64,000 nucleotides of DNA from Rhodothalassiaceae bacterium (GTDB lineage Bacteria; Pseudomonadota; Alphaproteobacteria; Sphingomonadales; Rhodothalassiaceae), in the NCBI GenBank assembly GCA_026004935.1, contig BPKC01000001.1:372001-436000 (forward strand). The letters run 5' to 3'. Within the stretch, counting starts at the first letter, position 1. The number at the start of each line of letters is the position of its first letter. This document shows positions 1-64,000 of the stretch, in pieces. The position numbers were made by a program, and so were the translations under genes. The notes below the pieces were generated by a model, which had not been told where the DNA came from, did not search any database, and saw only the letters and a program-made list of their open reading frames with translations.

Positions 1-1
1 G

Positions 2-2293
2 AAGGGCGGTTTCGTGCCGAAGCAGCTGCCGCCGGCGAGCGAGCGCGACGCCTGGCTCGCCGAAGGGGTCGCCTGCTACCGCATCTTCGTCGCAAGCCTG
101 CTGTCGGTCACCGACAATCTGGACGGCGAGAAGGTGATCCCGCCGCGGCGCGTCGTGCGCCACGACGACGACGATCCCTATCTCGTGGTGGCGGCCGACA
201 AGGGCACGGCCACGTTTTCGGACATCGCCAACGAGATCGCGGCCTCCTTCGGCTTCTGGCTGGGCGACGCCTTCGCCTCGGGCGGCAGCAACGGCTACGA
301 CCACAAGGCGATGGGGATCACGGCGCGCGGCGCCTGGGTGTCGGTGGAGCGGCATTTCCGCGAAATGGGGATCAATGTCGCGGAAGACCCCATCGACGTC
401 ATCGGGGTCGGCGACATGTCGGGCGACGTCTTCGGCAACGGCATGCTGCGCTCGCGCGCCATCCGCCTCAAGGCCGCCTTCGACCACCGCCACATCTTCC
501 TCGATCCCGACCCCGATCCCGAGGTCAGCTTCGCCGAGCGCGAGCGGCTGTTCCGGCTGCCGCGCTCGAGCTGGGCGGACTATGATCCCGCGAAGATCTC
601 GAACGGCGGCGGCGTCTTCCCCCGCACGGCCAAGCGCATCCCGCTCTCGCCCGAGGTGCGCGCCTGGCTCAAGGTCGAGGCCGAGGCGCTCACCCCGCAG
701 CAGCTCATCCGCGCGATCCTGAAGGCGCCGGCCGACCTGCTGTGGTTCGGCGGCATCGGCACCTATGTGAAGGCGAGCACCGAAAGCCACGCCCAGGCCG
801 GGGACCGCGCGAACGACGCCGTGCGCGTCGATGCGAAAGAGCTCAGGGTCAAGGTCGTGGGCGAGGGCGCCAATCTCGGCATGACCCAGCGCGCGCGCAT
901 CGAGTTCGCGCGCGGCGGCGGCCGGGTGAACACCGACTTCATCGACAATTCTGCGGGCGTCGACTGCTCGGACAAGGAGGTCAACATCAAGATCCTGCTG
1001 GCGGAGGCGCTGCGCCAGGGCCGGCTGACGATGGCGCGGCGCAACAAGCTTCTCAAGGACATGACCGAGGACGTCGCCGCCATCGTGCTCGCCGACAACT
1101 ATCTGCAGACCCAGGCCATCTCGCTGGCCGAGGCGCGGGCCGCCAAGGCGCGCGAGTCCCACGCCGGGCTCATCCGCCTGCTCGAGCGCGAAGAGCTGCT
1201 CGACCGCGAGCTCGAGGCGCTGCCGAGCGAGGAGGAGTTCGCCGAGCTCGCGCTCGCCCGCAAGGGACTGACGCGGCCCGAGATCGCGGTGCTGATGGCC
1301 TATGCGAAGCTCTCGCTGAAGGCGGTGCTGCTCAACGGCACCTTCATCGACGATCCCTGCCTGCGCCCCGCGCTCGAGCAGCCCTTCCCGGCGGCCCTTC
1401 GCGAGCGCTTCGGCGATCTGATGGACCGCCACCGGCTGCGGCGCGAGATCATCGCGACCCAGCTCGTCAACGAGATCGTCAACAGAGGCGGCATCACCTT
1501 CGTCTACGAGGTGCGCGAGGAGACGGGTCTCGGCGTCGACCAGATCGCCGCCGCCCATGTGCTGGCGCGCGACGTCTTCGGACTCGCGGACCTGTGGCGG
1601 CGGATCGACGCGCTGGACTACCGGGTGCCGGCCGCCATCCAGACGCTCATGCATCTCGAGCTGCAGGAGTTTCTGAAGACCCAGGCGGTCTGGTTCCTGC
1701 GCAACGAGGGCTGGCCGTGGGACATTCCGGCGCTGACGGGCGCCTACCGCGACGGCGTGGAGGCGCTGCTCGCCGATCCCGAATCGGCGCTGGCGCCGCT
1801 CGCGCGCGAGCAGTTCATCGCGCGCCAGAACATGTATGCGGCCGAGGGCGTGCCCGAGCCGCTCGCGCGCCAGGTCGCGGCGCTGCTGGCGCTGCCCAAC
1901 ATCTGCGATCTGGAAAAGGTCGCCAATCTCCTCGGCCGGCCCATCGTCTCGGTGGGCGCGGCCTATTCGGCGGTCGGCGACCGGCTCGGCTTCGACTGGC
2001 TGCGGCAGACGGTGGAGGCCGTGCCCCTGGAGGACCACTGGGAGCGGCTGGCGGCCGAGACGCTGCTCGACGATCTGGCCGACCAGCAGCGCGAGCTGAC
2101 CCGCGTGATCCTCGAGCGCATGCCGGATGCCGACGGCGCCGAGGCCGTGGCGCGCTGGCTCGCCGGGCAGGAGCTCACCCTCCAGCGCGCCGAGCGCCTG
2201 AAGGAGGAGCTGCGCGCGAGCGGCCCGCTCACGGTGGCGAAGCTGTCGTTCGCCGTGCGCCACATGCGCTCGATTCTCGCGCGCGCACTCTAG
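2..2293 (+). CDS. NAD-dependent glutamate dehydrogenase, large type, C-terminal part (5' end outside window)
   Basis: Oxidises glutamate to 2-oxoglutarate and ammonia with NAD in the cytoplasm. Seen: 763 codons open to the left edge with no credible start, so the gene begins outside the window; the GTG at 14 is simply an internal valine. Landmarks of the roughly 1,600-residue family are present: GDMSGDVFGNGM near visible residue 137 and EGANLGMTQRARIE near residue 288, followed by the long helical C-terminal region. Roughly the C-terminal half is visible and looks intact to its TAG stop. The convergent efflux gene ends immediately downstream. Identification is firm; regulation cannot be judged without the 5' end. 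Confidence 0.93.
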   Translation, partial: KGGFVPKQLPPASERDAWLAEGVACYRIFVASLLSVTDNLDGEKVIPPRRVVRHDDDDPYLVVAADKGTATFSDIANEIAASFGFWLGDAFASGGSNGYDHKAMGITARGAWVSVERHFREMGINVAEDPIDVIGVGDMSGDVFGNGMLRSRAIRLKAAFDHRHIFLDPDPDPEVSFAERERLFRLPRSSWADYDPAKISNGGGVFPRTAKRIPLSPEVRAWLKVEAEALTPQQLIRAILKAPADLLWFGGIGTYVKASTESHAQAGDRANDAVRVDAKELRVKVVGEGANLGMTQRARIEFARGGGRVNTDFIDNSAGVDCSDKEVNIKILLAEALRQGRLTMARRNKLLKDMTEDVAAIVLADNYLQTQAISLAEARAAKARESHAGLIRLLEREELLDRELEALPSEEEFAELALARKGLTRPEIAVLMAYAKLSLKAVLLNGTFIDDPCLRPALEQPFPAALRERFGDLMDRHRLRREIIATQLVNEIVNRGGITFVYEVREETGLGVDQIAAAHVLARDVFGLADLWRRIDALDYRVPAAIQTLMHLELQEFLKTQAVWFLRNEGWPWDIPALTGAYRDGVEALLADPESALAPLAREQFIARQNMYAAEGVPEPLARQVAALLALPNICDLEKVANLLGRPIVSVGAAYSAVGDRLGFDWLRQTVEAVPLEDHWERLAAETLLDDLADQQRELTRVILERMPDADGAEAVARWLAGQELTLQRAERLKEELRASGPLTVAKLSFAVRHMRSILARAL

Positions 2294-3864
2294 CCTCGCG
2301 CCGCCGCCGCCGCGCTCACGGCACCGGCTCGGCCTCGGGCCCGAGCGGCAGAGCCCGTGGCGGCGGCCTGAGCAGCAGCACCAGCGGCAGCGCCAGCAGG
2401 CCGAGCCAGCCCACCATGGCGAAGATGTCCACATAGGCCGCCATGGCGGCCTGGCGTGTGACCTGCGGCATCGAGCGCGGCAAGCGCCGGATTTCCGGGC
2501 AGAGCGAGCCAGACGGCGGCTCCCACGCCGTCGAGCGCGTGGGAGAACGGGGTGACGTGGCCGGAGAGCAGCGCGTGGATCGCCTGCGTCTTGCGGGTCA
2601 GCAGCGCCGTCAGCACCGAGATCCCGATGGAGGCGCCGATGTTGCGGGTGAGCGTATAGAGCCCGGCGGCCTCGGTGCGCGCGGCGGTCGGCAGCGTCAC
2701 GAAGGCCGTCGCCGACAGCGGCGAGAAGGCGAGCCCCAGCCCGAAGCCCTGCAGCAGCCCGGACCAGGCGACGGGCCGCCAGTCCATCTGCAGCGAAAAC
2801 CCGGCCATCCAGTGCAGCGCCACGAGCGACACCAGCATGCCCGCGCCGATCAGCAGATGCGGGCGGATCCGGTGCATCAGACGGCCGGCCAGCATCATGC
2901 CGACCATCATGCCGAAGCCGCGCGGCGCCATCACGAGGCCGGTGGTGACGACCGGATAGCCCATGAGATGCTGGAGCATCGGCGGCAGCAGCGCGACCGT
3001 CGAGAACAGCTGAAGCCCCAGCGCGAAGCTGATGACGAGGCTTGAGACGAAGATGCGGTCGCTGAACAGCGCCGGCGTGATGAAGGGATGGCGGGCCGCC
3101 GGCAGGTGCCAGATGAAGAGCCACAGCCCCGAGACCGCGAGCAGCAGATAGGTCCAGATCTCCGGCGAATCGAACCAGTCCGCGCGCTCGCCGCGGTCGA
3201 GCATCAGCTGCAGCGCCGCCAGCGCCAGCGCCAGCAGCAGGAAGCCGAGGCGGTCGAAGGGCCGCCCGCGCCCGGGGCTTTCCGCAAGGAAGACGCTGAG
3301 GAGCAGGAAGGTCGCGACACCCACCGGCACATTGATGTAGAAGACCCAGCGCCAGCTCCAGTTGTCGGTGAGCCAGCCGCCGATGATGGGCCCGAAGATC
3401 GGCGCCATCACGACGCCCGCCCCCCACACCGCCATCGCCTGGCCGTGGCGGCTCTGCGGGTTGATGTCGAGGAGGACCGCCTGGCTCAGGGGCACGAGCG
3501 GCGCGCCGAGCAGGCCCTGGACGAAGCGCCAGACCACCATCTCGATCAGGCCGCGGGCCTGGCCGCACAGCGCCGAGGCCGCGGTGAATCCGATGACCGC
3601 GACGAGAAACAGCCGCTTGCGCCCGAGGCGGTCGGCCAGCCAGCCGGTCGCCGGCGTCATGATCGCGGCGGCGACGATGTAGGAGGTCAGCACCCAGACG
3701 ATCTGGTCCTGGGAGGCGGACAGCGCGCCCTGCATGTGGGGCAGGGCGACGTTCGCGATGGTCGAATCCAGCACCTGCATGATGGTCGCGGCCATGATGC
3801 CGATGGTCACCATGGCCCGCGATTCGACGGCGAGCGCCGGCCGGTCGGCGGGGTGGCCGGCCAT
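2290..3864 (-). CDS. DHA2-family MFS drug efflux pump (EmrB/QacA type), 3' frameshift
   Basis: Proton-driven multidrug exporter of the 14-helix DHA2 class, inner membrane. Seen: LDSTIANVALPHMQGALSAS near the N-terminus, GWLADRLGRKR after helix 2, and hydrophobic segments through about residue 440. Near the end ALAALDAA is followed by a Gly/Ala/Arg-rich tail unlike the family. Shifting by one base near 2462-2466 restores VTRQAAMAAYVDIFAMVGW, a last helix, a typical tail and a TGA at 2316-2318. The unshifted frame runs on to 2290, overlapping the stop of the glutamate dehydrogenase gene. Inferred: a one-base insertion, either a real 3' mutation or a sequencing error. It lies 3 bp downstream of the HlyD partner, as in emrAB operons. 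Confidence 0.88.
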   Translation of the reverse strand: MAGHPADRPALAVESRAMVTIGIMAATIMQVLDSTIANVALPHMQGALSASQDQIVWVLTSYIVAAAIMTPATGWLADRLGRKRLFLVAVIGFTAASALCGQARGLIEMVVWRFVQGLLGAPLVPLSQAVLLDINPQSRHGQAMAVWGAGVVMAPIFGPIIGGWLTDNWSWRWVFYINVPVGVATFLLLSVFLAESPGRGRPFDRLGFLLLALALAALQLMLDRGERADWFDSPEIWTYLLLAVSGLWLFIWHLPAARHPFITPALFSDRIFVSSLVISFALGLQLFSTVALLPPMLQHLMGYPVVTTGLVMAPRGFGMMVGMMLAGRLMHRIRPHLLIGAGMLVSLVALHWMAGFSLQMDWRPVAWSGLLQGFGLGLAFSPLSATAFVTLPTAARTEAAGLYTLTRNIGASIGISVLTALLTRKTQAIHALLSGHVTPFSHALDGVGAAVWLALPGNPALAALDAAGHTPGRHGGLCGHLRHGGLARPAGAAAGAAAQAAATGSAARARGRAGAVSAAAAARG

Positions 3865-3867
3865 GGG

Positions 3868-4962
3868 TCAGGATCCGCCCCGGCCGAGGCCGAGGGCGGC
3901 CGCCGCGGTGGCGAGCCGCTCGCGCCAGGTGATGCCGGTGTCGACCGTGACGGTGACGGACAGACCCGCGCGGCGCATCTCCGGCGGCGGCGGCCGGTCG
4001 AAGACGATGCGCACCGGCACCCGCTGGACCACCTTGACCCAGTTGCCGGTGGCGTTCTCCGGCGGCAGGAGCGAGAACTCGGCGCCCGTCGCCCAGCCGA
4101 TGCTTTCCACATGCGCCGGCCAGCTGCGCTGCGGCCAGGCGTCGATCACCACCCGCGCCTTCTGCCCGGGGCGCATGTGGGTGAGCTCGGTTTCCTTGAA
4201 GTTCGCTTCCACATGCAGGCCGCCGTCGGCAAGAAGCGTCAGCGCCGGCAGTCCGGCCGGCAGATAGATGCCGGGCAGCAGGCGGTCGGTTTCCGCCACC
4301 ACGCCCGCCACGGGGGCGAAGACCTGCGCATGCTCCAGCCGCCAGCGCGCCTCGTCGCGGTTGGCACGCGCCTCCGCCACCCAGGGATGGGCGTCGATGC
4401 CGTCTTCGCGCGCGGGGCCGAGAGTCGCCTCGATCTCGGCCAGCCGCCTGTCCGCCTCGCGCACGGCCTGACGCGCCCGGGCGAGCGCGGCGGTCGCCTC
4501 GTCGAGACGGGACTGCGGCGCATTGCCGTCGGTCACCAGCGCCCGCGCGCGGCGTTCCGTCTGCTCGGCGAGGGTGAGATCGGCGCGCGCCGCAGTCAGC
4601 GCGGCACGGGCCTGTTCGCGCCGGGCCAGAAGCCCCTCGACCCGCACCCGCGCGGCCGCAAGCGCGGCCTCCGCCTCTTCCAGCGCGATGCGGAAGGGCT
4701 CGGGATCGAGGGCGAACAGCAGGTCGCCGGCCTCGACCGCCTCGTTCTCGTGCACGGCCACGGTCGCGATGCGCCCGGAGACCTCGGCGCCGATCAGCAG
4801 CTTGTCGCGCTTGAGGAAGGCGTCATCGGTGGACACGTGCCGGCCGGAGACGAGCCACAGCCACGCCGCACCCGCAAACAGCGCAACCGGCAGCGTCCAC
4901 ATCACGAGCCGGCGCAGCCATGGCGCGCGCCGCCGCCGGCCGTTTCCGCCCGCCGCGCTCAT
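3868..4962 (-). CDS. HlyD/EmrA-family membrane fusion protein
   Basis: Periplasmic adaptor that links the DHA2 pump to an outer-membrane channel. Seen: 364 residues; a short basic N-terminus and one membrane anchor (about residues 18-40); STDDAFLKRDKLLIGAEVSG, the usual start of the barrel and lipoyl regions; an Ala/Arg/Glu-rich coiled coil (about 85-185); a second lipoyl half with FAPVAGVVAETD; and a beta-barrel with FKETELTHMRPGQ. The ATG at 4962 was chosen because it overlaps the MarR stop as ATGA and begins just before the anchor; the open frame continues upstream only as an antisense-like reading of marR. Organised marR-emrA-emrB, so probably repressed by the MarR protein and relieved by a pump substrate. 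Confidence 0.9.
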   Translation of the reverse strand: MSAAGGNGRRRRAPWLRRLVMWTLPVALFAGAAWLWLVSGRHVSTDDAFLKRDKLLIGAEVSGRIATVAVHENEAVEAGDLLFALDPEPFRIALEEAEAALAAARVRVEGLLARREQARAALTAARADLTLAEQTERRARALVTDGNAPQSRLDEATAALARARQAVREADRRLAEIEATLGPAREDGIDAHPWVAEARANRDEARWRLEHAQVFAPVAGVVAETDRLLPGIYLPAGLPALTLLADGGLHVEANFKETELTHMRPGQKARVVIDAWPQRSWPAHVESIGWATGAEFSLLPPENATGNWVKVVQRVPVRIVFDRPPPPEMRRAGLSVTVTVDTGITWRERLATAAAALGLGRGGS

Positions 4963-5483
4963 CGCGCCGCACCTTCCGTACCGCCGCCCGCCCCGCCGCC
5001 TGCGGGCCGCGCGCCGAGCCGGTCGAGGATGCGCTCCAGCATGTCCTTGAGCCGCCGCCGCTCGGCGGGGGTGAGCACCGAAAACACCTCCTCCTCCAGC
5101 GCCCGCGCGAGCTGGAAGAGCTCGCCGATCAGCGGCTCGGCCCGCGGCGTCAGATACAGCCGCCGCACCCGCCGGTCGGCGGGATCGGCGCGGCGCGCGA
5201 TCCATCCCTCCCGCTCGAGCCGCGTGACGATGCGCGAGAGCGTGATGGGGGCGACGTCCATGAGCTCGGCAAGCTCGCGCTGGGTCACCCCGGGATGGCG
5301 CGCAAGCCGGCCGAGGCACAGCCACTGGGCGCGGGTCAGCCCGAGCGGCTGGGCCGCGCGGTCGAACCGCCTGCGAAAGAGCCGGGAGATGTCGCCGAAG
5401 GCGGGCCCCAGAAGCGTGGCGATGTCGCCGGCGGCGACGGGCCGGTCGAGATGGGGGTCAGGGGATGGGCGCGCGGCTGTCAT
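4959..5483 (-). CDS. MarR-family transcriptional regulator
   Basis: Winged-helix repressor, expected to control the efflux operon it heads. Seen: 174 residues from the ATG at 5483, with LTRAQWLCLGRLARHPGVTQ and LAELMDVAPITLSRIVTRLE forming the helix-turn-helix, and RRADPADRRVRRLYLT as the DNA-binding wing with the typical D-x-R-D/R-R pattern. A longer start at 5510 is possible. I prefer 5483 because a good -35/-10 pair places the transcription start almost exactly on this ATG, which implies a leaderless mRNA and puts the upstream ATG inside the promoter. The stop overlaps the start of the HlyD gene. Confidence 0.88.
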   Translation of the reverse strand: MTAARPSPDPHLDRPVAAGDIATLLGPAFGDISRLFRRRFDRAAQPLGLTRAQWLCLGRLARHPGVTQRELAELMDVAPITLSRIVTRLEREGWIARRADPADRRVRRLYLTPRAEPLIGELFQLARALEEEVFSVLTPAERRRLKDMLERILDRLGARPAGGGAGGGTEGAAR

Positions 5484-5490
5484 GAGCGCG

Positions 5491-5520
5491 CTTATAGTAA
5501 GCATGCTCATGATCTGGCAA
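5491..5520 (-). promoter_or_regulatory. Candidate marR-efflux operon promoter with palindromic spacer
   Basis: On the minus strand, TTGCCA (5520-5515) and TATAAG (5496-5491) are separated by 18 bp, a good sigma-70-like pair. The spacer contains the palindromes TCATGA and AGCATGCT, a sensible place for autorepression by MarR. The -10 box ends 7 bases before the ATG at 5483. Promoter and operator roles are inferred. Confidence 0.5.
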
Positions 5521-5558
5521 GTCCCGTCCCGGCGCCGCTGATTGGCTCCGCTTCCCGC

Positions 5559-6047
5559 TGGACCCGCCGGTCAGGCCGGCGGGTGACGCTTTCTTATTTA
5601 CGTCGTTCGCCGGCTTGACCGGCGAACCCATGAGGCGAGGAGGACCGCACCCGCGCCGGTGCTTGTGCCCCCTGTCGGCTGGACCCGCCGATCAAGCCGG
5701 CGGGTGACGCTTTCTTATTTACGTCGTTCGCCGGCTTGACCGGCGAACCCATCGAGCGGGGACGGCAGCTCCGACGGCGGTAATTGGGCCCGGCGTCTGC
5801 TGGGCCCGCCGGTCAAGCCGGCGGGTGACGAGGAGAGGGGGATGGATTCGCCGGTCGAGCCGGCGGGTGACGTTCGGGAGGGGACGACGGCGGGTTGCGC
5901 ACTCCCCAACGCGTCGTTCGCCGGCTTGACCGGCGAACCCATCGGGCATGCATGACGGACCCGGACGCCAACGGGTGTCTCTGCCGCCCGCTGGACCCGC
6001 CGATCAAGTCGGCGGGTGACGAGAAAAACGAGGGCCGGCGGGTGACG
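5559..6047. repeat. Hairpin repeat cluster 1 (REP/BIME-like modules)
   Basis: Two related hairpins recur. Form B has arms TTCGCCGG and CCGGCGAA around a CTTGA loop; form A has arms ACCCGCCGG and CCGGCGGGT around TCAAG. The reverse complement of A matches B except for paired changes that keep the stem. B and A occur as modules with A starting 79-80 bp after B: 5601-5709, 5722-5830 and 5912-6021. Extra A copies sit at 5559-5588 and 5843-5872, and a partial copy at 6030-6047. A shared stretch covers 5584-5632 and 5705-5753. Open frames through these repeats encode repeated VTRRLDRR-like peptides and are not genes. The remaining 6048-6251 shows nothing I recognise beyond GACCGATGACCG-like short repeats. 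Confidence 0.85.
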
Positions 6048-6251
6048 CAGAAGCAAACGCCTGCGCGTAACAGGAAAAGGAGATTGCCGGCGGCCGATGA
6101 GGGAGGCGTGCGCTCCGGCGGGGGACGCGGAGGACGGGGCGGCGGGAAGGAGCGTGAAAGGCCCGGTACCGTGAGCCGGTCGTCCGATGGCCGATGACCG
6201 AGGACCGCTGAGCAAAGACCGATGACCGCGCACCCGCTCGTCGCTCGGCGG

Positions 6252-7283
6252 CTAGCGGGGCGGCGGAAGCGGCAGCGCGGGAAGCTCGGGCGCCGGTGGC
6301 AGCCGCGCCGCCGCGCGGCTTGCGAGCAGACGGTTGCCCGCAAAGTCGCGGGCGTCGCGGAAGCGGCCGACGAAGACGTTGCCCGAGAGCAGCATCCGCA
6401 CCGCCGCCCCGCCCGGACGCGCGAGGAAGGTGACGGGACGGTCCTTGTCGTTGATCACGAGACAGTCGGTGATCTCGATGCGGTGGGACCGGTCGGGGGC
6501 CAGCCCCTCGAGCCCGTAGCCGATGAGATCGTGATTGACGGAGGCCGGGCCTTCCACGAGCAGGCTGCGGCGGATCACGAGCCGGCCGCCGTTCGAGACG
6601 TCGATGAGCCGGCTGTCGTCACCGTCGAGCGAGGCGATCACCGTGTCCTCGATCACGGTCTCGGCGGCGCGGGACTTGATCTCGTGGCCCTGATCGCGGG
6701 CGGCGAGAAAGAAGGAGCGCGAGATGTGCAGCCGCCCGCCGCCGACATAGACGCCATGGGCCCGCCCCGCGCGGCCGAGGCGGACGAAGCGGCTGTCCCA
6801 GATCGCCACCGTGCCGGGATCCGGGCCGGTGAGCAGGCCCTGCTCGCTGTCGTGGAAATGCACGCCCACCAGCGCCAGATTGCGGCCCTCGAGGCGCACG
6901 CAGGCGCCGTTGCCGTCGGGAACGGCGATGCCGGAGCATTCGAGGTCGTGGATCTCGACATTGTCGGCCTTCACGACGATGGCGGCCTTGCCTTCGGCCG
7001 CGCGGCGCATCAGATGCGCGCCGCGGCCCTCCACGACCGCGCCTTCGGCCGTGATCACCATCGCCTCGAGCCATTCGCCCGGCCCGATCCGGATCACCGA
7101 GAACGGCACCGCCGCCTCGGCGGCCGCCTTGAGACTGTGGAAGGAGCGGCCGTCGACGAGCACCTCGCCGGGCGCCGGCGTGCGCGGGGCGGCGGCCTGC
7201 GGCGCGGCGGCCGCACGGGAGAGCGCGCCCGCAAGACAGAGCGCGAGCGCGGGTGCATGCAGGAGCGGCGTGATGCGGCGCAT
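6252..7283 (-). CDS. Secreted right-handed parallel beta-helix protein
   Basis: Probably a periplasmic or exported protein with a pectate-lyase-like solenoid; no enzymatic role can be assigned. Seen: 343 residues from the ATG at 7283; a signal peptide (MRRITPLLHAPALALCLAGA, cleavage near Ala-Ala-Ala); then repeated short strands with alternating hydrophobics, such as DNVEIHDLECSG, RNLALVGVHFHD and GRLHISRSFFLA, typical of rungs. VDGRSFHSLKAAAEAAVPFSVIRIGPGEW at the start resembles the N-terminal cap seen in this fold. Longer in-frame extension upstream to 7334 lacks a signal-like start. Divergent from ubiD, with about 140 bp between. Fold call is confident, function unknown. Confidence 0.8.
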   Translation of the reverse strand: MRRITPLLHAPALALCLAGALSRAAAAPQAAAPRTPAPGEVLVDGRSFHSLKAAAEAAVPFSVIRIGPGEWLEAMVITAEGAVVEGRGAHLMRRAAEGKAAIVVKADNVEIHDLECSGIAVPDGNGACVRLEGRNLALVGVHFHDSEQGLLTGPDPGTVAIWDSRFVRLGRAGRAHGVYVGGGRLHISRSFFLAARDQGHEIKSRAAETVIEDTVIASLDGDDSRLIDVSNGGRLVIRRSLLVEGPASVNHDLIGYGLEGLAPDRSHRIEITDCLVINDKDRPVTFLARPGGAAVRMLLSGNVFVGRFRDARDFAGNRLLASRAAARLPPAPELPALPLPPPR

Positions 7284-7424
7284 GGTCGATCCCATCCTTC
7301 GGCGAGGCTTGCACGGCCCGCGGCGCCGAGGCAAGCCCGTCGTGCGGGCCGGTTCCCGGATGGCGCGGGCGCCATGAAGGGGCTATGAACGGAGCCGGTT
7401 GCGAGCGGATGGAAGGAGCGGCGG

Positions 7425-8915
7425 ATGGCCTTCGAGTCTCTCGGCGCGTATCTCGAGGCGCTGGAACGGCGCGGGGAGCTGAAGCGCATCGCCCATCCCG
7501 TCTCGCTGGACCGCGAGATCACCGAGATCCACCGCCGCGTGCTGGCGCGCGGGGGCCCGGCGCTGCTGTTCGAGAACGCCGTCCATCCCGACGGCCGGCC
7601 GGCCGGGATGCGGGTTCTCGCCAATCTCTTCGGCACGAAGGCGCGCATCGCCTTCGCCCTCGGCCGCCGGCCGGAGGAGCTGCGCGAGCTGGGCGAGCTT
7701 CTCGCCTTCCTGCGTCAGCCGGCGCCGCCGAGGAGCCTGCGCGAGGCCTTCGATCTCGTGCCGGTCGCGCGCCAGGCGATGGCCATGCGCCCCAGAACGG
7801 TGCGGCGCGCGCCCTGCCAGGAGGTCGTGCTGGAAGGCGCGGAGGTCGACCTCGGCCGGCTGCCGATCCAGATCTGCTGGCCGGACGAGCCGGCGCCGCT
7901 CGTCACCTGGGGCGTCGCGGTGACCCGCGGACCCGATCCGGCGGCCGATCGCGAGGACGACTTCAATCTCGGGATCTACCGCATGCAGGTGCTGGGCCCG
8001 GACCGCACCGCCATGCGCTGGCTCAAGCATCGCGGCGGCGCCCGGCACCATGCCCGCTGGGCGCAGGAGAAGAGGGAGCCGCTGCCGGCCGCGGTCGTGA
8101 TCGGGGCAGATCCCGCGACATTGCTGGCGGCCGTAACCCCGGTCCCCGACACGCTCTCCGAATACGCCTTCGCCGGCCTGCTGCGGGGCAGCCCGGTGCG
8201 CCTCGTGCCGTGCCGCACGGTTCCCCTCAAGGTGCCGGCCGAGGCGGAGATCGTGCTCGAGGGCCATGTGAGCCTCGACGAGCTCGTGGACGAGGGCCCC
8301 TACGGCGATCACACCGGCTACTACAACGCCGTCGAAAAATTCCCGGTCTTCCGGATCTCGGCCATCACCATGCGCCGCGACCCCATATATCTGACGACCT
8401 ACACCGGCCGCCCGCCCGACGAGCCCAGCATCCTGGGCGAGGCCCTGAACGAGGTCTTCATCCCCCTGATCCGGCAGCAGTTCCCGGAGATCGTGGACTT
8501 CTGGCTGCCGCCGGAGGGCTGCAGCTACCGCATCGCGGTCGTCAGCATCCGCAAGCGCTATCAGGGCCATGCGAAGCGGATCATGATGGGCGTGTGGTCC
8601 TATCTGCGCCAGTTCCTCTACACCAAGATCGTCATCGTCGTGGACGACGACATCGACGCGCGGGACTGGAAGGACGTGATGTGGGCGGTCTCGACCCGCG
8701 CGGATCCCGTGCGCGACACGCTGCTCATTCCCGATGCGCCCATCGACTATCTGGACTTCGCCTCGCCGAAGGAGGGCCTCGGCGGCAAGATGGGGATCGA
8801 CGCCACCAACAAATGGCCGGGCGAAACGGAGCGCGCATGGGGCCGCCTGCTCGAGATGGACGAGGAGACGGTCGCGCGCGTGGACGCGATCTGGGCGTCG
8901 CTGGGGCTCGACTGA
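7425..8915 (+). CDS. ubiD: UbiD-family decarboxylase (4-hydroxy-3-polyprenylbenzoate decarboxylase)
   Basis: Decarboxylates the polyprenylated hydroxybenzoate intermediate of ubiquinone synthesis with prenylated FMN. Seen: 496 residues, the usual UbiD length; [22 protein letters not shown] and [13 protein letters not shown], hallmark segments around the cofactor and the catalytic acid; [13 protein letters not shown] near the C-terminus. The ATG is preceded by AAGGAG at good spacing. It is separate from other ubiquinone genes here (the UbiB-like gene lies far away at 63.3 kb), and no UbiX prenyltransferase is in the window. Related UbiD enzymes act on other aromatic acids, but the length and lack of a degradation cluster favour the biosynthetic role. 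Confidence 0.93.
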
Positions 8916-8968
8916 CGCGGCCTTGGATGGCCCCGGCGGGGCCGCCGGAAGCCCGGCGCCGGCAGGCG

Positions 8969-8997
8969 TCGCGTTTTCTCGAAAATTCATGTATAAT
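8969..8997 (+). promoter_or_regulatory. Candidate promoter of the cysteine peptidase gene
   Basis: A perfect TATAAT lies at 8992-8997 in an A/T-rich pocket unusual for this DNA, about 70 bp before the start at 9070. The position expected for the -35 box holds only a weak match, so the call rests mostly on the -10 box. Confidence 0.35.
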
Positions 8998-9069
8998 GCG
9001 CCGCGCAAAGGGAGTGCGCGGTTTGAAGCGGCCATGACGTCCGCTTGAGGCCGCGTCAGGGAGAAAGCG

Positions 9070-9795
9070 ATGCCCACGCGCGCCGCAGGCCGGTCGTGGG
9101 GCGTGAGGGGGTTCAAGGCGCAGGCCGCCTGTGCGGCCGTGCTCGCCGTCGGGCTCGTCCTCGTCGCGGGCGTGCCGCCCGCCGCCGCGGGGGCAGAGGC
9201 GCCGCACGAGGGCGGCCCGCCGCCCGCCGGGGCGGGGCTGATGGCACCGGGGCGGATGCTCGCCATCGGTCCGCCGGAGCGGATCTTCGCCGCGCCGCGC
9301 TTTCGCGCGGGACTTGCGGCGCTTCTCGGCCGGGAAGAGGTCCGCAACCCCCAGTGGGAGGCGCTCACGCGGCTGCTTGCCGCCCTGCCCGAGGCGGCGC
9401 GGCCGGCGATGCTGGTCGCCTGGCTTTCCAGCCGCCCCTATGTCGGCGACGGCCGGCTCTGGGGCGTGGAGGACCACTGGGATTCGCTCGCGGGCTTTCT
9501 CGCCCATGGTGGCGACTGCGAGGAATTCGCGATCGCCGCCTACCGGCTGATGCGCGACAGCGGCACGGCCGACGAGGCGCTGACCATCGTGCTCGCAAGT
9601 CCGGACGGGCCGGGCCCCGATCATGCCTATCTCCTGGCGCGGATCGGCGGCAGGGTCGTCGCAATCGATCCGCTCGCCGCGCGGCTTGCGGCCGCGGACG
9701 GGCCGCCGCCGCGGCCCGTCGTCGCCTTCAACGCGAGAAGGGTCTGGCTGCTGCCGACGGACGCCGCTGCCGCACCCGCCGCCGCCGATCGCTGA
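9070..9795 (+). CDS. Bacterial transglutaminase-like cysteine peptidase (BTLCP/DUF920, LapG-like)
   Basis: Probable periplasmic cysteine peptidase. Seen: 241 residues, a hydrophobic export segment (about 17-41), then a papain-like triad in transglutaminase order: Cys150 in HGGDCEEFAIAAYRLM, His185 in PDHAYLLAR and Asp200 in VVAIDP. Known: this family includes LapG, which clips surface adhesins when released by the c-di-GMP receptor LapD. Neither a LapD-like protein nor a large type I secreted adhesin is in the window, so an adhesin substrate is only a guess. A stand-alone upstream promoter is plausible. Family assignment good; substrate unknown. Confidence 0.82.
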   Translation: MPTRAAGRSWGVRGFKAQAACAAVLAVGLVLVAGVPPAAAGAEAPHEGGPPPAGAGLMAPGRMLAIGPPERIFAAPRFRAGLAALLGREEVRNPQWEALTRLLAALPEAARPAMLVAWLSSRPYVGDGRLWGVEDHWDSLAGFLAHGGDCEEFAIAAYRLMRDSGTADEALTIVLASPDGPGPDHAYLLARIGGRVVAIDPLAARLAAADGPPPRPVVAFNARRVWLLPTDAAAAPAAADR

Positions 9796-9954
9796 ACCTG
9801 TCACGTGCTGCGGGCGGCCGCCGCCCGGGCGGGATCTCCATCCCTTCGCCTGCGGCTTTGCGTGCGCCGCCGCGCGGGTGGCTCTTGACGACGGGGCCGG
9901 ATTTGTCCTGGCAGCCGATATATCGAATTGCTGCATGAAGCGAGGGGACGACTC

Positions 9955-10827
9955 ATGAGACCCCGTCCGGTCACGGGTTTCGCTGCGGCGTTTGCGGCGG
10001 GATGCGCGCTTGCGGCCGGTGCCGCCGGGGCGGCGGATGCGCCCCGCCATGCGCAGGAGCGGACCATCGCGCCGTTCTCCCGGCTCCTGCTCAAGGGCGC
10101 GGCCGATGTCCATTTTCGCGTCGGGCGGGAACGCCGGGCGGTGGTGCGCGGCGAGGATGCCCGGGCGGTGCGGGAGACGAGTCTCGCCGTCGACGGTGGC
10201 CGGCTCGTCATCACCGGGCCCGAGGGCCGCTGCCGGCGGGAGATCGGCGTGGAATTCTGCCGCACGCCGCGCGTCGTCGTCGAGGTCACGGCACCGGCGC
10301 CGGAGGCGGTGACGATCGCGGGCGCCGGGGATGTCACGCTGGAAGACCTTTCCGGTTCCGACCTGAAGGTCGTGCTCGAAGGCGCCGGCGACATGCGGCT
10401 GTCCGGGCGCTGCGGCCGGCTCGCGGTGGAGCTCGAAGGTGCCGGTGACGTCGATGCGCGCGAGCTCGCCTGCCGCGAGCTTGCCGCACGGCTCACCGGT
10501 GCGGGGGATCTGCGGGCGCGGGCGGCGCCGCGAATCGCGGTCACGCTCGCCGGCGCCGGGGATGCGGAGATCACCGGCCGCTGCAAGCAGGCGGAGATCA
10601 CGGTGCGCGGGGCGGGCGACGTGGAGGGCGGCCTCGTCTGCCGCAAGGCGCGCGTCACGGCCTCGGGCCCCGGCGACGTCACGCTGACGGTGACGGATGA
10701 GCTCGCCGTCACCCACAACGGCCCGGGAGACGTGAGGATCCATGGCCACCCGACTCTGCTCGAGGTGAACGCCGGCGGGCCCGGGCGCTTCAAGCTCGAC
10801 AGCCGGCCCGCCTCCTCCGGCAGCTGA
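9955..10827 (+). CDS. Secreted GIN-domain (DUF2807) repeat protein
   Basis: Probably exported; role unknown. Seen: 290 residues from an ATG preceded by GAGGGGAC; signal peptide of about 27 residues ending in AAGAADA; then an unusually regular beta-solenoid in which GAGDV-like turns (GAADV, GAGDV, GAGDM, GAGDV, GAGDL, GAGDA, GAGDV, GPGDV, GPGDV) recur roughly every 18-25 residues. Known: DUF2807 proteins were labelled putative autotransporter adhesins in Bacteroidetes, and occur widely as short secreted beta-helices. No autotransporter barrel is present here. It stands between the peptidase and a convergent unknown gene. Confidence 0.8.
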   Translation: MRPRPVTGFAAAFAAGCALAAGAAGAADAPRHAQERTIAPFSRLLLKGAADVHFRVGRERRAVVRGEDARAVRETSLAVDGGRLVITGPEGRCRREIGVEFCRTPRVVVEVTAPAPEAVTIAGAGDVTLEDLSGSDLKVVLEGAGDMRLSGRCGRLAVELEGAGDVDARELACRELAARLTGAGDLRARAAPRIAVTLAGAGDAEITGRCKQAEITVRGAGDVEGGLVCRKARVTASGPGDVTLTVTDELAVTHNGPGDVRIHGHPTLLEVNAGGPGRFKLDSRPASSGS

Positions 10828-10931
10828 CGCCGGCATCGCCGGACGCGTCCGCGAGCGGGGCCGCGGGCCCGCCACCGTGCTGCGCGGTGACGGGGCTCGG
10901 CGGGGAGCCTGCGCACCCCGCGGGCAGCCGA

Positions 10932-12221
10932 TCACTGCGGCTTCAGCGGCCCGATCGTCGCCTTCTTCGGCCTCACGCAGGTGACCCTGTAGGCGGCCCG
11001 CGGGCCCTTCACCTGCTGCGGCGCGAGCACCTCGATCTGATACCAGCCCGTCACCTCGCGCGCGTCCCCGCGGTCCGCGGCGATCGCGCCGATGTCGGGC
11101 GCGATCTCGCGCCGCCAGGTGTAGAGCTGGTGGCGGCCGGGCCCCTTGAAGGTCCAGGTGACCGCGTTGGACTGCCAGCCCCGGTCGTCGACGACCCGGA
11201 AGGTGACGGTGGTCGCATGCCCCGTCGTCACATAGCCGCCGACCTTCAGCTTCGCCGGGCAGGTGCCGCGCCAGGTCGCGGGTGTCACCACCGTCTCGAT
11301 CTTCTGGATCGTCGCGACCGCATGGGCCTTCCTGGGCTTCTTCTGGCGTGGCGGCGGATCCTCGTGGACGAGGGTGATCCGCCAGCCGTCGCCGTCGTGG
11401 ACCAGGGCCTTGACGGTCCAGCTCTTCGGGCGGAAGCCGAGCTCCTGCTCGAGCTTGAGCGCAAGCGAGGTGTCGAGAACCTTCTGGACGTTGGCGGCCA
11501 CGGCCCGGATCGTCGCCGGGCGGCCGAACTCGTCCGTGAGCACCTTGCGCACGATGGCGCGGAAGGCGTGCTCGTGAAATTCCGTCACGAGATTGCAGAC
11601 GATGACCGCCACCTTGCACAGGGCGTTGGCGGGGTAGGCCGCGCTTTCGAAATCCACCTCGAGCAGCTCGTAGCCCACGCGGCCGTCCACGAGCCGCGGC
11701 CGGAGGGTCAGTCCCGCACGCGCCACGGCCTGCATGTCGCGCTCGATGTTGAGCGTGCACTCGCGCCAGCCGCCCGTCAGCTTCTTCCTCAGGCAGCGGC
11801 CCTTGATCTCGTGGCCGCCGTCCTCGAAGGGGATCGCGACGTCGAGTTTCGACCAGTCGCCGTCGTGAAGCGTGACGTTGATCTCCTTGCTGTTGAGCTC
11901 GTCGACGTAATAGAGCCATTTCCGGACGCCCCCGACGGTGGCGGTGACCTCAGGAATGGCGAAGGTGACGACGCGCCCGTCGGGCAGCAGCAGCCGGCTC
12001 TGCTGCTCGAGCCAGGAATCTCCGTGCTTGGCGCCGTAGTTGTCGAGCTTGAGCTGCGTCTTCTGGAAGACCTGCAGAAAGGCGGCCGACATCGTGTAGT
12101 CGGGCACGCTCACCGTCGTCTCGCCGGCCCGGGCCGCCGGCGCGGCAAGTCCCGCGAGCGCAAGCGCGCACGCCGCCACCCATCGGCCGGACCCGCCGGC
12201 CCACCGGTTGATCTTCGACAT
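10932..12221 (-). CDS. Secreted protein of unknown function downstream of nosX
   Basis: I do not recognise this family. Seen: 429 residues from the ATG at 12221, which has a good AGGAAC-type ribosome site; a signal peptide (hydrophobic about 14-30, cleavage near ARAGE); an N-terminal half with paired basic/aromatic strands and three to four cysteines (ALCKVAVIVCNLVTE); a Lys/Arg/Pro-rich linker (PPPRQKKPRKAH); and a C-terminal beta-rich domain bounded by cysteines (GTCPAKLKVGGY ... YRVTCVRPKK) that looks like an Ig-type sandwich with one disulphide. It follows nosX in the same direction after 174 bp, so co-transcription with nos is possible but not shown. Confidence 0.7.
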   Translation of the reverse strand: MSKINRWAGGSGRWVAACALALAGLAAPAARAGETTVSVPDYTMSAAFLQVFQKTQLKLDNYGAKHGDSWLEQQSRLLLPDGRVVTFAIPEVTATVGGVRKWLYYVDELNSKEINVTLHDGDWSKLDVAIPFEDGGHEIKGRCLRKKLTGGWRECTLNIERDMQAVARAGLTLRPRLVDGRVGYELLEVDFESAAYPANALCKVAVIVCNLVTEFHEHAFRAIVRKVLTDEFGRPATIRAVAANVQKVLDTSLALKLEQELGFRPKSWTVKALVHDGDGWRITLVHEDPPPRQKKPRKAHAVATIQKIETVVTPATWRGTCPAKLKVGGYVTTGHATTVTFRVVDDRGWQSNAVTWTFKGPGRHQLYTWRREIAPDIGAIAADRGDAREVTGWYQIEVLAPQQVKGPRAAYRVTCVRPKKATIGPLKPQ

Positions 12222-12395
12222 GGGCGTTCCTCCCGTTCCTCTCCTCCGCGCGGCATTATGCCGCAGCGGGGGCTCCCGCGGCAAGGATCGCGCCCGAGGC
12301 CGGTGCCGACAGGGGTTTCTTCGTGAATCGGCGATGACGGCCGCACCCGTCCCGCGGCCGCCCGCGCCGGGGGCGCCGGCGCGGCGCGCCCGCCT

Positions 12396-13349
12396 TCAGG
12401 CCAGCCGCCGCGCCCGGCTGCCGGGAAAGGCCGCGAGCAGGCGGGAAGCGGCCTGCGGGTCGAGGACCGCGAGCGCGGTGGACAGCGCATCGGCCAGCGC
12501 CGCCGAGGGGGCCGCCACGGCGAGCGCGCGGCGCGCCGCCACGGGCGCGCCCGTGCGCGGATCGAGGACGTGCTGATAGCGGCCGGCGATGCGCGTGCCG
12601 GCGGTGTCGGTGACGGCGATGGCCGGGGCGCCGGCGAGGGCGTCGTCCGCAAGCCCGGCCACCCGCACCGGCCAGGGGGCGCGGCCGGGCGCGTGCCCGA
12701 GCGCCCGGACCTCCCCGAACTGCACGAGGGCGTTGCGGCAGCCCGCGGCCGCAAGCTCCGCCGCCACCCGGTCGGTGATGTAGCCCTGGGCGATGCCGTT
12801 GAAGCTGAGCGCCATGCCGGGGCGGGTGAAGCCGACGCGGCCGGCGTCGAAGACGACCCGGTGCATGCCGATGCGATCGCGGGCGCGGCGCAGCGACCCG
12901 TCGTCCGCCGATCCGGAGGCAAGCGCCGCATAGAGCGGCTGGATCGTGACGTCGAAGGCGCCGCCGCTCGCCTCCCACACCCGGCGCGCGAGGCTCAGCA
13001 CCTCCACCAGCTCGGGCGGCGGATGCGCGAGATCGCCGGCGCGGTTGAGGCGGCAGAGGACGGAGTCCGGCCGGTAGAGGCTGAAGATGCGCTCGAGCCG
13101 GTCCTTTTCGGCGAGCGCGATCGCGACCAGATGCGCCGCCTGCTCCGCATCCGCCGCCTCGACCCACAGATGCGCCTCGCCGCCCAGGGCAAGCCCGCGC
13201 CAATGGTAGAGGCGTCCGGCGGCCGCAAGCTCCCGCAGCAGCGGCGGGATGCCGACGATGCCCGCGAGCGCTCCGGCGGCGGCCACCCGCAGCATTTCTT
13301 TGAGAAACCGGCGGCGGGCGGGGTCAGGCCCCGTTGCGGTCTCGATCAT
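12396..13349 (-). CDS. nosX: NosX, ApbE-family FAD:protein FMN transferase
   Basis: Attaches FMN covalently to the periplasmic domain of NosR, which is needed for electron delivery to N2O reductase. Seen: 317 residues; Tat-type start ARRRFLKEMLRVAAAGALAG; ApbE features RIFSLYRPDSVLCRLNRAGD, ALSFNGIAQGYITDRVA and YQHVLDPRTGAPV, the last containing the metal/FAD-site signature. The start overlaps the nosL stop as ATGA. It is the last gene of the nosRZDFYLX order. A general ApbE role is possible, but position makes NosR the natural target. Confidence 0.94.
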   Translation of the reverse strand: MIETATGPDPARRRFLKEMLRVAAAGALAGIVGIPPLLRELAAAGRLYHWRGLALGGEAHLWVEAADAEQAAHLVAIALAEKDRLERIFSLYRPDSVLCRLNRAGDLAHPPPELVEVLSLARRVWEASGGAFDVTIQPLYAALASGSADDGSLRRARDRIGMHRVVFDAGRVGFTRPGMALSFNGIAQGYITDRVAAELAAAGCRNALVQFGEVRALGHAPGRAPWPVRVAGLADDALAGAPAIAVTDTAGTRIAGRYQHVLDPRTGAPVAARRALAVAAPSAALADALSTALAVLDPQAASRLLAAFPGSRARRLA

Positions 13350-13885
13350 GATCCGGCTCCCGGTCGTTGGTCATGCGGGACGGGCACGGTGCCGAGCAGC
13401 GGCAGGGCGCGGGCGTCGGCGAAGCGGATGATCCGGCCGCCGTGCCGGGCGCGGAAGGCCTCGGCGGCGGCCCTGTCCGCGAACGGCACGAGCTCGGGCG
13501 CGCCCATGCCGCCCCGCCTGTCGCTGCCCTCGACATAGAAGGCGTCCTCGGCCCGGATCCAGGCATCGCGCCCCGGATCCTCCCAGCTCGCAGCCCGGCC
13601 CATGTCCTGGACGTAGACGGCGAGAACCCGCCCCTCGCGCTCGCCGGCCGCAAGATAGGCGAAGCCGTCTGCGACCGAGGCGAACCACAGGGGCCTGTTG
13701 CGCCCCGCGATCCAGATCTGCGCCTTCGGCCCCGGGTGGTTGACGAGCAGCATGCCGCAGAAATGTCCGACCGCCTCGTCATCGATGGGCACCGGCGCCG
13801 GCGCCTCGCGCGTGCCGCAGGCGGCAAGAAGCAGGCCGCACAGGAGAAGGGCGGGGCGGACGAGGCGCGGGATCCTGAGGCCCAT
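13346..13885 (-). CDS. nosL: NosL, copper-binding outer-membrane lipoprotein for N2O reductase maturation
   Basis: Copper chaperone that supplies Cu(I) for the CuZ centre of NosZ. Seen: 179 residues; lipoprotein signal with lipobox LLAACGT (acylated Cys near residue 24); the NosL core VGHFCGMLLVNHPGPKAQIW containing the conserved Cys-Gly-Met copper site; and a C-terminal domain ending in FADARALPLLGTVPVP. It starts 12 bp after nosY and its stop overlaps nosX. Confidence 0.94.
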   Translation of the reverse strand: MGLRIPRLVRPALLLCGLLLAACGTREAPAPVPIDDEAVGHFCGMLLVNHPGPKAQIWIAGRNRPLWFASVADGFAYLAAGEREGRVLAVYVQDMGRAASWEDPGRDAWIRAEDAFYVEGSDRRGGMGAPELVPFADRAAAEAFRARHGGRIIRFADARALPLLGTVPVPHDQRPGAGS

Positions 13886-13897
13886 GGCCGCTCTCCC

Positions 13898-14725
13898 CTA
13901 GAGCTCGCGGCGCGCGAAGCTTGCGCGGGCCAGCAGCGCCGCGACGCCGAGCCAGACGATGCCCGCGGCGACGAGGTCCGCGCGGCCGAGGCCCGCGTGC
14001 ATGCCGGCGCCGGCGACGGCTTCGGCAAGCTCCATGCCGCCCACGGCCGCGAGGTTGAAGAGGCGGTAGACGTCCGCCGGATTGGCGAGCAGCAGAAGAC
14101 GGACGACAAATCCGGGCAGGGCCCCTTCGGTCGCGACCAGCACGCCGATGACCGCAAGGTCGTAGAGGATCACGAAGCCGAGCCAGACCGCGACCGCAAG
14201 CCCGACCGCCGTCGCCCGCTCGCGCACGCGCGCGCTGATGGCGTAGCCGATGAGCAGGAAGACGAGGCCGAGCACGAAGGTGGATGCCGCAAGCCCGATC
14301 AGCGCCCCCGGCCCCGGCCCGCTGCCGAAGCCGCCGGTGAGCGCGACGACGCCCGCCGCCGCCCCGACTCCCGAAACCGTCGCCAGAAGCAGCACGCCGG
14401 CGTGGCTCGCCGCCTTGCCGATGAGGAAGGCGTCGCGGCTCAAGGGGCAGGAAAGCGTGAGCGCGAGCGTGCCGCGTTCGGCCTCGGCGATCACCGCGTC
14501 ATGGCCGAGAAGCAGGCCGATCAGCGGCACGAAATAGATCCCGAGCGTGGCGAGCGAGACGATCAGCATGCCGCCGCCGCCGACCCCCGTGCGCCCGCCG
14601 GGCGCCTCGCCGACCAGCGCCAGCGCCACCGCGCTCGCCAGCATCAGGACCACGCTGCCGACAAGCCAGCGGTTGCGCACGCTCCCGCGCCATTCCTGCG
14701 CCGCGATGGCCATCGCCGCGTTCAT
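13898..14725 (-). CDS. nosY: NosY, ABC transporter permease for NosZ maturation
   Basis: Membrane subunit of the NosDFY transporter needed to build the copper-sulphide cluster of N2O reductase. Seen: 275 residues; AAQEWRGSVRNRWLV at the start, the usual NosY opening; about six hydrophobic segments; and EAERGTLALTLSCPLSRDAFLIGK, the coupling region seen in ABC-2 type permeases. The start overlaps nosF (ATGA). Confidence 0.94.
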   Translation of the reverse strand: MNAAMAIAAQEWRGSVRNRWLVGSVVLMLASAVALALVGEAPGGRTGVGGGGMLIVSLATLGIYFVPLIGLLLGHDAVIAEAERGTLALTLSCPLSRDAFLIGKAASHAGVLLLATVSGVGAAAGVVALTGGFGSGPGPGALIGLAASTFVLGLVFLLIGYAISARVRERATAVGLAVAVWLGFVILYDLAVIGVLVATEGALPGFVVRLLLLANPADVYRLFNLAAVGGMELAEAVAGAGMHAGLGRADLVAAGIVWLGVAALLARASFARREL

Positions 14726-15750
14726 GCGCTCTGCTCCCCGCCCGTGTGCGCGGCCCGCGGGCGCGCCGCGAAGCCGCCGCCGCCGTCGCCGTCGCGGGCC
14801 GGCCCCGCGCGCTCCAGCAGCGCCGCATAGAGCGCATCGAGCCCCGGGGCGGAGAAGCTGAAATCCAGCTCCTCGCGCGCGGCAAGCTCGGCGAGCCGGG
14901 CGAGCACGCGGGCCCGCGCCGCATCCGCAAAGGAGACGACCAGCCGCCCGGGCCCCGGCGCGGAAAGGCTCGCGCCCGTGCCGGCGAAGGCGCGCTCGGC
15001 GTGGAGCAGGCGCTCCGGCGGCAGCCTGAGATGCAGCTCCTGCGGCAGGCCGGCCCGGGCTCTCAGCTCCTCCAGCGTCCCGACGGCGAACAGCCGGCCG
15101 CTGCTGATCATCGCCGCGCGGTCGGCGATGCGCTCGAGCTCGGCGAGGACATGGGAGGCGATCACCACCGCGCGCCCGCGCGCGGCGAGCCGCAAGGCGA
15201 GATCGAAGAACCAGCGGCGCGCAAGCGGGTCGAGCCCGGTGGTCGGCTCGTCGAAGAGATACAGATCCGCCTCGCCGAGGAGCGCGACGGCAAGACCCAG
15301 GCGCTGCTGCATGCCCTTGGACCAGCCGGCGATCCGGCGGTCGGCGGCGGCGGCGAGCCCCACCTCTTCGAGCAGCGCCTCGATCGCGGGGTCGCGTGCG
15401 TCCGCGCGCTTCAGCCGCGCGTAGAATCGCAGGACCTCGCGCCCGGTCATCTGCGGGTCGAAGGCGACGCGTTCGGGCAGATAGGCGATCCGCCCGCGCA
15501 TGCGCGCCCCGTCGCGTGCGTCCGGCGGCCGCCCGAGGACGGTGACGGCGCCCGCATCCGCGCGCAGGAATCCGAGCAGCAGCTTGATGAGCGTCGACTT
15601 GCCCGAGCCGTTGTGGCCGACGAGCGCCAGCCGCTCGCCGGCGCGGATCTCGAGATCGACCCGATCGAGCGCCTTGAGCGGCCCGAAGGAGCGGCTCACG
15701 CCCTCCAGTCTTGCGACGATCCCCCGCTCCGGCGCCTGCGTCGTCGTCAT
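14722..15750 (-). CDS. nosF: NosF, ABC transporter ATPase for NosZ maturation
   Basis: ATPase of the NosDFY complex. Seen: 342 residues; Walker A GHNGSGKST, a degenerate signature GWSKGMQQRLGLA, Walker B LYLFDEPTTGLDP and the switch His in VIASHVLAELE. The ATG at 15750 overlaps the nosD stop as ATGA and precedes the usual ABC N-terminus by about a dozen residues; the open frame continues upstream only as a shadow of nosD. The C-terminus is extended by a Gly/Arg-rich tail. Expected to work at the cytoplasmic face with NosY. Confidence 0.94.
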   Translation of the reverse strand: MTTTQAPERGIVARLEGVSRSFGPLKALDRVDLEIRAGERLALVGHNGSGKSTLIKLLLGFLRADAGAVTVLGRPPDARDGARMRGRIAYLPERVAFDPQMTGREVLRFYARLKRADARDPAIEALLEEVGLAAAADRRIAGWSKGMQQRLGLAVALLGEADLYLFDEPTTGLDPLARRWFFDLALRLAARGRAVVIASHVLAELERIADRAAMISSGRLFAVGTLEELRARAGLPQELHLRLPPERLLHAERAFAGTGASLSAPGPGRLVVSFADAARARVLARLAELAAREELDFSFSAPGLDALYAALLERAGPARDGDGGGGFAARPRAAHTGGEQSA

Positions 15751-17066
15751 GAGCCGATCCCTTCCGAAGGGGCCGCGGCCGACCCGCGCGGGCCGACCGG
15801 CGCGAATTCCGGCAGCGGCGGCGGGCGCATCAACGGGGCCGTGTCGATCACGCCGCCGACAAGCCGCGGCGGCAGCCGGGCGGCGACCAGCCGCAGCGCG
15901 TCGAAGGCGGGGCTCATCAGGAAGAGCTTCGCCTCGGGCGTCGACCACAGGATCCGGTCGACGACGTCGTTCGGCCGGTAGGGGGCATCGGCGATGCCGT
16001 CGCGGTCGATGTCGAAGGCCGGATGATCCGACCAGTAGTTGCCGCGGCCGTGGTCCGACCAGTCGAGATGACGCGTGCCGACATATTTGACCTGCCGGCG
16101 GTTGGCGATGAAGGCGTTGCCGGCGATCACGTTGCGCTCGGATCCGGCGGTGAAGTGGATGCCGATGCCGCAATGTTCGAAGCGGTTGCCGACGAGCCGG
16201 TTGATGTTGGCGTTGTAGAAGAACAGGCATTTGCCCGGCACGTCGCGCACCCAGTTGTCGCGGATCTCGGAGTAGCTCACGTAGTTCAGCATCAGGCCGT
16301 GGTCGCGGTCGCCGAAGGAGCGGTTCGCGATCGCCCGGATGCGGTAGGAATACATCAGCGCGTAGCCGACATGGTTGCCGCGCGAGAGATTGCCGATGAC
16401 CGCACTGTCCTGCGTGTACATGTAGTGCACGGCAAAGCGCAGGCGGCGGAAGCTGTTGTAGGCGAAAAGGTTGTGGCGGCTGGTGGTGACGAAGATGCCG
16501 TCGCGCACCTGCTCGACCGCATTGTGCTCGACGCGGGTGCCCGGCGCGTTCCACAGCTGGATGCCGTTGCCGCGCTCATTGAGCCGCGGCAGCGGGCGGC
16601 CGACGACCGTGTTGTCGGACACCACCGCATCGGCCGCGCCCTTCACATTGATGCCGATGAGATTGTCGACGAGGCGGTTGGCGACGATTTGCGCGCCCGT
16701 GGCGCGGTCGGTCAGAAAGATGCCGGAGTCCTCGTCGGGCAGCGAGGCGCCGGAGCCGGTGACGACGAGGCCGGTGAGCGTCACCTCCGGCGCGTCCACC
16801 GTGATCACCCGGCCGCGGCCGCCGCCGTCGATCACCGCCCGCCCGTTCCCGTCGAGCACGAGCCCGGCGGTGGCGATCACGAGCGGCCCCCGGTAGCGGC
16901 CGGGCGCAAGCAGCAGCCGGTCACCCGGCCGCGCCCCGGCGAGAACCTCGCCCAGCGCGGCCGGGGACACCGGAATGTCGCGGGCCGGCGCCGGCACGGC
17001 GGCGGCTGCGGCGACCACGACGGCCGCCGCCATTCCCGCCGTCGCCATGGCGAGCCGCCCGCCCAT
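15747..17066 (-). CDS. nosD: NosD, periplasmic beta-helix copper-processing protein
   Basis: Periplasmic partner of NosFY in N2O reductase maturation. Seen: 439 residues; signal peptide (hydrophobic to about residue 28); right-handed beta-helix rungs rich in Asn and His such as NRLVDNLIGINVKG, VSDNTVVGR and ERNVIAGNAFIANRR; C-terminal segment LVGGVIDTAPLMRP. It starts 4 bp after the nosZ stop, tight enough for co-translation. Confidence 0.94.
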   Translation of the reverse strand: MGGRLAMATAGMAAAVVVAAAAAVPAPARDIPVSPAALGEVLAGARPGDRLLLAPGRYRGPLVIATAGLVLDGNGRAVIDGGGRGRVITVDAPEVTLTGLVVTGSGASLPDEDSGIFLTDRATGAQIVANRLVDNLIGINVKGAADAVVSDNTVVGRPLPRLNERGNGIQLWNAPGTRVEHNAVEQVRDGIFVTTSRHNLFAYNSFRRLRFAVHYMYTQDSAVIGNLSRGNHVGYALMYSYRIRAIANRSFGDRDHGLMLNYVSYSEIRDNWVRDVPGKCLFFYNANINRLVGNRFEHCGIGIHFTAGSERNVIAGNAFIANRRQVKYVGTRHLDWSDHGRGNYWSDHPAFDIDRDGIADAPYRPNDVVDRILWSTPEAKLFLMSPAFDALRLVAARLPPRLVGGVIDTAPLMRPPPLPEFAPVGPRGSAAAPSEGIGS

Positions 17067-17070
17067 CGCT

Positions 17071-19020
17071 TCAGCCCTTGCGCGGTTCGACCAGCATCCG
17101 CCCGCGCATCTCCATGTGCAGCGCGTGGCAGAAGAACTGGCAGTAGTACCAGTGCACGCCCGGCTTGTCGGCGACGAAGGTCACCGAGGCCGTCTCCTGC
17201 GGCGCGATCTCGAACGCGATGCCGTGGTTGGAGAGGGTGAAGCCGTGGGTCAGATCCTCCACCTCGTCCATGTTGGTGATGATGATCGTGACCTCGTCGC
17301 CCTCTTTCACCCGGAACTCGTTGAGCGAGAAGGTCGGCGCCATGGAGTGCATGTAGACGCGCACCTTGTTCGGCCCCTTGCGCACGACATCGGCCGCGGT
17401 CTCGAGCTCGATGCCGTCCTCCTTGGCCCATTCGCGCTCGACCGCGAAGAAGGGATCATCCCGCCGGAAGATCGACACCGGGTTGATGATGTCGCGGCGG
17501 ACGATGATGCAGTCATGCGGCTCGCAGTAGGTCGGGCCGTCGTGGACCAGCGTCATCTTGTCGTCGCCGATGTAGATGAGCTGCTCGTTCTCGGGCTTGA
17601 GCGGGCCGACGTTGAGATACCGGTCCTTCGAGAACTTGTTGAGCGAGACGAGCCACTTGCCGTCTGCCTCCTTCGTCTCGCCCATGGAGGTGTGGTTGTG
17701 GCCCGGCTGGTACTGGACGTCGATCTTGTCGAGGATCGGATCCACCTTCTCGCCGCGGAAGGCCCGCTTGGCCAGCTCGATGTTCCATTTGGCCACCTGG
17801 CTGTCGATGAACAGCGTCGTATAGGCGTTGCCGCGCCCGTCGAAGGCGGTATGAAGCGGCCCCAGCCCCAGCTCCGGCTCGGCGACCACGACATCGCGCG
17901 GCTTGATCCGGTCGGCGAACAGGTCGTCGAGCTTGCGCACGTCGATCACGGTCACGGTGGGCGAGAGCTTGCCGTTGGCCACCAGATGGATCCCGTCGGG
18001 CGCCATGTTGCAGCCATGCGGGCTCTGCGGCACCGGGATGTAGCGGGTGTAAGGCGAACCGTGGCGGCCGTCGACGACGGGCACCCCGCCCATCATCTTG
18101 TAGTCGCCCTTCCTGATCGCCTCCTCGATCCGCTTGATGTTGAAGACGACCACCCAGTCCTGTTCGGCCGCCGTCATGCCGGCCAGATCGACGGCCTCCT
18201 CGGCGTTGTAGCAGGTGGAGAAGGCGTATTTGCCCTCGTAATCGGCATCGCAGTTGTCGAGGTTGCCGTCCACCAGCACCTGCCAGGCCACCTCCATCTT
18301 GTCGCCGTCGATGGCGGTGAACACGCATTTGTACTTCTTCGGATCGTCGAGATCGCGCCCGTCGTTGGGGATCGGCACCCGGTGCTCGCAATTGGCGAAC
18401 ACGTAACCCGTGCGCGGATACTTCTGGGGTCTGAGCCCATGGATGTCGCGGGCGTTCGGGATCTGGACGATCTTGTCGCAGCGCATGATGTCGCAGCGGA
18501 TCCGGGCCACCCGCGTGTTCGCCTTGTCGTTCACGAAGATGTAGCGGCCGTCATAGGTGCCGTTCGTGAAGGACATGTGCGGATGGTGCAGGTCGCCGTT
18601 CAGATAGAACCCGCCGAAGCGGGCGACGAAGTCCCGGTTCTCGTCGAGCACGCCGGCGGACAGGATCCGCTTCGAGGCATTGGTGATGCCCCAGCCGCGC
18701 GCGCCGTCGAAGTTGAAGACGGGAATGCGCATGAGCTCGCGCATGGACGGGATGCCGAGGATGCGCACCTCGCCGGTCTGGCCCGACGACCAGATCCCGT
18801 AATAGTCGTCGAGATCGCCCGGGGGCACATGGCCGTCGGCATGATCCTTCACCGCCGCACGGGCGGGACGCGCGCGGTTCTCCTCGAACAGCATGCCCAC
18901 ACCCCCCAGCGCCGCCAGCCCGCCGACGAGAACCGTGCCGGCGGTGCCCGAAAGCAGGCCGCGGCGGGTCACCGCAGGAGCGGGCGAAGCCTTGCGTGTG
19001 TCGGTCGTCTTCTTCGTCAT
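17071..19020 (-). CDS. nosZ: NosZ, nitrous oxide reductase (Tat-exported, clade I type)
   Basis: Reduces N2O to N2 in the periplasm, the last step of denitrification. Seen: 649 residues; Tat signal with [11 protein letters not shown] (twin Arg 19-20); a seven-bladed propeller with CuZ histidine segments such as [16 protein letters not shown]; and a C-terminal cupredoxin with the CuA motif Cys627-x3-Cys631-x3-His635-x2-Met638. The Tat signal and the linked nosR/nosX identify the clade I type. All visible copper ligands are intact. Start overlaps the nosR stop. Confidence 0.97.
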
Positions 19021-21347
19021 GACGTGCCTCCTTGCCTGGTGGTGGATGCGGTCGGAGAGGCACCGGCCTCCCCTCCCTTCTGGCGCGCACGCCTTGCGCG
19101 TGCGGCGAGAAGCCGTTCCTTCTCCCGTCTCTGTTCAGGGGTGAGCATGGAATCGGACGCCCTGAGCAGCCGGCGCTCGCGGCGGATCCGGAGCTCGATC
19201 ATGTGCGGGCAGGTCCATTCGTCCCAGTAGAGCTTCTGGCAGTCGAGGCAATAGATGCACTCGTTCACATTGATCCGCCCGTCGGGATGGATCGCCGCCG
19301 TCGGGCAGGCATGGCGGCAGATCTGGCAGGGGTTGCCGCATTCGCGGTGGCGCTTGAGCCAGGAGAACAGCGACAGCTTGTCGGGTATCGCGAGCGCCGC
19401 CCCAAGCGGGCACAAGTAGCGGCAGAAGAAGCGCTCGATGACGAGCCCGATGGCGAGCAGAAGCCCCGCATAGGCGACATAGGGCCAGGGCCGGTCGAAT
19501 TTCAGGATGATCGCCGTCTTGAAGGGCTCCACCTCGCTCAGGACCTCGGCGAGTGAAAGCGAGTGGAGCGAGACCGCGAGCAGGGCGAGGAAGATCAGGT
19601 ATTTGAGCGCCCACAGCCGCTCGTTCAGCCAGAAGGGCAGCGCGATCTGGGGGATGCCGACAAGGCGCCCCAGGCGGTTCGTGATCTCCTGCAGCGCGCC
19701 GAAGGGACACAGCCAGCCGCAGAACGGCCCCCTGCCCCACAGCAGCAGTCCGGCGGCCACGCCCGACCACAGCACGAAGATGAGGGGTGCCATCAGGAAG
19801 AACCCCCAGTCGAAGCCCGTGATCAGGCTGCCGATGAAGGTGAAGACGTTCACGACGCTCAGCTGTGCGTTCATCACGAAGCCGAGCCAGATCAGCACGA
19901 CCGACAGATAGGAGTAGCGCACGACGGCGAGCAGCCGCGGCCGGCGCACCAGCCCGTCCTGGACGAAGAAGATCACGGTGAGCGCCACGAGCAGGCCGAT
20001 GGTCACCGCCACCGCCGGCCACTGGGCCCGCCAGACGCTCCGCCACAGCCGCGTGCGGGCGGCGGCCTCGTCGCCATGATCGGCAGAGGCGAGCGCGCCG
20101 GTCGGGGCCGCGATCCGCCGATTTTCAGGCGGGGCGACCGGTTCCAGGAAATCATCCGGCAGGCGGTAGGGCAGCGAGAAGGTGACGAAGGCCTTCGTGC
20201 GCGGGCCCGTCGCGCGCTGGACGAGCAGTTCCAGCCGGAAGGGCTGCGTCGGATCGAAGCCGCTGCCCTTGCGGATGCGGAAGAGCGAGATTTCCTTCAG
20301 CTCCGGCGCGTCCTCGGGGGCGAGTGCGATCACCCGCCGCTGGTCGCGGTCGCGGAAGCGGATCGTCAGATCCCCCTGGACCAGCGCGATGCGGTCGAAG
20401 ATGCCGCCGCGCACATAACCCGATCCCTTGAAGGAATAGAGGCCCCGCCCGGCGACGAGCAGCGCCGCATCGCCCGGCTCCAGCCAGCGCTGCAGCGCCT
20501 GCCATTCGTGCTCGCCGAGGAGGTTGCGGCCGATGAGCTCGATATTGGCGGGGGCCAGATACAGATCGATGAAGGTCGCCGTCGGATCCGGCGATTCGGG
20601 CCGGGCTGCGGCCGGCTTCTCGCCGCGTTCGGCGAAGGCGGCCGTGACGTCGGCCACGCCGAGATGGAGGCGGCGGATGGCGCCGCCGCCCAGAAGATCC
20701 TGCCAGCTCCTGGGAGCGAAGGGCGGCTGCCTCAGCCGCACGCGCGGCCCGCCGGACGAGGCGGCGGCCGCCCGTGTCAGGCCCGCCAGACCCTTCGCGC
20801 GCGCGAGCTTGACGGCGGTGCGGTGCAGCGCATCGTCGATGACCATGATGGTCACGGTTGCGCCCGCGACGATGTCGAGCCTGTCGGCGCCGGTCTCCTC
20901 GATCTGCTCGCGCACGAGATTGCGCCCGACATAGCCCTGGAGCACCCTGCGGATGCGCGCCTCCGGCACGCCGATCAGCACGATCGGCTCGTGATGCTCG
21001 ATGAGCTCGACATGGCGGGCGACGCCGTCGCGGTCGAGCACCAGCAGGATCGTGATCGGCTTGCCGGAATAGCCGATGCTCGCGGTCCAGTCGGAGGTGA
21101 GCACCGCATGGCCGACGATCCGCCCGTCCCGCAGCAGGGCCGCGGCCGGGGGGTCGCCCTCCACGGGGCCGATGCGTTCGGCCCCGGCGAGCAGATCGCC
21201 CGCCGCGCGCCCCGCAAGCACGGACGCGAGGTCCGCCGCGGCATGCGCGGCCGCACACGGCGCCAAGGCCGGCGCCAGCGCAAGGACGAGCAGAAGGCGG
21301 GCCACCACCCGCATCGGGCCGCAAAGACGGGGCATCGGCCGTTCCAT
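19017..21347 (-). CDS. nosR: NosR, membrane flavo-iron-sulphur protein for N2O reduction
   Basis: Feeds quinol-derived electrons to NosZ and is needed for nos expression. Seen: 776 residues; signal peptide; periplasmic FMN domain with AGATVT, whose Thr164 is the likely FMN attachment site; several membrane helices; membrane-edge CP motifs [10 protein letters not shown] and [10 protein letters not shown]; and a C-terminal ferredoxin region with [13 protein letters not shown] and CIYCLDC ... TCPHM. The start may be 21335 rather than 21347, because the predicted transcript would leave almost no leader for the longer form. First gene of the operon, behind an FNR-type box. Confidence 0.95.
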
Positions 21348-21388
21348 CCCTTCGGGCCGGCCTGTAGTGCACAGCCGCGCCGGCCGCT

Positions 21389-21402
21389 TTGATCCAGATC
21401 AA
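21389..21402. promoter_or_regulatory. FNR/NNR-type operator upstream of nosR
   Basis: TTGATCCAGATCAA is a perfect TTGAT-N4-ATCAA dyad, extended on both sides (GCTTTGATC / GATCAAAGC). Its centre is about 48 bp upstream of the nosR ATG at 21347. A weak -10 (TACAGG, 21366-21361) sits where a class II site centred at -41.5 would place it. Known: FNR/DNR/NNR proteins activate nos operons at such sites under low oxygen and nitric oxide. Which protein binds here is inference. Confidence 0.85.
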
Positions 21403-21569
21403 AGCCGGCCGCCGCCTGCAGCGCTCCGGGAGGTTCAGCGCGCCGGCGGCTCCGGGCGCGGGCGCCGGCCGAAGAAAGTATTGTGAATCCGTCACCTGAG
21501 CCGCTAGGCTCGGTGCGCGCAAGGAGGGGGCGCCCTCTCGGCGGCGCCCGGCGAGGGAAGCGGCGGGCC

Positions 21570-22052
21570 GTGGACATCCGTCTCTGGCATGGCCGGACGA
21601 TCGGCGGCGATCATCTGTCCGCGCCGCAGAAGGCCGTGCTGGACGCCTGGCTCGCGGCGCGCGGCGCGGCGGCCTTCCCGGCGCGGCCCGGCATCGATCT
21701 CAGAGCGATCAAGGCGGCGCTGGGCGCCATCGCCATCCTCGACGTGCTGCGCGAAGCCGACGGCCGCGCGCGCGGCTTCGCCACCCGGCTGTGGGGCACG
21801 CGGCTCGTCGAATGGACGGGTGCCGAGATCACGGGCCGGATCATCGATCGCGCATCGGGTCCGCGCGGCGTGCTCCAGCGGCTTAGCCGCGTCGTCGAGA
21901 CGGCCGAGCCGCTGCTCGCCCCGCGCGTGCTCGTGCCCTGGTCGCCGTACGAATACAAGCGCTTTTCGGTGCTGGCGCTGCCGCTGGGCGTGCGGCCGCC
22001 GGTCGTCGATCAGGTGCTGTGCGTGTTCGAGCCCGTCGACGCCAGCGCTTGA
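21570..22052 (+). CDS. PAS-domain protein (PAS_5 family)
   Basis: Small soluble protein with a single alphaproteobacterial PAS_5 domain; function unknown. Seen: 160 residues from a GTG at 21570 with GAGGGAAG upstream; family pattern of a Pro/Asp start (FPARPGIDLRAIKAALGAIAILDVL), a central FATRLWGTRLVEWTGAEITGR segment and a late strand FSVLALPLGVRPPVVDQVLCVFEPV. A GTG at 21483 would add 29 residues that look like noise. It is divergent from nosR across the FNR-type box, so it might be co-regulated. Its last 43 bp overlap the 3' end of the convergent histidine kinase gene. Confidence 0.75.
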   Translation: MDIRLWHGRTIGGDHLSAPQKAVLDAWLAARGAAAFPARPGIDLRAIKAALGAIAILDVLREADGRARGFATRLWGTRLVEWTGAEITGRIIDRASGPRGVLQRLSRVVETAEPLLAPRVLVPWSPYEYKRFSVLALPLGVRPPVVDQVLCVFEPVDASA

Positions 22053-23611
22053 GTCCCGCCGTCGGCGGCCGGCTCGGCGGGGGCGAGCACCCGCTCGGCC
22101 GGCAGCAGGACGCGCACGGTGGTCCCGCGCCCCTTTTCGCTTTCGATGACGAGCCGGCCGCCGTGGGCCGTGGTGAAGGCCTCCACCAGCGGCAGCCCCA
22201 GCCCCGTGCCCTCGCGCCGGCGCGTCATGGCGTTGTCGACCTGCTCGAAGGGGCTGAGCGCGACCGCGATTTCCTCCTGCGACATGCCGATGCCGGTGTC
22301 CGCGACCTCGAGCACCGCGCGCCCCGCCTCATCGAGGCGGGCGTCGGCGACGACCCGCCCGCCCGCCGGCGTGAACTTGATGGCGTTGCTGAGAAGGTTG
22401 AACAGGATCTGCTTGATGAGCCGCGCGTCCGCGCGCACGACCGGCCCTTCGCGGGCGGCGACCGCAAGCGCGAGCCCCGCCTCGGCCGCCTTGGGCCCGC
22501 TCAGCCGGGCGACCTGGCGCGTGATCTCGCCGAGATCCACCTCCTCTTCGCTGAGGTGCAGCTTGCCCGCCTCGACCTTCGAGATGTCGAGAATGTCGTT
22601 GATGACCGCGAGCAGATGCAGCCCCGAGCGGCGGATGTCCTCGGCGTATTCGCCATAGCGCGGATCGCCCAGCGGCCCGAAGGGCGCCTCCTTGAGCATC
22701 TCGGAAAAGCCGATGATGGCGTTCAAGGGCGTGCGCAGCTCGTGCGAGATGTTGGCGAGGAACGCGCTTTTCGTGCGGTTGGCGAGCTCGGCGGCGTCGC
22801 GGCTGGCCTTCAGCTCCCGCTCGCGGGCCTTCTCCTCGGTGATGTCGCGGGCGATCAGCAGCAGCACCTCGCGCCCGTCGACCTCGAGGCGCTCGACGGA
22901 AAAGCGCATGGGAAAGCGGCGGCCGTCGGCGCGGCGGCCTTCCGCCTCGCGGTCGCGGATCGAGCCGTGGCGGCGGATCGCGGCGCGGATCTTCAGCGGC
23001 ATCGTCCCGTCCGCCCACAAGCCGAGATCGAAGATGCTCTGGCCGAGAATCGCCTTGCGCGGCAGGCCGAAGACGGCGGCGAACTGGGGGTTGACGTCGA
23101 GGAACAGCCCGGTGTCGGCGAAGATGAGGGCCATCATCTCGGGGCTGGCCGCGAACACCCGCGCGAACAGCGTCTCCGAGCGCGAGCGCTCCTCTTCGGC
23201 CCGCTTCTGGGCCGTGATGTCGAACAGGCTCGCCACCACCGCGGGATCACCGTCCGGCCAGGTGATGGTCGTCGCATAACAGTCGACCCAGCGCTCGGCC
23301 CCGTCGAGCCGGATGATGCGGAACTGGTAGTGAGGGGGCACGGCGGCGTCCGGCTCCTCGAGGCGCCGGCGCGTGAATTCCATCACCCGCGCACGGTCCT
23401 CGGGATGCAGCCATTCCGGCACCGGCCGGGCGAGCAGCTCCGCGGCGTCGCGCGCGCCGGCCAGCCGGATGGCCGTGCGGTTGACGAACAGCGGCTCGGC
23501 GCCGCGGTGGACGACGATCGCCTGCACGGCGGCCTCCACCATCTCGGCGAGAGTCGCCGCCGGCAGCACGAGACCGCCTGAAGCGGATGCGCGATCCCCG
23601 ATGTCGTCCAT
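22010..23611 (-). CDS. Soluble PAS-PAS sensor histidine kinase
   Basis: Cytoplasmic two-component sensor kinase. Seen: 533 residues from the ATG at 23611 (AAGGA a few bases upstream); no membrane segment; PAS domains at about 20-140 and 145-262; HisKA with the phospho-acceptor His290 in FLANISHELRTPLNAII; and an intact ATPase domain with NLLSNAIKFTP, DTGIGMS and GTGLGLPLVEAF. A GTG at 23680 would extend it by 23 residues but has no ribosome site. No response regulator gene is adjacent, so it is an orphan kinase. The ligand of the PAS domains is unknown. Confidence 0.9.
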   Translation of the reverse strand: MDDIGDRASASGGLVLPAATLAEMVEAAVQAIVVHRGAEPLFVNRTAIRLAGARDAAELLARPVPEWLHPEDRARVMEFTRRRLEEPDAAVPPHYQFRIIRLDGAERWVDCYATTITWPDGDPAVVASLFDITAQKRAEEERSRSETLFARVFAASPEMMALIFADTGLFLDVNPQFAAVFGLPRKAILGQSIFDLGLWADGTMPLKIRAAIRRHGSIRDREAEGRRADGRRFPMRFSVERLEVDGREVLLLIARDITEEKARERELKASRDAAELANRTKSAFLANISHELRTPLNAIIGFSEMLKEAPFGPLGDPRYGEYAEDIRRSGLHLLAVINDILDISKVEAGKLHLSEEEVDLGEITRQVARLSGPKAAEAGLALAVAAREGPVVRADARLIKQILFNLLSNAIKFTPAGGRVVADARLDEAGRAVLEVADTGIGMSQEEIAVALSPFEQVDNAMTRRREGTGLGLPLVEAFTTAHGGRLVIESEKGRGTTVRVLLPAERVLAPAEPAADGGTQALASTGSNTHST

Positions 23612-23691
23612 GGGTCCTTGCGGCCCCTTCCCCTGGCGACGCGCACGCCCTCCCCCGAAGACAGAATAGGTTGTGGACACGAGATGCTGAA

Positions 23692-23718
23692 GATCCCGTT
23701 AATGCTGCTCACGGGATC
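23692..23718. repeat. Inverted repeat upstream of the histidine kinase gene
   Basis: GATCCCGT (23692-23699) and ACGGGATC (23711-23718) form a perfect 8-bp dyad with an 11-base loop, 80-107 bp before the kinase start, in a locally A/T-richer stretch. It could be an operator or an RNA hairpin in the leader; nothing decides between them. Confidence 0.45.
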
Positions 23719-23854
23719 GTGAAGAAAACACGAAACCGGGGGCTGTAAAGACAGGCGATCACGGCCGCAATGCAGCCTGTGGTAATCCGGTGTTTTTTGG
23801 GAAATGACTCGAAGCGCGGTCGAGGAGAGCGGATTCGCCCGCCGCGCGCCGTTC

Positions 23855-24490
23855 TCAGGACGCGGGCGCGCAGGGGATCGCAAGCTCCGTCTCGCGCATC
23901 GCGAAGCGGTCGGAGAAGGGCGATTCGTCGCCGTTCGCGGCCATCGCGTAGGCCGACAGGGCGAGCCGGCGCACGCCGCGCGACGGGCAGGAGAGGGTGA
24001 CGGTCAGCGTCCAGACCCGGCTGCGCGCAGCCTCCCCCGCAGGGGCTTGCGCGGTCTCGACGAGCTGGGCGATCGCGCCATGGGAGATGACGCCGCCCTC
24101 GGGATCCGCCGCGATCGCCGGATCCGGCCCGCCGTCGCGCGCGGCAAGGGAAACGAGCGCGCCCGCCCGTGCGCCCGCGGGCTCGAGCCTGAGTTCGATC
24201 CGCACGCGCCCCGTATCGGCGGCCGTCACGGAGACCGCGAGCGCGGGCGGCACGCCGGTCTCGGCGGCGTCCATGTGGCAGGCAAGGCAGTGGGGCGGCG
24301 CGAGGGCGGAAAGCGGCGGCCCGTCCGGCCAGGCGCGGGCGGCGCCTCCGGCCGCGCCCGCAAGGAGCGCAAGGACGGCCCCGGCCGCGATGCGCGCCCG
24401 CGGGCCTGCACGGGATGGGGGGTCAGGCGGCGGCCGGCCGGCGGCGCCGCGTTCAGGGGCCGAGCAGGAGCCGGCCGATGGTGTTCGCAT
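23855..24490 (-). CDS. Secreted protein with a single CxxCH haem-binding motif
   Basis: Possible exported c-type haem protein. Seen: 211 residues; hydrophobic export segment about 34-53 (ARIAAGAVLALLAGAAGGAARA); Cys68-Leu-Ala-Cys71-His72, then a beta-rich region (RVRIELRLEPAGARAGALVSLA ... RVWTLTVTLSC) resembling secreted beta-sandwich domains. The only in-frame start after the stop of the previous reading frame is the ATG at 24490, inside the last 38 bp of the upstream propeller gene, so translation is probably coupled. A haem role rests on one motif; a cytochrome call would need a distal ligand I cannot identify. Confidence 0.65.
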   Translation of the reverse strand: MRTPSAGSCSAPERGAAGRPPPDPPSRAGPRARIAAGAVLALLAGAAGGAARAWPDGPPLSALAPPHCLACHMDAAETGVPPALAVSVTAADTGRVRIELRLEPAGARAGALVSLAARDGGPDPAIAADPEGGVISHGAIAQLVETAQAPAGEAARSRVWTLTVTLSCPSRGVRRLALSAYAMAANGDESPFSDRFAMRETELAIPCAPAS

Positions 24491-25469
24491 CGGTGCCGAA
24501 CCAGATCGCATCGGCTTTCGGGTCGTAGACCATGTGGCGGATCGTGCCGCCGCCGCTCGGGACCGGAAGGTCATGGACGAAGGACCCGCCCGCCGGGTCG
24601 AAGGCGACGAGGCGGTTGGGTCGCAGCCCCGTCTCGGCGACCCAGATCCGGCCCCGGCCGTCGGCGGCCAGCGCGTAGGGCCGGCTGCCGGGGCCGCCCG
24701 GCAGCTCCCATTCGCTGATCCGGCCGCGCCCCGGCAGATAGCGGCCGAGCCGGCCGTTCGCGTAATCCCCGTAATAGATCGCCACCTCGCCGTTCTCGCG
24801 CACCGCCGCGATCCGGCGCGGGCGCGTCGTCGCATTGGGAAGCGGATGCTCGGTGAGCGTCTTCGATGCGGGGTCGATCTCGGCGAGCCTGTTCGTGCCG
24901 AAGAGCGCGACCCACACATGCCCGTCGCCGGCGATCGCGATTCCGTAGGGCCGCGCGCGCGGGCTCGGTACGGTGACGAGCTCCACCCTGCGGCTTGCGA
25001 TCTCGAGGCGCCCGATGCGGTTGCCGCCCTGGACCGTGAACCACAGCACCCGCCCGCCCGGCGCGAAGATCAGGGTGTGCGGGTCGCGGGCTTGCGGGTC
25101 CGGCATCGCGATCCGCTCGATCGTATCGGCCGCCGGGTCGTAGCGGCCGATGTAGCCCTTCAGGTTGCCGGTGTACCAGACGATCCCGTCGGAGCCGACG
25201 ACGACATTGTGCGGCCCCGGCGAATCAGAAAGATCGCGCTTCCAGAAGCGGCCGGTCGCCGGATCGAGCGTCGCCAGATAATGGCCGCGCTGGCCCACGA
25301 ACCAGATCCGGCCGTCGGGGGCGACCGCGGGATCGCGCGGGCGCGTGCCTTCCCAGGGCACCGTCCACTCCTCGATGCGCGGAGCGTCGTGTGCGCGCGC
25401 CGCGCCGCCCGTGGCGGCGAACAGGGCGGCGGCCAGCGCCGCCGCGCCGATCCGAAGGACCGTCATCAT
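24453..25469 (-). CDS. Secreted Vgb/SMP-30-like beta-propeller protein
   Basis: Exported propeller related to virginiamycin B lyase-like proteins; substrate unknown. Seen: 338 residues from the ATG at 25469 (GGGAGAGA upstream); signal peptide ending near ARAHD; repeated blades with DGRIWFVGQ, DGIVWYTGN, GRVLWFTVQ, DGHVWVALF, RGRIWVAET and DAIWFGTD. Known: most Vgb-like propellers in Proteobacteria are not antibiotic lyases. It is followed by, and overlaps, a gene for a one-haem secreted protein, which suggests a joint periplasmic task. Confidence 0.78.
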   Translation of the reverse strand: MMTVLRIGAAALAAALFAATGGAARAHDAPRIEEWTVPWEGTRPRDPAVAPDGRIWFVGQRGHYLATLDPATGRFWKRDLSDSPGPHNVVVGSDGIVWYTGNLKGYIGRYDPAADTIERIAMPDPQARDPHTLIFAPGGRVLWFTVQGGNRIGRLEIASRRVELVTVPSPRARPYGIAIAGDGHVWVALFGTNRLAEIDPASKTLTEHPLPNATTRPRRIAAVRENGEVAIYYGDYANGRLGRYLPGRGRISEWELPGGPGSRPYALAADGRGRIWVAETGLRPNRLVAFDPAGGSFVHDLPVPSGGGTIRHMVYDPKADAIWFGTDANTIGRLLLGP

Positions 25470-25594
25470 GGCCGTCTCTCCCGCATCCGACCTGCGCCGC
25501 AAGCCCCGCCGATTATGGGCATGACACCGCGCCTTCGCCAGTTGGACTTTTGTTGACGATGCGGGCAGGCTGATCGCGGAGCCCGTTCGGCAGG

Positions 25595-26560
25595 ATGGAG
25601 GACGGCATGGCGGCAGCGGGGCCTGAGGCGGTGTTCACCGCGTCGGTGCGGCCGGGCGTGCCCACGCGGGTGAGCGCGCTGGTCGAGGCGGTGCTCGCCC
25701 CCAATCCCGGGCCCTTCACATTCACCGGCACGCAGACCTTCATCGTCTCGGCCGGCGGCGCGGCGGTGGTGATCGATCCGGGCCCGGACGATCCGCGCCA
25801 TCTCGACGCCCTCCTCGCCGCCCTCGGCGGCCGGCCCGTCTCGCACATCCTCGTCACCCACACCCACCGCGACCACTCCCCGCTCGCGTCCGCGCTTGCG
25901 GCGCGCACGGGCGCACCCGTGCTCGCCTTCGGACCCCACGGCGCGGGCCGCAGGGCGCCGGATCCCGCCTTGGCACCCGTGCTCGAAGCCTTTGCGGGGC
26001 TCGAGGCGGGGGCGGACACGGGCTTCCGGCCCGACCGGACGCTCGGCGACGGCGCGGTGATCGCGGGCGAGGGCGTCACGCTCGAGGCCCGGCACACGCC
26101 GGGCCATGCCGCCAATCACCTGTGCTTCCTTCTCGAAGAGGAGCGGATCCTGTTCACGGGCGACCACGTGATGGGCTGGTCGACGACCGTGATCGCCCCG
26201 CCCGACGGCGACATGCGCGCCTATCTGGCGAGTCTCGCGCGGCTGATGACCGACCCGCGCCCGCGGCTTCTGCTGCCGACCCACGGCCCCGCCGTCCGCC
26301 ACCCGCGCCGGCACGTCGCCCAGCTCATCGCCCATCGGCGCATGCGCGAGGAGCTCATACTCGGTGCGCTCGCAGCGGGCGCGCGCGATCTCGATTCGGT
26401 GGTGGTGCGCGCCTATCCGGGGCTCGATCCGCGGCTGAAGACCGCGGCCGCGGCCTCCGCGCTGGCCCATCTTCTGGCGCTGGCGGCCGACGGGCGTCTC
26501 GAGCTTGCGGCGGGCGGGGGCGGGCGGATTCGCATTTCGCCCTTGACGAACCATATATGA
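25595..26560 (+). CDS. MBL-fold metallo-hydrolase (LACTB2-like)
   Basis: Zinc-dependent hydrolase of the metallo-beta-lactamase fold. Seen: 321 residues; metal-binding THTHRDHS, then HTPGHAANH, GDHVMGW and LPTHGP in the usual order, followed by the C-terminal helical domain typical of LACTB2-like enzymes (RMREELILGALAAGA). The ATG at 25607 is an alternative start. LACTB2-like proteins include endoribonucleases and thioester hydrolases, so the substrate is open. It lies directly upstream of nadA, 15 bp apart. Confidence 0.85.
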   Translation: MEDGMAAAGPEAVFTASVRPGVPTRVSALVEAVLAPNPGPFTFTGTQTFIVSAGGAAVVIDPGPDDPRHLDALLAALGGRPVSHILVTHTHRDHSPLASALAARTGAPVLAFGPHGAGRRAPDPALAPVLEAFAGLEAGADTGFRPDRTLGDGAVIAGEGVTLEARHTPGHAANHLCFLLEEERILFTGDHVMGWSTTVIAPPDGDMRAYLASLARLMTDPRPRLLLPTHGPAVRHPRRHVAQLIAHRRMREELILGALAAGARDLDSVVVRAYPGLDPRLKTAAAASALAHLLALAADGRLELAAGGGGRIRISPLTNHI

Positions 26561-26575
26561 CGCAAGGACACAGGC

Positions 26576-27676
26576 ATGTTCCCGCGGGGCGCGGCGGCGT
26601 CCGGCGGGAGGGACGGAGTGAGACGAACGATGCCTCTCGAGATCGATCCCCGGCTGTTCGAGCCCTCGCCCGAGCCGGAGCTGCCGCCCGGCATCGACCT
26701 GGAGGCCGAGATCCGGCGCCTGAAGCGCGCGCGCAACGCCGTGATTCTCGCCCACTACTATCAGGCGCCCGAGATCCAGGACATGGCGGATTTCGTCGGC
26801 GACAGCCTGGATCTCTCGCGCAAGGCGGCCGCGACCGATGCCGACGTCATCGCCTTCTGCGGCGTGCGCTTCATGGCGGAGGTGGCGAAGATCCTCTCGC
26901 CCGACAAGACCGTGGTGCTGCCGGACGAGCGCGCCGGCTGCTCGCTCGAGATCAGCTGCCCGCCCGAGGAATTCGCGGCCTTCCGGCGGGCGCATCCCGA
27001 CCATGTGGCGATCACCTACATCAACTGCTCGGCGGCCGTGAAGGCGGAGAGCGACATCATCGTCACCTCGTCCAACGCCGAGCACATCATCCGCCAGATC
27101 CCGGCCGACCGGCCGATCCTGTTCGCGCCGGACCGGCATCTCGGCGCCTTTCTCGCCCGCCGCACGGGGCGCAAGATGCTGCTGTGGCCGGGCGTGTGCA
27201 TCGTCCACGAGCGGTTTTCCGCGCGCGAGATCGCGAAGCTCAAGGCGCGCCACCCGGACGCGCCGGTCGCCGCGCATCCCGAATGTCCGGACGCCGTGCT
27301 GGCGCTCGCGGATCACGTGGGCTCGACGAGTTCGATCCTGAAATTCGCGACGACGCATCCCTCGCGCACCATCATCGTCGCGACCGAGCCGCACATCATC
27401 CACCAGATGCAGAAGCGCTGTCCGGACAAGACCTTCATCGGCGCACCCGGGGCGGATGGCAACTGCAACTGCAACATGTGCCCCTTCATGGCCATGAATT
27501 CGCTGGAAAAGCTCTACGTCGCGCTCCGGGATCTTGCGCCGCGCATCGAGGTGGACGAGGAGATCCGCCGGCGTGCGCTCGTGCCGCTGCAGCGCATGCT
27601 CGAGATGAGCCCGCAGACGGTGGGCGCCGGCGACGTGTCGATGATCGGCGAGGCCGTGCCCGCCGCGGTGCGCTGA
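26576..27676 (+). CDS. nadA: NadA, quinolinate synthase
   Basis: Condenses iminoaspartate with dihydroxyacetone phosphate to quinolinate in de novo NAD synthesis, using a 4Fe-4S cluster. Seen: 366 residues; [13 protein letters not shown], the substrate-binding opening; the three cluster cysteines in [15 protein letters not shown] and CNCNMCP; and [11 protein letters not shown]. The start at 26576 has AAGGA seven bases upstream; an internal ATG at 26630 would also give a full domain. nadB and nadC are not in the window, so the NAD genes are dispersed. Confidence 0.96.
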
Positions 27677-27701
27677 ACGCGGGGCCGGATCGGGACAGTC
27701 C

Positions 27702-27968
27702 GTGAGCGGAAGAGATTCACCCGGGCGGGATGCGCACAGGCGGCGGCCGCGACTCGGCCGGCGGCTCGATCCCCGCAACACCCTGCTGCTGCTCAAGGGC
27801 GCGGTCTGTCTCGCGCTCGGGCTGGTGCTGCTGCAGGCGGTGGGACTCGGCTGGATTCCGGGCGAGCATCCGCTGGCCAATGCCGCGCTGCTCGGCGCGA
27901 TCCTCGCCAATGCCGCCGGAACCGTCTATTTCCTGCGCTATCTCTGGATCATCTGGGTGCGGCGCTGA
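27702..27968 (+). CDS. Small two-helix membrane protein, unknown
   Basis: I do not recognise it. Seen: 88 residues from a GTG at 27702; Arg-rich start, then two hydrophobic helices (LLLLKGAVCLALGLVLLQAV and AALLGAILANAAGTVYFLRY) and a basic end (IIWVRR). It follows nadA by 25 bp on the same strand, so it may be co-transcribed. Codon use matches its neighbours, supporting a real gene. Confidence 0.6.
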   Translation: MSGRDSPGRDAHRRRPRLGRRLDPRNTLLLLKGAVCLALGLVLLQAVGLGWIPGEHPLANAALLGAILANAAGTVYFLRYLWIIWVRR

Positions 27969-28080
27969 GCGTCCGGCGTCATCGTGATCACGACATCGTG
28001 AACGCCGGCGATTGGCACATCCGCCTGCGGTCGTGCTATCGGATCGGCTTGCACAGGCGGTTCTTCGGCGGAGGCGGATC

Positions 28081-29679
28081 ATGGCCGGCATGGCGATGGC
28101 GCCGCAGTGGCTGCTCGACAGCCTGCTGTTTCTGGCGGCGCTCTTCATCTTCATCGTGGGGCTCGGGGCGCTCGCCCTCGTCGTCCTCTTCGTCATCGAC
28201 ATCACGCAGACGAAGCACGCGATCCGGCGCAACTACCCCGTCATCGGCCGGATGCGCTATCTGCTCGAGCATCTCGGCACCTTCCTGCGCCAGTACATGT
28301 TCGCCATGGACTGGGAGGAGCAGCCCTTCAACCGCGCCCAGCGCTCCTACGTCTACCAGGCGGCCAAGAAGCTGCCCACCACGCGACCCTTCGGCTCCAC
28401 CCGCAACATCCGCGTGGCCGGCAGCGTGCTCTTCGTCAACGGCGCCTATCCGACGCTGGACCGGGATGCGGTGGAGCCGAGCGCGATCACCTTCGGCGCG
28501 GACAGCGCCCGCCGGCCCTACGAGACCCGGGCGCTGGTCAACGCCTCGGCCATGAGCTACGGCGCGCTCTCGCGCCCGGCGGTGCAGGCGCTCGCACGCG
28601 GCTGCGCGAAGGCCGGGGTGTGGATCAACACCGGGGAGGGGGGGCTTGCGCCCTATCATCTCGAAGGCGGCGGCCCGGTCGTCTTCCAGATCGGCACCGC
28701 CAAATACGGCGTGCGCACCAGGGACGGCCGGCTCGATCCCGAGCTGCTGAAGAAGGTCGCCGCGCACGAGCAGGTGCGGATGATCGAGCTCAAGCTCAGC
28801 CAGGGCGCCAAGCCCGGCAAGGGCGGCATCCTGCCCGCCGCCAAGGTGACCGAGGAGATCGCGCGCATCCGCGGCATCGAGCCGCACAGCGACTCCATCA
28901 GTCCCAACCGCCATCCGGAGATCGAAAACGCCGACGACCTCATCGACATGATCAACCGCATCCGCGACATCTCGGGGCTGCCGACGGGCTTCAAATGCGT
29001 GATCGGCGACTACGCCTGGCTCATCGAGGTGCTCGAACGGATCACGAAGCGCGGGCCCGAGCTCGCGCCCGATTTCATCACCATCGATTCCTGCGACGGC
29101 GGCACCGGTGCCGCGCCGGCGAGCCTGCTCGACTACGTCGGCCTGCCGATCCAGGAGACGCTGCCGCGGGTCGTCGATCTCGTCGCCGGCCATGGTCTGA
29201 AGAGCCGCATCCGCATCCTCGCCTCCGGCAAGATGATCACGCCGGCCGACGTCGCCTGGGCGCTGTGCGCGGGGGCCGACAGCGTCAACATCGCCCGCGG
29301 CCTCATGTTCGCGCTGGGCTGCATCCAGGCGATGAAATGCCACACCAACCGCTGCCCCACCGGGGTGACGACCCACGACCCGCGGCTCCAGCGCGGCCTC
29401 GTGGTGGCCGACAAGGCCGAGCGGGTCGCCAACTACATCCGCCACCTCGAGCACGAGGTCGGCGTCATCGCCCATTCCTGCGGGGTGAAGGAGCCGCGGG
29501 AGCTGACGCGCCGGCATGTGCGCATCGTCTGCCCCGACACCCGCACCATCGGCCTCGACGAGCTCTATCCCGATGTGGAGCCGGGCGCCTTCCTGTCGGT
29601 GCCGCCCGACGAGCTGAAGCGCCGTGCGGCCTGCGCGCCGCGCCCGCTCGCCGCGCTCACCGGCGGCGCCGGAGGATGA
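28081..29679 (+). CDS. Membrane-anchored FMN-binding glutamate-synthase-like protein
   Basis: Carries the FMN/3Fe-4S synthase domain of glutamate synthase without the amidotransferase domain. Seen: 532 residues from the ATG at 28081; one long hydrophobic anchor (about 10-42); then SAMSYGALSRPAVQALARG, INTGEGGLAPYH, KPGKGGILPAAKVTEEIA, DSCDGGTGAAPASLLDYVGLP and the Cys motif CIQAMKCHTNRCPTG. Known: such stand-alone proteins are common, and mostly uncharacterised; related enzymes include N-methylglutamate synthase subunits. With no partner gene nearby, glutamate synthesis cannot be assumed. Confidence 0.86.
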   Translation: MAGMAMAPQWLLDSLLFLAALFIFIVGLGALALVVLFVIDITQTKHAIRRNYPVIGRMRYLLEHLGTFLRQYMFAMDWEEQPFNRAQRSYVYQAAKKLPTTRPFGSTRNIRVAGSVLFVNGAYPTLDRDAVEPSAITFGADSARRPYETRALVNASAMSYGALSRPAVQALARGCAKAGVWINTGEGGLAPYHLEGGGPVVFQIGTAKYGVRTRDGRLDPELLKKVAAHEQVRMIELKLSQGAKPGKGGILPAAKVTEEIARIRGIEPHSDSISPNRHPEIENADDLIDMINRIRDISGLPTGFKCVIGDYAWLIEVLERITKRGPELAPDFITIDSCDGGTGAAPASLLDYVGLPIQETLPRVVDLVAGHGLKSRIRILASGKMITPADVAWALCAGADSVNIARGLMFALGCIQAMKCHTNRCPTGVTTHDPRLQRGLVVADKAERVANYIRHLEHEVGVIAHSCGVKEPRELTRRHVRIVCPDTRTIGLDELYPDVEPGAFLSVPPDELKRRAACAPRPLAALTGGAGG

Positions 29680-29692
29680 GACGCGCGGCGCT

Positions 29693-30658
29693 TCAGGCCA
29701 CCAGCGCCGCCATGCGCCGGATCACCTCTTCGGCCTCGGCCACCGTGCGCCGGACGATCTCGCCGGCGGGCAGGATCTCGTGCAGCGCGCCGACCCCCTG
29801 GCCGGCGGGCAGGCAGTCGCGCGCGGGATCGACGGGCTCGCGCACGCCCGTGATCGCGTTGATCACGCCCTCCCGGGCCGAGACCATCACCTGCATCGGG
29901 AAGGGCTGGATGCGCTCCGGCGTCTTCTCCCATTTCTCGACGTAAGGATTGCGGATCACCCGCATCGGCTTGCCGGAATAGCAGCGGGTGATGACCGTCT
30001 CATCCTCGCGGGCGGTGAGCAGCCGCTGCTTGTAGGCGGCCGCGGCATGGGCCTCCTCGCTTGCGATGAAGCGCGTGCCCATCCACACGCCCTGGGCGCC
30101 GAGGGCGAGGGCTGCGGCAAGCCCGCGGCCGTCGAAGATGCCGCCGGCCGCGAGCACCGGAATGTCCACCGCGTCCACCACCTGCGGCACCAGCGCCATG
30201 GTCGCGACCCGGCCGGTGTGGCCGCCGCCTTCGGTGCCCTGGGCGATGACGACGTCGACGCCGGCCTCGGCCGCCTTCACGGCATGGGCGACCTTGCCGC
30301 ACATGCTCATGACGATGATGCCGGCGTCGTGGAAGCGCCGGACGAGGCCGGCGGGAACCCCGAGACCCGAGACGAAGGCCTTCGCGCCCTCCTCGATGAT
30401 CACGTCGGCCGCCGCCTCCATCTGCTCGGGCAGCGCGGCGAGCAGATCGACGCCGAAGGGCCGGTCGGTCAGCTCCTTGACGCGGCGCATCTCGGCGCGG
30501 ATCTCCTCCGGCGTGCGTCCCGCCATGCCCAGCGTCCCGAAGCCGCCGGCCGCCGATACCGCGGCGACCACCTCCGCATAGGAGACGCCGCCCATGCCGG
30601 CGAGCAGCACCGGATGCGCGATGCCGAGCAGATCGCAGATCGGGGTTCGGATCGCCAT
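29693..30658 (-). CDS. Nitronate monooxygenase / 2-nitropropane dioxygenase-like flavoprotein
   Basis: FMN-dependent TIM-barrel enzyme of the NMO/FabK superfamily. Seen: 321 residues; GIAHPVLLAGMGGVSYAEV at the start; VVIAQGTEGGGHTGRVATMALVPQVVDAV with the conserved Gly-His flavin segment; PVLAAGGIFDGRGLAAALALGAQGVWMGTRFI with the phosphate-binding loop. Convergent with the glutamate-synthase-like gene (13 bp apart). In this family nitronate detoxification and enoyl reduction are hard to tell apart by motif alone. Confidence 0.87.
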   Translation of the reverse strand: MAIRTPICDLLGIAHPVLLAGMGGVSYAEVVAAVSAAGGFGTLGMAGRTPEEIRAEMRRVKELTDRPFGVDLLAALPEQMEAAADVIIEEGAKAFVSGLGVPAGLVRRFHDAGIIVMSMCGKVAHAVKAAEAGVDVVIAQGTEGGGHTGRVATMALVPQVVDAVDIPVLAAGGIFDGRGLAAALALGAQGVWMGTRFIASEEAHAAAAYKQRLLTAREDETVITRCYSGKPMRVIRNPYVEKWEKTPERIQPFPMQVMVSAREGVINAITGVREPVDPARDCLPAGQGVGALHEILPAGEIVRRTVAEAEEVIRRMAALVA

Positions 30659-30706
30659 GCCTGCCTTCTCCTGCCGCCGCCGCGGCGCGGTCCGCGTCCG
30701 CGGCGC

Positions 30707-30735
30707 TTGACCGCCTTCCGCCGCGACCTTAAGGC
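30707..30735 (+). promoter_or_regulatory. Candidate promoter of the MATE efflux gene
   Basis: TTGACC (30707-30712) and TAAGGC (30730-30735) are separated by 17 bp, about 60 bp before the MATE start. The -35 box is strong and the -10 box weak. Confidence 0.35.
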
Positions 30736-30796
30736 CGGCCGGCGGCGGGCGCCAGACCCGGCTTCGGGGAGGGCGCGGAAATCCGGGACCGGCGGC

Positions 30797-32116
30797 ATGT
30801 GGCGTGCGGAGCTCAGGGAACTGTGGCGGCTGGCGCTGCCCGCGATCGGCTCGCGGCTCGGGCTCATCGGTCTCGGCTTCGTCGACACCGTGCTCGTCGG
30901 CCGCTTCGCCACCCGCGAGCTGGCCGCGCTCTCGCTCGCCAATCGCGCGGCGGTGCTCGTGCTCATCGTCGTCTCGATCGGACTGCTGATGGGGGTGATC
31001 GTCGCCACCGCCCAGAGCCACGGCCGCGGCGATCCGGCGGCGACGGGGCGCGTATGGCGGCGCAGCATGCCCTACGCCTTCGCCCTCGGGCTCCTGATGG
31101 CGGCGGTGGCCGCGGCCTCGCCGCTGTGGATGCCGGCGCTGGCGGGCGACGAGGCGCTCGTTGCGCGCGCCGCGCGACTCGCCCAGATCCTGGCGATCGG
31201 CATTCCGGGCCACCTGCTGTTCTTCACCTGTGGCGCGTTTCTGGAGGGCATCAAGCGCCCCGTCGTGCCGATGACGATCCTGGCGCTCGCCAATCTGCTC
31301 AATCTTCTGCTCGACTGGGTGCTCATCTACGGCCTCGCCGGGCTGCCGGCGCTGGGGGCCGAGGGCGCGGCCTGGGCGTCGACGATCCTGCGCTGGACGA
31401 TGGCGGCGGCCGCGGCCGGCTACATCCTGCTCGCACCCTCCATGCGCCCGTTTGCGGTGCGGCAGGCCGGCCGCGAGCCCTGGCGCGCCTGGGCGCACCA
31501 GCGCGCGCTGGGCTACGCCTCGGCGGTCTCGATCGCCGCCGAGGTCGGCGCATTCGCCGGGCTCGCGCTGATCGCCGAGCGGCTGGGCGCGGCGGTGCTC
31601 GCCGGCCAGGAGATCGCGATCAACCTGCTCACCCTGCCCTTCATGCTGGCGGTGGGGCTGGGTTCTGCGAGCGCGGTGACCGTGGGTGCGGCGCGCGGGC
31701 GCGGCGACCAGGCGGCCGCACGCCGCTTCGGGCTGCTGGGGCTGTTCAGCAGCATGGCGGCGGCGGGCGCGGCCGGGCTCGTCATCGCCGCCCTCGCCGA
31801 GCCCCTGTTCTTTCTGCATTCGCGTGACGCCGCGCTGGCCGCCATCACCATTCCGGCGCTGCTGCTGATCGCCGCGATCGCGCCCTTCGACGGCGGCCAG
31901 GCCACCATCTCGATGGCGCTGAGAGGTCTCGGCGAGACCTGGTGGCCGACGGCGATCCAGATGTTCTCCTATCTCGGGGTCATGCTGCCGCTCGCGATCC
32001 TGCTGGCGTTGGACGCCGGCCGCGGCCTCGTCGGCCTGATGGAGGCGGTGCTGGCCGCGAGCGTCGTCTCGGTGCTGCTGCAGACGCTCCGCTTCCTGCG
32101 CGCGGCGGCGCGCTAA
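30797..32116 (+). CDS. MATE-family efflux transporter
   Basis: Cation-coupled exporter of drugs or metabolites, inner membrane. Seen: 439 residues, about 12 hydrophobic segments in two halves; LWRLALPAIGSRLGLIGLGFVDTVLVGRF, the usual opening; CGAFLEGIKRPVVPM and the paired GQEIAINLLTLPFMLAVGLGSASAVTVGAARG in the second half, as in NorM/DinF proteins. The stop overlaps by three bases the convergent nitroreductase remnant. Substrate unknown. Confidence 0.92.
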   Translation: MWRAELRELWRLALPAIGSRLGLIGLGFVDTVLVGRFATRELAALSLANRAAVLVLIVVSIGLLMGVIVATAQSHGRGDPAATGRVWRRSMPYAFALGLLMAAVAAASPLWMPALAGDEALVARAARLAQILAIGIPGHLLFFTCGAFLEGIKRPVVPMTILALANLLNLLLDWVLIYGLAGLPALGAEGAAWASTILRWTMAAAAAGYILLAPSMRPFAVRQAGREPWRAWAHQRALGYASAVSIAAEVGAFAGLALIAERLGAAVLAGQEIAINLLTLPFMLAVGLGSASAVTVGAARGRGDQAAARRFGLLGLFSSMAAAGAAGLVIAALAEPLFFLHSRDAALAAITIPALLLIAAIAPFDGGQATISMALRGLGETWWPTAIQMFSYLGVMLPLAILLALDAGRGLVGLMEAVLAASVVSVLLQTLRFLRAAAR

Positions 32117-32361
32117 AGCCAGCTGGTGATCGCCGCGAGCGGCTTGCGCGCAAGATCGGGGACGACGGCGTCCTCCGCGGGCCGGCCCGTCACCACGATC
32201 ATCACCGGTCGCTCGTGGTCCGGCCGCCCCAGGATTCCGCGCAGGAAACCCATGGGCGACGGCGTCCGGAACCGGCGCGCCCGCGCGATCATCTCCGCGT
32301 CCGGAAAGCGCGGAAAATCGGCCAGCGGCACCGGCCGGTATCCGGGTCGTTCCTCCGCCAT
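32113..32361 (-). pseudogene. Nitroreductase-family gene with an in-frame internal deletion
   Basis: Seen: an 82-codon frame with a normal ATG and stop. Residues 1-31 (GYRPVPLADFPRFPDAEMIARARRF) look like the N-terminus of FMN-dependent nitroreductases, and residues 32-82 (RTPSPMGFLRGILGRPDHER, then VVTGRPAEDAVVPDLARKPL) look like their C-terminus. The roughly 130-150 residue FMN-binding core between them is missing. The join is near 32262-32268. Inferred: a clean in-frame deletion of a once full-length gene, leaving no flavin site. It could still be translated, but not as a nitroreductase. Confidence 0.65.
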
Positions 32362-32396
32362 GGCGCCCCTCCTCCCGCCAGGCGCCGCGGCCCCGC

Positions 32397-32714
32397 CTAG
32401 AGGCTCGGCGCGATGGTGACCTTGAGCCCGTCGAGTTCGTCGGTGAGCTCGATCTGGCAGGACAGGCGCGAATTCGGCCGGTAGCTCTCCGTCTCGCTCA
32501 CGAGCTCGTATTCCTCCTCGCTCTGCGGCGGCAGGCGCTCGAGCCAGGCCTCGTCGACATAGACATGGCAGGTCGCGCAGGAGCAGCAGCCCCCGCAGAT
32601 CGCCTGCAGATCGTCGAAGCCGGCATCCCGGATCGCCTCCATCAGCGTCTCGCCCACCTCCGGCGTGATCTCCTTCGTGCGTCCGGACAGATCGGTCACG
32701 ATCACCCGCGGCAT
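32397..32714 (-). CDS. 2Fe-2S ferredoxin (adrenodoxin type)
   Basis: Small electron carrier. Seen: 105 residues; cluster ligands Cys40-x5-Cys46-x2-Cys49 and Cys86, the adrenodoxin spacing; EVGETLMEAIRDAGFDD before the cluster and SRLSCQI at the last ligand. Two further cysteines (43 and 44) sit inside the loop. It is 35 bp upstream of the nitroreductase remnant on the same strand, so it may once have shared a transcript with it. The partner reductase or oxygenase is not evident here. Confidence 0.93.
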   Translation of the reverse strand: MPRVIVTDLSGRTKEITPEVGETLMEAIRDAGFDDLQAICGGCCSCATCHVYVDEAWLERLPPQSEEEYELVSETESYRPNSRLSCQIELTDELDGLKVTIAPSL

Positions 32715-32876
32715 GAAACGCGCACTCCCTGCTCCTCTGCAACCCTGCCGAATGCCCCGCCCCCGCCCGCGGCGGCCTTGCGGACGGCCCCGCGGCCGGG
32801 CTAGCGAGGTCCTCCCTAGACGGCGGCGTGCCCGCCGGGCAAGCCCGGCGAGCGCCCGATCGCACGGAAGCGGCGG

Positions 32877-33503
32877 ATGACGGTGGCCGAAATCGATCCG
32901 CATGATCCCGCGGCCTTCGCGGAACTGGCGCGGCGCGATCCCCGCGTGGCGGCGGCGCTCGCCCGCCACGGCGTGCCGGCACCCCGCCGCCGGCCCGCGG
33001 ATCTGCGCACGCTGGCGCGCATCATCGTCGGCCAGCAGGTCTCGGCGCGGGCGGCGGCCACCATCTGGGGGCGGCTCGAGGCGGCGGCCGGCGGCGCCGT
33101 GACGGCGCAGACGATCCTCGGCCTCGGTGACGAGGCGATGCGGCGTGCGGGCCTGTCGCGCCAGAAGCGGCGCTATCTGCGCGCGCTCGCCGAGGCGGTG
33201 GCGGCGGGCCGGCTCGATCCCGGCGCACTCGGCGACCTGCCCGATGAGGAGGTGATCGCGGCGCTGACGGCGCTGCCCGGCTTCGGCGTCTGGTCGGCGC
33301 AGATGTATCTCATCTTCGCGCTGGCGCGGCCCGACGTCTGGCCGGCCGCCGATCTCGGGGTGCGCAGCGGGTTGCAGCTGATCCTCGGGCTCGCGGCGCG
33401 GCCGCAGCTCCATGAAGCCGACGCATTGGCCGGGCCCTTCCGGCCGCTGCGCAGCGCGCTCGCGCTGCTGGCCTGGCACGTGCTCCACAACGAACCGGCC
33501 TGA
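32877..33503 (+). CDS. DNA-3-methyladenine glycosylase II (AlkA-type HhH-GPD)
   Basis: Removes alkylated bases in base-excision repair. Seen: 208 residues; IIVGQQVSARAAATIWGRL, the family opening; the helix-hairpin-helix LPGFGVWSAQMYLIFAL; and catalytic Asp159 in PAADLGVR. GGAAG precedes the ATG. No iron-sulphur cysteine loop is present, as expected for AlkA rather than Nth/MutY. It lacks the N-terminal extra domain of E. coli AlkA, so it is the short bacterial form. Confidence 0.92.
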   Translation: MTVAEIDPHDPAAFAELARRDPRVAAALARHGVPAPRRRPADLRTLARIIVGQQVSARAAATIWGRLEAAAGGAVTAQTILGLGDEAMRRAGLSRQKRRYLRALAEAVAAGRLDPGALGDLPDEEVIAALTALPGFGVWSAQMYLIFALARPDVWPAADLGVRSGLQLILGLAARPQLHEADALAGPFRPLRSALALLAWHVLHNEPA

Positions 33504-33518
33504 CGGCCGCCGCCGTCT

Positions 33519-35624
33519 TCAGCCGGGGCCGCCGGCAAGGCCGTGGCAGGCGAGGATGAAGGCGTATTCCTCGGCGAGCTCGTCGAGCTTCGCATAGCGG
33601 CCGGACCTGCCCGCGTGCCCGGCCTCCATCTCGGTCTTGAGGATCACGGGACGATCGTCGCTGCGCCGCTCGCGCAGCCGCGCCACCCATTTGGCGGGCT
33701 CCCAGTAGGTGACGCGGGGATCGTTGATCCCGGCGGTGACCATGATCGGCGGATAGGCCTGCTCCAACACGTTCTCGTAGGGGCTGTAGGAGCGGATGTA
33801 GCGGAAGGCGTCCGCCGAGCGCAGCGGGTCGCCCCATTCCGGCCATTCGATGGGGGTGAGCGGCAGCGTCTCGTCCAGCATCGTGTTGAGCACGTCGACG
33901 AAGGGCACATGGGCGACGATCCCTGCCCACAGCTCCGGCGTCCAGTTGGCGGCGACCCCCATCAGCGTGCCGCCCGCGGAACCGCCCGAGATCGTGATGG
34001 CGCCCGTGCGCGCAAACCCCGCGGCGACCAGGTGGCGCGCCGCGGCGATGAAGTCGTGGAAGCTGTTCTGGCGCAGGAAGCGGCGGGCCTGTTCGTACCA
34101 TTCGCGCCCGCATTCGTCGCCGCCGCGGACATGGGCGATGGCGAAGGTCACGCCGCGCTCGAGCAGCGACAGACGGTGGCTCGAGAACCGCGGCCGCATG
34201 GCGATGCCGTAGGCGCCGTAGCCGTAAAGATGCAGCGGCCCCGGCCGCGGCCCATCCCGCCGCCGCACGAGGGTCACCGGGATGCGCGCGCCGTCGTGGC
34301 CGCGGGCGTGCATCCGCTCCTCCACATAAGCGTCGGGATCGAAGGGCCCGGCGATGGGCGCCTCCTTCAGGAGCCGGGGCTCGCGCGTCTCCGGATCCAC
34401 GTCGTACACCCGCGCCGGGCGCGCCAGCGAATCGACGCCGATGCGCACCGCCGGGGCATCGAGCTCGAAATTTTCCGCGAGATCGATGCTGGCTCCCACC
34501 GCATCGAGGCGCACCGGCCGGCATCGCCCGTCGCCGTCCAGGATCTCGAGGCATTCTTCGCCGGCGATGCGCGAGACCACGGCGACATGCCGGCGCAGAA
34601 CCGCAAAATCGAGGATGTAGCGGTCCTCGTCGCCGGTGATGAGCGGCTCCCAGGCGTCCTCGCCCGCATCCGCGCGCGCGGCGTAGAGGTCGAAGTCCGG
34701 CTGGCGGCGGTTCGAGCGGATGACGAGCCGGCGGCCGTCGTGGTCCACGGCGTATTCATGACCCGCCCGCCGCGGCGCGACGAGACGGGCCGGTGCGGCC
34801 GGATCCGCGGTATCGACGAGGCGCACTTCGCTCGTGTCATGGCTGGCCGACGAGACCACGAGAAAGCGCCGCGAGGCGGTCTTTGTGAGCGAGACGAAGA
34901 AGCCCGGGTCCGGCTCCTCGTAGAGCACGGCGTCTTCTTCCGCCGGCCGGCCGAGGCGGTGCAGCATCGCCCGCCAGGGCCGCCATTCGCGGTTGAGCGC
35001 GACATAGGCGAGCATGGGCTCGGCCGTCTCGAGGAAGACGGGCGCACCGATGGTCTCCGGGATCGGCTCGCCGACCGTCTCGCCGGTCTCCAGATCGCGG
35101 ACGACCAGCGTGAAGCGCTCGGCCCCGTCCCGGTCCATGGTCCAGGCGAGAAAGCGCCCGCAGGGGCTCGCCGCAAAGCCGCCCAGCCGGAAGGCCTTCG
35201 CCCCTTCGGCCAGCGCCGGCTCGTCGAGCACGAGCCGCCAGTCCTGCGGCCGGTCGAGGGGTGCGCGGTACCAGCGCCGGTGCTCGCATCCCGCCTCATA
35301 GCGCCACTGGTACAAGAAGGCGCCGAGGCGGAAGGGCACGCCGGCATCCTCCTCGACGATGCGCGCGCGCATCTCGTCCACGAGGACGCGCCGGAGGCCG
35401 GCGAGCGGCGCCATCACCGCGGCGAAATAGCGGTTCTCGGCCTCGAGATGCGCCCGGATTTCGGGATCGGCGACCTTGGGGTAGCCCGGATCGCGCAGCC
35501 AGGCATACGGGTCCTCCAGCGTGAGACCGTGATGGCTGACGCGCCGCGGCCGGCGGGCGGCCCGCGGCGGCGTCAGGTCCGCCGCCCAGGCGAAAGCTTC
35601 CATTCGTCCGTTCGTGTCGCGCAT
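33519..35624 (-). CDS. S9A prolyl oligopeptidase / oligopeptidase B
   Basis: Serine peptidase that cleaves short peptides, probably cytoplasmic. Seen: 701 residues; seven-bladed propeller in the N-terminal two thirds; alpha/beta-hydrolase domain with Ser549 in GGSAGG, Asp635 in NDPR and His670 in EAGHAG. The opening HGLTLEDPYAWLRD is typical of oligopeptidase B-like enzymes. The ATG at 35624 has AGGAGG nine bases upstream. It is divergent from the aminopeptidase P gene, a natural pairing for peptide breakdown. Confidence 0.93.
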   Translation of the reverse strand: MRDTNGRMEAFAWAADLTPPRAARRPRRVSHHGLTLEDPYAWLRDPGYPKVADPEIRAHLEAENRYFAAVMAPLAGLRRVLVDEMRARIVEEDAGVPFRLGAFLYQWRYEAGCEHRRWYRAPLDRPQDWRLVLDEPALAEGAKAFRLGGFAASPCGRFLAWTMDRDGAERFTLVVRDLETGETVGEPIPETIGAPVFLETAEPMLAYVALNREWRPWRAMLHRLGRPAEEDAVLYEEPDPGFFVSLTKTASRRFLVVSSASHDTSEVRLVDTADPAAPARLVAPRRAGHEYAVDHDGRRLVIRSNRRQPDFDLYAARADAGEDAWEPLITGDEDRYILDFAVLRRHVAVVSRIAGEECLEILDGDGRCRPVRLDAVGASIDLAENFELDAPAVRIGVDSLARPARVYDVDPETREPRLLKEAPIAGPFDPDAYVEERMHARGHDGARIPVTLVRRRDGPRPGPLHLYGYGAYGIAMRPRFSSHRLSLLERGVTFAIAHVRGGDECGREWYEQARRFLRQNSFHDFIAAARHLVAAGFARTGAITISGGSAGGTLMGVAANWTPELWAGIVAHVPFVDVLNTMLDETLPLTPIEWPEWGDPLRSADAFRYIRSYSPYENVLEQAYPPIMVTAGINDPRVTYWEPAKWVARLRERRSDDRPVILKTEMEAGHAGRSGRYAKLDELAEEYAFILACHGLAGGPG

Positions 35625-35775
35625 GTGCCGATGCCTCCTTGAACGCGCGCCCTTCATTGCGGCGGCGGCGTTCCGATTCAAGCCCGATCGGCCTTGCCTT
35701 CGCGCATGGCCCGGTGCGATAGGCTCATCGGCATCCGCGCGAAGACCGGCCGGGACATCACGGGAGACCACAGCC

Positions 35776-37572
35776 TTGAGCGAAGAGCAGCGCACGAGAT
35801 TGGACGCCCTGCGCAGGCTGCTCGCGCAGCGGGGGCTTGACGGCTTCATCCTGCCGCTCACCGACGAGCACGGCAGCGAATACGTGCCGGCCTATGCGCG
35901 CCGGCTGGAATGGCTGACGGGATTCACCGGCTCGGCCGGCACCGCCGTGGTGCTGACCGACGGCCCGGCGGCGCTCTTCGTCGACGGCCGCTACACGCTC
36001 CAGGCGGCCGAGGAGGTGCCGGAGGAGCTCTATGAGCATTGCGGCGTGCCGGCGGACGATCCGCTGGACTGGATCGCGCGCAAGGCGAAGGCGGGTGCGC
36101 GCATCGGCTTCGACTCGAAGCTGCATCCGAAGAGCTGGTACGAGAAGGCCGCGCGCCGGCTCGCCGCAAGGGGGATCACGCTGGTGCCGCTTGCGGCCGA
36201 TCCGGTCGATGCGCTCTGGGAGGACCAGCCCGCCCGCCCGGCCGCGCCGGCGCGCCCGCATCCCGTGACCTTCGCCGGCGAGGCGAGCGCCGACAAGCGC
36301 CGGCGCCTCGGCGAGGCGGTGGCGGACAGGGGCGCAAGGCTCGCCGTCATCACCGCCCTCGATTCGGTCGCCTGGCTCTTCAACATCCGCGGCGAGGACG
36401 TGCTGCACACCCCGGTCGTCATGGCCTTCGCCCTGCTTCACGCCGACGGCCGCGCCGATCTGTTCATCGCACCGGAGAAGGTGACCGAGGAGTTGCGCCG
36501 GCATCTCGGATCGGAGGTGACGATCCACCCCTATGACGGCTTCTTTGCGCTTCTGGCCGGGCTGCGGGCGGATGCCGGGCCGGTGCTCGCCGATCCCGCG
36601 ACCCACAGCGTCGCCGTCTTCGAGGCCCTGGAGAAGGCCGGTGTGCGGGTGGTCGAGGGCGAGGACCCCTGCGTGCTGCCCAAGGCCTGCAAGAATCCGG
36701 TCGAGATCGCGGGCGCGCAGGCCGCGCATCTGAGAGACGGCGCGGCGGTGAGCGCCTTCCTCGCCTGGCTGGACGCGGCGATCGCCGCCGGCGAGGAGAT
36801 CGACGAGCTCACGGCGGCCGCCCGGCTCGAGGCCTTCCGGCGCCAGCAGGACCGGTTCATCGACCTGTCCTTCGACAGCATCGTCGGCGCGGGGCCGAAC
36901 GGCGCCATCGTCCACTACCGGGTGAGCGAGCGGACCAACCGGCGGCTCGAGCCGGGGACTCTGTTTCTCGTCGACTCGGGCGGCCAGTATCTCGACGGCA
37001 CGACCGACATCACCCGCACGGTGCCGGTGGGCGAGGCGCCCGAGGACGCGCGCCGGCATTTCACGCTCGTGCTGAAGGGCCACATCGCGCTCTCCCGCGC
37101 CCGCTTTCCCGAAGGCACGGCGGGCCAGCAGCTCGATGCGCTGGCGCGCCGGCCGCTGTGGGAGGCCGGGCTCGACTATGACCATGGCACGGGCCACGGC
37201 GTGGGGTCGTTCCTGTCGGTCCACGAAGGCCCGCAGCGGATCGCCAAGACCGCGAGCATGGTGGCGCTGCGGCCGGGCATGATCCTCTCCAACGAGCCCG
37301 GCTATTACCGCGCCGGCGCCTACGGCATCCGGATCGAGAACCTCGTCGTCGTCGAGGAGGACGAGGAAGGCCCGGACGGCCGGCGCTTCTACCGCTTCCG
37401 GACCTTGACCCGCGCCCCCATCGATCGGCGATTGATCGTCGTCGAGATGCTGGAGCCGGAGGAGCGGCGCTGGCTCGACCAGTACCACGCCCGGGTCTTC
37501 GAGGATCTGGCGCCGCTGGTCGATGAGCGGACCCGCGACTGGCTCAGGCGGATGACGCGGCCGATCGGCTGA
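35776..37572 (+). CDS. Xaa-Pro aminopeptidase P (M24B, long form)
   Basis: Dimetal enzyme that removes N-terminal residues before proline. Seen: 598 residues, matching the three-domain long form; metal ligands in FLVDSGGQYLDGTTDITRT, HGTGHGVGSF, NEPGYY and RIENL. The start is a TTG with GGGAG at suitable spacing; the upstream open frame contains only a poor, compositionally odd extension that crosses the divergent promoter. Together with the divergent S9 peptidase it suits recycling of proline-containing peptides. Confidence 0.92.
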   Translation: MSEEQRTRLDALRRLLAQRGLDGFILPLTDEHGSEYVPAYARRLEWLTGFTGSAGTAVVLTDGPAALFVDGRYTLQAAEEVPEELYEHCGVPADDPLDWIARKAKAGARIGFDSKLHPKSWYEKAARRLAARGITLVPLAADPVDALWEDQPARPAAPARPHPVTFAGEASADKRRRLGEAVADRGARLAVITALDSVAWLFNIRGEDVLHTPVVMAFALLHADGRADLFIAPEKVTEELRRHLGSEVTIHPYDGFFALLAGLRADAGPVLADPATHSVAVFEALEKAGVRVVEGEDPCVLPKACKNPVEIAGAQAAHLRDGAAVSAFLAWLDAAIAAGEEIDELTAAARLEAFRRQQDRFIDLSFDSIVGAGPNGAIVHYRVSERTNRRLEPGTLFLVDSGGQYLDGTTDITRTVPVGEAPEDARRHFTLVLKGHIALSRARFPEGTAGQQLDALARRPLWEAGLDYDHGTGHGVGSFLSVHEGPQRIAKTASMVALRPGMILSNEPGYYRAGAYGIRIENLVVVEEDEEGPDGRRFYRFRTLTRAPIDRRLIVVEMLEPEERRWLDQYHARVFEDLAPLVDERTRDWLRRMTRPIG

Positions 37573-37622
37573 ACCCGGCCCGGCCGCGGGGCCGGCGGGA
37601 GCCGGCGAAAAGGAGACGCAGG

Positions 37623-38453
37623 ATGGGCGAGGACGCCGGCACCGGCATGCTGCGCTGTCACCGCGATGGGCCGGTCGCCCATGTGGAGATCAACAATCCG
37701 GACCGCGCCAATGCCCTCGCGGCCGCCTTCTGGGCCGAGCTGCCGCGGCTCGTCGCGCGGCTCGATGCCGACACGGGCGTGCGCGCGATCGTGATCTCGG
37801 GCGCCGGCCGGCATTTCACCGCCGGCATCGACCTTGCGATCTTCCGGGAATTCGCGCCCGATCCCGCGGCCGATCCGGCGCGGCTGCGCGAGCGGCTCCA
37901 TCGCCGCATCCGCGAGATGCAGGCGACCTTCACGGCGCTCGAGCGCTGCCGAAAGCCCGTGATCGCGGCGATCCACGGCGCCTGCCTCGGCGCCGGCGTC
38001 GACATGGTGACCGCCTGCGACATCCGCATCGCCGCGCGCGACGCCTTCTTCGCCATCCAGGAGATCAACATCGGCATGGTCGCCGACGTCGGCACGCTGC
38101 AGCGGGCGCCGCATCTGCTTCCCCACGGCATCCTGCGCGAGCTCGCCTTCACCGGCCGGCGGATGGGGGCGGAGGAGGCGCATCGCTGGGGCTTCGTCAA
38201 CGCCGTGCACGAGACGAAGGAGGCGGCGCTCCAGGCGGCGATGGCGATGGCGCGCGAGATCGCATCCAAAAGCCCGCTTGCGGTCGCCGGCACCAAGACG
38301 GTGCTGAACCACGCCCGCGACCATGCGGTCGAAGACGGGCTCGCCTTCGTCGCGGCCTGGAACGCGGGCATGCTGATCGGCGCGGACATCATGAAGGGGG
38401 CGGCCGCGGCGCTCTCCGGCGGCACCCCCGCCTTCGACGATCTGATGGAGTAG
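37623..38453 (+). CDS. Crotonase-family enzyme, dienoyl-CoA isomerase-like
   Basis: Probably shifts double bases of dienoyl-CoA during unsaturated fatty-acid oxidation. Seen: 276 residues; oxyanion segments GRHFTAGIDL and HGACLGAGVDMVTACDIRIA; and the delta3,5-delta2,4-dienoyl-CoA isomerase-like INIGMVADVGTLQRAPHL and KSPLAVAGTKTVLNHARDH, which match that subgroup better than plain enoyl-CoA hydratase. AAGGAG precedes the ATG. The next gene encodes a quinone-type oxidoreductase 34 bp downstream, so they are probably co-transcribed. Confidence 0.88.
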   Translation: MGEDAGTGMLRCHRDGPVAHVEINNPDRANALAAAFWAELPRLVARLDADTGVRAIVISGAGRHFTAGIDLAIFREFAPDPAADPARLRERLHRRIREMQATFTALERCRKPVIAAIHGACLGAGVDMVTACDIRIAARDAFFAIQEINIGMVADVGTLQRAPHLLPHGILRELAFTGRRMGAEEAHRWGFVNAVHETKEAALQAAMAMAREIASKSPLAVAGTKTVLNHARDHAVEDGLAFVAAWNAGMLIGADIMKGAAAALSGGTPAFDDLME

Positions 38454-38487
38454 AGGCGACGGAGCAGGCGAAGGAGAGGCGAGGAAG

Positions 38488-39486
38488 ATGGCCGAGAAGG
38501 CGCAGGTCTGGGTGATCGCGAAGCGGCCGGGCGGCGGGCCCGTGGGCGAGGAGCATTTCCGCCTCGAGGAGCGCGAGGTGGGCGAGCCGGGCCCGGGCGA
38601 GGTGAAGGTCCGCGTGCGCTGGCTCGGCTTCGATCCGGCCCAGCGCTCGTGGATGGACAATCTCGCCGACTATGTCGCGCCCACCGAGGTCGGCGGCGTG
38701 ATGCCGGGCAACGCGGTCGCCGAAGTCGTCTCGAGCGGTGATCCGCGTTTTGCGCCCGGCGATCTCGTCGTCGGCCTCATCGGCTGGCAGACGCTGGCGG
38801 TGGTGCCGGCGCGAATCCTGCGCAAGATCCCGGACGGCGTGCCGCCGACGGCAACCCTCGGCATTCTCGGGATCACGGGGCTGACCGCCTATTTCGGCCT
38901 GATGCGCATCGGCCGGCCGGCCGCCGGCGAGACGCTGGTGGTCTCGGCGGCCGCCGGATCGACGGGCTCGACCGTCGTCCAGCTCGGCCGGATCATGGGG
39001 CTCAAGGTCATCGGCATCGCCGGCGGGCCCGAGAAATGCGCCTTCCTGCGCGAGGAGCTGAAGGCCGACGGCGTCATCGACTACAGGAACGAGGACGTGG
39101 GCGCCCGCCTCGACGAGCTCGCGCCCGAAGGCATCGACATCTTCTATGACAATGTCGGCGGCCCGATCCTGGACGCGGTGCTGGCACGCATCGCCCATCA
39201 CGCCCGCATCGTCGTCTGCGGCGCGATCTCGCAGTACAACACCCGCGACACCTACGGACCGAAGCGCTACCTCAACCTCATCCTGCGCCGGGCGCGCATG
39301 GAGGGCTTCATCGTCACGGATTTCGCCGCCGAGTTCGACAAGGTCCAGCGCCGGCTCGCCCGCTGGATCGCCGACGGCCGCCTCGTCTACCGCGAGGACG
39401 TGATGGAGGGCTTCGAGAACGCACCACGGGCCTTCCTGCGCCTGTTCACGGGCGAAAACCGCGGCAAGCAGATCCTCAAGGTCTGA
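38488..39486 (+). CDS. Zinc-independent medium-chain reductase (CurA/LTB4DH-like)
   Basis: NADP-dependent reductase of alpha,beta-unsaturated ketones or aldehydes. Seen: 332 residues; GFDPAQRSWM in the N-terminal domain, LGITGLTAYFGLM, and the dinucleotide motif SAAAGSTGSTVVQLGRIMG; DIFYDNVGGPILDAVL and GAISQYN complete the CurA/leukotriene-B4-dehydrogenase pattern. No zinc-binding cysteines. Follows the crotonase gene and ends before a repeat cluster; no terminator was recognised between them. Confidence 0.92.
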   Translation: MAEKAQVWVIAKRPGGGPVGEEHFRLEEREVGEPGPGEVKVRVRWLGFDPAQRSWMDNLADYVAPTEVGGVMPGNAVAEVVSSGDPRFAPGDLVVGLIGWQTLAVVPARILRKIPDGVPPTATLGILGITGLTAYFGLMRIGRPAAGETLVVSAAAGSTGSTVVQLGRIMGLKVIGIAGGPEKCAFLREELKADGVIDYRNEDVGARLDELAPEGIDIFYDNVGGPILDAVLARIAHHARIVVCGAISQYNTRDTYGPKRYLNLILRRARMEGFIVTDFAAEFDKVQRRLARWIADGRLVYREDVMEGFENAPRAFLRLFTGENRGKQILKV

Positions 39487-39608
39487 GAGGGGCCGGATCC
39501 GCCGACGGGTCTTCGGGCGCCGGCAGTCAGGGGCGCCCGGCCGGCGGGCGAGGTGGCGACGCCCTCGCGGCATGCGTCATGCCGGGCGGGTGACTCTCTT
39601 CCTCTTCG

Positions 39609-40283
39609 CGTCGTTCGCCGACTTGATCGGCGAACCCATGAGACGGCCGTGGCATCCCCGGCGCAAGAGATTGGCCCGGCTGTCGGCTGGACCCGCCGGT
39701 CAAGCCGGCGGGTGACGAAGAGAGCGGGTGCGGGCCGGGCGCTCGCCACGCGGGCTCCTGATCACTGACGACTGATGACCGATCACTGACTCGTCGTTCG
39801 CCGGCTTGACCGGCGAACCCATGGGGCGGCGACGGCAGCTCCGACGGCGGTAATCGGCCCCGCCGCCGGCTGGACCCGCCGGTCAAGCCGGCGGGTGACG
39901 CAGAGAGCGGGTGCGGGCCGGGCGCTCGCCACGCGGGCTCCTGATCACTGACGACTGATGACCGATCACTGACTCGTCGTTCGCCGGCTTGGCCGGCGAA
40001 CTCATGGGGCGGGGACGGCAGCTCCGACGGCGGTAATCGGCCCCGCCGCCGGCTGGACCCGCCGGTCAAGCCGGCGGGTGACGAAAGAAAGAGAGCAGGC
40101 GGGCGACGCGGAAGAAAGAGCGCCCGCGGGTGACGGGATGAATAGAGCACCGGCGGGTGACGCATTCCCAAACGCGTCGTTCGCCGGCTTGGCCGGCGAA
40201 CCCATCGGGCGGGGACGATTGCACGGGCATTGGAGGTTGGCTCGGCCAGCGGCTGGATCCGCCGATCAAGTCGGCGGATGACG
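39609..40283. repeat. Hairpin repeat cluster 2 (REP/BIME-like modules)
   Basis: Same two hairpins as the cluster at 5.6-6.0 kb. Four B-to-A modules, each with A starting exactly 79 bp after B: 39609-39717, 39792-39900, 39975-40083 and 40175-40283. The linker GGCAGCTCCGACGGCGGTAA is also found in the 5722-5830 module 34 kb away. Some copies have a GGCCG loop variant. The flanking DNA at 39487-39608 and 40284-40423 contains only fragments of the same repeats. Frames through the block code for repeated RLDRR/AGLTGG-like peptides and are not genes. Confidence 0.85.
39710..40083 (+). repeat. 183-bp tandem duplication within repeat cluster 2
   Basis: 39710-39892 and 39893-40075 are near-identical, with about four or five differences visible (for example CCGGCGAACCC against CCGGCGAACTC, and GCGGCGACGG against GCGGGGACGG). 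Hairpin starts repeat at exactly 183 bp (B at 39609, 39792, 39975; A at 39688, 39871, 40054). The module at 39609 is a third, more diverged period. Confidence 0.85.
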
Positions 40284-40423
40284 AAGAAAGAGTGCCGGCG
40301 GGGGACGAAAAAAAGAGCCGGCAGGGGACGACAGCAAAAAGCGCCGGGTGAGGATGGAGAGTGTGCGCCGGCGGTCGGCGAAAGAGGCCCGCCGAACCGG
40401 CCGCTTCCATGACGGACGGCCGG

Positions 40424-40846
40424 TCACCGGTCGTGGCGCGGCGGGCTGGCGGGCGGCGTGTCGTCGGCTGTGGCGTTCTCGCAGCGGTGCTCGGCGCGTT
40501 TCAGCGCGCGGTCGGTGGCGACCAGGATGTCCTGCAGCCGCTCCGCGGTCAGCGCATGCTCGGAGACGATCCGGCGGAAGGCCTCGCCGTCCCCGCGCAT
40601 CGCGGCGGCGGCAAGGCGGGTCGCCAGCGCATGGTCGGCGGCCGGAAGCAGCTCGCGCAGCGCCCGCACATAGCAGCCGCAGGCGGCAGGATCGGTGCCG
40701 GGCTCGGCGAGACAGGCCTCGAGAATCCGGCGCTCGGCGGCCGAGAGATCATCGGCGCCGGCCGCATCCGGCGCGGCCGCCGGAGCCGCGGATGCGGATG
40801 CGACCGCAAGCAGCGCACCGAGCGGCAGGAGGAAGGCTCTTCTCAT
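40424..40846 (-). CDS. Small secreted protein, unknown
   Basis: I do not recognise the family. Seen: 140 residues; signal peptide MRRAFLLPLGALLAVASASA; mature part helical, with two close cysteines in AACGCYVRAL and one in EACLAEPG, then a charged C-terminal tail. The start overlaps the stop of the MaoC gene (ATGA), so it is translated with it, although a dehydratase and an exported protein make an odd pair. Confidence 0.68.
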   Translation of the reverse strand: MRRAFLLPLGALLAVASASAAPAAAPDAAGADDLSAAERRILEACLAEPGTDPAACGCYVRALRELLPAADHALATRLAAAAMRGDGEAFRRIVSEHALTAERLQDILVATDRALKRAEHRCENATADDTPPASPPRHDR

Positions 40847-41340
40847 CGGCCGGCCGATCCGGCCGCATCGGCGGATTCCTCCGCCTCTCCGGCCGTGCGG
40901 CAGGGGATGAAGGCGTTGCCGATGAAGCTCATCACCTCCTCGCCCTTCTGGTTGAAGACGCGGTAGCGGTTGCGGATGATGCCGAGCCCGGGGCGCGAGC
41001 GCGAGCGGCGCTTGTCGATCACCTCGACCTCCAGCGACAGCACGTCGCCGGGATAGACCGGGCGCTTCCAGCGCACCTCGTCCACACCCGGCGAGCCGAG
41101 CGAATAGGTGCCGGTCTCCTTCATCCGGTCCACCATCATCCGCATCGCCATCGCACAGGTGTGCCAGCCGGAGGCGCACAGGCCGCCGAACAGCGATCTC
41201 TTCGCGGCCTCGGAATCGATGTGGAAGGGCTGGGGATCGTATTTCTTCGCGAACGCGATGATCTCCTCGGCCGTCACCTCGTAGCGCCCGAAGCGCTCGC
41301 GCCCGCCGAGCTCGATGTCCTCGTAATGCATGCCCGCCAT
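40843..41340 (-). CDS. MaoC-like (R)-specific dehydratase
   Basis: Hot-dog-fold hydratase acting on acyl-CoA or related thioesters. Seen: 165 residues; FAKKYDPQPFHIDSEAAKRSLFGGLCASGWHTCAMAMRM, the hydratase-2 motif with the Asp/His pair; RWKRPVYPGDVL in the second half. ATG at 41340 follows GAGGG; an ATG at 41331 is an alternative. It is 112 bp downstream of ychF. Specific substrate unknown. Confidence 0.88.
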   Translation of the reverse strand: MAGMHYEDIELGGRERFGRYEVTAEEIIAFAKKYDPQPFHIDSEAAKRSLFGGLCASGWHTCAMAMRMMVDRMKETGTYSLGSPGVDEVRWKRPVYPGDVLSLEVEVIDKRRSRSRPGLGIIRNRYRVFNQKGEEVMSFIGNAFIPCRTAGEAEESADAAGSAGR

Positions 41341-41452
41341 CGGCCCTCGTCCCTCGCCTGCCACGCGGCGCCGCCTGCTGAAGTGTTGAGCACAGCGCGC
41401 ATCGCCCTGGCAAGCCGCCTGCGCGCGGAGTCCCCCTGAACCGCGAGCATCG

Positions 41453-42556
41453 TCACACCGCGAAGCGGAAGTGGATGACGTCGCCGTCCTGGACGACGTA
41501 GTCCCTGCCCTCCAGCCGCATGCGTCCGGCCTCGCGCGCGCCCTGCTCGCCGCCGAGCGCGACATAGTCGTCATAGGAGATCACCTCCGCGCGGATGAAG
41601 CCGCGCGCGAAGTCGGAGTGGATCACGCCGGCCGCCTCCACCGCACGTGCGCCCCGCGGCACCGTCCAGGCCCGCGCCTCCTTCTCGCCGGCGGTGAAGA
41701 AGGTGATGAGATCGAGCAGCGCATAGCCCGCCCGGATCACGCGGTCGAGCCCCGATTCGGCAAGGCCCAGCGCCTCGAGGAAGTCTGTGCGCTCATCCCG
41801 GTCCGTGATCTGGGCGACCTCCGCCTCGATTGCCGCCGAGATCACCACCATGCCGGCCCCGCGCTCCTCGGCGTAGGCTGCGACCGCCGCGGAATGGGCG
41901 TTGCCGGTCGCGGCCGCCTCCTCCTCCACATTGGCGACATAGAGCACGGGCTTGGTGGTCAGCAGCTGGAGCCGGCGCAGCAGCCGCGCCTCCTCTTCAT
42001 CGGCCGGGGCGAGAAGGCGTGCGGGCCGGCCCTCTTCCAGCAGCGGGATCAGGCGCCGGACCAGATCGAGCGTCGCCGCCGCCTCCTTGTCGCCGCCGCG
42101 GACCTTGCGCTCGAGCCCGCCGATCCGGCGCTCGAGCGACTGAAGGTCGGCCAGCATCAGCTCGGTCTCGACGACCTCCGCATCCGCCACCGGGTCGATG
42201 CGGCCCTCCACATGGGTGATGTCCGCATCCTCGAAGCAGCGCAGGACATGGATGATCGCGTCCACCTCGCGGATGTGCGCGAGGAACTGGTTGCCGAGCC
42301 CCTCGCCCTTCGATGCGCCGCGCACGAGCCCGGCGATGTCCACGAAGTTGAGCCGCGTGGGCACGACCCGCCGCGAGCGGGCGAGCCGCGCCAGCGTATC
42401 GAGACGCGGGTCGGGCACCGGCACGTCGCCGACATTGGGCTCGATGGTGCAGAAGGGATAGTTCGCAGCCTCCGCCGCCGCCGTCCGGGTGAGCGCGTTG
42501 AAGAGCGTCGACTTGCCGACGTTCGGCAGCCCGACGATGCCGCAGGAAAAGCCCAT
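41453..42556 (-). CDS. ychF: YchF/OLA1-family ATPase
   Basis: Universally conserved P-loop ATPase that binds ribosomes and is linked to redox stress. Seen: 367 residues; G1 motif GLPNVGKST (9-17), FVDIAGLVRGASKGEGLGNQFL, and the C-terminal TGS-like domain ending in DGDVIHFRFAV. Begins five bases after the pth stop, the classic pth-ychF pair. Confidence 0.97.
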   Translation of the reverse strand: MGFSCGIVGLPNVGKSTLFNALTRTAAAEAANYPFCTIEPNVGDVPVPDPRLDTLARLARSRRVVPTRLNFVDIAGLVRGASKGEGLGNQFLAHIREVDAIIHVLRCFEDADITHVEGRIDPVADAEVVETELMLADLQSLERRIGGLERKVRGGDKEAAATLDLVRRLIPLLEEGRPARLLAPADEEEARLLRRLQLLTTKPVLYVANVEEEAAATGNAHSAAVAAYAEERGAGMVVISAAIEAEVAQITDRDERTDFLEALGLAESGLDRVIRAGYALLDLITFFTAGEKEARAWTVPRGARAVEAAGVIHSDFARGFIRAEVISYDDYVALGGEQGAREAGRMRLEGRDYVVQDGDVIHFRFAV

Positions 42557-42561
42557 CGCCC

Positions 42562-43194
42562 TCAGTCTTCCTTTTGACCCGCCTCGCCGCGCCGGGCGAG
42601 CGCCGGATGCACCGGGGCCTCGGCCGGCGGGGCGAGCCGGGCCACCTCGCTCGTGAAGCGCGCGGCATCGCCCGCCACGAGATGGGGGATCGCCTCCACG
42701 ATCGCCGGCAGCAGCACGCGGTCCAGATGCGCGCGCTCGGCCGCGGAGAAATCCGACAGCACCCAGCCGGTCACCAGCTCCTTCGCGCCGGGATGACCGA
42801 TGCCGATGCGCAGCCGCCAGAAATCGGGCCCGAGATGGGCGATGACGGATCTGAGCCCGTTGTGACCCGCCGCGCCGCCGCCGAGGCGCGCGCGCACGCG
42901 GCCGAAGGCGAGATCCAGCTCGTCGTGGATCACGATCACGTCGCGCGGCTCGAGGCGATGAAAGCGCGCCGCCGCCACCACCGCGCGCCCGGATTCGTTC
43001 ATGAAGGTGAGCGGCTTCAAGGCCAGCACCCGCTCGCCCGCGATCGCGCCTTCATGAAGCTCCGAGTCGAAGCGCCGCCGCGCCGCACCGAAGCCGTGGC
43101 GGGAGACGATGGCGTCCACCGCCAGAAAACCGACATTGTGCCGGTTCCCGGCGTAGCGTGCGCCGGGATTGCCGAGCCCGACGAGCAGGCGCAT
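42562..43194 (-). CDS. pth: Pth, peptidyl-tRNA hydrolase
   Basis: Releases tRNA from prematurely dropped peptidyl-tRNA. Seen: 210 residues; [20 protein letters not shown] with catalytic His19, [10 protein letters not shown], and [28 protein letters not shown]. Slightly extended, charged C-terminus. Lies between rplY and ychF, a standard alphaproteobacterial order. Confidence 0.97.
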
Positions 43195-43209
43195 GCGTGC
43201 GGCCGGCCG

Positions 43210-43860
43210 CTATTCGCCGCCCTCTCCGGCCGCAGGCCTCTCGGCCTCTTCGGCTTCCGCCTCGCCCTCCTCGGCGGCCTCCGCCTGCAGGCCGGACGGC
43301 GCGGTGATGGTGGCGATGGTGAAATCGCGGTCGGTGATCGTGGGCCGCGCGCCCTCGGGCAGCTTCACCATGCTGATCTTCACCGCATCGCCGATGTCGA
43401 GGCCCGTCAGATCCACCTCGATCCACTCGGGGATGTTGTCGGCGGGGACATCCAGCTCGATCTCGTGCCGCACCACGGTGAGCACGCCGCCGCGGCGGAT
43501 GCCCGGGGCCTCGCGCTCGTTGACGAACCTGACCGGCACCTCGACCTCGACCCGCGCGCCCTTGGCAAGCCGCAGGAAGTCCACATGAATCGGCAGGTCG
43601 GTCACGGGATGGTACTGCACGTCGCGCGGCAGCACCCGCTCGCTCGTGCCGTCCGGCAGCCTGATCTCGAACTGGTGGGAGAGGAAACCGCCGCGGTTGA
43701 TGATCGCGATCAGCGCGTTGCGGCGCAGGTTGACGAGCCGGGGCGGCTCCTTCGCCCCGTAGATCACGGCGGGCACCAGGCCCTCACGGCGTGCGGCGCG
43801 GGCGGATCCCTTTCCGGCCTTCTCGCGCGGCAATGCCTCGAGCTCCGGAATCTGAGCCAT
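43210..43860 (-). CDS. rplY: Ribosomal protein L25 (long CTC/TL5 form)
   Basis: Binds 5S rRNA in the large subunit. Seen: 216 residues with the N-terminal L25 domain (GKGSARAARREGLVPAVIYG) and the C-terminal CTC domain (VPVRFVNEREAPGIRRGGVL), then an Ala/Glu-rich tail. The ATG at 43860 was chosen over the upstream extension because MAQIPELEALPREKAGKGSARA is the usual start. First gene of rplY-pth-ychF. The 275-bp divergent gap to crcB shows no recognised riboswitch. Confidence 0.95.
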   Translation of the reverse strand: MAQIPELEALPREKAGKGSARAARREGLVPAVIYGAKEPPRLVNLRRNALIAIINRGGFLSHQFEIRLPDGTSERVLPRDVQYHPVTDLPIHVDFLRLAKGARVEVEVPVRFVNEREAPGIRRGGVLTVVRHEIELDVPADNIPEWIEVDLTGLDIGDAVKISMVKLPEGARPTITDRDFTIATITAPSGLQAEAAEEGEAEAEEAERPAAGEGGE

Positions 43861-44135
43861 CGAATCGTCTCCTTGAAGGATTCCTGTCTCTCGCGCCGGC
43901 CGCTGGCGCCGAAGGCTCCCAGCCGGCGCATGGTCAGCGCATGCGCGGCCTCCAGGGATGCCGGGCATGCGCACGACGAAGCACCCCGCCCCTTCGCGGG
44001 TCCGGGGGCGCGCCGCGCGGCGCGGTGTAGACGAGGGATCCGGCTATTGCAAGAGCGCGCGCGAACATGCAAGAGACGGTCCGGGCAAACACCGCCCGGG
44101 GCGTACCCCGGCGGCCCGCGGACAGGGAGAAGAGG

Positions 44136-44531
44136 ATGCGCGCCCTGCTGCTGCCCGCCATGGTCGCGCTGGGAAGCGCCATCGGCGGGCTTCTGCGCTA
44201 CTGGTGCTCGGGGATCGTCGCGCGGCTCGTCGGCGAGACCTTTCCCTTCGGCACGCTCGCGGTGAATGTCGCGGGCTCGCTTCTCATCGGCCTGCTCGCC
44301 GCGCTGACCGCGCCGGAAGGCCGCCTGCTGATGGCGCCCCACTGGCGGCTGTTCTGGATGCTCGGCGTCTTCGGCGGGTTCACCACCTTCTCCTCCTTCA
44401 GCCTGCAGACGCTGGCGCTGATCCAGGACGGGGAGTGGTGGCGGGCGGCGGCGAATGTCGTCGGCTCGGTGGTGCTGTGTCTGGTGGCGGTGTGGCTGGG
44501 CTGGTCGGCGGGTGCGCTGCTCAACCGGTGA
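44136..44531 (+). CDS. crcB: CrcB/FluC fluoride channel
   Basis: Exports fluoride across the inner membrane. Seen: 131 residues, four hydrophobic helices; GSAIGGLLRYWCSGIVAR, GTLAVNVAGSLLIGLL and GVFGGFTTFSSFSLQTL, all hallmark segments. The ATG at 44136 has GGGAGAAGAGG in front; a longer frame from 44067 adds a non-family extension. Followed 18 bp later by a DUF190 protein, a frequent companion. Confidence 0.95.
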   Translation: MRALLLPAMVALGSAIGGLLRYWCSGIVARLVGETFPFGTLAVNVAGSLLIGLLAALTAPEGRLLMAPHWRLFWMLGVFGGFTTFSSFSLQTLALIQDGEWWRAAANVVGSVVLCLVAVWLGWSAGALLNR

Positions 44532-44549
44532 GGGGTGCGGGAGAAGGCC

Positions 44550-44882
44550 ATGAGGACGAGAAGCGAGGCGGTGCTCTGCCGGATCTTTCTCGGCGAGAGC
44601 GACCGGGCGGACGGCCGGCCGCTCTACGAGGCGATCGTGCTGAAGGCGCGGGAGATGGGGCTTGCGGGTGCGACCGTGCTGCGCGGGCCGATGGGCTTCG
44701 GCCATTCGAGCCGGCTGCACACGGCCAAGATCCTGCGCCTGTCGGAGGATCTGCCGATCGTCGTCGAGATCGTGGACGAGAAGGACAGGATCGAAGCCCT
44801 GCTCGAGGCTCTCGATCCGGTTCTCACCTCCGGCCTCGTGACGCTCGAGAAGGTCGAGGTGCGGCGCTACGGCAGCGCCTGA
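44550..44882 (+). CDS. DUF190 protein
   Basis: Small PII-like fold protein, function unproven. Seen: 110 residues; CRIFLGESDRADGRPLYEAIVLKAREMGLAGATVLRGPMGFG and SEDLPIVVEIVDE, the family signature. GGGAGAAGG precedes the ATG. Known: these genes often follow crcB, consistent with a role near fluoride resistance, but this is by association. The last 16 bp overlap the 3' end of the convergent eda gene. Confidence 0.9.
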   Translation: MRTRSEAVLCRIFLGESDRADGRPLYEAIVLKAREMGLAGATVLRGPMGFGHSSRLHTAKILRLSEDLPIVVEIVDEKDRIEALLEALDPVLTSGLVTLEKVEVRRYGSA

Positions 44883-45505
44883 ACGGCCGCATGCACGCGC
44901 CGGGCGATCTCGCCGAAGGCCCGGCGGGCGAGCAGATCGGGCGGGGCGAGGGCGGTCATCCCCGTCGCGATGACGTTGTCGGCCGCAAGCCATTCCCCCG
45001 CCTCGGCGACGCCGATGCCGCCGTTCGCGATGAAGGCGAGCTCGGGAAGCGGCCCGCGCACCGCCTCCAGGATCCCGCGGCCGAGGGCCGCGGCCGGGAA
45101 GAACTTGACGACGCGGAACCCCGCGTCCGCCAGCGCCATCATCTCGGACGGGGTCGCGGCCGCCGGGACCACCGGAACCGGGCTGTCGGCCGCGGCGGCG
45201 AGCAGCGCGGGCGGCGTGCCGGGGGTGACGGCGAAATCCGCGCCGATCTCGGCGGCGCGGGCGAGATCGGCGGCGCTGCGCAGGGTGCCGAGTGCGACCG
45301 TGAAGTCCCCTTCCGCCACGAAGGCGGCCGCCGCATCAAGCGCGGCAGGCGTGCGCAGCGTCACCTCCACCGTCGTGAGCGCGTGCGCGCGCAGGATCTC
45401 GGCGAGCGCGGGTACCACGCCGGCATCGGCGATCGTGAGCACCGGCAGCAGCCGCTGGCGGGCGAGCCCGGCGGCGAGCGGACCGGCGGGATCGATGGCG
45501 GTCAT
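44867..45505 (-). CDS. eda: Eda, KDPG aldolase
   Basis: Splits 2-keto-3-deoxy-6-phosphogluconate into pyruvate and glyceraldehyde 3-phosphate, the last Entner-Doudoroff step. Seen: 212 residues; Glu47 in TVEVTLRTP, Schiff-base Lys134 in RVVKFFPAAA, and IANGGIGVAEAGEWLA. ATG at 45505 overlaps the glk stop. Last gene of the sugar operon running in this direction. Confidence 0.95.
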   Translation of the reverse strand: MTAIDPAGPLAAGLARQRLLPVLTIADAGVVPALAEILRAHALTTVEVTLRTPAALDAAAAFVAEGDFTVALGTLRSAADLARAAEIGADFAVTPGTPPALLAAAADSPVPVVPAAATPSEMMALADAGFRVVKFFPAAALGRGILEAVRGPLPELAFIANGGIGVAEAGEWLAADNVIATGMTALAPPDLLARRAFGEIARRVHAAVQALP

Positions 45506-46497
45506 GACGACGTCTCCTTTTCGGCATGCGTCCCGAGCAGCCGGCCGAGCAGCTTCCCCGCGCCGAAGAGACCGGGATCGGCATGCGCGATCGCAAAGAC
45601 CGGCACCCGCTCCATCAGCTCCCGGTAGCGGCCCTTGGCGGCGAACAGCGCACGCAGCCGCGCGGGCGCGAGCAGGGGCCTGAGCCCCGCGAACACGCCG
45701 CCCGTGAACGCGACCCCCGCCCAGGCGCCGTGGGTCAGCACCATGTCGCCGGCAAAGCGCGCGAGGACGTCGAGGAACCACCGGGCGGCCTCCATGGCCT
45801 GCGGGTCCGTGCCGGCGCGCGCGGCCGCCGCCACCTCTGCGGGATCGCGCGCCCGGGTGCCGCCCAGATGGCGGTAGAGCGTGATGAGCCCGGGGCCCGA
45901 GAGCAGCCGCTCGATCGACACCCGGCCGTGGCGGCGGGCGAGGCGATCGGCGAGCGTCCACTCGCGCGCATCCTCCGGCGCGAAGGCGACATGTCCCGCC
46001 TCGGTCGCGATCACCAGCGGATCGCCGTCCGAACCCGCGAGCACCGCAAGACCGAGGCCGGTTCCCGGGCCCATCACGATGCGCGGTGCGCCGGGATCGA
46101 GCGGCAACAGCCGCGTGCCGATGGGAACGAGCCTCCCGTCCGCCTCGAGCGCCGGCAGGCCGTAAGCGATGGCCGCGAAATCGTTGAGCAGCCGGAAACG
46201 CCGCCAGCCGAAGCGGGCGGCGAGTGCGGGGGCGTCGACGAGCCAGCGGCCGTTCGTCATCCGCACCCGCGGGCCTGCGACGGGTGCGGCGATCGCGATC
46301 ACGGCGGCCTCCACCCCGGCGCCGGCCGCATGCTCGGCGAGGAAGGCGGCGATCGCCGATTCGGCGTCCGCGTAATCGGCCGTTGGCAGATCGGCGCGGG
46401 CGAGCAGCCGCCCCCGGGCATCGGCCAGCGCGAACCGGGCGTTGGTTCCGCCGATGTCGGCGATCAGCCCGATCGCGCGTTCGCGCACCTCACGCAT
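45502..46497 (-). CDS. glk: Glk, glucokinase
   Basis: Phosphorylates glucose to glucose 6-phosphate. Seen: 331 residues; LIADIGGTNARFAL phosphate loop, FRLLNDFAAIAYGLP, MGPGTGLGLAVLAG and EAGHVAFAP, all typical of the proteobacterial Glk family. The start lies inside the last codons of edd (8-bp overlap). In context it handles the free glucose released by the GH65 enzyme. Confidence 0.95.
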   Translation of the reverse strand: MREVRERAIGLIADIGGTNARFALADARGRLLARADLPTADYADAESAIAAFLAEHAAGAGVEAAVIAIAAPVAGPRVRMTNGRWLVDAPALAARFGWRRFRLLNDFAAIAYGLPALEADGRLVPIGTRLLPLDPGAPRIVMGPGTGLGLAVLAGSDGDPLVIATEAGHVAFAPEDAREWTLADRLARRHGRVSIERLLSGPGLITLYRHLGGTRARDPAEVAAAARAGTDPQAMEAARWFLDVLARFAGDMVLTHGAWAGVAFTGGVFAGLRPLLAPARLRALFAAKGRYRELMERVPVFAIAHADPGLFGAGKLLGRLLGTHAEKETSS

Positions 46498-48340
46498 GCC
46501 CGTCCTCCCAGGGCCAGCGGAAGATGGTGGCGCCCCGATCCGCGGGCCCGAGCTCGGCCCTGAGCGGCCCGAACAGCGCCCGCGGCAGCCGCGGCGGCGC
46601 GCCGTCCGGAGGGGGTGCGGCGGCGCTGCGCGCGGCCAGATCCGGGTCCGGAAGCTCGGCCGAAAGCCGCCCTTCCTCGGCATCGATCTCGACGATGTCG
46701 CCGTCGCGCAGCCGCGCCACGGGCCCGCCGGCCGCGGCCTCGGGCGTCACATGGATCGCCGCCGGAACATCGCCGGAAGCCCCCGAGAGCCGGCCGTCGG
46801 TAAGCAGCGCGATGCGCCGGCCGCGAGCCTGCAGGACGGACAGCGCCGGAATCAGCCCGTGCAGCTCGGGCATGCCGTTCGCCCGCGGCCCCTGAAAGCG
46901 CAGCAGGATCACCGCATCCTCGTCGATCGCGCGCGCGGCGAGCGCCTCCTTCAGGTTCTGCGGGCGGTCGAACACCCGCACCGGCGCCCGGATCCGCCGC
47001 CGTTCGGGCGCGAGCGCCGAAACCTTCATCACCGCCCGGCCGAGATTGCCGGCGAGAATGGCGAGACCGCCGGTCGTCTCGAACGGGTCATCGATGCCGC
47101 GCAGAACGTCGGGGTCGCGGCTGCGGTTCGGTGCGGGCTGCCAGAGGAGCCCGCCATCGTCGCCGAGCCGGGGCGCCCGGGTGTAGGCGCCCGCATATGT
47201 TCCGGGCCAGATCGTCCCGATGTCCGGGAACAGAAGGCCGGCCGCCAGCAGCTCGCGGATGAGGAAGGCCGTTCCGCCGGCCTCGTGGAAGGCGTTGATG
47301 TCCTTCTCGCCATTCGGATACACGCGGGCGAGCAGCGGCGTGACCCGGGCGAGATCCGCGAAATCCTCCCATTCGAGCCGGATTCCCGCGGCGGCCGCGA
47401 TCGCCACCAGATGGATCGTGTGGTTGGTCGAGCCCCCCGTCGCCAGCAGCCCGACGATCGCGTGGGCGAAATGCCGCTCGTCCAGGAGCTCGCCGAGCCC
47501 GATGCGGGGATCGGCCGCGGCGAGCCGCGCCGCCGCTTCGACCCCCGCCCGGGTCAGCGCCGCGCGCAGCGCCGTGCGTGGCGGCACGAAGGCCGCACCC
47601 GGCACATGCAGACCCATGAGCTCGACGAGCATCTGGTTCGAATTGGCGGTGCCGTAGAAGGTGCAGGTGCCGGGGGCGTGATAGGAGGCGAGCTCCGCCT
47701 CGAGCAGCGCCCGCTCGTCCACCTCGCCCGCCGCATGAAGGCGCCGGATCCGGGATTTCTCCCGATTGGGCAGCCCCGAAGGCATGGGCCCCGAGGGCAG
47801 CAGCACGGCCGGCAGATGCCCGAAGGCCAGCGCGCCGATGAGCAGCCCCGGGACGATCTTGTCGCAGATGCCGAGCAGGAGCGCCGCATCGAAGAAATCG
47901 TGGGAAAGCGCCACGGCCGTGGAAAGCGCGATCACCTCGCGCGAAAGCAGCGAGAATTCCATGCCGTACCGGCCCTGGGTGACGCCGTCGCACATGGCCG
48001 GCACGCCGCCCGCGACCTCCGCCACCGCGCCGATGTGCGCCGCCGCGCGTTTGATGAGCGGCGGGAATTCGCCATAGGGTTCGTGCGCCGAAAGCACGTC
48101 GTTGTAGGCGGTGACGATGCCGAGGCAGGGAGCCTCGCTTGAGAGCGCACGCCGCCTGTCCTCCTGCGGGCAGGCGGCGAAGGAATGCGCGAGATTGCCG
48201 CAGCCGAGCCCGCGCCGGGCCGGTCCCGCCCGGCGGGCCTCGGCCAGCGCCTGAAGATAGGCCGCGCGGCCGTCCCGGCTGCGTGCGCGGATGCGCTCGG
48301 TCACCTCCACCAGCACCGGATGCGGCTGGCTCATCATCAA
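46490..48340 (-). CDS. edd: Edd, 6-phosphogluconate dehydratase
   Basis: Converts 6-phosphogluconate to KDPG with a 4Fe-4S cluster. Seen: 616 residues; AMCDGVTQGRYGMEFSLLSRE, LLLGICDKIVPGLLIGALAFGHLP and HAPGTCTFYGTANSNQMLVE with cluster cysteines; LLTDGRLSGASGDVPAAIHVTPEA near the end. Several start methionines (MMMSQPH); the first at 48340 is used. It sits between pgl and glk. Confidence 0.96.
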   Translation of the reverse strand: MMMSQPHPVLVEVTERIRARSRDGRAAYLQALAEARRAGPARRGLGCGNLAHSFAACPQEDRRRALSSEAPCLGIVTAYNDVLSAHEPYGEFPPLIKRAAAHIGAVAEVAGGVPAMCDGVTQGRYGMEFSLLSREVIALSTAVALSHDFFDAALLLGICDKIVPGLLIGALAFGHLPAVLLPSGPMPSGLPNREKSRIRRLHAAGEVDERALLEAELASYHAPGTCTFYGTANSNQMLVELMGLHVPGAAFVPPRTALRAALTRAGVEAAARLAAADPRIGLGELLDERHFAHAIVGLLATGGSTNHTIHLVAIAAAAGIRLEWEDFADLARVTPLLARVYPNGEKDINAFHEAGGTAFLIRELLAAGLLFPDIGTIWPGTYAGAYTRAPRLGDDGGLLWQPAPNRSRDPDVLRGIDDPFETTGGLAILAGNLGRAVMKVSALAPERRRIRAPVRVFDRPQNLKEALAARAIDEDAVILLRFQGPRANGMPELHGLIPALSVLQARGRRIALLTDGRLSGASGDVPAAIHVTPEAAAGGPVARLRDGDIVEIDAEEGRLSAELPDPDLAARSAAAPPPDGAPPRLPRALFGPLRAELGPADRGATIFRWPWEDGHA

Positions 48341-48361
48341 CCTCCTCTCGCTCCCTCGCGG

Positions 48362-49132
48362 CTACGGCGCCCAGCATACCGCAAGCGGCCGCCGCAGCCG
48401 CCGCGCGAACAGCGCGACGGGGAGCGCCGGCCCGCCATCGGCGGCGGATGCGCTCGCGAGCGCCTCCTCCAGCACCCGGCGCTTGTCGCGCCCGCGGATG
48501 AAGAGGACGGGAACCGCGGCCGCGGTCAGCACGTCCAGCCCGAGCGACAGCCGTGGCGGCGAATCGGGTCCGGGAAGCGGCGCCGGCGGCGCGGCGACCA
48601 GCGGGCGCGACGCCATCGCGGGGTCGATGCCGGGAAAGAGGGAGGCCACATGCCCGTCCGTCCCCATTCCCAGCACCAGCACGTCCGCCGGCTCGTCCAG
48701 TTCCGCGCGCGCGCCGTGGCCGGCCGCGAGGGCGGCCGCGGGGCTCGCGCAGCCGGGCAGGTAGAGCGGGACGAGGCGGGCGCGGGCCGCCGGCGTGCCG
48801 GCAAAGGCCCGGCGGATCGCGCCCATGTTGGAGCGCGGATCGTCTTCCGGCACCCAGCGCTCGTCGGTCGGCAGGACGGTCACCCCTTCCCACGGCAGCG
48901 GCCTGCGGGCCAGCGCCGCATGAAGCGGCTGCGGCGTCGTGCCGCCGGAGAGAATGAGCCGCGCCGCGCCGCGCCGCCGCAGCGCGCCGGCGAGTCTTTG
49001 CGCGATTATCTCGGCCACGCGTTCCACCAGGGCGGTCGCATCCGGGAAGGCGTGCCAGCACACGGCCGGCTTTTTGCCCTGCCCGCCCCTTCCTTCGGAC
49101 GGCGTCGGCGGTGTGCCGGAATCGGACCTCAT
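48362..49132 (-). CDS. pgl: Pgl, 6-phosphogluconolactonase (DevB type)
   Basis: Hydrolyses 6-phosphogluconolactone, the product of glucose-6-phosphate dehydrogenase. Seen: 256 residues; RLILSGGTTPQPLHAAL, LPTDERWVPEDDPRSNMGAIRRA and LGMGTDGHVASLFPG. ATG at 49132 has GAGGAAG at good spacing. Located between zwf and edd in pathway order. Confidence 0.93.
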   Translation of the reverse strand: MRSDSGTPPTPSEGRGGQGKKPAVCWHAFPDATALVERVAEIIAQRLAGALRRRGAARLILSGGTTPQPLHAALARRPLPWEGVTVLPTDERWVPEDDPRSNMGAIRRAFAGTPAARARLVPLYLPGCASPAAALAAGHGARAELDEPADVLVLGMGTDGHVASLFPGIDPAMASRPLVAAPPAPLPGPDSPPRLSLGLDVLTAAAVPVLFIRGRDKRRVLEEALASASAADGGPALPVALFARRLRRPLAVCWAP

Positions 49133-49163
49133 GGCGGCTTCCTCGCCCTGCGGCATGCGCGTG

Positions 49164-50639
49164 CTATTCATGCCAGGAATGGCCGTGCCGTTCGGTGAGC
49201 GCGATCGCGGCCGCGGGCCCCCAGGAGCCCGCGGGATAGGGCTTCGGCGCCATGCCGACCGCCTGCCAGCCGGCGCGGATGCCGTCGATCCACTCCCAGG
49301 CCGCCTCCACCTCGTCGCGGCGCACGAAGAGCGTCGCGTCTCCCGCGAGCAGGTCGAGGAGCAGCCGTTCATAGGCGATGCGCCGCCGATAGTTGCGGAA
49401 CGCCTCGGTGAGCGAGAGATCGAGGGCAACTTCGCGCAGGTTGACACCCTCATGGCCGAGACCCGGCACCTTGCTCATCACCTGCAGCGTCACCCGCTCC
49501 TCGGGCTGCAGGCGGATGACGAGGGCGTTCGGGCGGATGCCCGCGCTCGTCTCGGGCGCGAAGATCGAATGGGGCAGCTCGCGGAAGGCGATGAAGATCT
49601 CGGTGTAGCGGTAGGCGAGGCGCTTGCCCGTGCGCAGGTAGAAGGGCACGCCGGCCCAGCGCCAGTTCGCAACGCCCGCGCGGATGGCGACGAAGGTCTC
49701 GGTATCCGGGTTGCGGCCGGTGGCCTCGTCCAGATAGCCGGGCACCTTCTCGCCGGCGACGACCCCCGCCACGTAGCGGCCCCGTACCGTGTCGCGCTGC
49801 ACGCGGGCGGAATCGAAGGGCTCCAGCGCCCGCAGCACCTTGACCTTCTCGGCGCGCACCGCATCGGGGTCGAGACGGCTGGGCGGCTCCATGGCGACGA
49901 GGCAGAGAAGCTGAAGGAGATGGTTCTGGACCATGTCCTTCAAGGCACCCGCGCGGTCGTAGTAGTCGGCGCGGTCGCCGACGCCGACCTGTTCGGCGAT
50001 GGTGATCTGCACCTGCTCGACATGCGCGCGCGACCAGAGCGGCTCGAACAGGCTGTTGGCGAAGCGCAGGACGAGCAGGTTCTGGACCGTCTCCTTGCCG
50101 AGATAGTGGTCGACGCGGAACACCCGGTCTTCCGAGAACACCCGCTCGACCGCATCGTTGAGGGCGCGCGCGGATGCGAGGTTCTCGCCGATGGGCTTCT
50201 CGAGCGCCAGCCGCGCCCCCGGGCCCGCGAGTCCGGCCCCGCCGATGGCGGCGACGATGGGGGCATAAAGCCGCGGCGCCACGGCGAGATAGTGCACGAC
50301 CTCGTCCTGTCGCCCGACTTCGGCCGCCTCGGCCATCGCGGCGAGCGCCCCGGCGTCGGCCGCGTCGGCCGCGTGATAGGTGATGCGGTCCGCAAGCCGT
50401 TTCCATGGGCGGTCCTCCAGCTGGTCGGCACCGTGATGCTCGGCGAGCCGCGCCGCAGCCGCGGTGAGAAAGTCGGCGCCCGCCATCCGGGTGCGGGCGA
50501 CGGCGAGGATGCGGAGCCGCTCGGGCAGCAGGCCGTCGCGCTCCAGAAAATACAGCGACGGCATCAGCATGCGCTGGGCGAGATCACCGGTCGCCCCGTA
50601 GAGGATCAGAACCGGTCGTGCGGCACGGCCGTCGGTCAT
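49164..50639 (-). CDS. zwf: Zwf, glucose-6-phosphate 1-dehydrogenase
   Basis: Oxidises glucose 6-phosphate, the entry to the Entner-Doudoroff and pentose phosphate routes. Seen: 491 residues; nucleotide-binding YGATGDLAQR at the start, ALEKPIGENLASA, and the active-site RVDHYLGKE at 175-183. The start overlaps the LacI stop as ATGA, tying expression of the sugar regulator to the pathway. No pentose-phosphate genes follow; the order points to Entner-Doudoroff use. Confidence 0.97.
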   Translation of the reverse strand: MTDGRAARPVLILYGATGDLAQRMLMPSLYFLERDGLLPERLRILAVARTRMAGADFLTAAAARLAEHHGADQLEDRPWKRLADRITYHAADAADAGALAAMAEAAEVGRQDEVVHYLAVAPRLYAPIVAAIGGAGLAGPGARLALEKPIGENLASARALNDAVERVFSEDRVFRVDHYLGKETVQNLLVLRFANSLFEPLWSRAHVEQVQITIAEQVGVGDRADYYDRAGALKDMVQNHLLQLLCLVAMEPPSRLDPDAVRAEKVKVLRALEPFDSARVQRDTVRGRYVAGVVAGEKVPGYLDEATGRNPDTETFVAIRAGVANWRWAGVPFYLRTGKRLAYRYTEIFIAFRELPHSIFAPETSAGIRPNALVIRLQPEERVTLQVMSKVPGLGHEGVNLREVALDLSLTEAFRNYRRRIAYERLLLDLLAGDATLFVRRDEVEAAWEWIDGIRAGWQAVGMAPKPYPAGSWGPAAAIALTERHGHSWHE

Positions 50640-51772
50640 CCTGCTTGCCTTCTCCCGTCCGTGTCCTTCGTGCGCCCCACCGCGTCCGCAGGGGCCGCGC
50701 GCCCCGTCGATTCGCGCACCACGAGCCGCGTCGGCAGCAGCACCCGGCGGGGTCCCTCCTCCGTCCGCCCGCGCAGGCGGTCGAGAAGCAGGCGCACAAG
50801 GGCGCGACCGCCGGCGACCACGTCCTGGCGCACCGTCGTCAGACTCGGCCGGACGTGGGCCGCAAGCGGAATGTCGTCGAAGCCTGCAACGAGGACATCA
50901 TCCGGCACCACGCGGCCCATCTCCGTCAGCGCCCGGATGGCGCCCAGCGCCATGACGTCGGAGGCGGCGACGACGGCATCGAAGCGTGCGCCCGCGGCCC
51001 CCAGCTCGCCGATCGCGGCGGCGGCGGCATCGGCGGTGAAGGCGCAGGAGCGCAGGAGATCCGGATCCGGCGCAAGACCCCGCTTGGCATGCGCGTGCCG
51101 GAACCCCTCCCAGCGCAGCGCGACCTCGGGAAAGCCCAGGTCGCCCAGGAACGCGATGCGCCGGGCGCCGCGGTCGAGCAGATGCGCCGTGAGCGCGCGG
51201 GCGCCCGCGACATTGTCCGACCCGACGATGTCGTAGCGATGGTCGGGCAGCTCGCCGCCCCATACGACGAAGGGCACGCCGCGCCCCGCGAGCTCGTTGA
51301 GGCGGCGGTGCTCGCTTGCCTGGCCGAAGATGATGGCGCCGTCGAAGCGGTGGGGGTGCAGCAGCTCCTCCCACCAGTCCGAACCCGGCTCGGCGCGCGC
51401 GAGCAGCATGTCGTAGCCGGCGCCCGCGAGCTCGTCGCCGATGACTCCGAGCAGTTCCAGCAGGAAGGGGTCCGACAGCGTCTGTCCGGCCCGCGGCCCG
51501 ATCAGCAGATGGACCGAGACGGTGTCGGTGCGCTTCAGGCGCAGCTGGCGCGCCCGCGGATTGAGCCTGAACCCGTGGGCGCGGGCGAGCCGGGCGATGC
51601 GCTCGCGGGTTTCGGCCTTGACCAGCGGGCTGCCGCTCAACGCCCGCGAGACCGTCGCACCCGACACCCCGGCGAGCCGCGCCAGGTCCGCGATCGTGCG
51701 CACCTCGCCGTTTCGTCCCGGCACCGGTCGGGGTGCCCCTTGCCGGCCATCGGGTCGCGTCGGGCGGTTCAT
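50636..51772 (-). CDS. LacI/GalR-family transcriptional regulator
   Basis: Sugar-responsive repressor, probably of this sugar-use regulon. Seen: 378 residues; N-terminal helix-turn-helix TIADLARLAGVSGATVSRALSG (26-47) and a periplasmic-binding-like sensor domain ending in VRPSLTTVRQDVVAGGRALVRLLLDRL. The start overlaps the stop of the MFS gene and the stop overlaps zwf. Three palindromes of the LacI type nearby are its probable targets. The effector is unknown; a disaccharide or its phosphorylated product is likely by context. Confidence 0.92.
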   Translation of the reverse strand: MNRPTRPDGRQGAPRPVPGRNGEVRTIADLARLAGVSGATVSRALSGSPLVKAETRERIARLARAHGFRLNPRARQLRLKRTDTVSVHLLIGPRAGQTLSDPFLLELLGVIGDELAGAGYDMLLARAEPGSDWWEELLHPHRFDGAIIFGQASEHRRLNELAGRGVPFVVWGGELPDHRYDIVGSDNVAGARALTAHLLDRGARRIAFLGDLGFPEVALRWEGFRHAHAKRGLAPDPDLLRSCAFTADAAAAAIGELGAAGARFDAVVAASDVMALGAIRALTEMGRVVPDDVLVAGFDDIPLAAHVRPSLTTVRQDVVAGGRALVRLLLDRLRGRTEEGPRRVLLPTRLVVRESTGRAAPADAVGRTKDTDGRRQAG

Positions 51773-53103
51773 TCCGATGCGCTCTCCTGCGCCTTTCGTT
51801 GCGCGGCGCGCGTGCGTGCGAGCGCACGCTCGAGCAGCGTCAGCGCCGCCGCGAGTCCGGATATTGGCACAAGCGTGGCGTAGAAGGCGAGGATGCCGTC
51901 CACATGGGCGAACAGATAGCCCGTGACAAGCGAGCCCGTCGTGCCGCCCAGAGCCGAGAAGATCACGATGAGACCCGTCATCGCCGCATGCCGGGCCGGC
52001 GGCAGGGCGGAAAGGATGGCGGAATTGATCGCGGGATACACCGGCGCCATGAACAGACCCACCAGCGGCAGCAGGAAGGCGGCAAGCGGCAGGCCCATCA
52101 GCGTCGCGCCGCCGTCGGCGGGCAGCACTTGCGCCAGCGGCAGCGCGACGAGGATGAGCCCGGCCATCGCCGCCAGCAGCGCCATCAGCACCGGATACCA
52201 GTGAAACCGGCCGAGCAGGACGCTCGCACCCAGACGGCCGGCCGCGAGAGCCGCGGCGAAGATGGAGGTGATCTCGACGCTGGCGCGCGGGGAAAGGGCG
52301 AGAATCTCCCGGTTGAAGCTGGGCAGCCAGGTGCCGATCGCCTGCTCGACGAGCACGTACAGAAAGGCGCTCAGGATGAAGACGAGGGTCAGCGGCCGCA
52401 CCGCGAGCCGTGCCATCTCGACGAAGGCGGCCCGCGCCGGGGCGGCCGGCCGCCCGATCCCGTCGCCGATGGGCGGAAACCGCGTCAGCGCAAGCAGCCC
52501 GGCCGCCGCAAGCGCGGCGGCGGCGAGCAGGGGGTAGACCGCAAGCCAGCCCGGGTCGCCCGCCGGCCGCTCGCCGATGAAATGGCCGAAGATCCAGTAG
52601 CCGGCCAGAACGCCGAGCATGAACACGCCTTCGAGCTGATTCATGCGCGCCTGATGCCGCCGCGGATCCGCGCCGAGGAGGCCGAGCGTCGCGTAGGTCG
52701 CAACCTTCACCACCGCGAAGGCCGCGCCGGTCGCGAGAAACAGCACCTGCGCCATCGCGAAGCGGTCCACCACCGGCATGGCGAACAGGGCGGCCGCGAC
52801 CACGAGCAGCGCCGCGATCATCGCCCGGCGATAGCCGATGCGCGGCAGATGGGCCGCGAGCAGCAGCGAGACGGCGGCGATGGACAGGTCCTTGAAGGCC
52901 TCCAGCGTGCTCGCCGTCGTCTTCGCCACGCCGTAGTAGCGGATCGCCTGCATGATGACGGTGCCGACGCTGTTGAGCAGCACGGCGAACAGGGCATAGG
53001 CCGCAAGAAGGGCCGCGAACAGCGCCCAGCCCCGGACCGCGTGCGGCGCCGATCCCCGCGCGGCGGCCGCCCGGGCGGTCCCGTCGTCGCCTGCTTGCGC
53101 CAT
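51769..53103 (-). CDS. MFS sugar transporter, probable disaccharide permease
   Basis: Proton-coupled importer in the inner membrane. Seen: 444 residues from the ATG at 53103 (GGGAAG upstream), about 12 hydrophobic segments; FAVLLNSVGTVIMQAIRYYGVAKTTAS, a conserved opening of fucose/glucose-galactose-type MFS proteins; MAPVYPAINSAILSALPPARHAAMTGLIVIFSALGG in the second half. First gene of the operon that continues through the LacI gene into zwf. Substrate inferred from the divergent GH65 gene. Confidence 0.85.
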   Translation of the reverse strand: MAQAGDDGTARAAAARGSAPHAVRGWALFAALLAAYALFAVLLNSVGTVIMQAIRYYGVAKTTASTLEAFKDLSIAAVSLLLAAHLPRIGYRRAMIAALLVVAAALFAMPVVDRFAMAQVLFLATGAAFAVVKVATYATLGLLGADPRRHQARMNQLEGVFMLGVLAGYWIFGHFIGERPAGDPGWLAVYPLLAAAALAAAGLLALTRFPPIGDGIGRPAAPARAAFVEMARLAVRPLTLVFILSAFLYVLVEQAIGTWLPSFNREILALSPRASVEITSIFAAALAAGRLGASVLLGRFHWYPVLMALLAAMAGLILVALPLAQVLPADGGATLMGLPLAAFLLPLVGLFMAPVYPAINSAILSALPPARHAAMTGLIVIFSALGGTTGSLVTGYLFAHVDGILAFYATLVPISGLAAALTLLERALARTRAAQRKAQESASE

Positions 53104-53210
53104 CTTCCCGCTCTTTCTCCGCTCCCGCATCCGGCGGCGGGCGAGAGCCCGCGTTCCTCCGGGCCGGCCGCCGCGCGCATCCGCCGCGCGCAAAAAAGCC
53201 TTGCGCAAAA

Positions 53211-53225
53211 TTCAATCGATTGCAA
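53211..53225. promoter_or_regulatory. Putative LacI-family operator 1 (divergent MFS / GH65 region)
   Basis: TTCAATCGATTGCAA, one mismatch from the symmetric TGCAATCGATTGCA, with a perfect CAATCGATTG core. It lies 108 bp before the MFS start and 68 bp before the GH65 start, in the 189-bp divergent region, so one protein could control both directions. Confidence 0.7.
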
Positions 53226-53292
53226 TCCTTCTCGTGCGGGAGAACGGCGTTCCGCACGGGGCGGGACGGCTCCTGATGCGAGGATCGGGAAA

Positions 53293-55569
53293 ATGACGGG
53301 ACGGGACCACGGAACCGCGGGGCGGCCCGATGCGCCCGTCTGGATATGGGACAGCCGCGACCGCGACGCGCCCGGTGGCGACGCCGTGGCATGTCTGTTC
53401 TCGCGGGCGAACGGCCATGTCGGAGTTCAGGCGGCGCCCCTGGCCTCGCGGGGGCGGGGCGTGGCGGCGCCGGCGCGGCTGGCGTTTCTGGAGGGTCATC
53501 TTCTGCGCGAGCCCTACCGGTACCCCGAATGGACCTTCGGCCAGGCGCGCGCCAACGAGCGGCTGCTGCCGCTGCCCTATCCGCTGGGCCTCGCCCTGCG
53601 CGCGCGCGGCGCACGACTCGCGCTCGAGGGCGAGCGGTGGTGGCTTGACGGCGAGGCCGCGGCGGCCGAGGCGGTTCTGCTCGCGCACGGGCATCCGGTC
53701 ACCCTTCTGCGCCGCTTTCATCTCGCCGATGACGGCGCGCCGGAGATCGAGGAGGAAGTCACCGTCACCAACGCAGGCGCGGTGCCCGTGTCGCTGCTCG
53801 TCGCCTTCCTCGTCGCGGACCGGCGCCCGGACGCGGCGGCCCGTCGGGACCCGGATCCGCGCCGGCCCGATCCATCGGCTCCGACCCATCGCCTGCGGGA
53901 GCTGCGGGTGGAAGGGGGCATGCTGCACGGCCTCTGGACGGCGCCCGCACCGCTTGCGCCCGTCGCGGTCGACATGGCGGTCGCCGGTCCCGGCTGCGAT
54001 CGGCGCTTGCGGCTGCTGCGAGGTGCCGAGGGGCCGGGGCTCGTCGTGCCCGTGCATCTCGAGCCGGGCGCCCGCGCCCGCTGGGTGCGCCGCATCCGCA
54101 TGGCGTGCGGATCCGGGGCGGTCGGCCCGCGCCGGTTTCCGCGCGCCGGGACGGGGGACCGGTCCCCGGCCCCCTGGGCGCGGCAGTGGGCCGAGGCGGC
54201 GTTGGTGCGTCTTGCCGGCGCACCGCGCCTCGAGGCGGCGCTGCGGCACGACCTTGCGCAGCTGCGCGCCCAGCTGCCGCGACGCTGCGCCAGCATCGCC
54301 GCCAAGGGCCTGACCGGCGAAGGCTACGCCGGCCATGTCTTCTGGGATGCCGACGTCTACATCCTGCCGGCGGTTGCCGCGCTGGCACCGGGGGCCGCGC
54401 GCGAGATGCTGCGCTGGCGCGCGCGCCAGCTCGATGCCGCCCGGGCCCGGGCGCGCGAGCTCGATCTGCCGGGCGCGCTCTATCCCTGGCGGACGATCTC
54501 GGGCGAGGAGTGTTCCGCCTATTTTCCGGCGGGCACCGCCCAGGTGCATCTCAACGCGGGCATCGCCTACGCGGCCGAGGTCTACTGGCGCATGACCGGG
54601 GATGAGGGCTTCGCCTTCGGCGAGCTGCTCGAGATGCTGGTCGAGACCGCGCGGCTGTGGCCCGGCATCGGGCATTTCACGGGACCGGAGCGGTTCGAGA
54701 TACCCTGCGTGACCGGTCCCGACGAGTACTCGGCGCTCGTCGACAACAATGCCTACACCAACGTGATGGCCGCCGCCCATCTGTCCTTCGTGACGGAACT
54801 CCTCGGCCGGCTCGCGCGCCGGGATCCGGACGCCCATGCGCGGCTTGCGGCGCGACTCGGTCTCACCGACGAGGAGGTGGCACTCTTCGCGCGCATCGCC
54901 CGCCACCTCGTCGTGCCACGGCTCGCCGACCCCGACATCCCCGCCCAGGATGACGGTTTCGTCCACCGGCGGCCCTGGCCGGAGCACAGGCGGCTGCGGC
55001 CCGTGCTGCTGCACTATCACCCGCTCGAGATCTACCGCCACCGGATCATCAAGCAGGCCGACACGCTGCTCGCCATGGTGCTGCGGCGTGCGCGCTTTTC
55101 GGCCGCCGAGATGGCGCGGGCGTTCGCGTTCTATGCGCCGCTCACCACCCATGATTCCTCCCTTTCCGCTGCGCCCCACGCGATTCTCGCCGCCTGGATC
55201 GGCGACTGGACGGCCGCCGAGCACTTTTTTGCGGAAACGGCCCTGATCGATCTGGAGGACCGCCATGGCAACGCCGGTGACGGGCTGCATCTGGCCGCCA
55301 TCGCCGGGGCATGGCGCGTCCTGGCCGAGGGACTGGCCGGCTTCGATCCGCTGGCGCCGGAGCCGTCCTTTGCGCCGCGTCTGCCGCCGTGGCTCGATGG
55401 CTATGCCCTGCGGCTGTGGTGGCGGGGCTCGCTGATCGAGATCGCCGTCGATGCCGAAGCGGTCCGCTATCGCCTGTGCGCGGGTCCGGCACGCGGCATC
55501 CGCCATCACGGCGAGCGGTTGACCCTCGCCGGGCATGCCATCCGTCCACCCGCCGCCGCCGCGTCATGA
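53293..55569 (+). CDS. GH65 disaccharide phosphorylase (maltose phosphorylase-like)
   Basis: Splits an alpha-linked glucose disaccharide with phosphate into glucose and beta-glucose 1-phosphate, in the cytoplasm. Seen: 758 residues, the family length; VFWDADVYILPAVAALAPG, the catalytic acid Glu478 in VTGPDEYS, KQADTLLAM, and the phosphate-binding THDSSLSAAPHAI. The open frame extends far upstream but only as antisense of the MFS gene; ATG at 53293 follows GGATCGGGA. Maltose is most likely; trehalose, kojibiose or nigerose specificity cannot be excluded by motifs. Coupled to pgmB by an ATGA overlap. Confidence 0.9.
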   Translation: MTGRDHGTAGRPDAPVWIWDSRDRDAPGGDAVACLFSRANGHVGVQAAPLASRGRGVAAPARLAFLEGHLLREPYRYPEWTFGQARANERLLPLPYPLGLALRARGARLALEGERWWLDGEAAAAEAVLLAHGHPVTLLRRFHLADDGAPEIEEEVTVTNAGAVPVSLLVAFLVADRRPDAAARRDPDPRRPDPSAPTHRLRELRVEGGMLHGLWTAPAPLAPVAVDMAVAGPGCDRRLRLLRGAEGPGLVVPVHLEPGARARWVRRIRMACGSGAVGPRRFPRAGTGDRSPAPWARQWAEAALVRLAGAPRLEAALRHDLAQLRAQLPRRCASIAAKGLTGEGYAGHVFWDADVYILPAVAALAPGAAREMLRWRARQLDAARARARELDLPGALYPWRTISGEECSAYFPAGTAQVHLNAGIAYAAEVYWRMTGDEGFAFGELLEMLVETARLWPGIGHFTGPERFEIPCVTGPDEYSALVDNNAYTNVMAAAHLSFVTELLGRLARRDPDAHARLAARLGLTDEEVALFARIARHLVVPRLADPDIPAQDDGFVHRRPWPEHRRLRPVLLHYHPLEIYRHRIIKQADTLLAMVLRRARFSAAEMARAFAFYAPLTTHDSSLSAAPHAILAAWIGDWTAAEHFFAETALIDLEDRHGNAGDGLHLAAIAGAWRVLAEGLAGFDPLAPEPSFAPRLPPWLDGYALRLWWRGSLIEIAVDAEAVRYRLCAGPARGIRHHGERLTLAGHAIRPPAAAAS

Positions 55570-56285
55570 CCCCGGCGCTCCACGATCTCGGCTGGCTGTT
55601 CGATCTGGACGGCGTGCTCGTCGACACCGCCGGGCTTCATCTTGCGGCCTGGCGCCGGCTCGCGCGCGAGGCGCTCGGCGCAGACCTCCCGCCCGCCCTC
55701 GGGACCGCCCTGAGAGGCCTGAGCCGCGCCGATTCGCTGGACCGCATCCTCGCGGCCCTCGGCCGGCGGGCCGATCGCCGCGAGCGCACCCGCCTGATGG
55801 CGCTGAAGGACGGCTGGTACCGGGCAAGTCTGGCCCAACTCGGCCCGGACCACCTGCTGCCGGGTGCCCGCGCGCTGCTCGAGGAGCTCGCCGCCGCCGG
55901 CGCGCCGACCGCCCTCGTCTCGGCCAGCCGAAACGCCCCGACGATTCTGGCGCGCACGGGGCTTGCCGGACTGTTTGCGCATGTCGTCGATCCCGCGACG
56001 ATATGCCGCGGCAAGCCCGCTCCGGACCTCTATCTTGCGGCGGCCCGCGCGCTTGCCCGCCCGCCCCGGTTCTGCATTGGATTCGAGGACGCGCCCGCGG
56101 GCATCGCCGGGCTCGTCCAGGCCGGAATGGCGCCGGTGGCGGTGGGGCTTGCGGATCCGCGCGCGGCGCTTTGCGTCCCGACGCTTGCCGCGCTCGATGC
56201 CGCCACGGTCCTGGACGCGTGGCGCCGGTGGATCCCGTACCGGTCGCCCGACGAGGGACTTGCAAACGATTGCACACCGATGTAG
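55566..56285 (+). CDS. pgmB: Beta-phosphoglucomutase (HAD superfamily)
   Basis: Converts beta-glucose 1-phosphate, the GH65 product, to glucose 6-phosphate. Seen: 239 residues; nucleophile Asp13 and acid/base Asp15 in LFDLDGVLVDTAGLH, the cap domain, ALVSASRNAPTIL, CRGKPAPDLYLAAA and GFEDAPAGIAGL. The start overlaps the GH65 stop. The very 3' end of the gene contains a LacI-type palindrome. Confidence 0.93.
   Translation: MTPALHDLGWLFDLDGVLVDTAGLHLAAWRRLAREALGADLPPALGTALRGLSRADSLDRILAALGRRADRRERTRLMALKDGWYRASLAQLGPDHLLPGARALLEELAAAGAPTALVSASRNAPTILARTGLAGLFAHVVDPATICRGKPAPDLYLAAARALARPPRFCIGFEDAPAGIAGLVQAGMAPVAVGLADPRAALCVPTLAALDAATVLDAWRRWIPYRSPDEGLANDCTPM
56260..56275. promoter_or_regulatory. 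Putative LacI-family operator 2 (3' end of pgmB)
   Basis: TTGCAAACGATTGCAC, with exact TGCAA / TTGCA arms around ACGA, close to the TTGCAA-CG-TTGCAA pattern of many LacI proteins. It overlaps the last pgmB codons and is about 170 bp upstream of operator 3, a spacing that would permit looping. Role inferred. Confidence 0.55.
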
Positions 56286-56430
56286 AATGCGTCGACGCGA
56301 GGAGAGGTGTCGGCCGCCGCGAGGCGCTTTCCCGGCGTCGCCAGGCGGGTGCGGTCATGCGGCGGGAGAAGGGGTCGGGTTTTTCTTGCGGGTCGCCCGA
56401 CCGGCCTTCACCTTTGCAGGATCAAGTCGA

Positions 56431-56446
56431 ATGCAATCGATTGTAT
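56431..56446. promoter_or_regulatory. Putative LacI-family operator 3 (upstream of the TonB receptor)
   Basis: ATGCAATCGATTGTAT, one mismatch from a perfect dyad and sharing CAATCGATTG with operator 1. It lies 82 bp before the receptor start; TATGAT at 56444-56449 overlaps it and could be a -10 box. Confidence 0.68.
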
Positions 56447-56527
56447 GATTGCTGACGACCTTGGAACGGTCTCCGCGGGGCCGCAGGGTAGGCGGCCGAC
56501 GGCGGGCAGAGCAGGGAGGAAGAGGCG

Positions 56528-58981
56528 ATGGAGACGATGGCACGGGACGTTGCGGTGCGCCGCGGGCATGCATGGCCGCTTCTTGCGGGCGTGGCGCTGT
56601 GGGTTCTCGGGCAGGCGCAGCCCGCGCTCGCCCAGACGCAAGCCGGCGGCGTCGAGGCGCAGCCGTCGAAGCGGAGCGACCAGCTGATGCTGGAGGAGAT
56701 CGTGATCACCGGCCGGCCGGCCAGCGATGCGATCCGCAAACTCGACGCATCCTATGCGATCTCGACGATCGGCGCCTTCGACATCGAGAAGTTTTCACCC
56801 AAAAGCACGGCCGACCTGTTCAAGACGGTACCCGGCGTGTGGGTGGAAAGCTCCGGCGGCGAGGCCGGCGCCAACATCTTCGTGCGCGGCTTTCCGGCCG
56901 GCGGCGATGCGCCCTTCGTGACCGTCTCGCTGGAAGGCATGCCGATCTACCCGGCCTCCACGCTCTCCTTCCTCGAGAATTCCTCGCTGTTTCGCGTGGA
57001 CGAGACGATCGCGCGCCTCGAATCGATCCGCGGCGGCGTGAACGCCGTCTACAACAAGGGCGAGGTGGGAGCGACCTTCAACTTCATCATGAAGGAGGGC
57101 GGGCCCGATTTCGAGGGCACGATGAAGGCCAGCGTCTATGATTTCGGCCAGTACCGCTTTGATGCGGTCTTTTCCGGTCCGATCGACGAGAAGACGACAT
57201 TCATGATCGGCGGCTTCTACCGTGCGGGCGACGGCGTGCGCGACGCGCAGTTCAATTCCGAGCGCGGCGGCCAGATCTCGGTCAAGCTCGCGCGGGAATT
57301 CGACCGCGGCAAGGTCAGCCTCTATGCGCGGCTTCTTGACGACCGGGTCGCGTGGCTGCTGCCGATCCCCGTCGTCTCCGACGCCCAGGGCAACATCCGC
57401 GAATTCCCGGGATTCTCGATCGGTCACGGCAATCTGATCGGCAACGCCACCCGGCTTGCGCGGCTGGAGGTGGGACCGGGCCAGTTCATCGACCGCAGCC
57501 TCGATCGCGGGCGCGGCGCGAACTATTTTCTCACCGGCGGCACGGCCCGGTTCGACGTCGCCGAGCGCTGGCATCTGACCGAGCGCTTCCAGTACATGAA
57601 GGGCGATGCGCCGACCTTCGGTCTGGTGCCGGCCATGACCCCGCGCACGGCCGCCCAGTTCCTGGCCGAGGTCGGCGGCGGGGTCGGCGGGACCTTCACC
57701 TTCGTGGATACCGGCGAGCCGGTGCCGCTCGACCGGCAGGTGATGACGGCCGGCTGGTGGTCCGTCGAGAAGGATCTGCAGAGCTTCAGCAACGACCTGT
57801 CCATCCAGCGCGACATCGCCGACAACCAGACGCTGACGGTGGGCGCCTTCTTCACGGACTACTCCTCCAAGGATCTGTGGTATCTCGGCAACAACCAGCT
57901 GCTGACCGCAGAGCAGAACGCCCGGCGCATCGATCTGGTGCTCGACGATGGGCGCATCGTCACCCGCGACGGCTTCGTCGGCGCCCCGTTCTTCGATGTC
58001 AACGCGTCCTGGAACAACACGACGATCGCGGGCTATCTGTCTTATGAATGGCAGGTGACGGAGGCCTTGCGGTTCGACGGCGGGGTACGCATCGAGAACC
58101 AGGAGGTGGACGGCACGCTCGAGAATGTCGATTTCGGCGTCGATCTCGACGGCAACCCCGACACGCTCTTCGACAACAATGCCGCGGTGCTGAACGGCAC
58201 CTTCCGCACCATCGACTTCCGGGACACGGTGATCGCCGGCACCATCGGCGCCAACTGGATGTTCAGCCGGGATGCGGGCGTGTTCGCGCGCTTCAGCCGC
58301 GGTCACAAGGTGCCGCAGTTCGACAGCATGCGTGACGGCAACTTCACGATCCAAGCCTCCAATCAGTACGAGGTGGGGCTCAAGGCGAACACGGATTACG
58401 TGGGCGTGTTCTCGACCTTCTTCTTCAACGACTTCACGGGCCTGCCCTTCCTGCAGCAGCTCGAAGGCCAGGCACCGCGCACGGTGATCGGCACCTCGCA
58501 TGCCTTCGGCGTGGAACTCGAACTGGTGGTCACCCCGCCGGTCGAAGGGCTGACCCTGCATCTTCTGGGCACCTGGCAGGAGGCGGAGTTCGACAAGCTG
58601 CAGAACCCGCAGGGCCAGGATCTTTCCGGCAACCGCGTCCAGCGCCAGCCGCGCTGGCAGTTCCGGGTCGGCCCCAACTGGGACGGCGACATCCCGGGCG
58701 TCGGTCATCTCACGCTCTATGGCAGCTGGAGCTATGTCGGCCGCCGCTTCTCCGATCCGGAAAACCAGCAGCCGCTGCCCAGCTACAACAAGATCGACCT
58801 GGGCGCGGTCCTCGATTTTCCGGGCGGTTTCTTCGTCCAAGTGGTGGCGGACAATCTGAACAATTCCCACGGCCTGACCGAAGGCAATCCCCGGCTGCTC
58901 GGAGCGCAGGGAACCGGTGTGATTTTCGCACGCCCCATCCTGGGGCGCTCTTTCCGCTTCGTCGGCGGCTATCGCTTCTGA
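56528..58981 (+). CDS. TonB-dependent outer-membrane receptor, probable sugar uptake
   Basis: Outer-membrane active transporter. Seen: 817 residues; signal peptide ending in PALAQ; a TonB-box-like LEEIVITGRP; plug domain with LFKTVPGVWVESSGGEAGANIFVRGFPAGGD; barrel strands of alternating aromatics, ending in Phe (FRFVGGYRF). GGGAGGAAGAGG precedes the ATG. Substrate is inferred from a LacI-type site in front and its place after GH65-pgmB, which suits maltose or malto-oligosaccharides, as in Caulobacter-type maltose uptake. Plain family membership would equally allow iron complexes. Confidence 0.88.
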   Translation: METMARDVAVRRGHAWPLLAGVALWVLGQAQPALAQTQAGGVEAQPSKRSDQLMLEEIVITGRPASDAIRKLDASYAISTIGAFDIEKFSPKSTADLFKTVPGVWVESSGGEAGANIFVRGFPAGGDAPFVTVSLEGMPIYPASTLSFLENSSLFRVDETIARLESIRGGVNAVYNKGEVGATFNFIMKEGGPDFEGTMKASVYDFGQYRFDAVFSGPIDEKTTFMIGGFYRAGDGVRDAQFNSERGGQISVKLAREFDRGKVSLYARLLDDRVAWLLPIPVVSDAQGNIREFPGFSIGHGNLIGNATRLARLEVGPGQFIDRSLDRGRGANYFLTGGTARFDVAERWHLTERFQYMKGDAPTFGLVPAMTPRTAAQFLAEVGGGVGGTFTFVDTGEPVPLDRQVMTAGWWSVEKDLQSFSNDLSIQRDIADNQTLTVGAFFTDYSSKDLWYLGNNQLLTAEQNARRIDLVLDDGRIVTRDGFVGAPFFDVNASWNNTTIAGYLSYEWQVTEALRFDGGVRIENQEVDGTLENVDFGVDLDGNPDTLFDNNAAVLNGTFRTIDFRDTVIAGTIGANWMFSRDAGVFARFSRGHKVPQFDSMRDGNFTIQASNQYEVGLKANTDYVGVFSTFFFNDFTGLPFLQQLEGQAPRTVIGTSHAFGVELELVVTPPVEGLTLHLLGTWQEAEFDKLQNPQGQDLSGNRVQRQPRWQFRVGPNWDGDIPGVGHLTLYGSWSYVGRRFSDPENQQPLPSYNKIDLGAVLDFPGGFFVQVVADNLNNSHGLTEGNPRLLGAQGTGVIFARPILGRSFRFVGGYRF

Positions 58982-59022
58982 ATTCCGGCAGCTGCGCCGG
59001 GGTTCCCTCCCCCCGGCGGCGA

Positions 59023-59056
59023 GGGCCGTCCGCTTCGCATGCGGGCGGCCCCTTTT
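59023..59056 (+). terminator. Rho-independent terminator after the TonB receptor
   Basis: Arms GGGCCGTCCGC and GCGGGCGGCCC pair over 11 bp (one G-T wobble) around TTCGCAT, followed by CTTTT. It lies 42 bp after the receptor stop and points away from it. The reverse orientation lacks a T run, so it serves the plus strand. Confidence 0.75.
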
Positions 59057-59092
59057 GCCGGCAGTCGCAGCGCACCCCGCAGGCGCGCGCCA

Positions 59093-59815
59093 TCATTCCT
59101 GCGGCTGTGCCCCGCGGCGGCGCTGGGCGAGGATGTTCAGCGTCTCCACGAACAGCGAGAAGGCGATCGCGAAGTAGAGGTAGCCGCGCGGGATGTGGAA
59201 ATGCAGGGCGTCCGCCACCAGCGCCATGCCGATCAGCAGCAGGAAGGCGAGCGCGAGCATCCTGGTCGTCGGATGCGTGCGGATGAAGGCGGAGACGGGT
59301 TCGGCCGCCCACATCATGATGGCGATGGCGATCGCGATCGCCGCGATCATGACGCCGATGCGGTCCGTCATGCCGACGGCGGTGATGACGGAATCGAGCG
59401 AGAACACGACATCCAGCGCCATGATCTGGGCGATCACGAGGGCGAAGCTCTCCGCCACCCGCCGCGGCGCCTTCTCCTCGCGCCCCTCGACCTCGCCGTG
59501 AATCTCGCGGGTCGCCTTGACGAGAAGGAACAGACCGCCCAGCCCCAGCACCAGGTCGCGGGCGGTGACGACATGCCCGCCGACGGCGATGAGCGGCCGG
59601 GTCAGATGCGCCGCCCAGCTCAGCGCCAGAAGCAGCAGCACGCGGGTGATGAGCGCTCCCATGAGCCCCAGCCGGCGCGCCCGCGGAGCCCGGGCCGCGG
59701 GCAGCCGGTCCGAGATGACGGAGATGAAGACGAGATTGTCGATGCCGAGCACGATCTCGAGCACGGTGAGCGTCAGCAGCGCCATCCACAGATCGAGGGA
59801 AAGCAGACCGTCCAT
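59093..59815 (-). CDS. TerC-family integral membrane protein
   Basis: Seven-helix membrane protein of the TerC/YkoY group, linked in some bacteria to metal (especially manganese) export. Seen: 240 residues; EIVLGIDNLVFISVISDRLP and ALDVVFSLDSVITAVGMTD, the paired Asp-containing motifs of the family. Convergent with the TonB receptor behind the terminator. No tellurite operon or ribosomal riboswitch-type leader is evident, so the metal is open. Confidence 0.9.
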   Translation of the reverse strand: MDGLLSLDLWMALLTLTVLEIVLGIDNLVFISVISDRLPAARAPRARRLGLMGALITRVLLLLALSWAAHLTRPLIAVGGHVVTARDLVLGLGGLFLLVKATREIHGEVEGREEKAPRRVAESFALVIAQIMALDVVFSLDSVITAVGMTDRIGVMIAAIAIAIAIMMWAAEPVSAFIRTHPTTRMLALAFLLLIGMALVADALHFHIPRGYLYFAIAFSLFVETLNILAQRRRGAQPQE

Positions 59816-60024
59816 GACAGGGTTCCCGGCACATCAAGACTGGAGCGGCCGCTCAACGGGCCGCACTTCATGACGAAGCGCTAGCGCGGGATGCGGGCTC
59901 GAGGCAACGGCGGGCGCAGAAGCCGGTCACGGGCCCACGGCGGGGTGAATGTCGTCGGCGACGCCCCTTCGCACCTCGGCCGCAGAAACACCAAGGGCGC
60001 CCGTGACGTCCGCGCGATGACCTT

Positions 60025-61644
60025 CTAGCGGCCGTTCGAGCCGGCTTCGCCGTCTTCCGCGGCTGCAGCCGGCAGCTTCTCGACGCGCGCCGCGATCTTC
60101 TCCAGCCTTTCCCGGAACTCGTTGCTGAAGGCCCAGCGCTGCATCAGCCCGAGCTGCGCCAGCGCCCGGTCCCGCTCGCCGGCCTTGGCGAGCAGGATGG
60201 CTTCGACGATCGCGCCAGCGTCCATGTCCGGCAGCCGGTCCCGCACGATGCCGATGCTCGCCATCGCCTGACGGTCGGGCTTTTCGTCGTCGGTGTAGGC
60301 GAAGGTCAGGCAGTAGTAGAAATGCGGCCGCGGATCGGAGGGGTCGGCCCGCATGGCGGCCGTGAGCTCCCCGCGCAACCGGGCGAGCTTGTCCCGGTCG
60401 ACCTCGGCTACGCCCTTCGCAAGATCCCGCTTCTCGCCGAAGATGTCCCGCATCGCCAGCATCGCCTTCAGATATCCGGCGACCGCGCCGCTGCCGCCGG
60501 CCGCGACGTATGCGTCGATCCAGCGCCCGGCCTGGTCGCGGCGGGAATCGTCGGCGACCGCGGTGCGCGCGAGGTAATAGGCCATGTCCTGCGGCCGCAC
60601 ACCGGCCTCGTAAAGCCGCACCATCCGGTCCCAGTTGCTCGCGCCCGTGTCGCCGTAATCGCCCGCGACGAGCAGGCCTTCATACTTCTGGAAGGCGGCT
60701 TCTTCTTCGCCGAGCTCGCGCTCCGTAATTTGCACGTCTGGCAGATCCGGCACCCGGACCGCGAGCATGGGCAGCTTCATGCTCCAGAAATATTCGTAGA
60801 CCTCCTTCTGGAGCTTCTTGTAGCTCGTCTGGAACGCCTGTTCGAAGGCCTCCTCGTCGCTCACGTCCGGGCGGTTCATGAGCGCAAGATAGGTCTGGAT
60901 CTGACGCCGGCGCTGAGGATGGGTCATGAGATAGTGCACGGTGATCCACCCTTGGGCGTACTGCATCTGCTGCGCGGCCCGGTCGCGCCGCGGGTCCAGC
61001 ATGCTCACGCGATGCTGGCGCATGTACTGGTCCTTGGATTCGAGGAGCTCCCTGAAGGGCACCCAGTCCGCATCACGCAGCGCGCCGGCCCGCGGGATCG
61101 GCGCACCGATCCGCACCAGCCCGCCATCGCCGAACTCCATGGTGCTCATGAATTCCGCGAAACCCTCGTCATACCAGCGCGGATACTGCAGGGGACTGAA
61201 CTGGTGGATCAGGTGGTGCGTGTATTCATGCATGATCACCTGACGGCCGGCGATCTGCCACGGCTCTTCCGGCGGTTCGATGGTCATCAGCGAATACGGG
61301 CCGTCGAGCCCCATGTTGTAGAAGCCGAGAGTGCGGCGCGCCTCCGTCGCATCCCAGTATTCGTTGCGCGTCCGCCACGCCCAGATTCTCAGCGGCGGCG
61401 TGTCGTCGTGGGAGAAGTCGATATTGGTGATCCGCCCGACGACGTGCCGGTACCATTCGAGGTCGCGCACCAGCCGTCGGGCGTCCTCCGGCTTCGCGTT
61501 CGAGCGCACGATGAAATGCGCGCTGCGGTATTCGCGCCAGGCCGCATCCCCGTCTCCGGCGTACGCATCCGTCCAGCCCGCACCCGCAACCAGCAGCGCA
61601 AAGCCGGCGCAAAGCACGCCGAGCATGTTCCGCAGGACAGTCAT
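60025..61644 (-). CDS. Secreted gluzincin-type metallopeptidase-like protein
   Basis: Probable periplasmic zinc peptidase, substrate unknown. Seen: 539 residues; signal peptide to about residue 29 (AYAGD); REYRSAHFIVRSNAKPEDARRLVRDLE at the start; zinc motif His139-Glu-Tyr-Thr-His143; and Glu160 in RWYDEGFAEFM, the usual third ligand in gluzincins. A long helical C-terminal region follows, TPR-like in its Ala/Leu spacing. The 209 bp before TerC shows no feature I can name. Confidence 0.75.
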   Translation of the reverse strand: MTVLRNMLGVLCAGFALLVAGAGWTDAYAGDGDAAWREYRSAHFIVRSNAKPEDARRLVRDLEWYRHVVGRITNIDFSHDDTPPLRIWAWRTRNEYWDATEARRTLGFYNMGLDGPYSLMTIEPPEEPWQIAGRQVIMHEYTHHLIHQFSPLQYPRWYDEGFAEFMSTMEFGDGGLVRIGAPIPRAGALRDADWVPFRELLESKDQYMRQHRVSMLDPRRDRAAQQMQYAQGWITVHYLMTHPQRRRQIQTYLALMNRPDVSDEEAFEQAFQTSYKKLQKEVYEYFWSMKLPMLAVRVPDLPDVQITERELGEEEAAFQKYEGLLVAGDYGDTGASNWDRMVRLYEAGVRPQDMAYYLARTAVADDSRRDQAGRWIDAYVAAGGSGAVAGYLKAMLAMRDIFGEKRDLAKGVAEVDRDKLARLRGELTAAMRADPSDPRPHFYYCLTFAYTDDEKPDRQAMASIGIVRDRLPDMDAGAIVEAILLAKAGERDRALAQLGLMQRWAFSNEFRERLEKIAARVEKLPAAAAEDGEAGSNGR

Positions 61645-61722
61645 GAGCCCCCTCCTCGCTCAGCCCATGTTCCGGCAATGTCGCGGCGGCAGACTAGCCC
61701 GTGCGGCCAGCGCGCGCAAGCG

Positions 61723-63198
61723 TCAGGGCCGCCCGCCGCCGCGCGTCGGGGCGGGGCGGGCGAGGCCGTAGGCGGCGACCTTGCGGTAGAGGGTGGACCG
61801 GCCGATCCGCAGCAGCCGGGCGCAGCGGGTCATCTCGCCGCCCGTGAGCGTCAGCGCCGCGGCGATGATCTCGCGCTCGAGCCGGTGCCAGGGCTTGAGC
61901 GCACCGGTCTCGTCGAGAAGGCGGATCATGGCCGGGTCGTGGCGCGGGGCCCCGGCCGCGGCCGCGCCTTCGATGACGGCCGCACCCGGACCGCGCCCGG
62001 CGAGCAGCGGCGCAAGGTCGCCCGGCTCGAGCCGCCGCCGGCCGGCCGGCGCGAGAAGCGCGGCGGCGATGACGACCTCGCGCAGCTCGCGAATCTGGCC
62101 CGGCCAGTCCGCCTCCTCCAGAAGACGCAGGGCGTCCGCGGCGAGCGCCCGCTCCGGCCCGCCGGTGAGCGCCGCCAGCGCACTCAGCGCGTCCTGGGCC
62201 AGCGCGGCGATGTCCGCGCGCCGGGCGGCGAGCGGCGGCACCCGCAGCGGCTGGCAGCAAAGAAGATCATGGAGCCGGTCCGACAGCCGCCCGGCGGCGA
62301 GCAGCGCCTCGGCCGGCACGGCGGATGTCGCCATCACCCTGACATCGAGGGCGTCCGCGCCCGGCTTCAGCCCGCCGTCCAGCCTGCCGGCCTCGAGCAC
62401 CGCCTCGAGCCGGGCGCCGAGCGCCGGCGGCATCGCCCCCGGCTCCTTCAGGCACAGGCTGCCGCCTGCGGCCTCCAGCAAGGCCGGCGGGCGATCCGCG
62501 GCGCCGAAGAGCCGCATCTCCAGCTCGGCGGGCTCGAGCCCCGCGCAGTCCACGACGAGGAAGGGTCCGTCGCCGCGCGGGCTCTCCTCATGGATGGCGC
62601 GGGCCAGCGCGGTGCGGCCGCTGCCGGGCGGGCCCTCGATCCACACGGGGAGCGGGTTCGCGGCCGCCCGGCGGGCCAGCCGGCACAGCGCAAGGAAGGC
62701 GGGGCTGCCGCCGCGCAGCCGTGCGAAGCCCAGCCGCCCGCCGGTCTGCGCGCGGTCCGGTGCTGCCGCCGGTGCCGCTGCGCCGGCCGCGGAAAGCCGT
62801 GCGAGCCGGGGGGCGAGCCGGGCGGCATCGACGGGTCCGGCGAGGACGTCGCAGGCGCCCGCGCGCCCCGCATCGATGACGAGCGCAAGCGGCAGGCGCG
62901 TTGCGGCCGCGAGCACCGCGGCATGGCCGTCGTCGCGGGCAAGCCTTCTGATGAGGGCGAGACCGGCGCGGCCGGTGGCATCGAGGTCCACGATCACCGG
63001 CGCGCTCCGATCCGGGATCCCGGACGCCGTCTCCGCCGTCTCGGGCGTCAGGAACCTGAGGCCGCGCTCCGGCCCGTCCGCGGCGGCGGGCGCGAGGCGC
63101 CGGGCCCGCGTGTCCGTGGTGATGACGACGCAGCGGGCCGCGCCGTGCTGCGCCGGCGCGCCGCGCAGTCCCTCGGGGCTTACCGGTGAATCCGGCAT
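61723..63198 (-). CDS. NtrC/enhancer-binding-protein-like regulator with degenerate AAA+ core
   Basis: Probably a DNA-binding regulator that no longer activates sigma-54. Seen: 491 residues; a weak receiver-like N-terminal part (about 22-135); Walker A GPPGSGRT (189-196); no GAFTGA loop after LFG at 230-232; Walker B position SLCLKE has Lys251 where Asp is expected; and a well-kept Fis-type helix-turn-helix at the C-terminus (TGGEMTRCARLLRIGRSTLYRKVAAYGL). Known: lack of GAFTGA removes sigma-54 contact. It is divergent from the UbiB-like gene, which it may control, but no target is proven. Confidence 0.8.
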   Translation of the reverse strand: MPDSPVSPEGLRGAPAQHGAARCVVITTDTRARRLAPAAADGPERGLRFLTPETAETASGIPDRSAPVIVDLDATGRAGLALIRRLARDDGHAAVLAAATRLPLALVIDAGRAGACDVLAGPVDAARLAPRLARLSAAGAAAPAAAPDRAQTGGRLGFARLRGGSPAFLALCRLARRAAANPLPVWIEGPPGSGRTALARAIHEESPRGDGPFLVVDCAGLEPAELEMRLFGAADRPPALLEAAGGSLCLKEPGAMPPALGARLEAVLEAGRLDGGLKPGADALDVRVMATSAVPAEALLAAGRLSDRLHDLLCCQPLRVPPLAARRADIAALAQDALSALAALTGGPERALAADALRLLEEADWPGQIRELREVVIAAALLAPAGRRRLEPGDLAPLLAGRGPGAAVIEGAAAAGAPRHDPAMIRLLDETGALKPWHRLEREIIAAALTLTGGEMTRCARLLRIGRSTLYRKVAAYGLARPAPTRGGGRP

Positions 63199-63240
63199 GC
63201 CGTCCTCCCTCGTGCGAAGCCCTGCCCCCGCTCGCGCGCG

Positions 63241-63268
63241 TTGACTGTGGGGTTGCGGTCGTTAACAA
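63241..63268 (+). promoter_or_regulatory. Weak candidate promoter of the ABC1/UbiB-like gene
   Basis: TTGACT at 63241-63246 is followed 16 bp later by TAACAA (63263-63268), in the 110-bp divergent gap. The -35 box is good and the -10 box poor. Confidence 0.3.
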
Positions 63269-63308
63269 AGCGCAAACCGCCGGCGGCACGGGGCAGGGAA
63301 AGGCGCCG

Positions 63309-64000
63309 ATGACCGGATCAGAGAGCCGCCTGTGGCGGCGGCCGCTGCGGCAGGTGAGGGGCGGTGCGGGCCTTGCGCGTCTTCTGCGGGCGGCGGCCGG
63401 CGGCGACATCGACCCCGATGCCGCCCGCGCGCTCGCCGAGACCCTGGGGCGCCTCAGGGGGCCGGCGACGAAGTTCGCCCAGATTCTGGCGACGCTGCCC
63501 GGCGCGGTGGACGAGCCGCTGGCCGAGGCGCTGGGGGGTCTGCGCCAGCACGCGCCGCCGATGCGGCGGCTGTTCGTGCTGCGGCGGCTGGAACGGGCGC
63601 TGGGCGCCGACTGGCGCCGGCATTTCGCGCGCTTCGAAGAGACGCCGCGCTTCGCCGCCTCGCTCGGCCAGGTCCATTACGGCGTGCTCGCCGACGGGCG
63701 CGCCGTCGCGGTCAAGATCCAGTATCCGGACATGGCCACGGCCCTTGCCGCCGATCTCGCCAATCTGCGCCTTGCGGCGCCGCTTCTGCGCCGGGCCGCC
63801 GGCATCGACATGGCCGACGCGATCGAAGAGCTCGAGGCGCGCTTCGGCGAGGAGCTGGACTATGAGCGCGAGGCGGCGCACATGCGCGCCATGCGCGCGG
63901 CGCTCGAGCCGGAGATCGCCTCCGGCCGGCTCGCCCTTCCCGAACCGGTGGATCGCCTCACCCGGACCGGCGTGCTCACCATGACCTGGATCTGCGGCCG
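63309..64000 (+). CDS. ABC1/UbiB-family atypical kinase (3' end outside window)
   Basis: Probably an ATPase/kinase-like protein supporting ubiquinone synthesis or lipid function. Seen: about 230 codons from ATG at 63309 (AAGG upstream) in frame to the right edge; RGPATKFAQILATLPGAVDEPL, the family K-x-G-Q region with Ala for Gly, as common in the alphaproteobacterial subgroup; FAASLGQVHYGVLADGRAVAVKIQYPDM with the Ala-rich nucleotide loop and catalytic-site Lys; FGEELDYEREAAHMRAM with the conserved Glu. The C-terminal catalytic half is not visible. Confidence 0.88.
   Translation, partial: MTGSESRLWRRPLRQVRGGAGLARLLRAAAGGDIDPDAARALAETLGRLRGPATKFAQILATLPGAVDEPLAEALGGLRQHAPPMRRLFVLRRLERALGADWRRHFARFEETPRFAASLGQVHYGVLADGRAVAVKIQYPDMATALAADLANLRLAAPLLRRAAGIDMADAIEELEARFGEELDYEREAAHMRAMRAALEPEIASGRLALPEPVDRLTRTGVLTMTWICG

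Follow-up and report, generated by a model that had tools for sequence, protein, structure and literature searches.

The seven pairs of unlike hairpins in this window (the whole 64-kb stretch of DNA that was analysed) raise the question of what kind of element they form, whether the pair spreads as a unit and what could move it. The initial annotation had described seven copies of a B-hairpin followed by an A-hairpin in two clusters, spaced by 79 bp in six copies and 80 bp in one, and the coordinates confirm this arrangement (Table 1), with 0 A and B motifs (up to 3 mismatches) expected from 100 shuffles. Two further A-oriented hairpins lie in cluster 1 beyond the seven pairs, and the one at 5559 is probably a truncated unit, because spacer-like sequence precedes it. 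No Rfam match reached the gathering score in the window.

Table 1. Hairpin units and associated repeats in the two clusters (window positions; spacing is from B start to A start)
Feature	Positions	Strand	B start	A start	Spacing (bp)	Remarks
A-class hairpin	5559..5588	+		5559		No partner 79 bp upstream; sequence reading
Unit 1	5601..5709	+	5601	5680	79	B 5601-5630, 49-nt spacer, A 5680-5709
Unit 2	5722..5830	+	5722	5801	79	B 5722-5751, 49-nt spacer, A 5801-5830
A-oriented hairpin	5843..5872	+		5843		Mixed stem type, 12 nt beyond unit 2
Unit 3	5912..6021	+	5912	5992	80	B 5912-5941, 50-nt spacer, A 5992-6021
Remnant	6033..6048	+				Half-hairpin of A; repeat family D7
Unit 4	39609..39717	+	39609	39688	79	B, 49-nt spacer, A
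Minisatellite	39758..39790	+				GATCACTGA-type, between units; second copy 39941-39973
Unit 5	39792..39900	+	39792	39871	79	B, 49-nt spacer, A
Unit 6	39975..40083	+	39975	40054	79	B, 49-nt spacer, A
Half-hairpin repeats	40097..40162	+				27 bp; repeat families D5, D6
Unit 7	40175..40283	+	40175	40254	79	B, 49-nt spacer, a-class hairpin (stem ATC/GAT)

The hairpins fall into four classes, A, a, B and C, with B or C occupying one slot of the pair and A or a the other. Each has a stem of 9 bp, closed by a loop of 5 nt in A, a and B and of 4 nt in C. The unpaired tag GACG (CGTC on the opposite strand) is kept in 298-305 of 310 hairpins at each base, and the tail opposite the tag reads TGG in 271, 298 and 296 of the 310, base by base. 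The first stem positions are AT in classes a and C, AC in A and GT in B. Compensating changes between the A and B stems had been proposed, and they are real: where the stem of B has GTT/AAC, that of A has ACC/GGT. The stems of the 310 hairpins do covary: two-sided changes were found at four of the nine stem pairs, and those four are paired in 294-301 of the 310 hairpins, although two of five covariation measures (double-change pairs and further pair types) were not above shuffles. The paired changes are for the most part differences between discrete hairpin classes in fixed slots. No conserved fold was found inside the spacer (65 non-redundant 49-nt spacers). A long stem between B and A was also considered as the selected structure and set aside; RNAalifold and DNA folding (three of four units) favour it, but the variation keeps two local stems.

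The host is an alphaproteobacterium with a genome of 2.91 Mb, in which we extrapolate to some 1,160 hairpins. The B core alone matched 303 times genome-wide (152 forward and 151 reverse; control 0), and 310 A, a or B hairpins were counted in 846,588 bp sampled, against none in the reversed sequence. Exact matches to one framework pattern, with the loop TCAAG, numbered 601, far more than in any of 288 other alphaproteobacteria sampled (at most 79). Where opposed hairpins lay less than 600 bp apart as divergent neighbours, their gap was 46-51 nt in 139 of 139 cases in the first sample and 214 of 216 in the extended sample, so that the sampled genome shows a fixed and not a random B-A spacing. 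Of the two outcomes that would have spoken against the initial annotation, random spacing and stems without covariation, neither was seen. A hairpin of class B or C was joined to one of class A or a in 211 of the 216 divergent neighbours of the extended sample, whereas random pairing would give about 48%. Convergent neighbours are also present within arrays, with variable gaps (n = 120). Clusters held at least three hairpins in 68 of 74 cases in the extended sample, part of which was chosen at hits, and no strand bias of the arrays was obvious by eye.

These characters agree with the CGTC-tagged REP superfamily (Di Nocera, De Gregorio & Rocco 2013, PMC3733652), whose members have an unpaired CGTC tag, a stem of 8-9 bp, a loop of 4-5 nt and, in most, a CCA tail, and occur predominantly as head-to-head dimers with the tags outside, heterodimers included. 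The repeats described here share with that superfamily the tag, the 9-bp stem, the 4-5-nt loop, the CCA tail, the head-to-head dimers including heterodimers, an alphaproteobacterial host and intergenic sites between convergent or unidirectional genes. The superfamily has no known linked transposase (PMC3733652), and of the transposase families PF01797 and PF02371 neither has a match in this genome. There are also differences. Clusters of CGTC repeats tend to be rare, with exceptions in Neisseria and Wolbachia (PMC3733652), whereas arrays dominate here; AT is "almost invariably" found at stem positions 1 and 2 (PMC3733652), which holds here for classes a and C but not for A and B; each of the two slots here admits two hairpin classes, with few exceptions; and the framework pattern is about 10 times denser than in the next genome (206 against 20 per Mb). 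Among named CGTC repeats (PMC3733652), dRS3 of Neisseria likewise forms large clusters, while both it and RPE-4/RPE-6 of Rickettsia have other stems; intragenic copies are known in Rickettsia, against none in called genes here. The dimer is a real BIME-like element of a known family, unusual in its number, its two-slot order and its arrays.

We consider it probable (roughly 70%) that each module is a head-to-head heterodimer of CGTC-tagged REPs, and that this ~109-bp dimer has spread over intergenic sites as a non-autonomous element. The unit would consist of two different hairpins of 29-30 nt about 49 nt apart, with the CGTC tags outward and the CCA tails inward. Such a dimer would have reached intergenic sites across the genome, mostly at 3' ends, forming one-directional arrays at many of them by local tandem duplication, and units would have recombined with each other at the hairpins. 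Loci 2402396 and 2402693 show a hairpin swap: their spacers agree at 48 of 48 positions, but the left hairpin belongs to class B at one locus and to class C at the other.

The spread of the unit was examined in 11 pairs of loci that are separated by more than 20 kb and whose spacers agree to at least 94%; these pairs share loci and hence are not independent, their flanks being compared with gaps against those of unrelated units. Flanks were no more alike than this background on the left in eight of the 11 pairs and on both sides in five. In the pair 512550/574631 both flanks are identical, marking a larger duplication; the left-flank likeness of 2100376/1587292 was reached by 2% of background pairs and that of 806276/2612166 by 11%. 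The right flanks of three pairs lay above 98% of the background and those of two more near the 95% mark. The pair 806276/2612166, the best case of unlike flanks in an ungapped comparison, was dropped as such after the gapped comparison showed partial likeness on the left. It therefore seems that the whole ~109-bp dimer can spread, because near-identical spacers at distant sites have, in part of the pairs, flanks at background likeness. Mobilisation of the whole unit, as the initial annotation proposed, thus has moderate evidence in the fixed spacing and in these unlike flanks, while gene conversion could mimic dispersal. Among relatives, the genes adjoining cluster 2 are syntenic in G001, G002, G005 and G006; no hairpins were present in the 9.5-12 kb read of G002, G003, G005 and G006, the relatives standing at about 70-74% YchF identity. 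The contig of G001 ends near the expected array position, and the same-genus genome is a fragmented assembly. An identical opposed pair in the relative G020 has a gap of 129, which counts against the dimer as we describe it.

The leading alternative, which we nevertheless consider unlikely, is that the hairpins owe their retention chiefly to a role for the host, either at the 3' ends of mRNAs (as stabiliser, terminator or RNase barrier) or as DNA sites, and were spread or homogenised by recombination and gene conversion, not by transposition. None of 362 hairpins overlapped a called gene, convergent-gene gaps were strongly enriched for hairpins (odds ratio 11, p = 2e-12) and only two of 42 clusters with both flanks called lay between divergent genes, all of which would suit such a role; neutral insertions, however, also survive at intergenic 3' sites. 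A host function would likewise fit the likeness of 90-96% among hairpins, compared with 58% among non-redundant spacers, and four units that folded as DNA well below shuffles (z -3.7 to -5.5). On the other hand, an intrinsic-terminator scan of both clusters gave no more than chance, with its hits away from the hairpins, so that identity was rejected. The distribution is also patchy: of the 40 genomes in the relatives search, 13 match the hairpin model, and same-family G003 is not among them. Nor does this alternative readily explain why distant sites whose flanks are unlike carry near-identical spacers.

Opposed REP pairs with fixed spacing, arrays and mosaic make-up, in which the dimer is the spreading unit, are also the mark of the E. 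coli BIMEs (GTAG REPs) and the Pseudomonas REPINs, and these features recur here, the spread of the dimer probably so. The initial annotation had suggested a BIME-like doublet with a RAYT, and the doublet part stands, with its opposed hairpins, fixed spacing and arrays. Copying of the dimers by a Y1 HUH transposase that has since been lost, or that acted from elsewhere, would fit this layout, and of the 40 genomes in the relatives search, a set that includes the present genome, 12 have Y1 transposases; even so it appears quite improbable. PF01797 (Y1 transposase) had no match in this genome, controls matching in five of 14, and was absent from five of the six other family genomes in the relatives search; it occurred in three of 21 pattern-rich alphaproteobacteria against 56 of 268 others, leaving 18 of the 21 without a match and showing no excess (p = 0.58). 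The tag, moreover, is CGTC and not the GTAG found in RAYT-linked REPs, and some distant copies are near-identical, which suggests spread later than any loss of the enzyme. A MITE derived from an ordinary DDE insertion sequence, with inverted terminal repeats palindromic by chance, is more improbable still. Its inverted ends (CGTC..GACG) and nearly fixed length are matched here, but both ends form covarying hairpins of their own and differ from each other, with a longest perfect inverted run of at most 17 bp in 136 B-type units, and PF02371 (IS110-type) had no match in the genome. Three protein families were searched in all; a reverse transcriptase was considered as mover, and one gene was found in the genome.

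As to how the CGTC-tagged heterodimer would move, two unlike hairpins mark the element ends in IS200/IS605 as they do here, whereas this genome has no Y1 transposase match and the 49-nt spacer holds no coding sequence. The dimer may move in single-stranded or cruciform form through a nuclease that acts in trans and recognises the two hairpins, an enzyme that would not be a Y1 (RAYT/IS200) transposase, and unlike stems may have been retained because long inverted repeats without mismatches are eliminated. We tentatively extend this, as a possible but doubtful generalisation, to CGTC-REP heterodimers as a class of mobile DNA spreading without an HUH (Y1) enzyme, through a nuclease for which the two unlike hairpins define the left and the right end, or through template switching at the hairpins in replication or repair, with this genome currently or recently active. 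The survey of 2013 did not settle how CGTC REPs are moved or if their families are dying out (PMC3733652). With the most pattern matches among the alphaproteobacteria sampled, signs of fairly recent spread and no Y1 match, this genome is therefore a good place to find, or rule out, the moving enzyme, and the two-slot rule makes it possible to test directly why short palindromes that form dimers so often have unlike partners. As to a possible REPtron, a gene between two hairpins, three divergent neighbours of the extended sample stood 605, 1428 and 1754 bp apart.

The hairpin feature is real and belongs to a known kind, and it is remarkable for its number, its order and its signs of fairly recent spread. 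The seven B-A hairpin pairs of the window lie where the initial annotation had placed them, with spacings of 79, 79, 80, 79, 79, 79 and 79 bp, and neither the B motif nor the A motif is expected by chance. The genome containing them (2,911,476 bases, two contigs) is that of an alphaproteobacterium, whose YchF reached at best 71% identity among the 80 named loci kept, a set from which entries for this genome itself, or for one very close to it, may be missing, and 80% in a genome of the same genus (G001). Genome-wide, the B core with up to two mismatches had 303 matches against 0 in the control. A position matrix built on the window's 16 copies (score of at least 18) recovered 310 hairpins, and 0 in the reversed sequence, from a first sample of 846,588 bases made up of contig 2, the window, one stretch (L043) picked for its known hits, and 38 further 20-kb stretches; these 38 lay at positions rounded to 50 or 100 kb and were selected with the B-core listing already seen. 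With the window and L043 left out, 308 hairpins in 772,588 bases extrapolate to about 1,160 in the genome. Class C, which has a 4-nt loop, was revealed by a stem-agnostic search (52 copies). Twenty further stretches chosen at known hits extended the sample to 949,108 bases, of which 501, holding 0 hairpins, were read twice; this extended sample contained 597 hairpins.

The hairpins follow a two-slot order, with B or C in one slot of the unit and A or a in the other. Among neighbours less than 600 bp apart, class C included, all 139 divergent pairs of the first sample had a gap of 46-51 nt, and 138 of them joined B or C to A or a; in the extended sample the corresponding counts were 214/216 and 211/216, with unlike pairs expected at about 48% under random pairing. 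The five pairing exceptions comprised three with a GTT stem side, which look like misclassified B, one that looks B/C-like and one degenerate. A second A hairpin often lies 10-13 nt further on in the same direction, the gaps of the 120 convergent neighbours were variable (modes near 11, 37, 62 and 74 nt), and nearly all clusters mapped in the first sample run in a single direction.

CGTC-tagged REPs were defined by Di Nocera et al. (2013; PMC3733652), and that paper describes head-to-head dimers, also heterodimers, spacer lengths similar within some families, convergent or unidirectional sites, and no linked transposase. The hairpin family described here is the CGTC-tagged one, and the BIME-like reading of the initial annotation was right in outline. 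Di Nocera et al. also suggested that unlike halves may escape the removal of long inverted repeats (PMC3733652), with which the two-slot rule agrees without proving it.

At every one of the nine stem positions, 294-305 of the 310 hairpins retained pairing; changes on both sides occurred at positions 4-26, 5-25, 6-24 and 12-18. In 42 units whose spacers were under 80% alike, tested against a shuffle control that ignores relatedness, 97.2% of cells in the two local stems were paired (94.9% in shuffles) and 24 cells had changed on both sides (6.5 in shuffles), with no excess of doubly changed pairs (3 vs. 2.4) or of further pair types (7 vs. 8.3). In 136 B-type units, no perfect inverted run between the two arms exceeded 17 bp. 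The hairpins were 90-96% alike, against a mean of 58% for 26 spacers of 49 nt less than 80% alike (31% when shuffled). The spacers had no consensus fold. A purine-rich tract lies immediately outside the GACG end of the hairpins, strongest in class C (92-100% purine across the first 10 nt), weaker in A and a, and uneven in B.

None of 362 hairpins overlapped a gene called by our own simple caller. The 42 cluster sites with both flanking genes called comprised 26 convergent, 14 same-direction and 2 divergent gaps, compared with 109, 475 and 105 among the 689 gene pairs; convergent gaps were enriched (odds ratio 11, p = 2e-12), and the depletion of divergent gaps was by itself not significant (p = 0.07).

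Eleven locus pairs, some sharing loci, combined a distance above 20 kb with spacer likeness of 94% or more, one unit pair being taken per locus pair. In a gapped comparison of 50 nt of flank with 2,000 unrelated unit pairs as background, the left flank was at background likeness in 8/11 and both flanks in 5/11, the right-flank cut-off being 10% of the background. Switches between B and C at spacer identity of at least 84% were found in nine locus pairs, not all independent. These flank comparisons and switches suggest that the dimer disperses and that recombination also occurs at the hairpins. Gene conversion could instead be the source of the near-identical distant units.

Coordinates of compared units, associated repeats and the reverse transcriptase gene
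Feature	Coordinates	Observation
Off-range divergent a/C neighbours	G000:C1:233839 and 234021 (own genome, contig 1)	gaps 113 nt, usual ~49
Unit pair	512550/2812164	flank likeness not above background
Unit pair	2468254/1088001	flank likeness not above background
Unit pair	2611940/523518	flank likeness not above background, spacers identical
Unit pair	512550/574631	both flanks identical; a larger duplication
Unit pair	2100376/1587292	left flanks partly alike; 2% of background scores equally high
Unit pair	806276/2612166	left flanks partly alike; 11% of background scores equally high
Unit pair	1017801/1054337	right side identical over 132 nt
Unit pair, 300 bp apart	2402396/2402693	spacer identical over 48 nt, both flanks different; left hairpin C in one, B in the other
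YGATSACTGA copies	window 39758-39790 and 39941-39973	
27-bp half-hairpin minisatellite	window 40082-40162 and 40269-40307	fills linkers between units
Reverse transcriptase gene	G000:C1:1060040-1060600; ORF L041:9758-10780	sole reported RVT_1 match in the genome; presumably retron-like by motifs; 197-aa ORF nearby

The hairpin model, which carries the stems of this genome and was scored on 150 candidates per genome, matched in 13 of the 40 genomes (own included) of a search among relatives, with a patchy distribution; the frame recurs in relatives with different stems and different gaps, genome G009 for instance having gaps of 16 and 29 nt. A class-wide pattern with a free stem and a required TCAAG loop, which omits CGTC repeats with other loops, had 601 matches in the own genome and at most 79 in any other of 289 genomes of Alphaproteobacteria; 21 of the 289 had at least 10 matches, a cut-off set after the table was inspected. 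Among the matches listed, opposed pairs lying close together numbered 22 by eye, 19 of them head-to-head and 3 tail-to-tail, and all had unlike stems; their gaps included 52 nt four times in genome G268 and 59 nt twice in G313. An identical opposed pair with a gap of 129 nt, at locus L132 of genome G020, is an exception to the rule of unlike halves.

The RAYT link raised in the initial annotation was not borne out. PF01797, the transposase family to which RAYT and IS200 enzymes belong, had 0 matches in this genome, with controls matching in 5/14, and showed no association with pattern richness (3/21 rich and 56/268 other genomes, p = 0.58; both searches drew 289 genomes, taken as the same set). 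PF02371 (IS110 type) was also absent from this genome. The mover of CGTC-tagged REPs is given as unknown in PMC3733652, and the literature on such repeats, as far as its available text goes, reports none (including PMC3733652 and PMC12306157).

The motif YGATSACTGA, chosen after the arrays were read, had 55 copies in the 846,588 bases, all less than 400 bp from a hairpin and often directly left of a B hairpin, and 0 in the reversed control. It could represent a second, array-linked repeat. The 27-bp minisatellite may account for the steps of ~26 nt in linker length.
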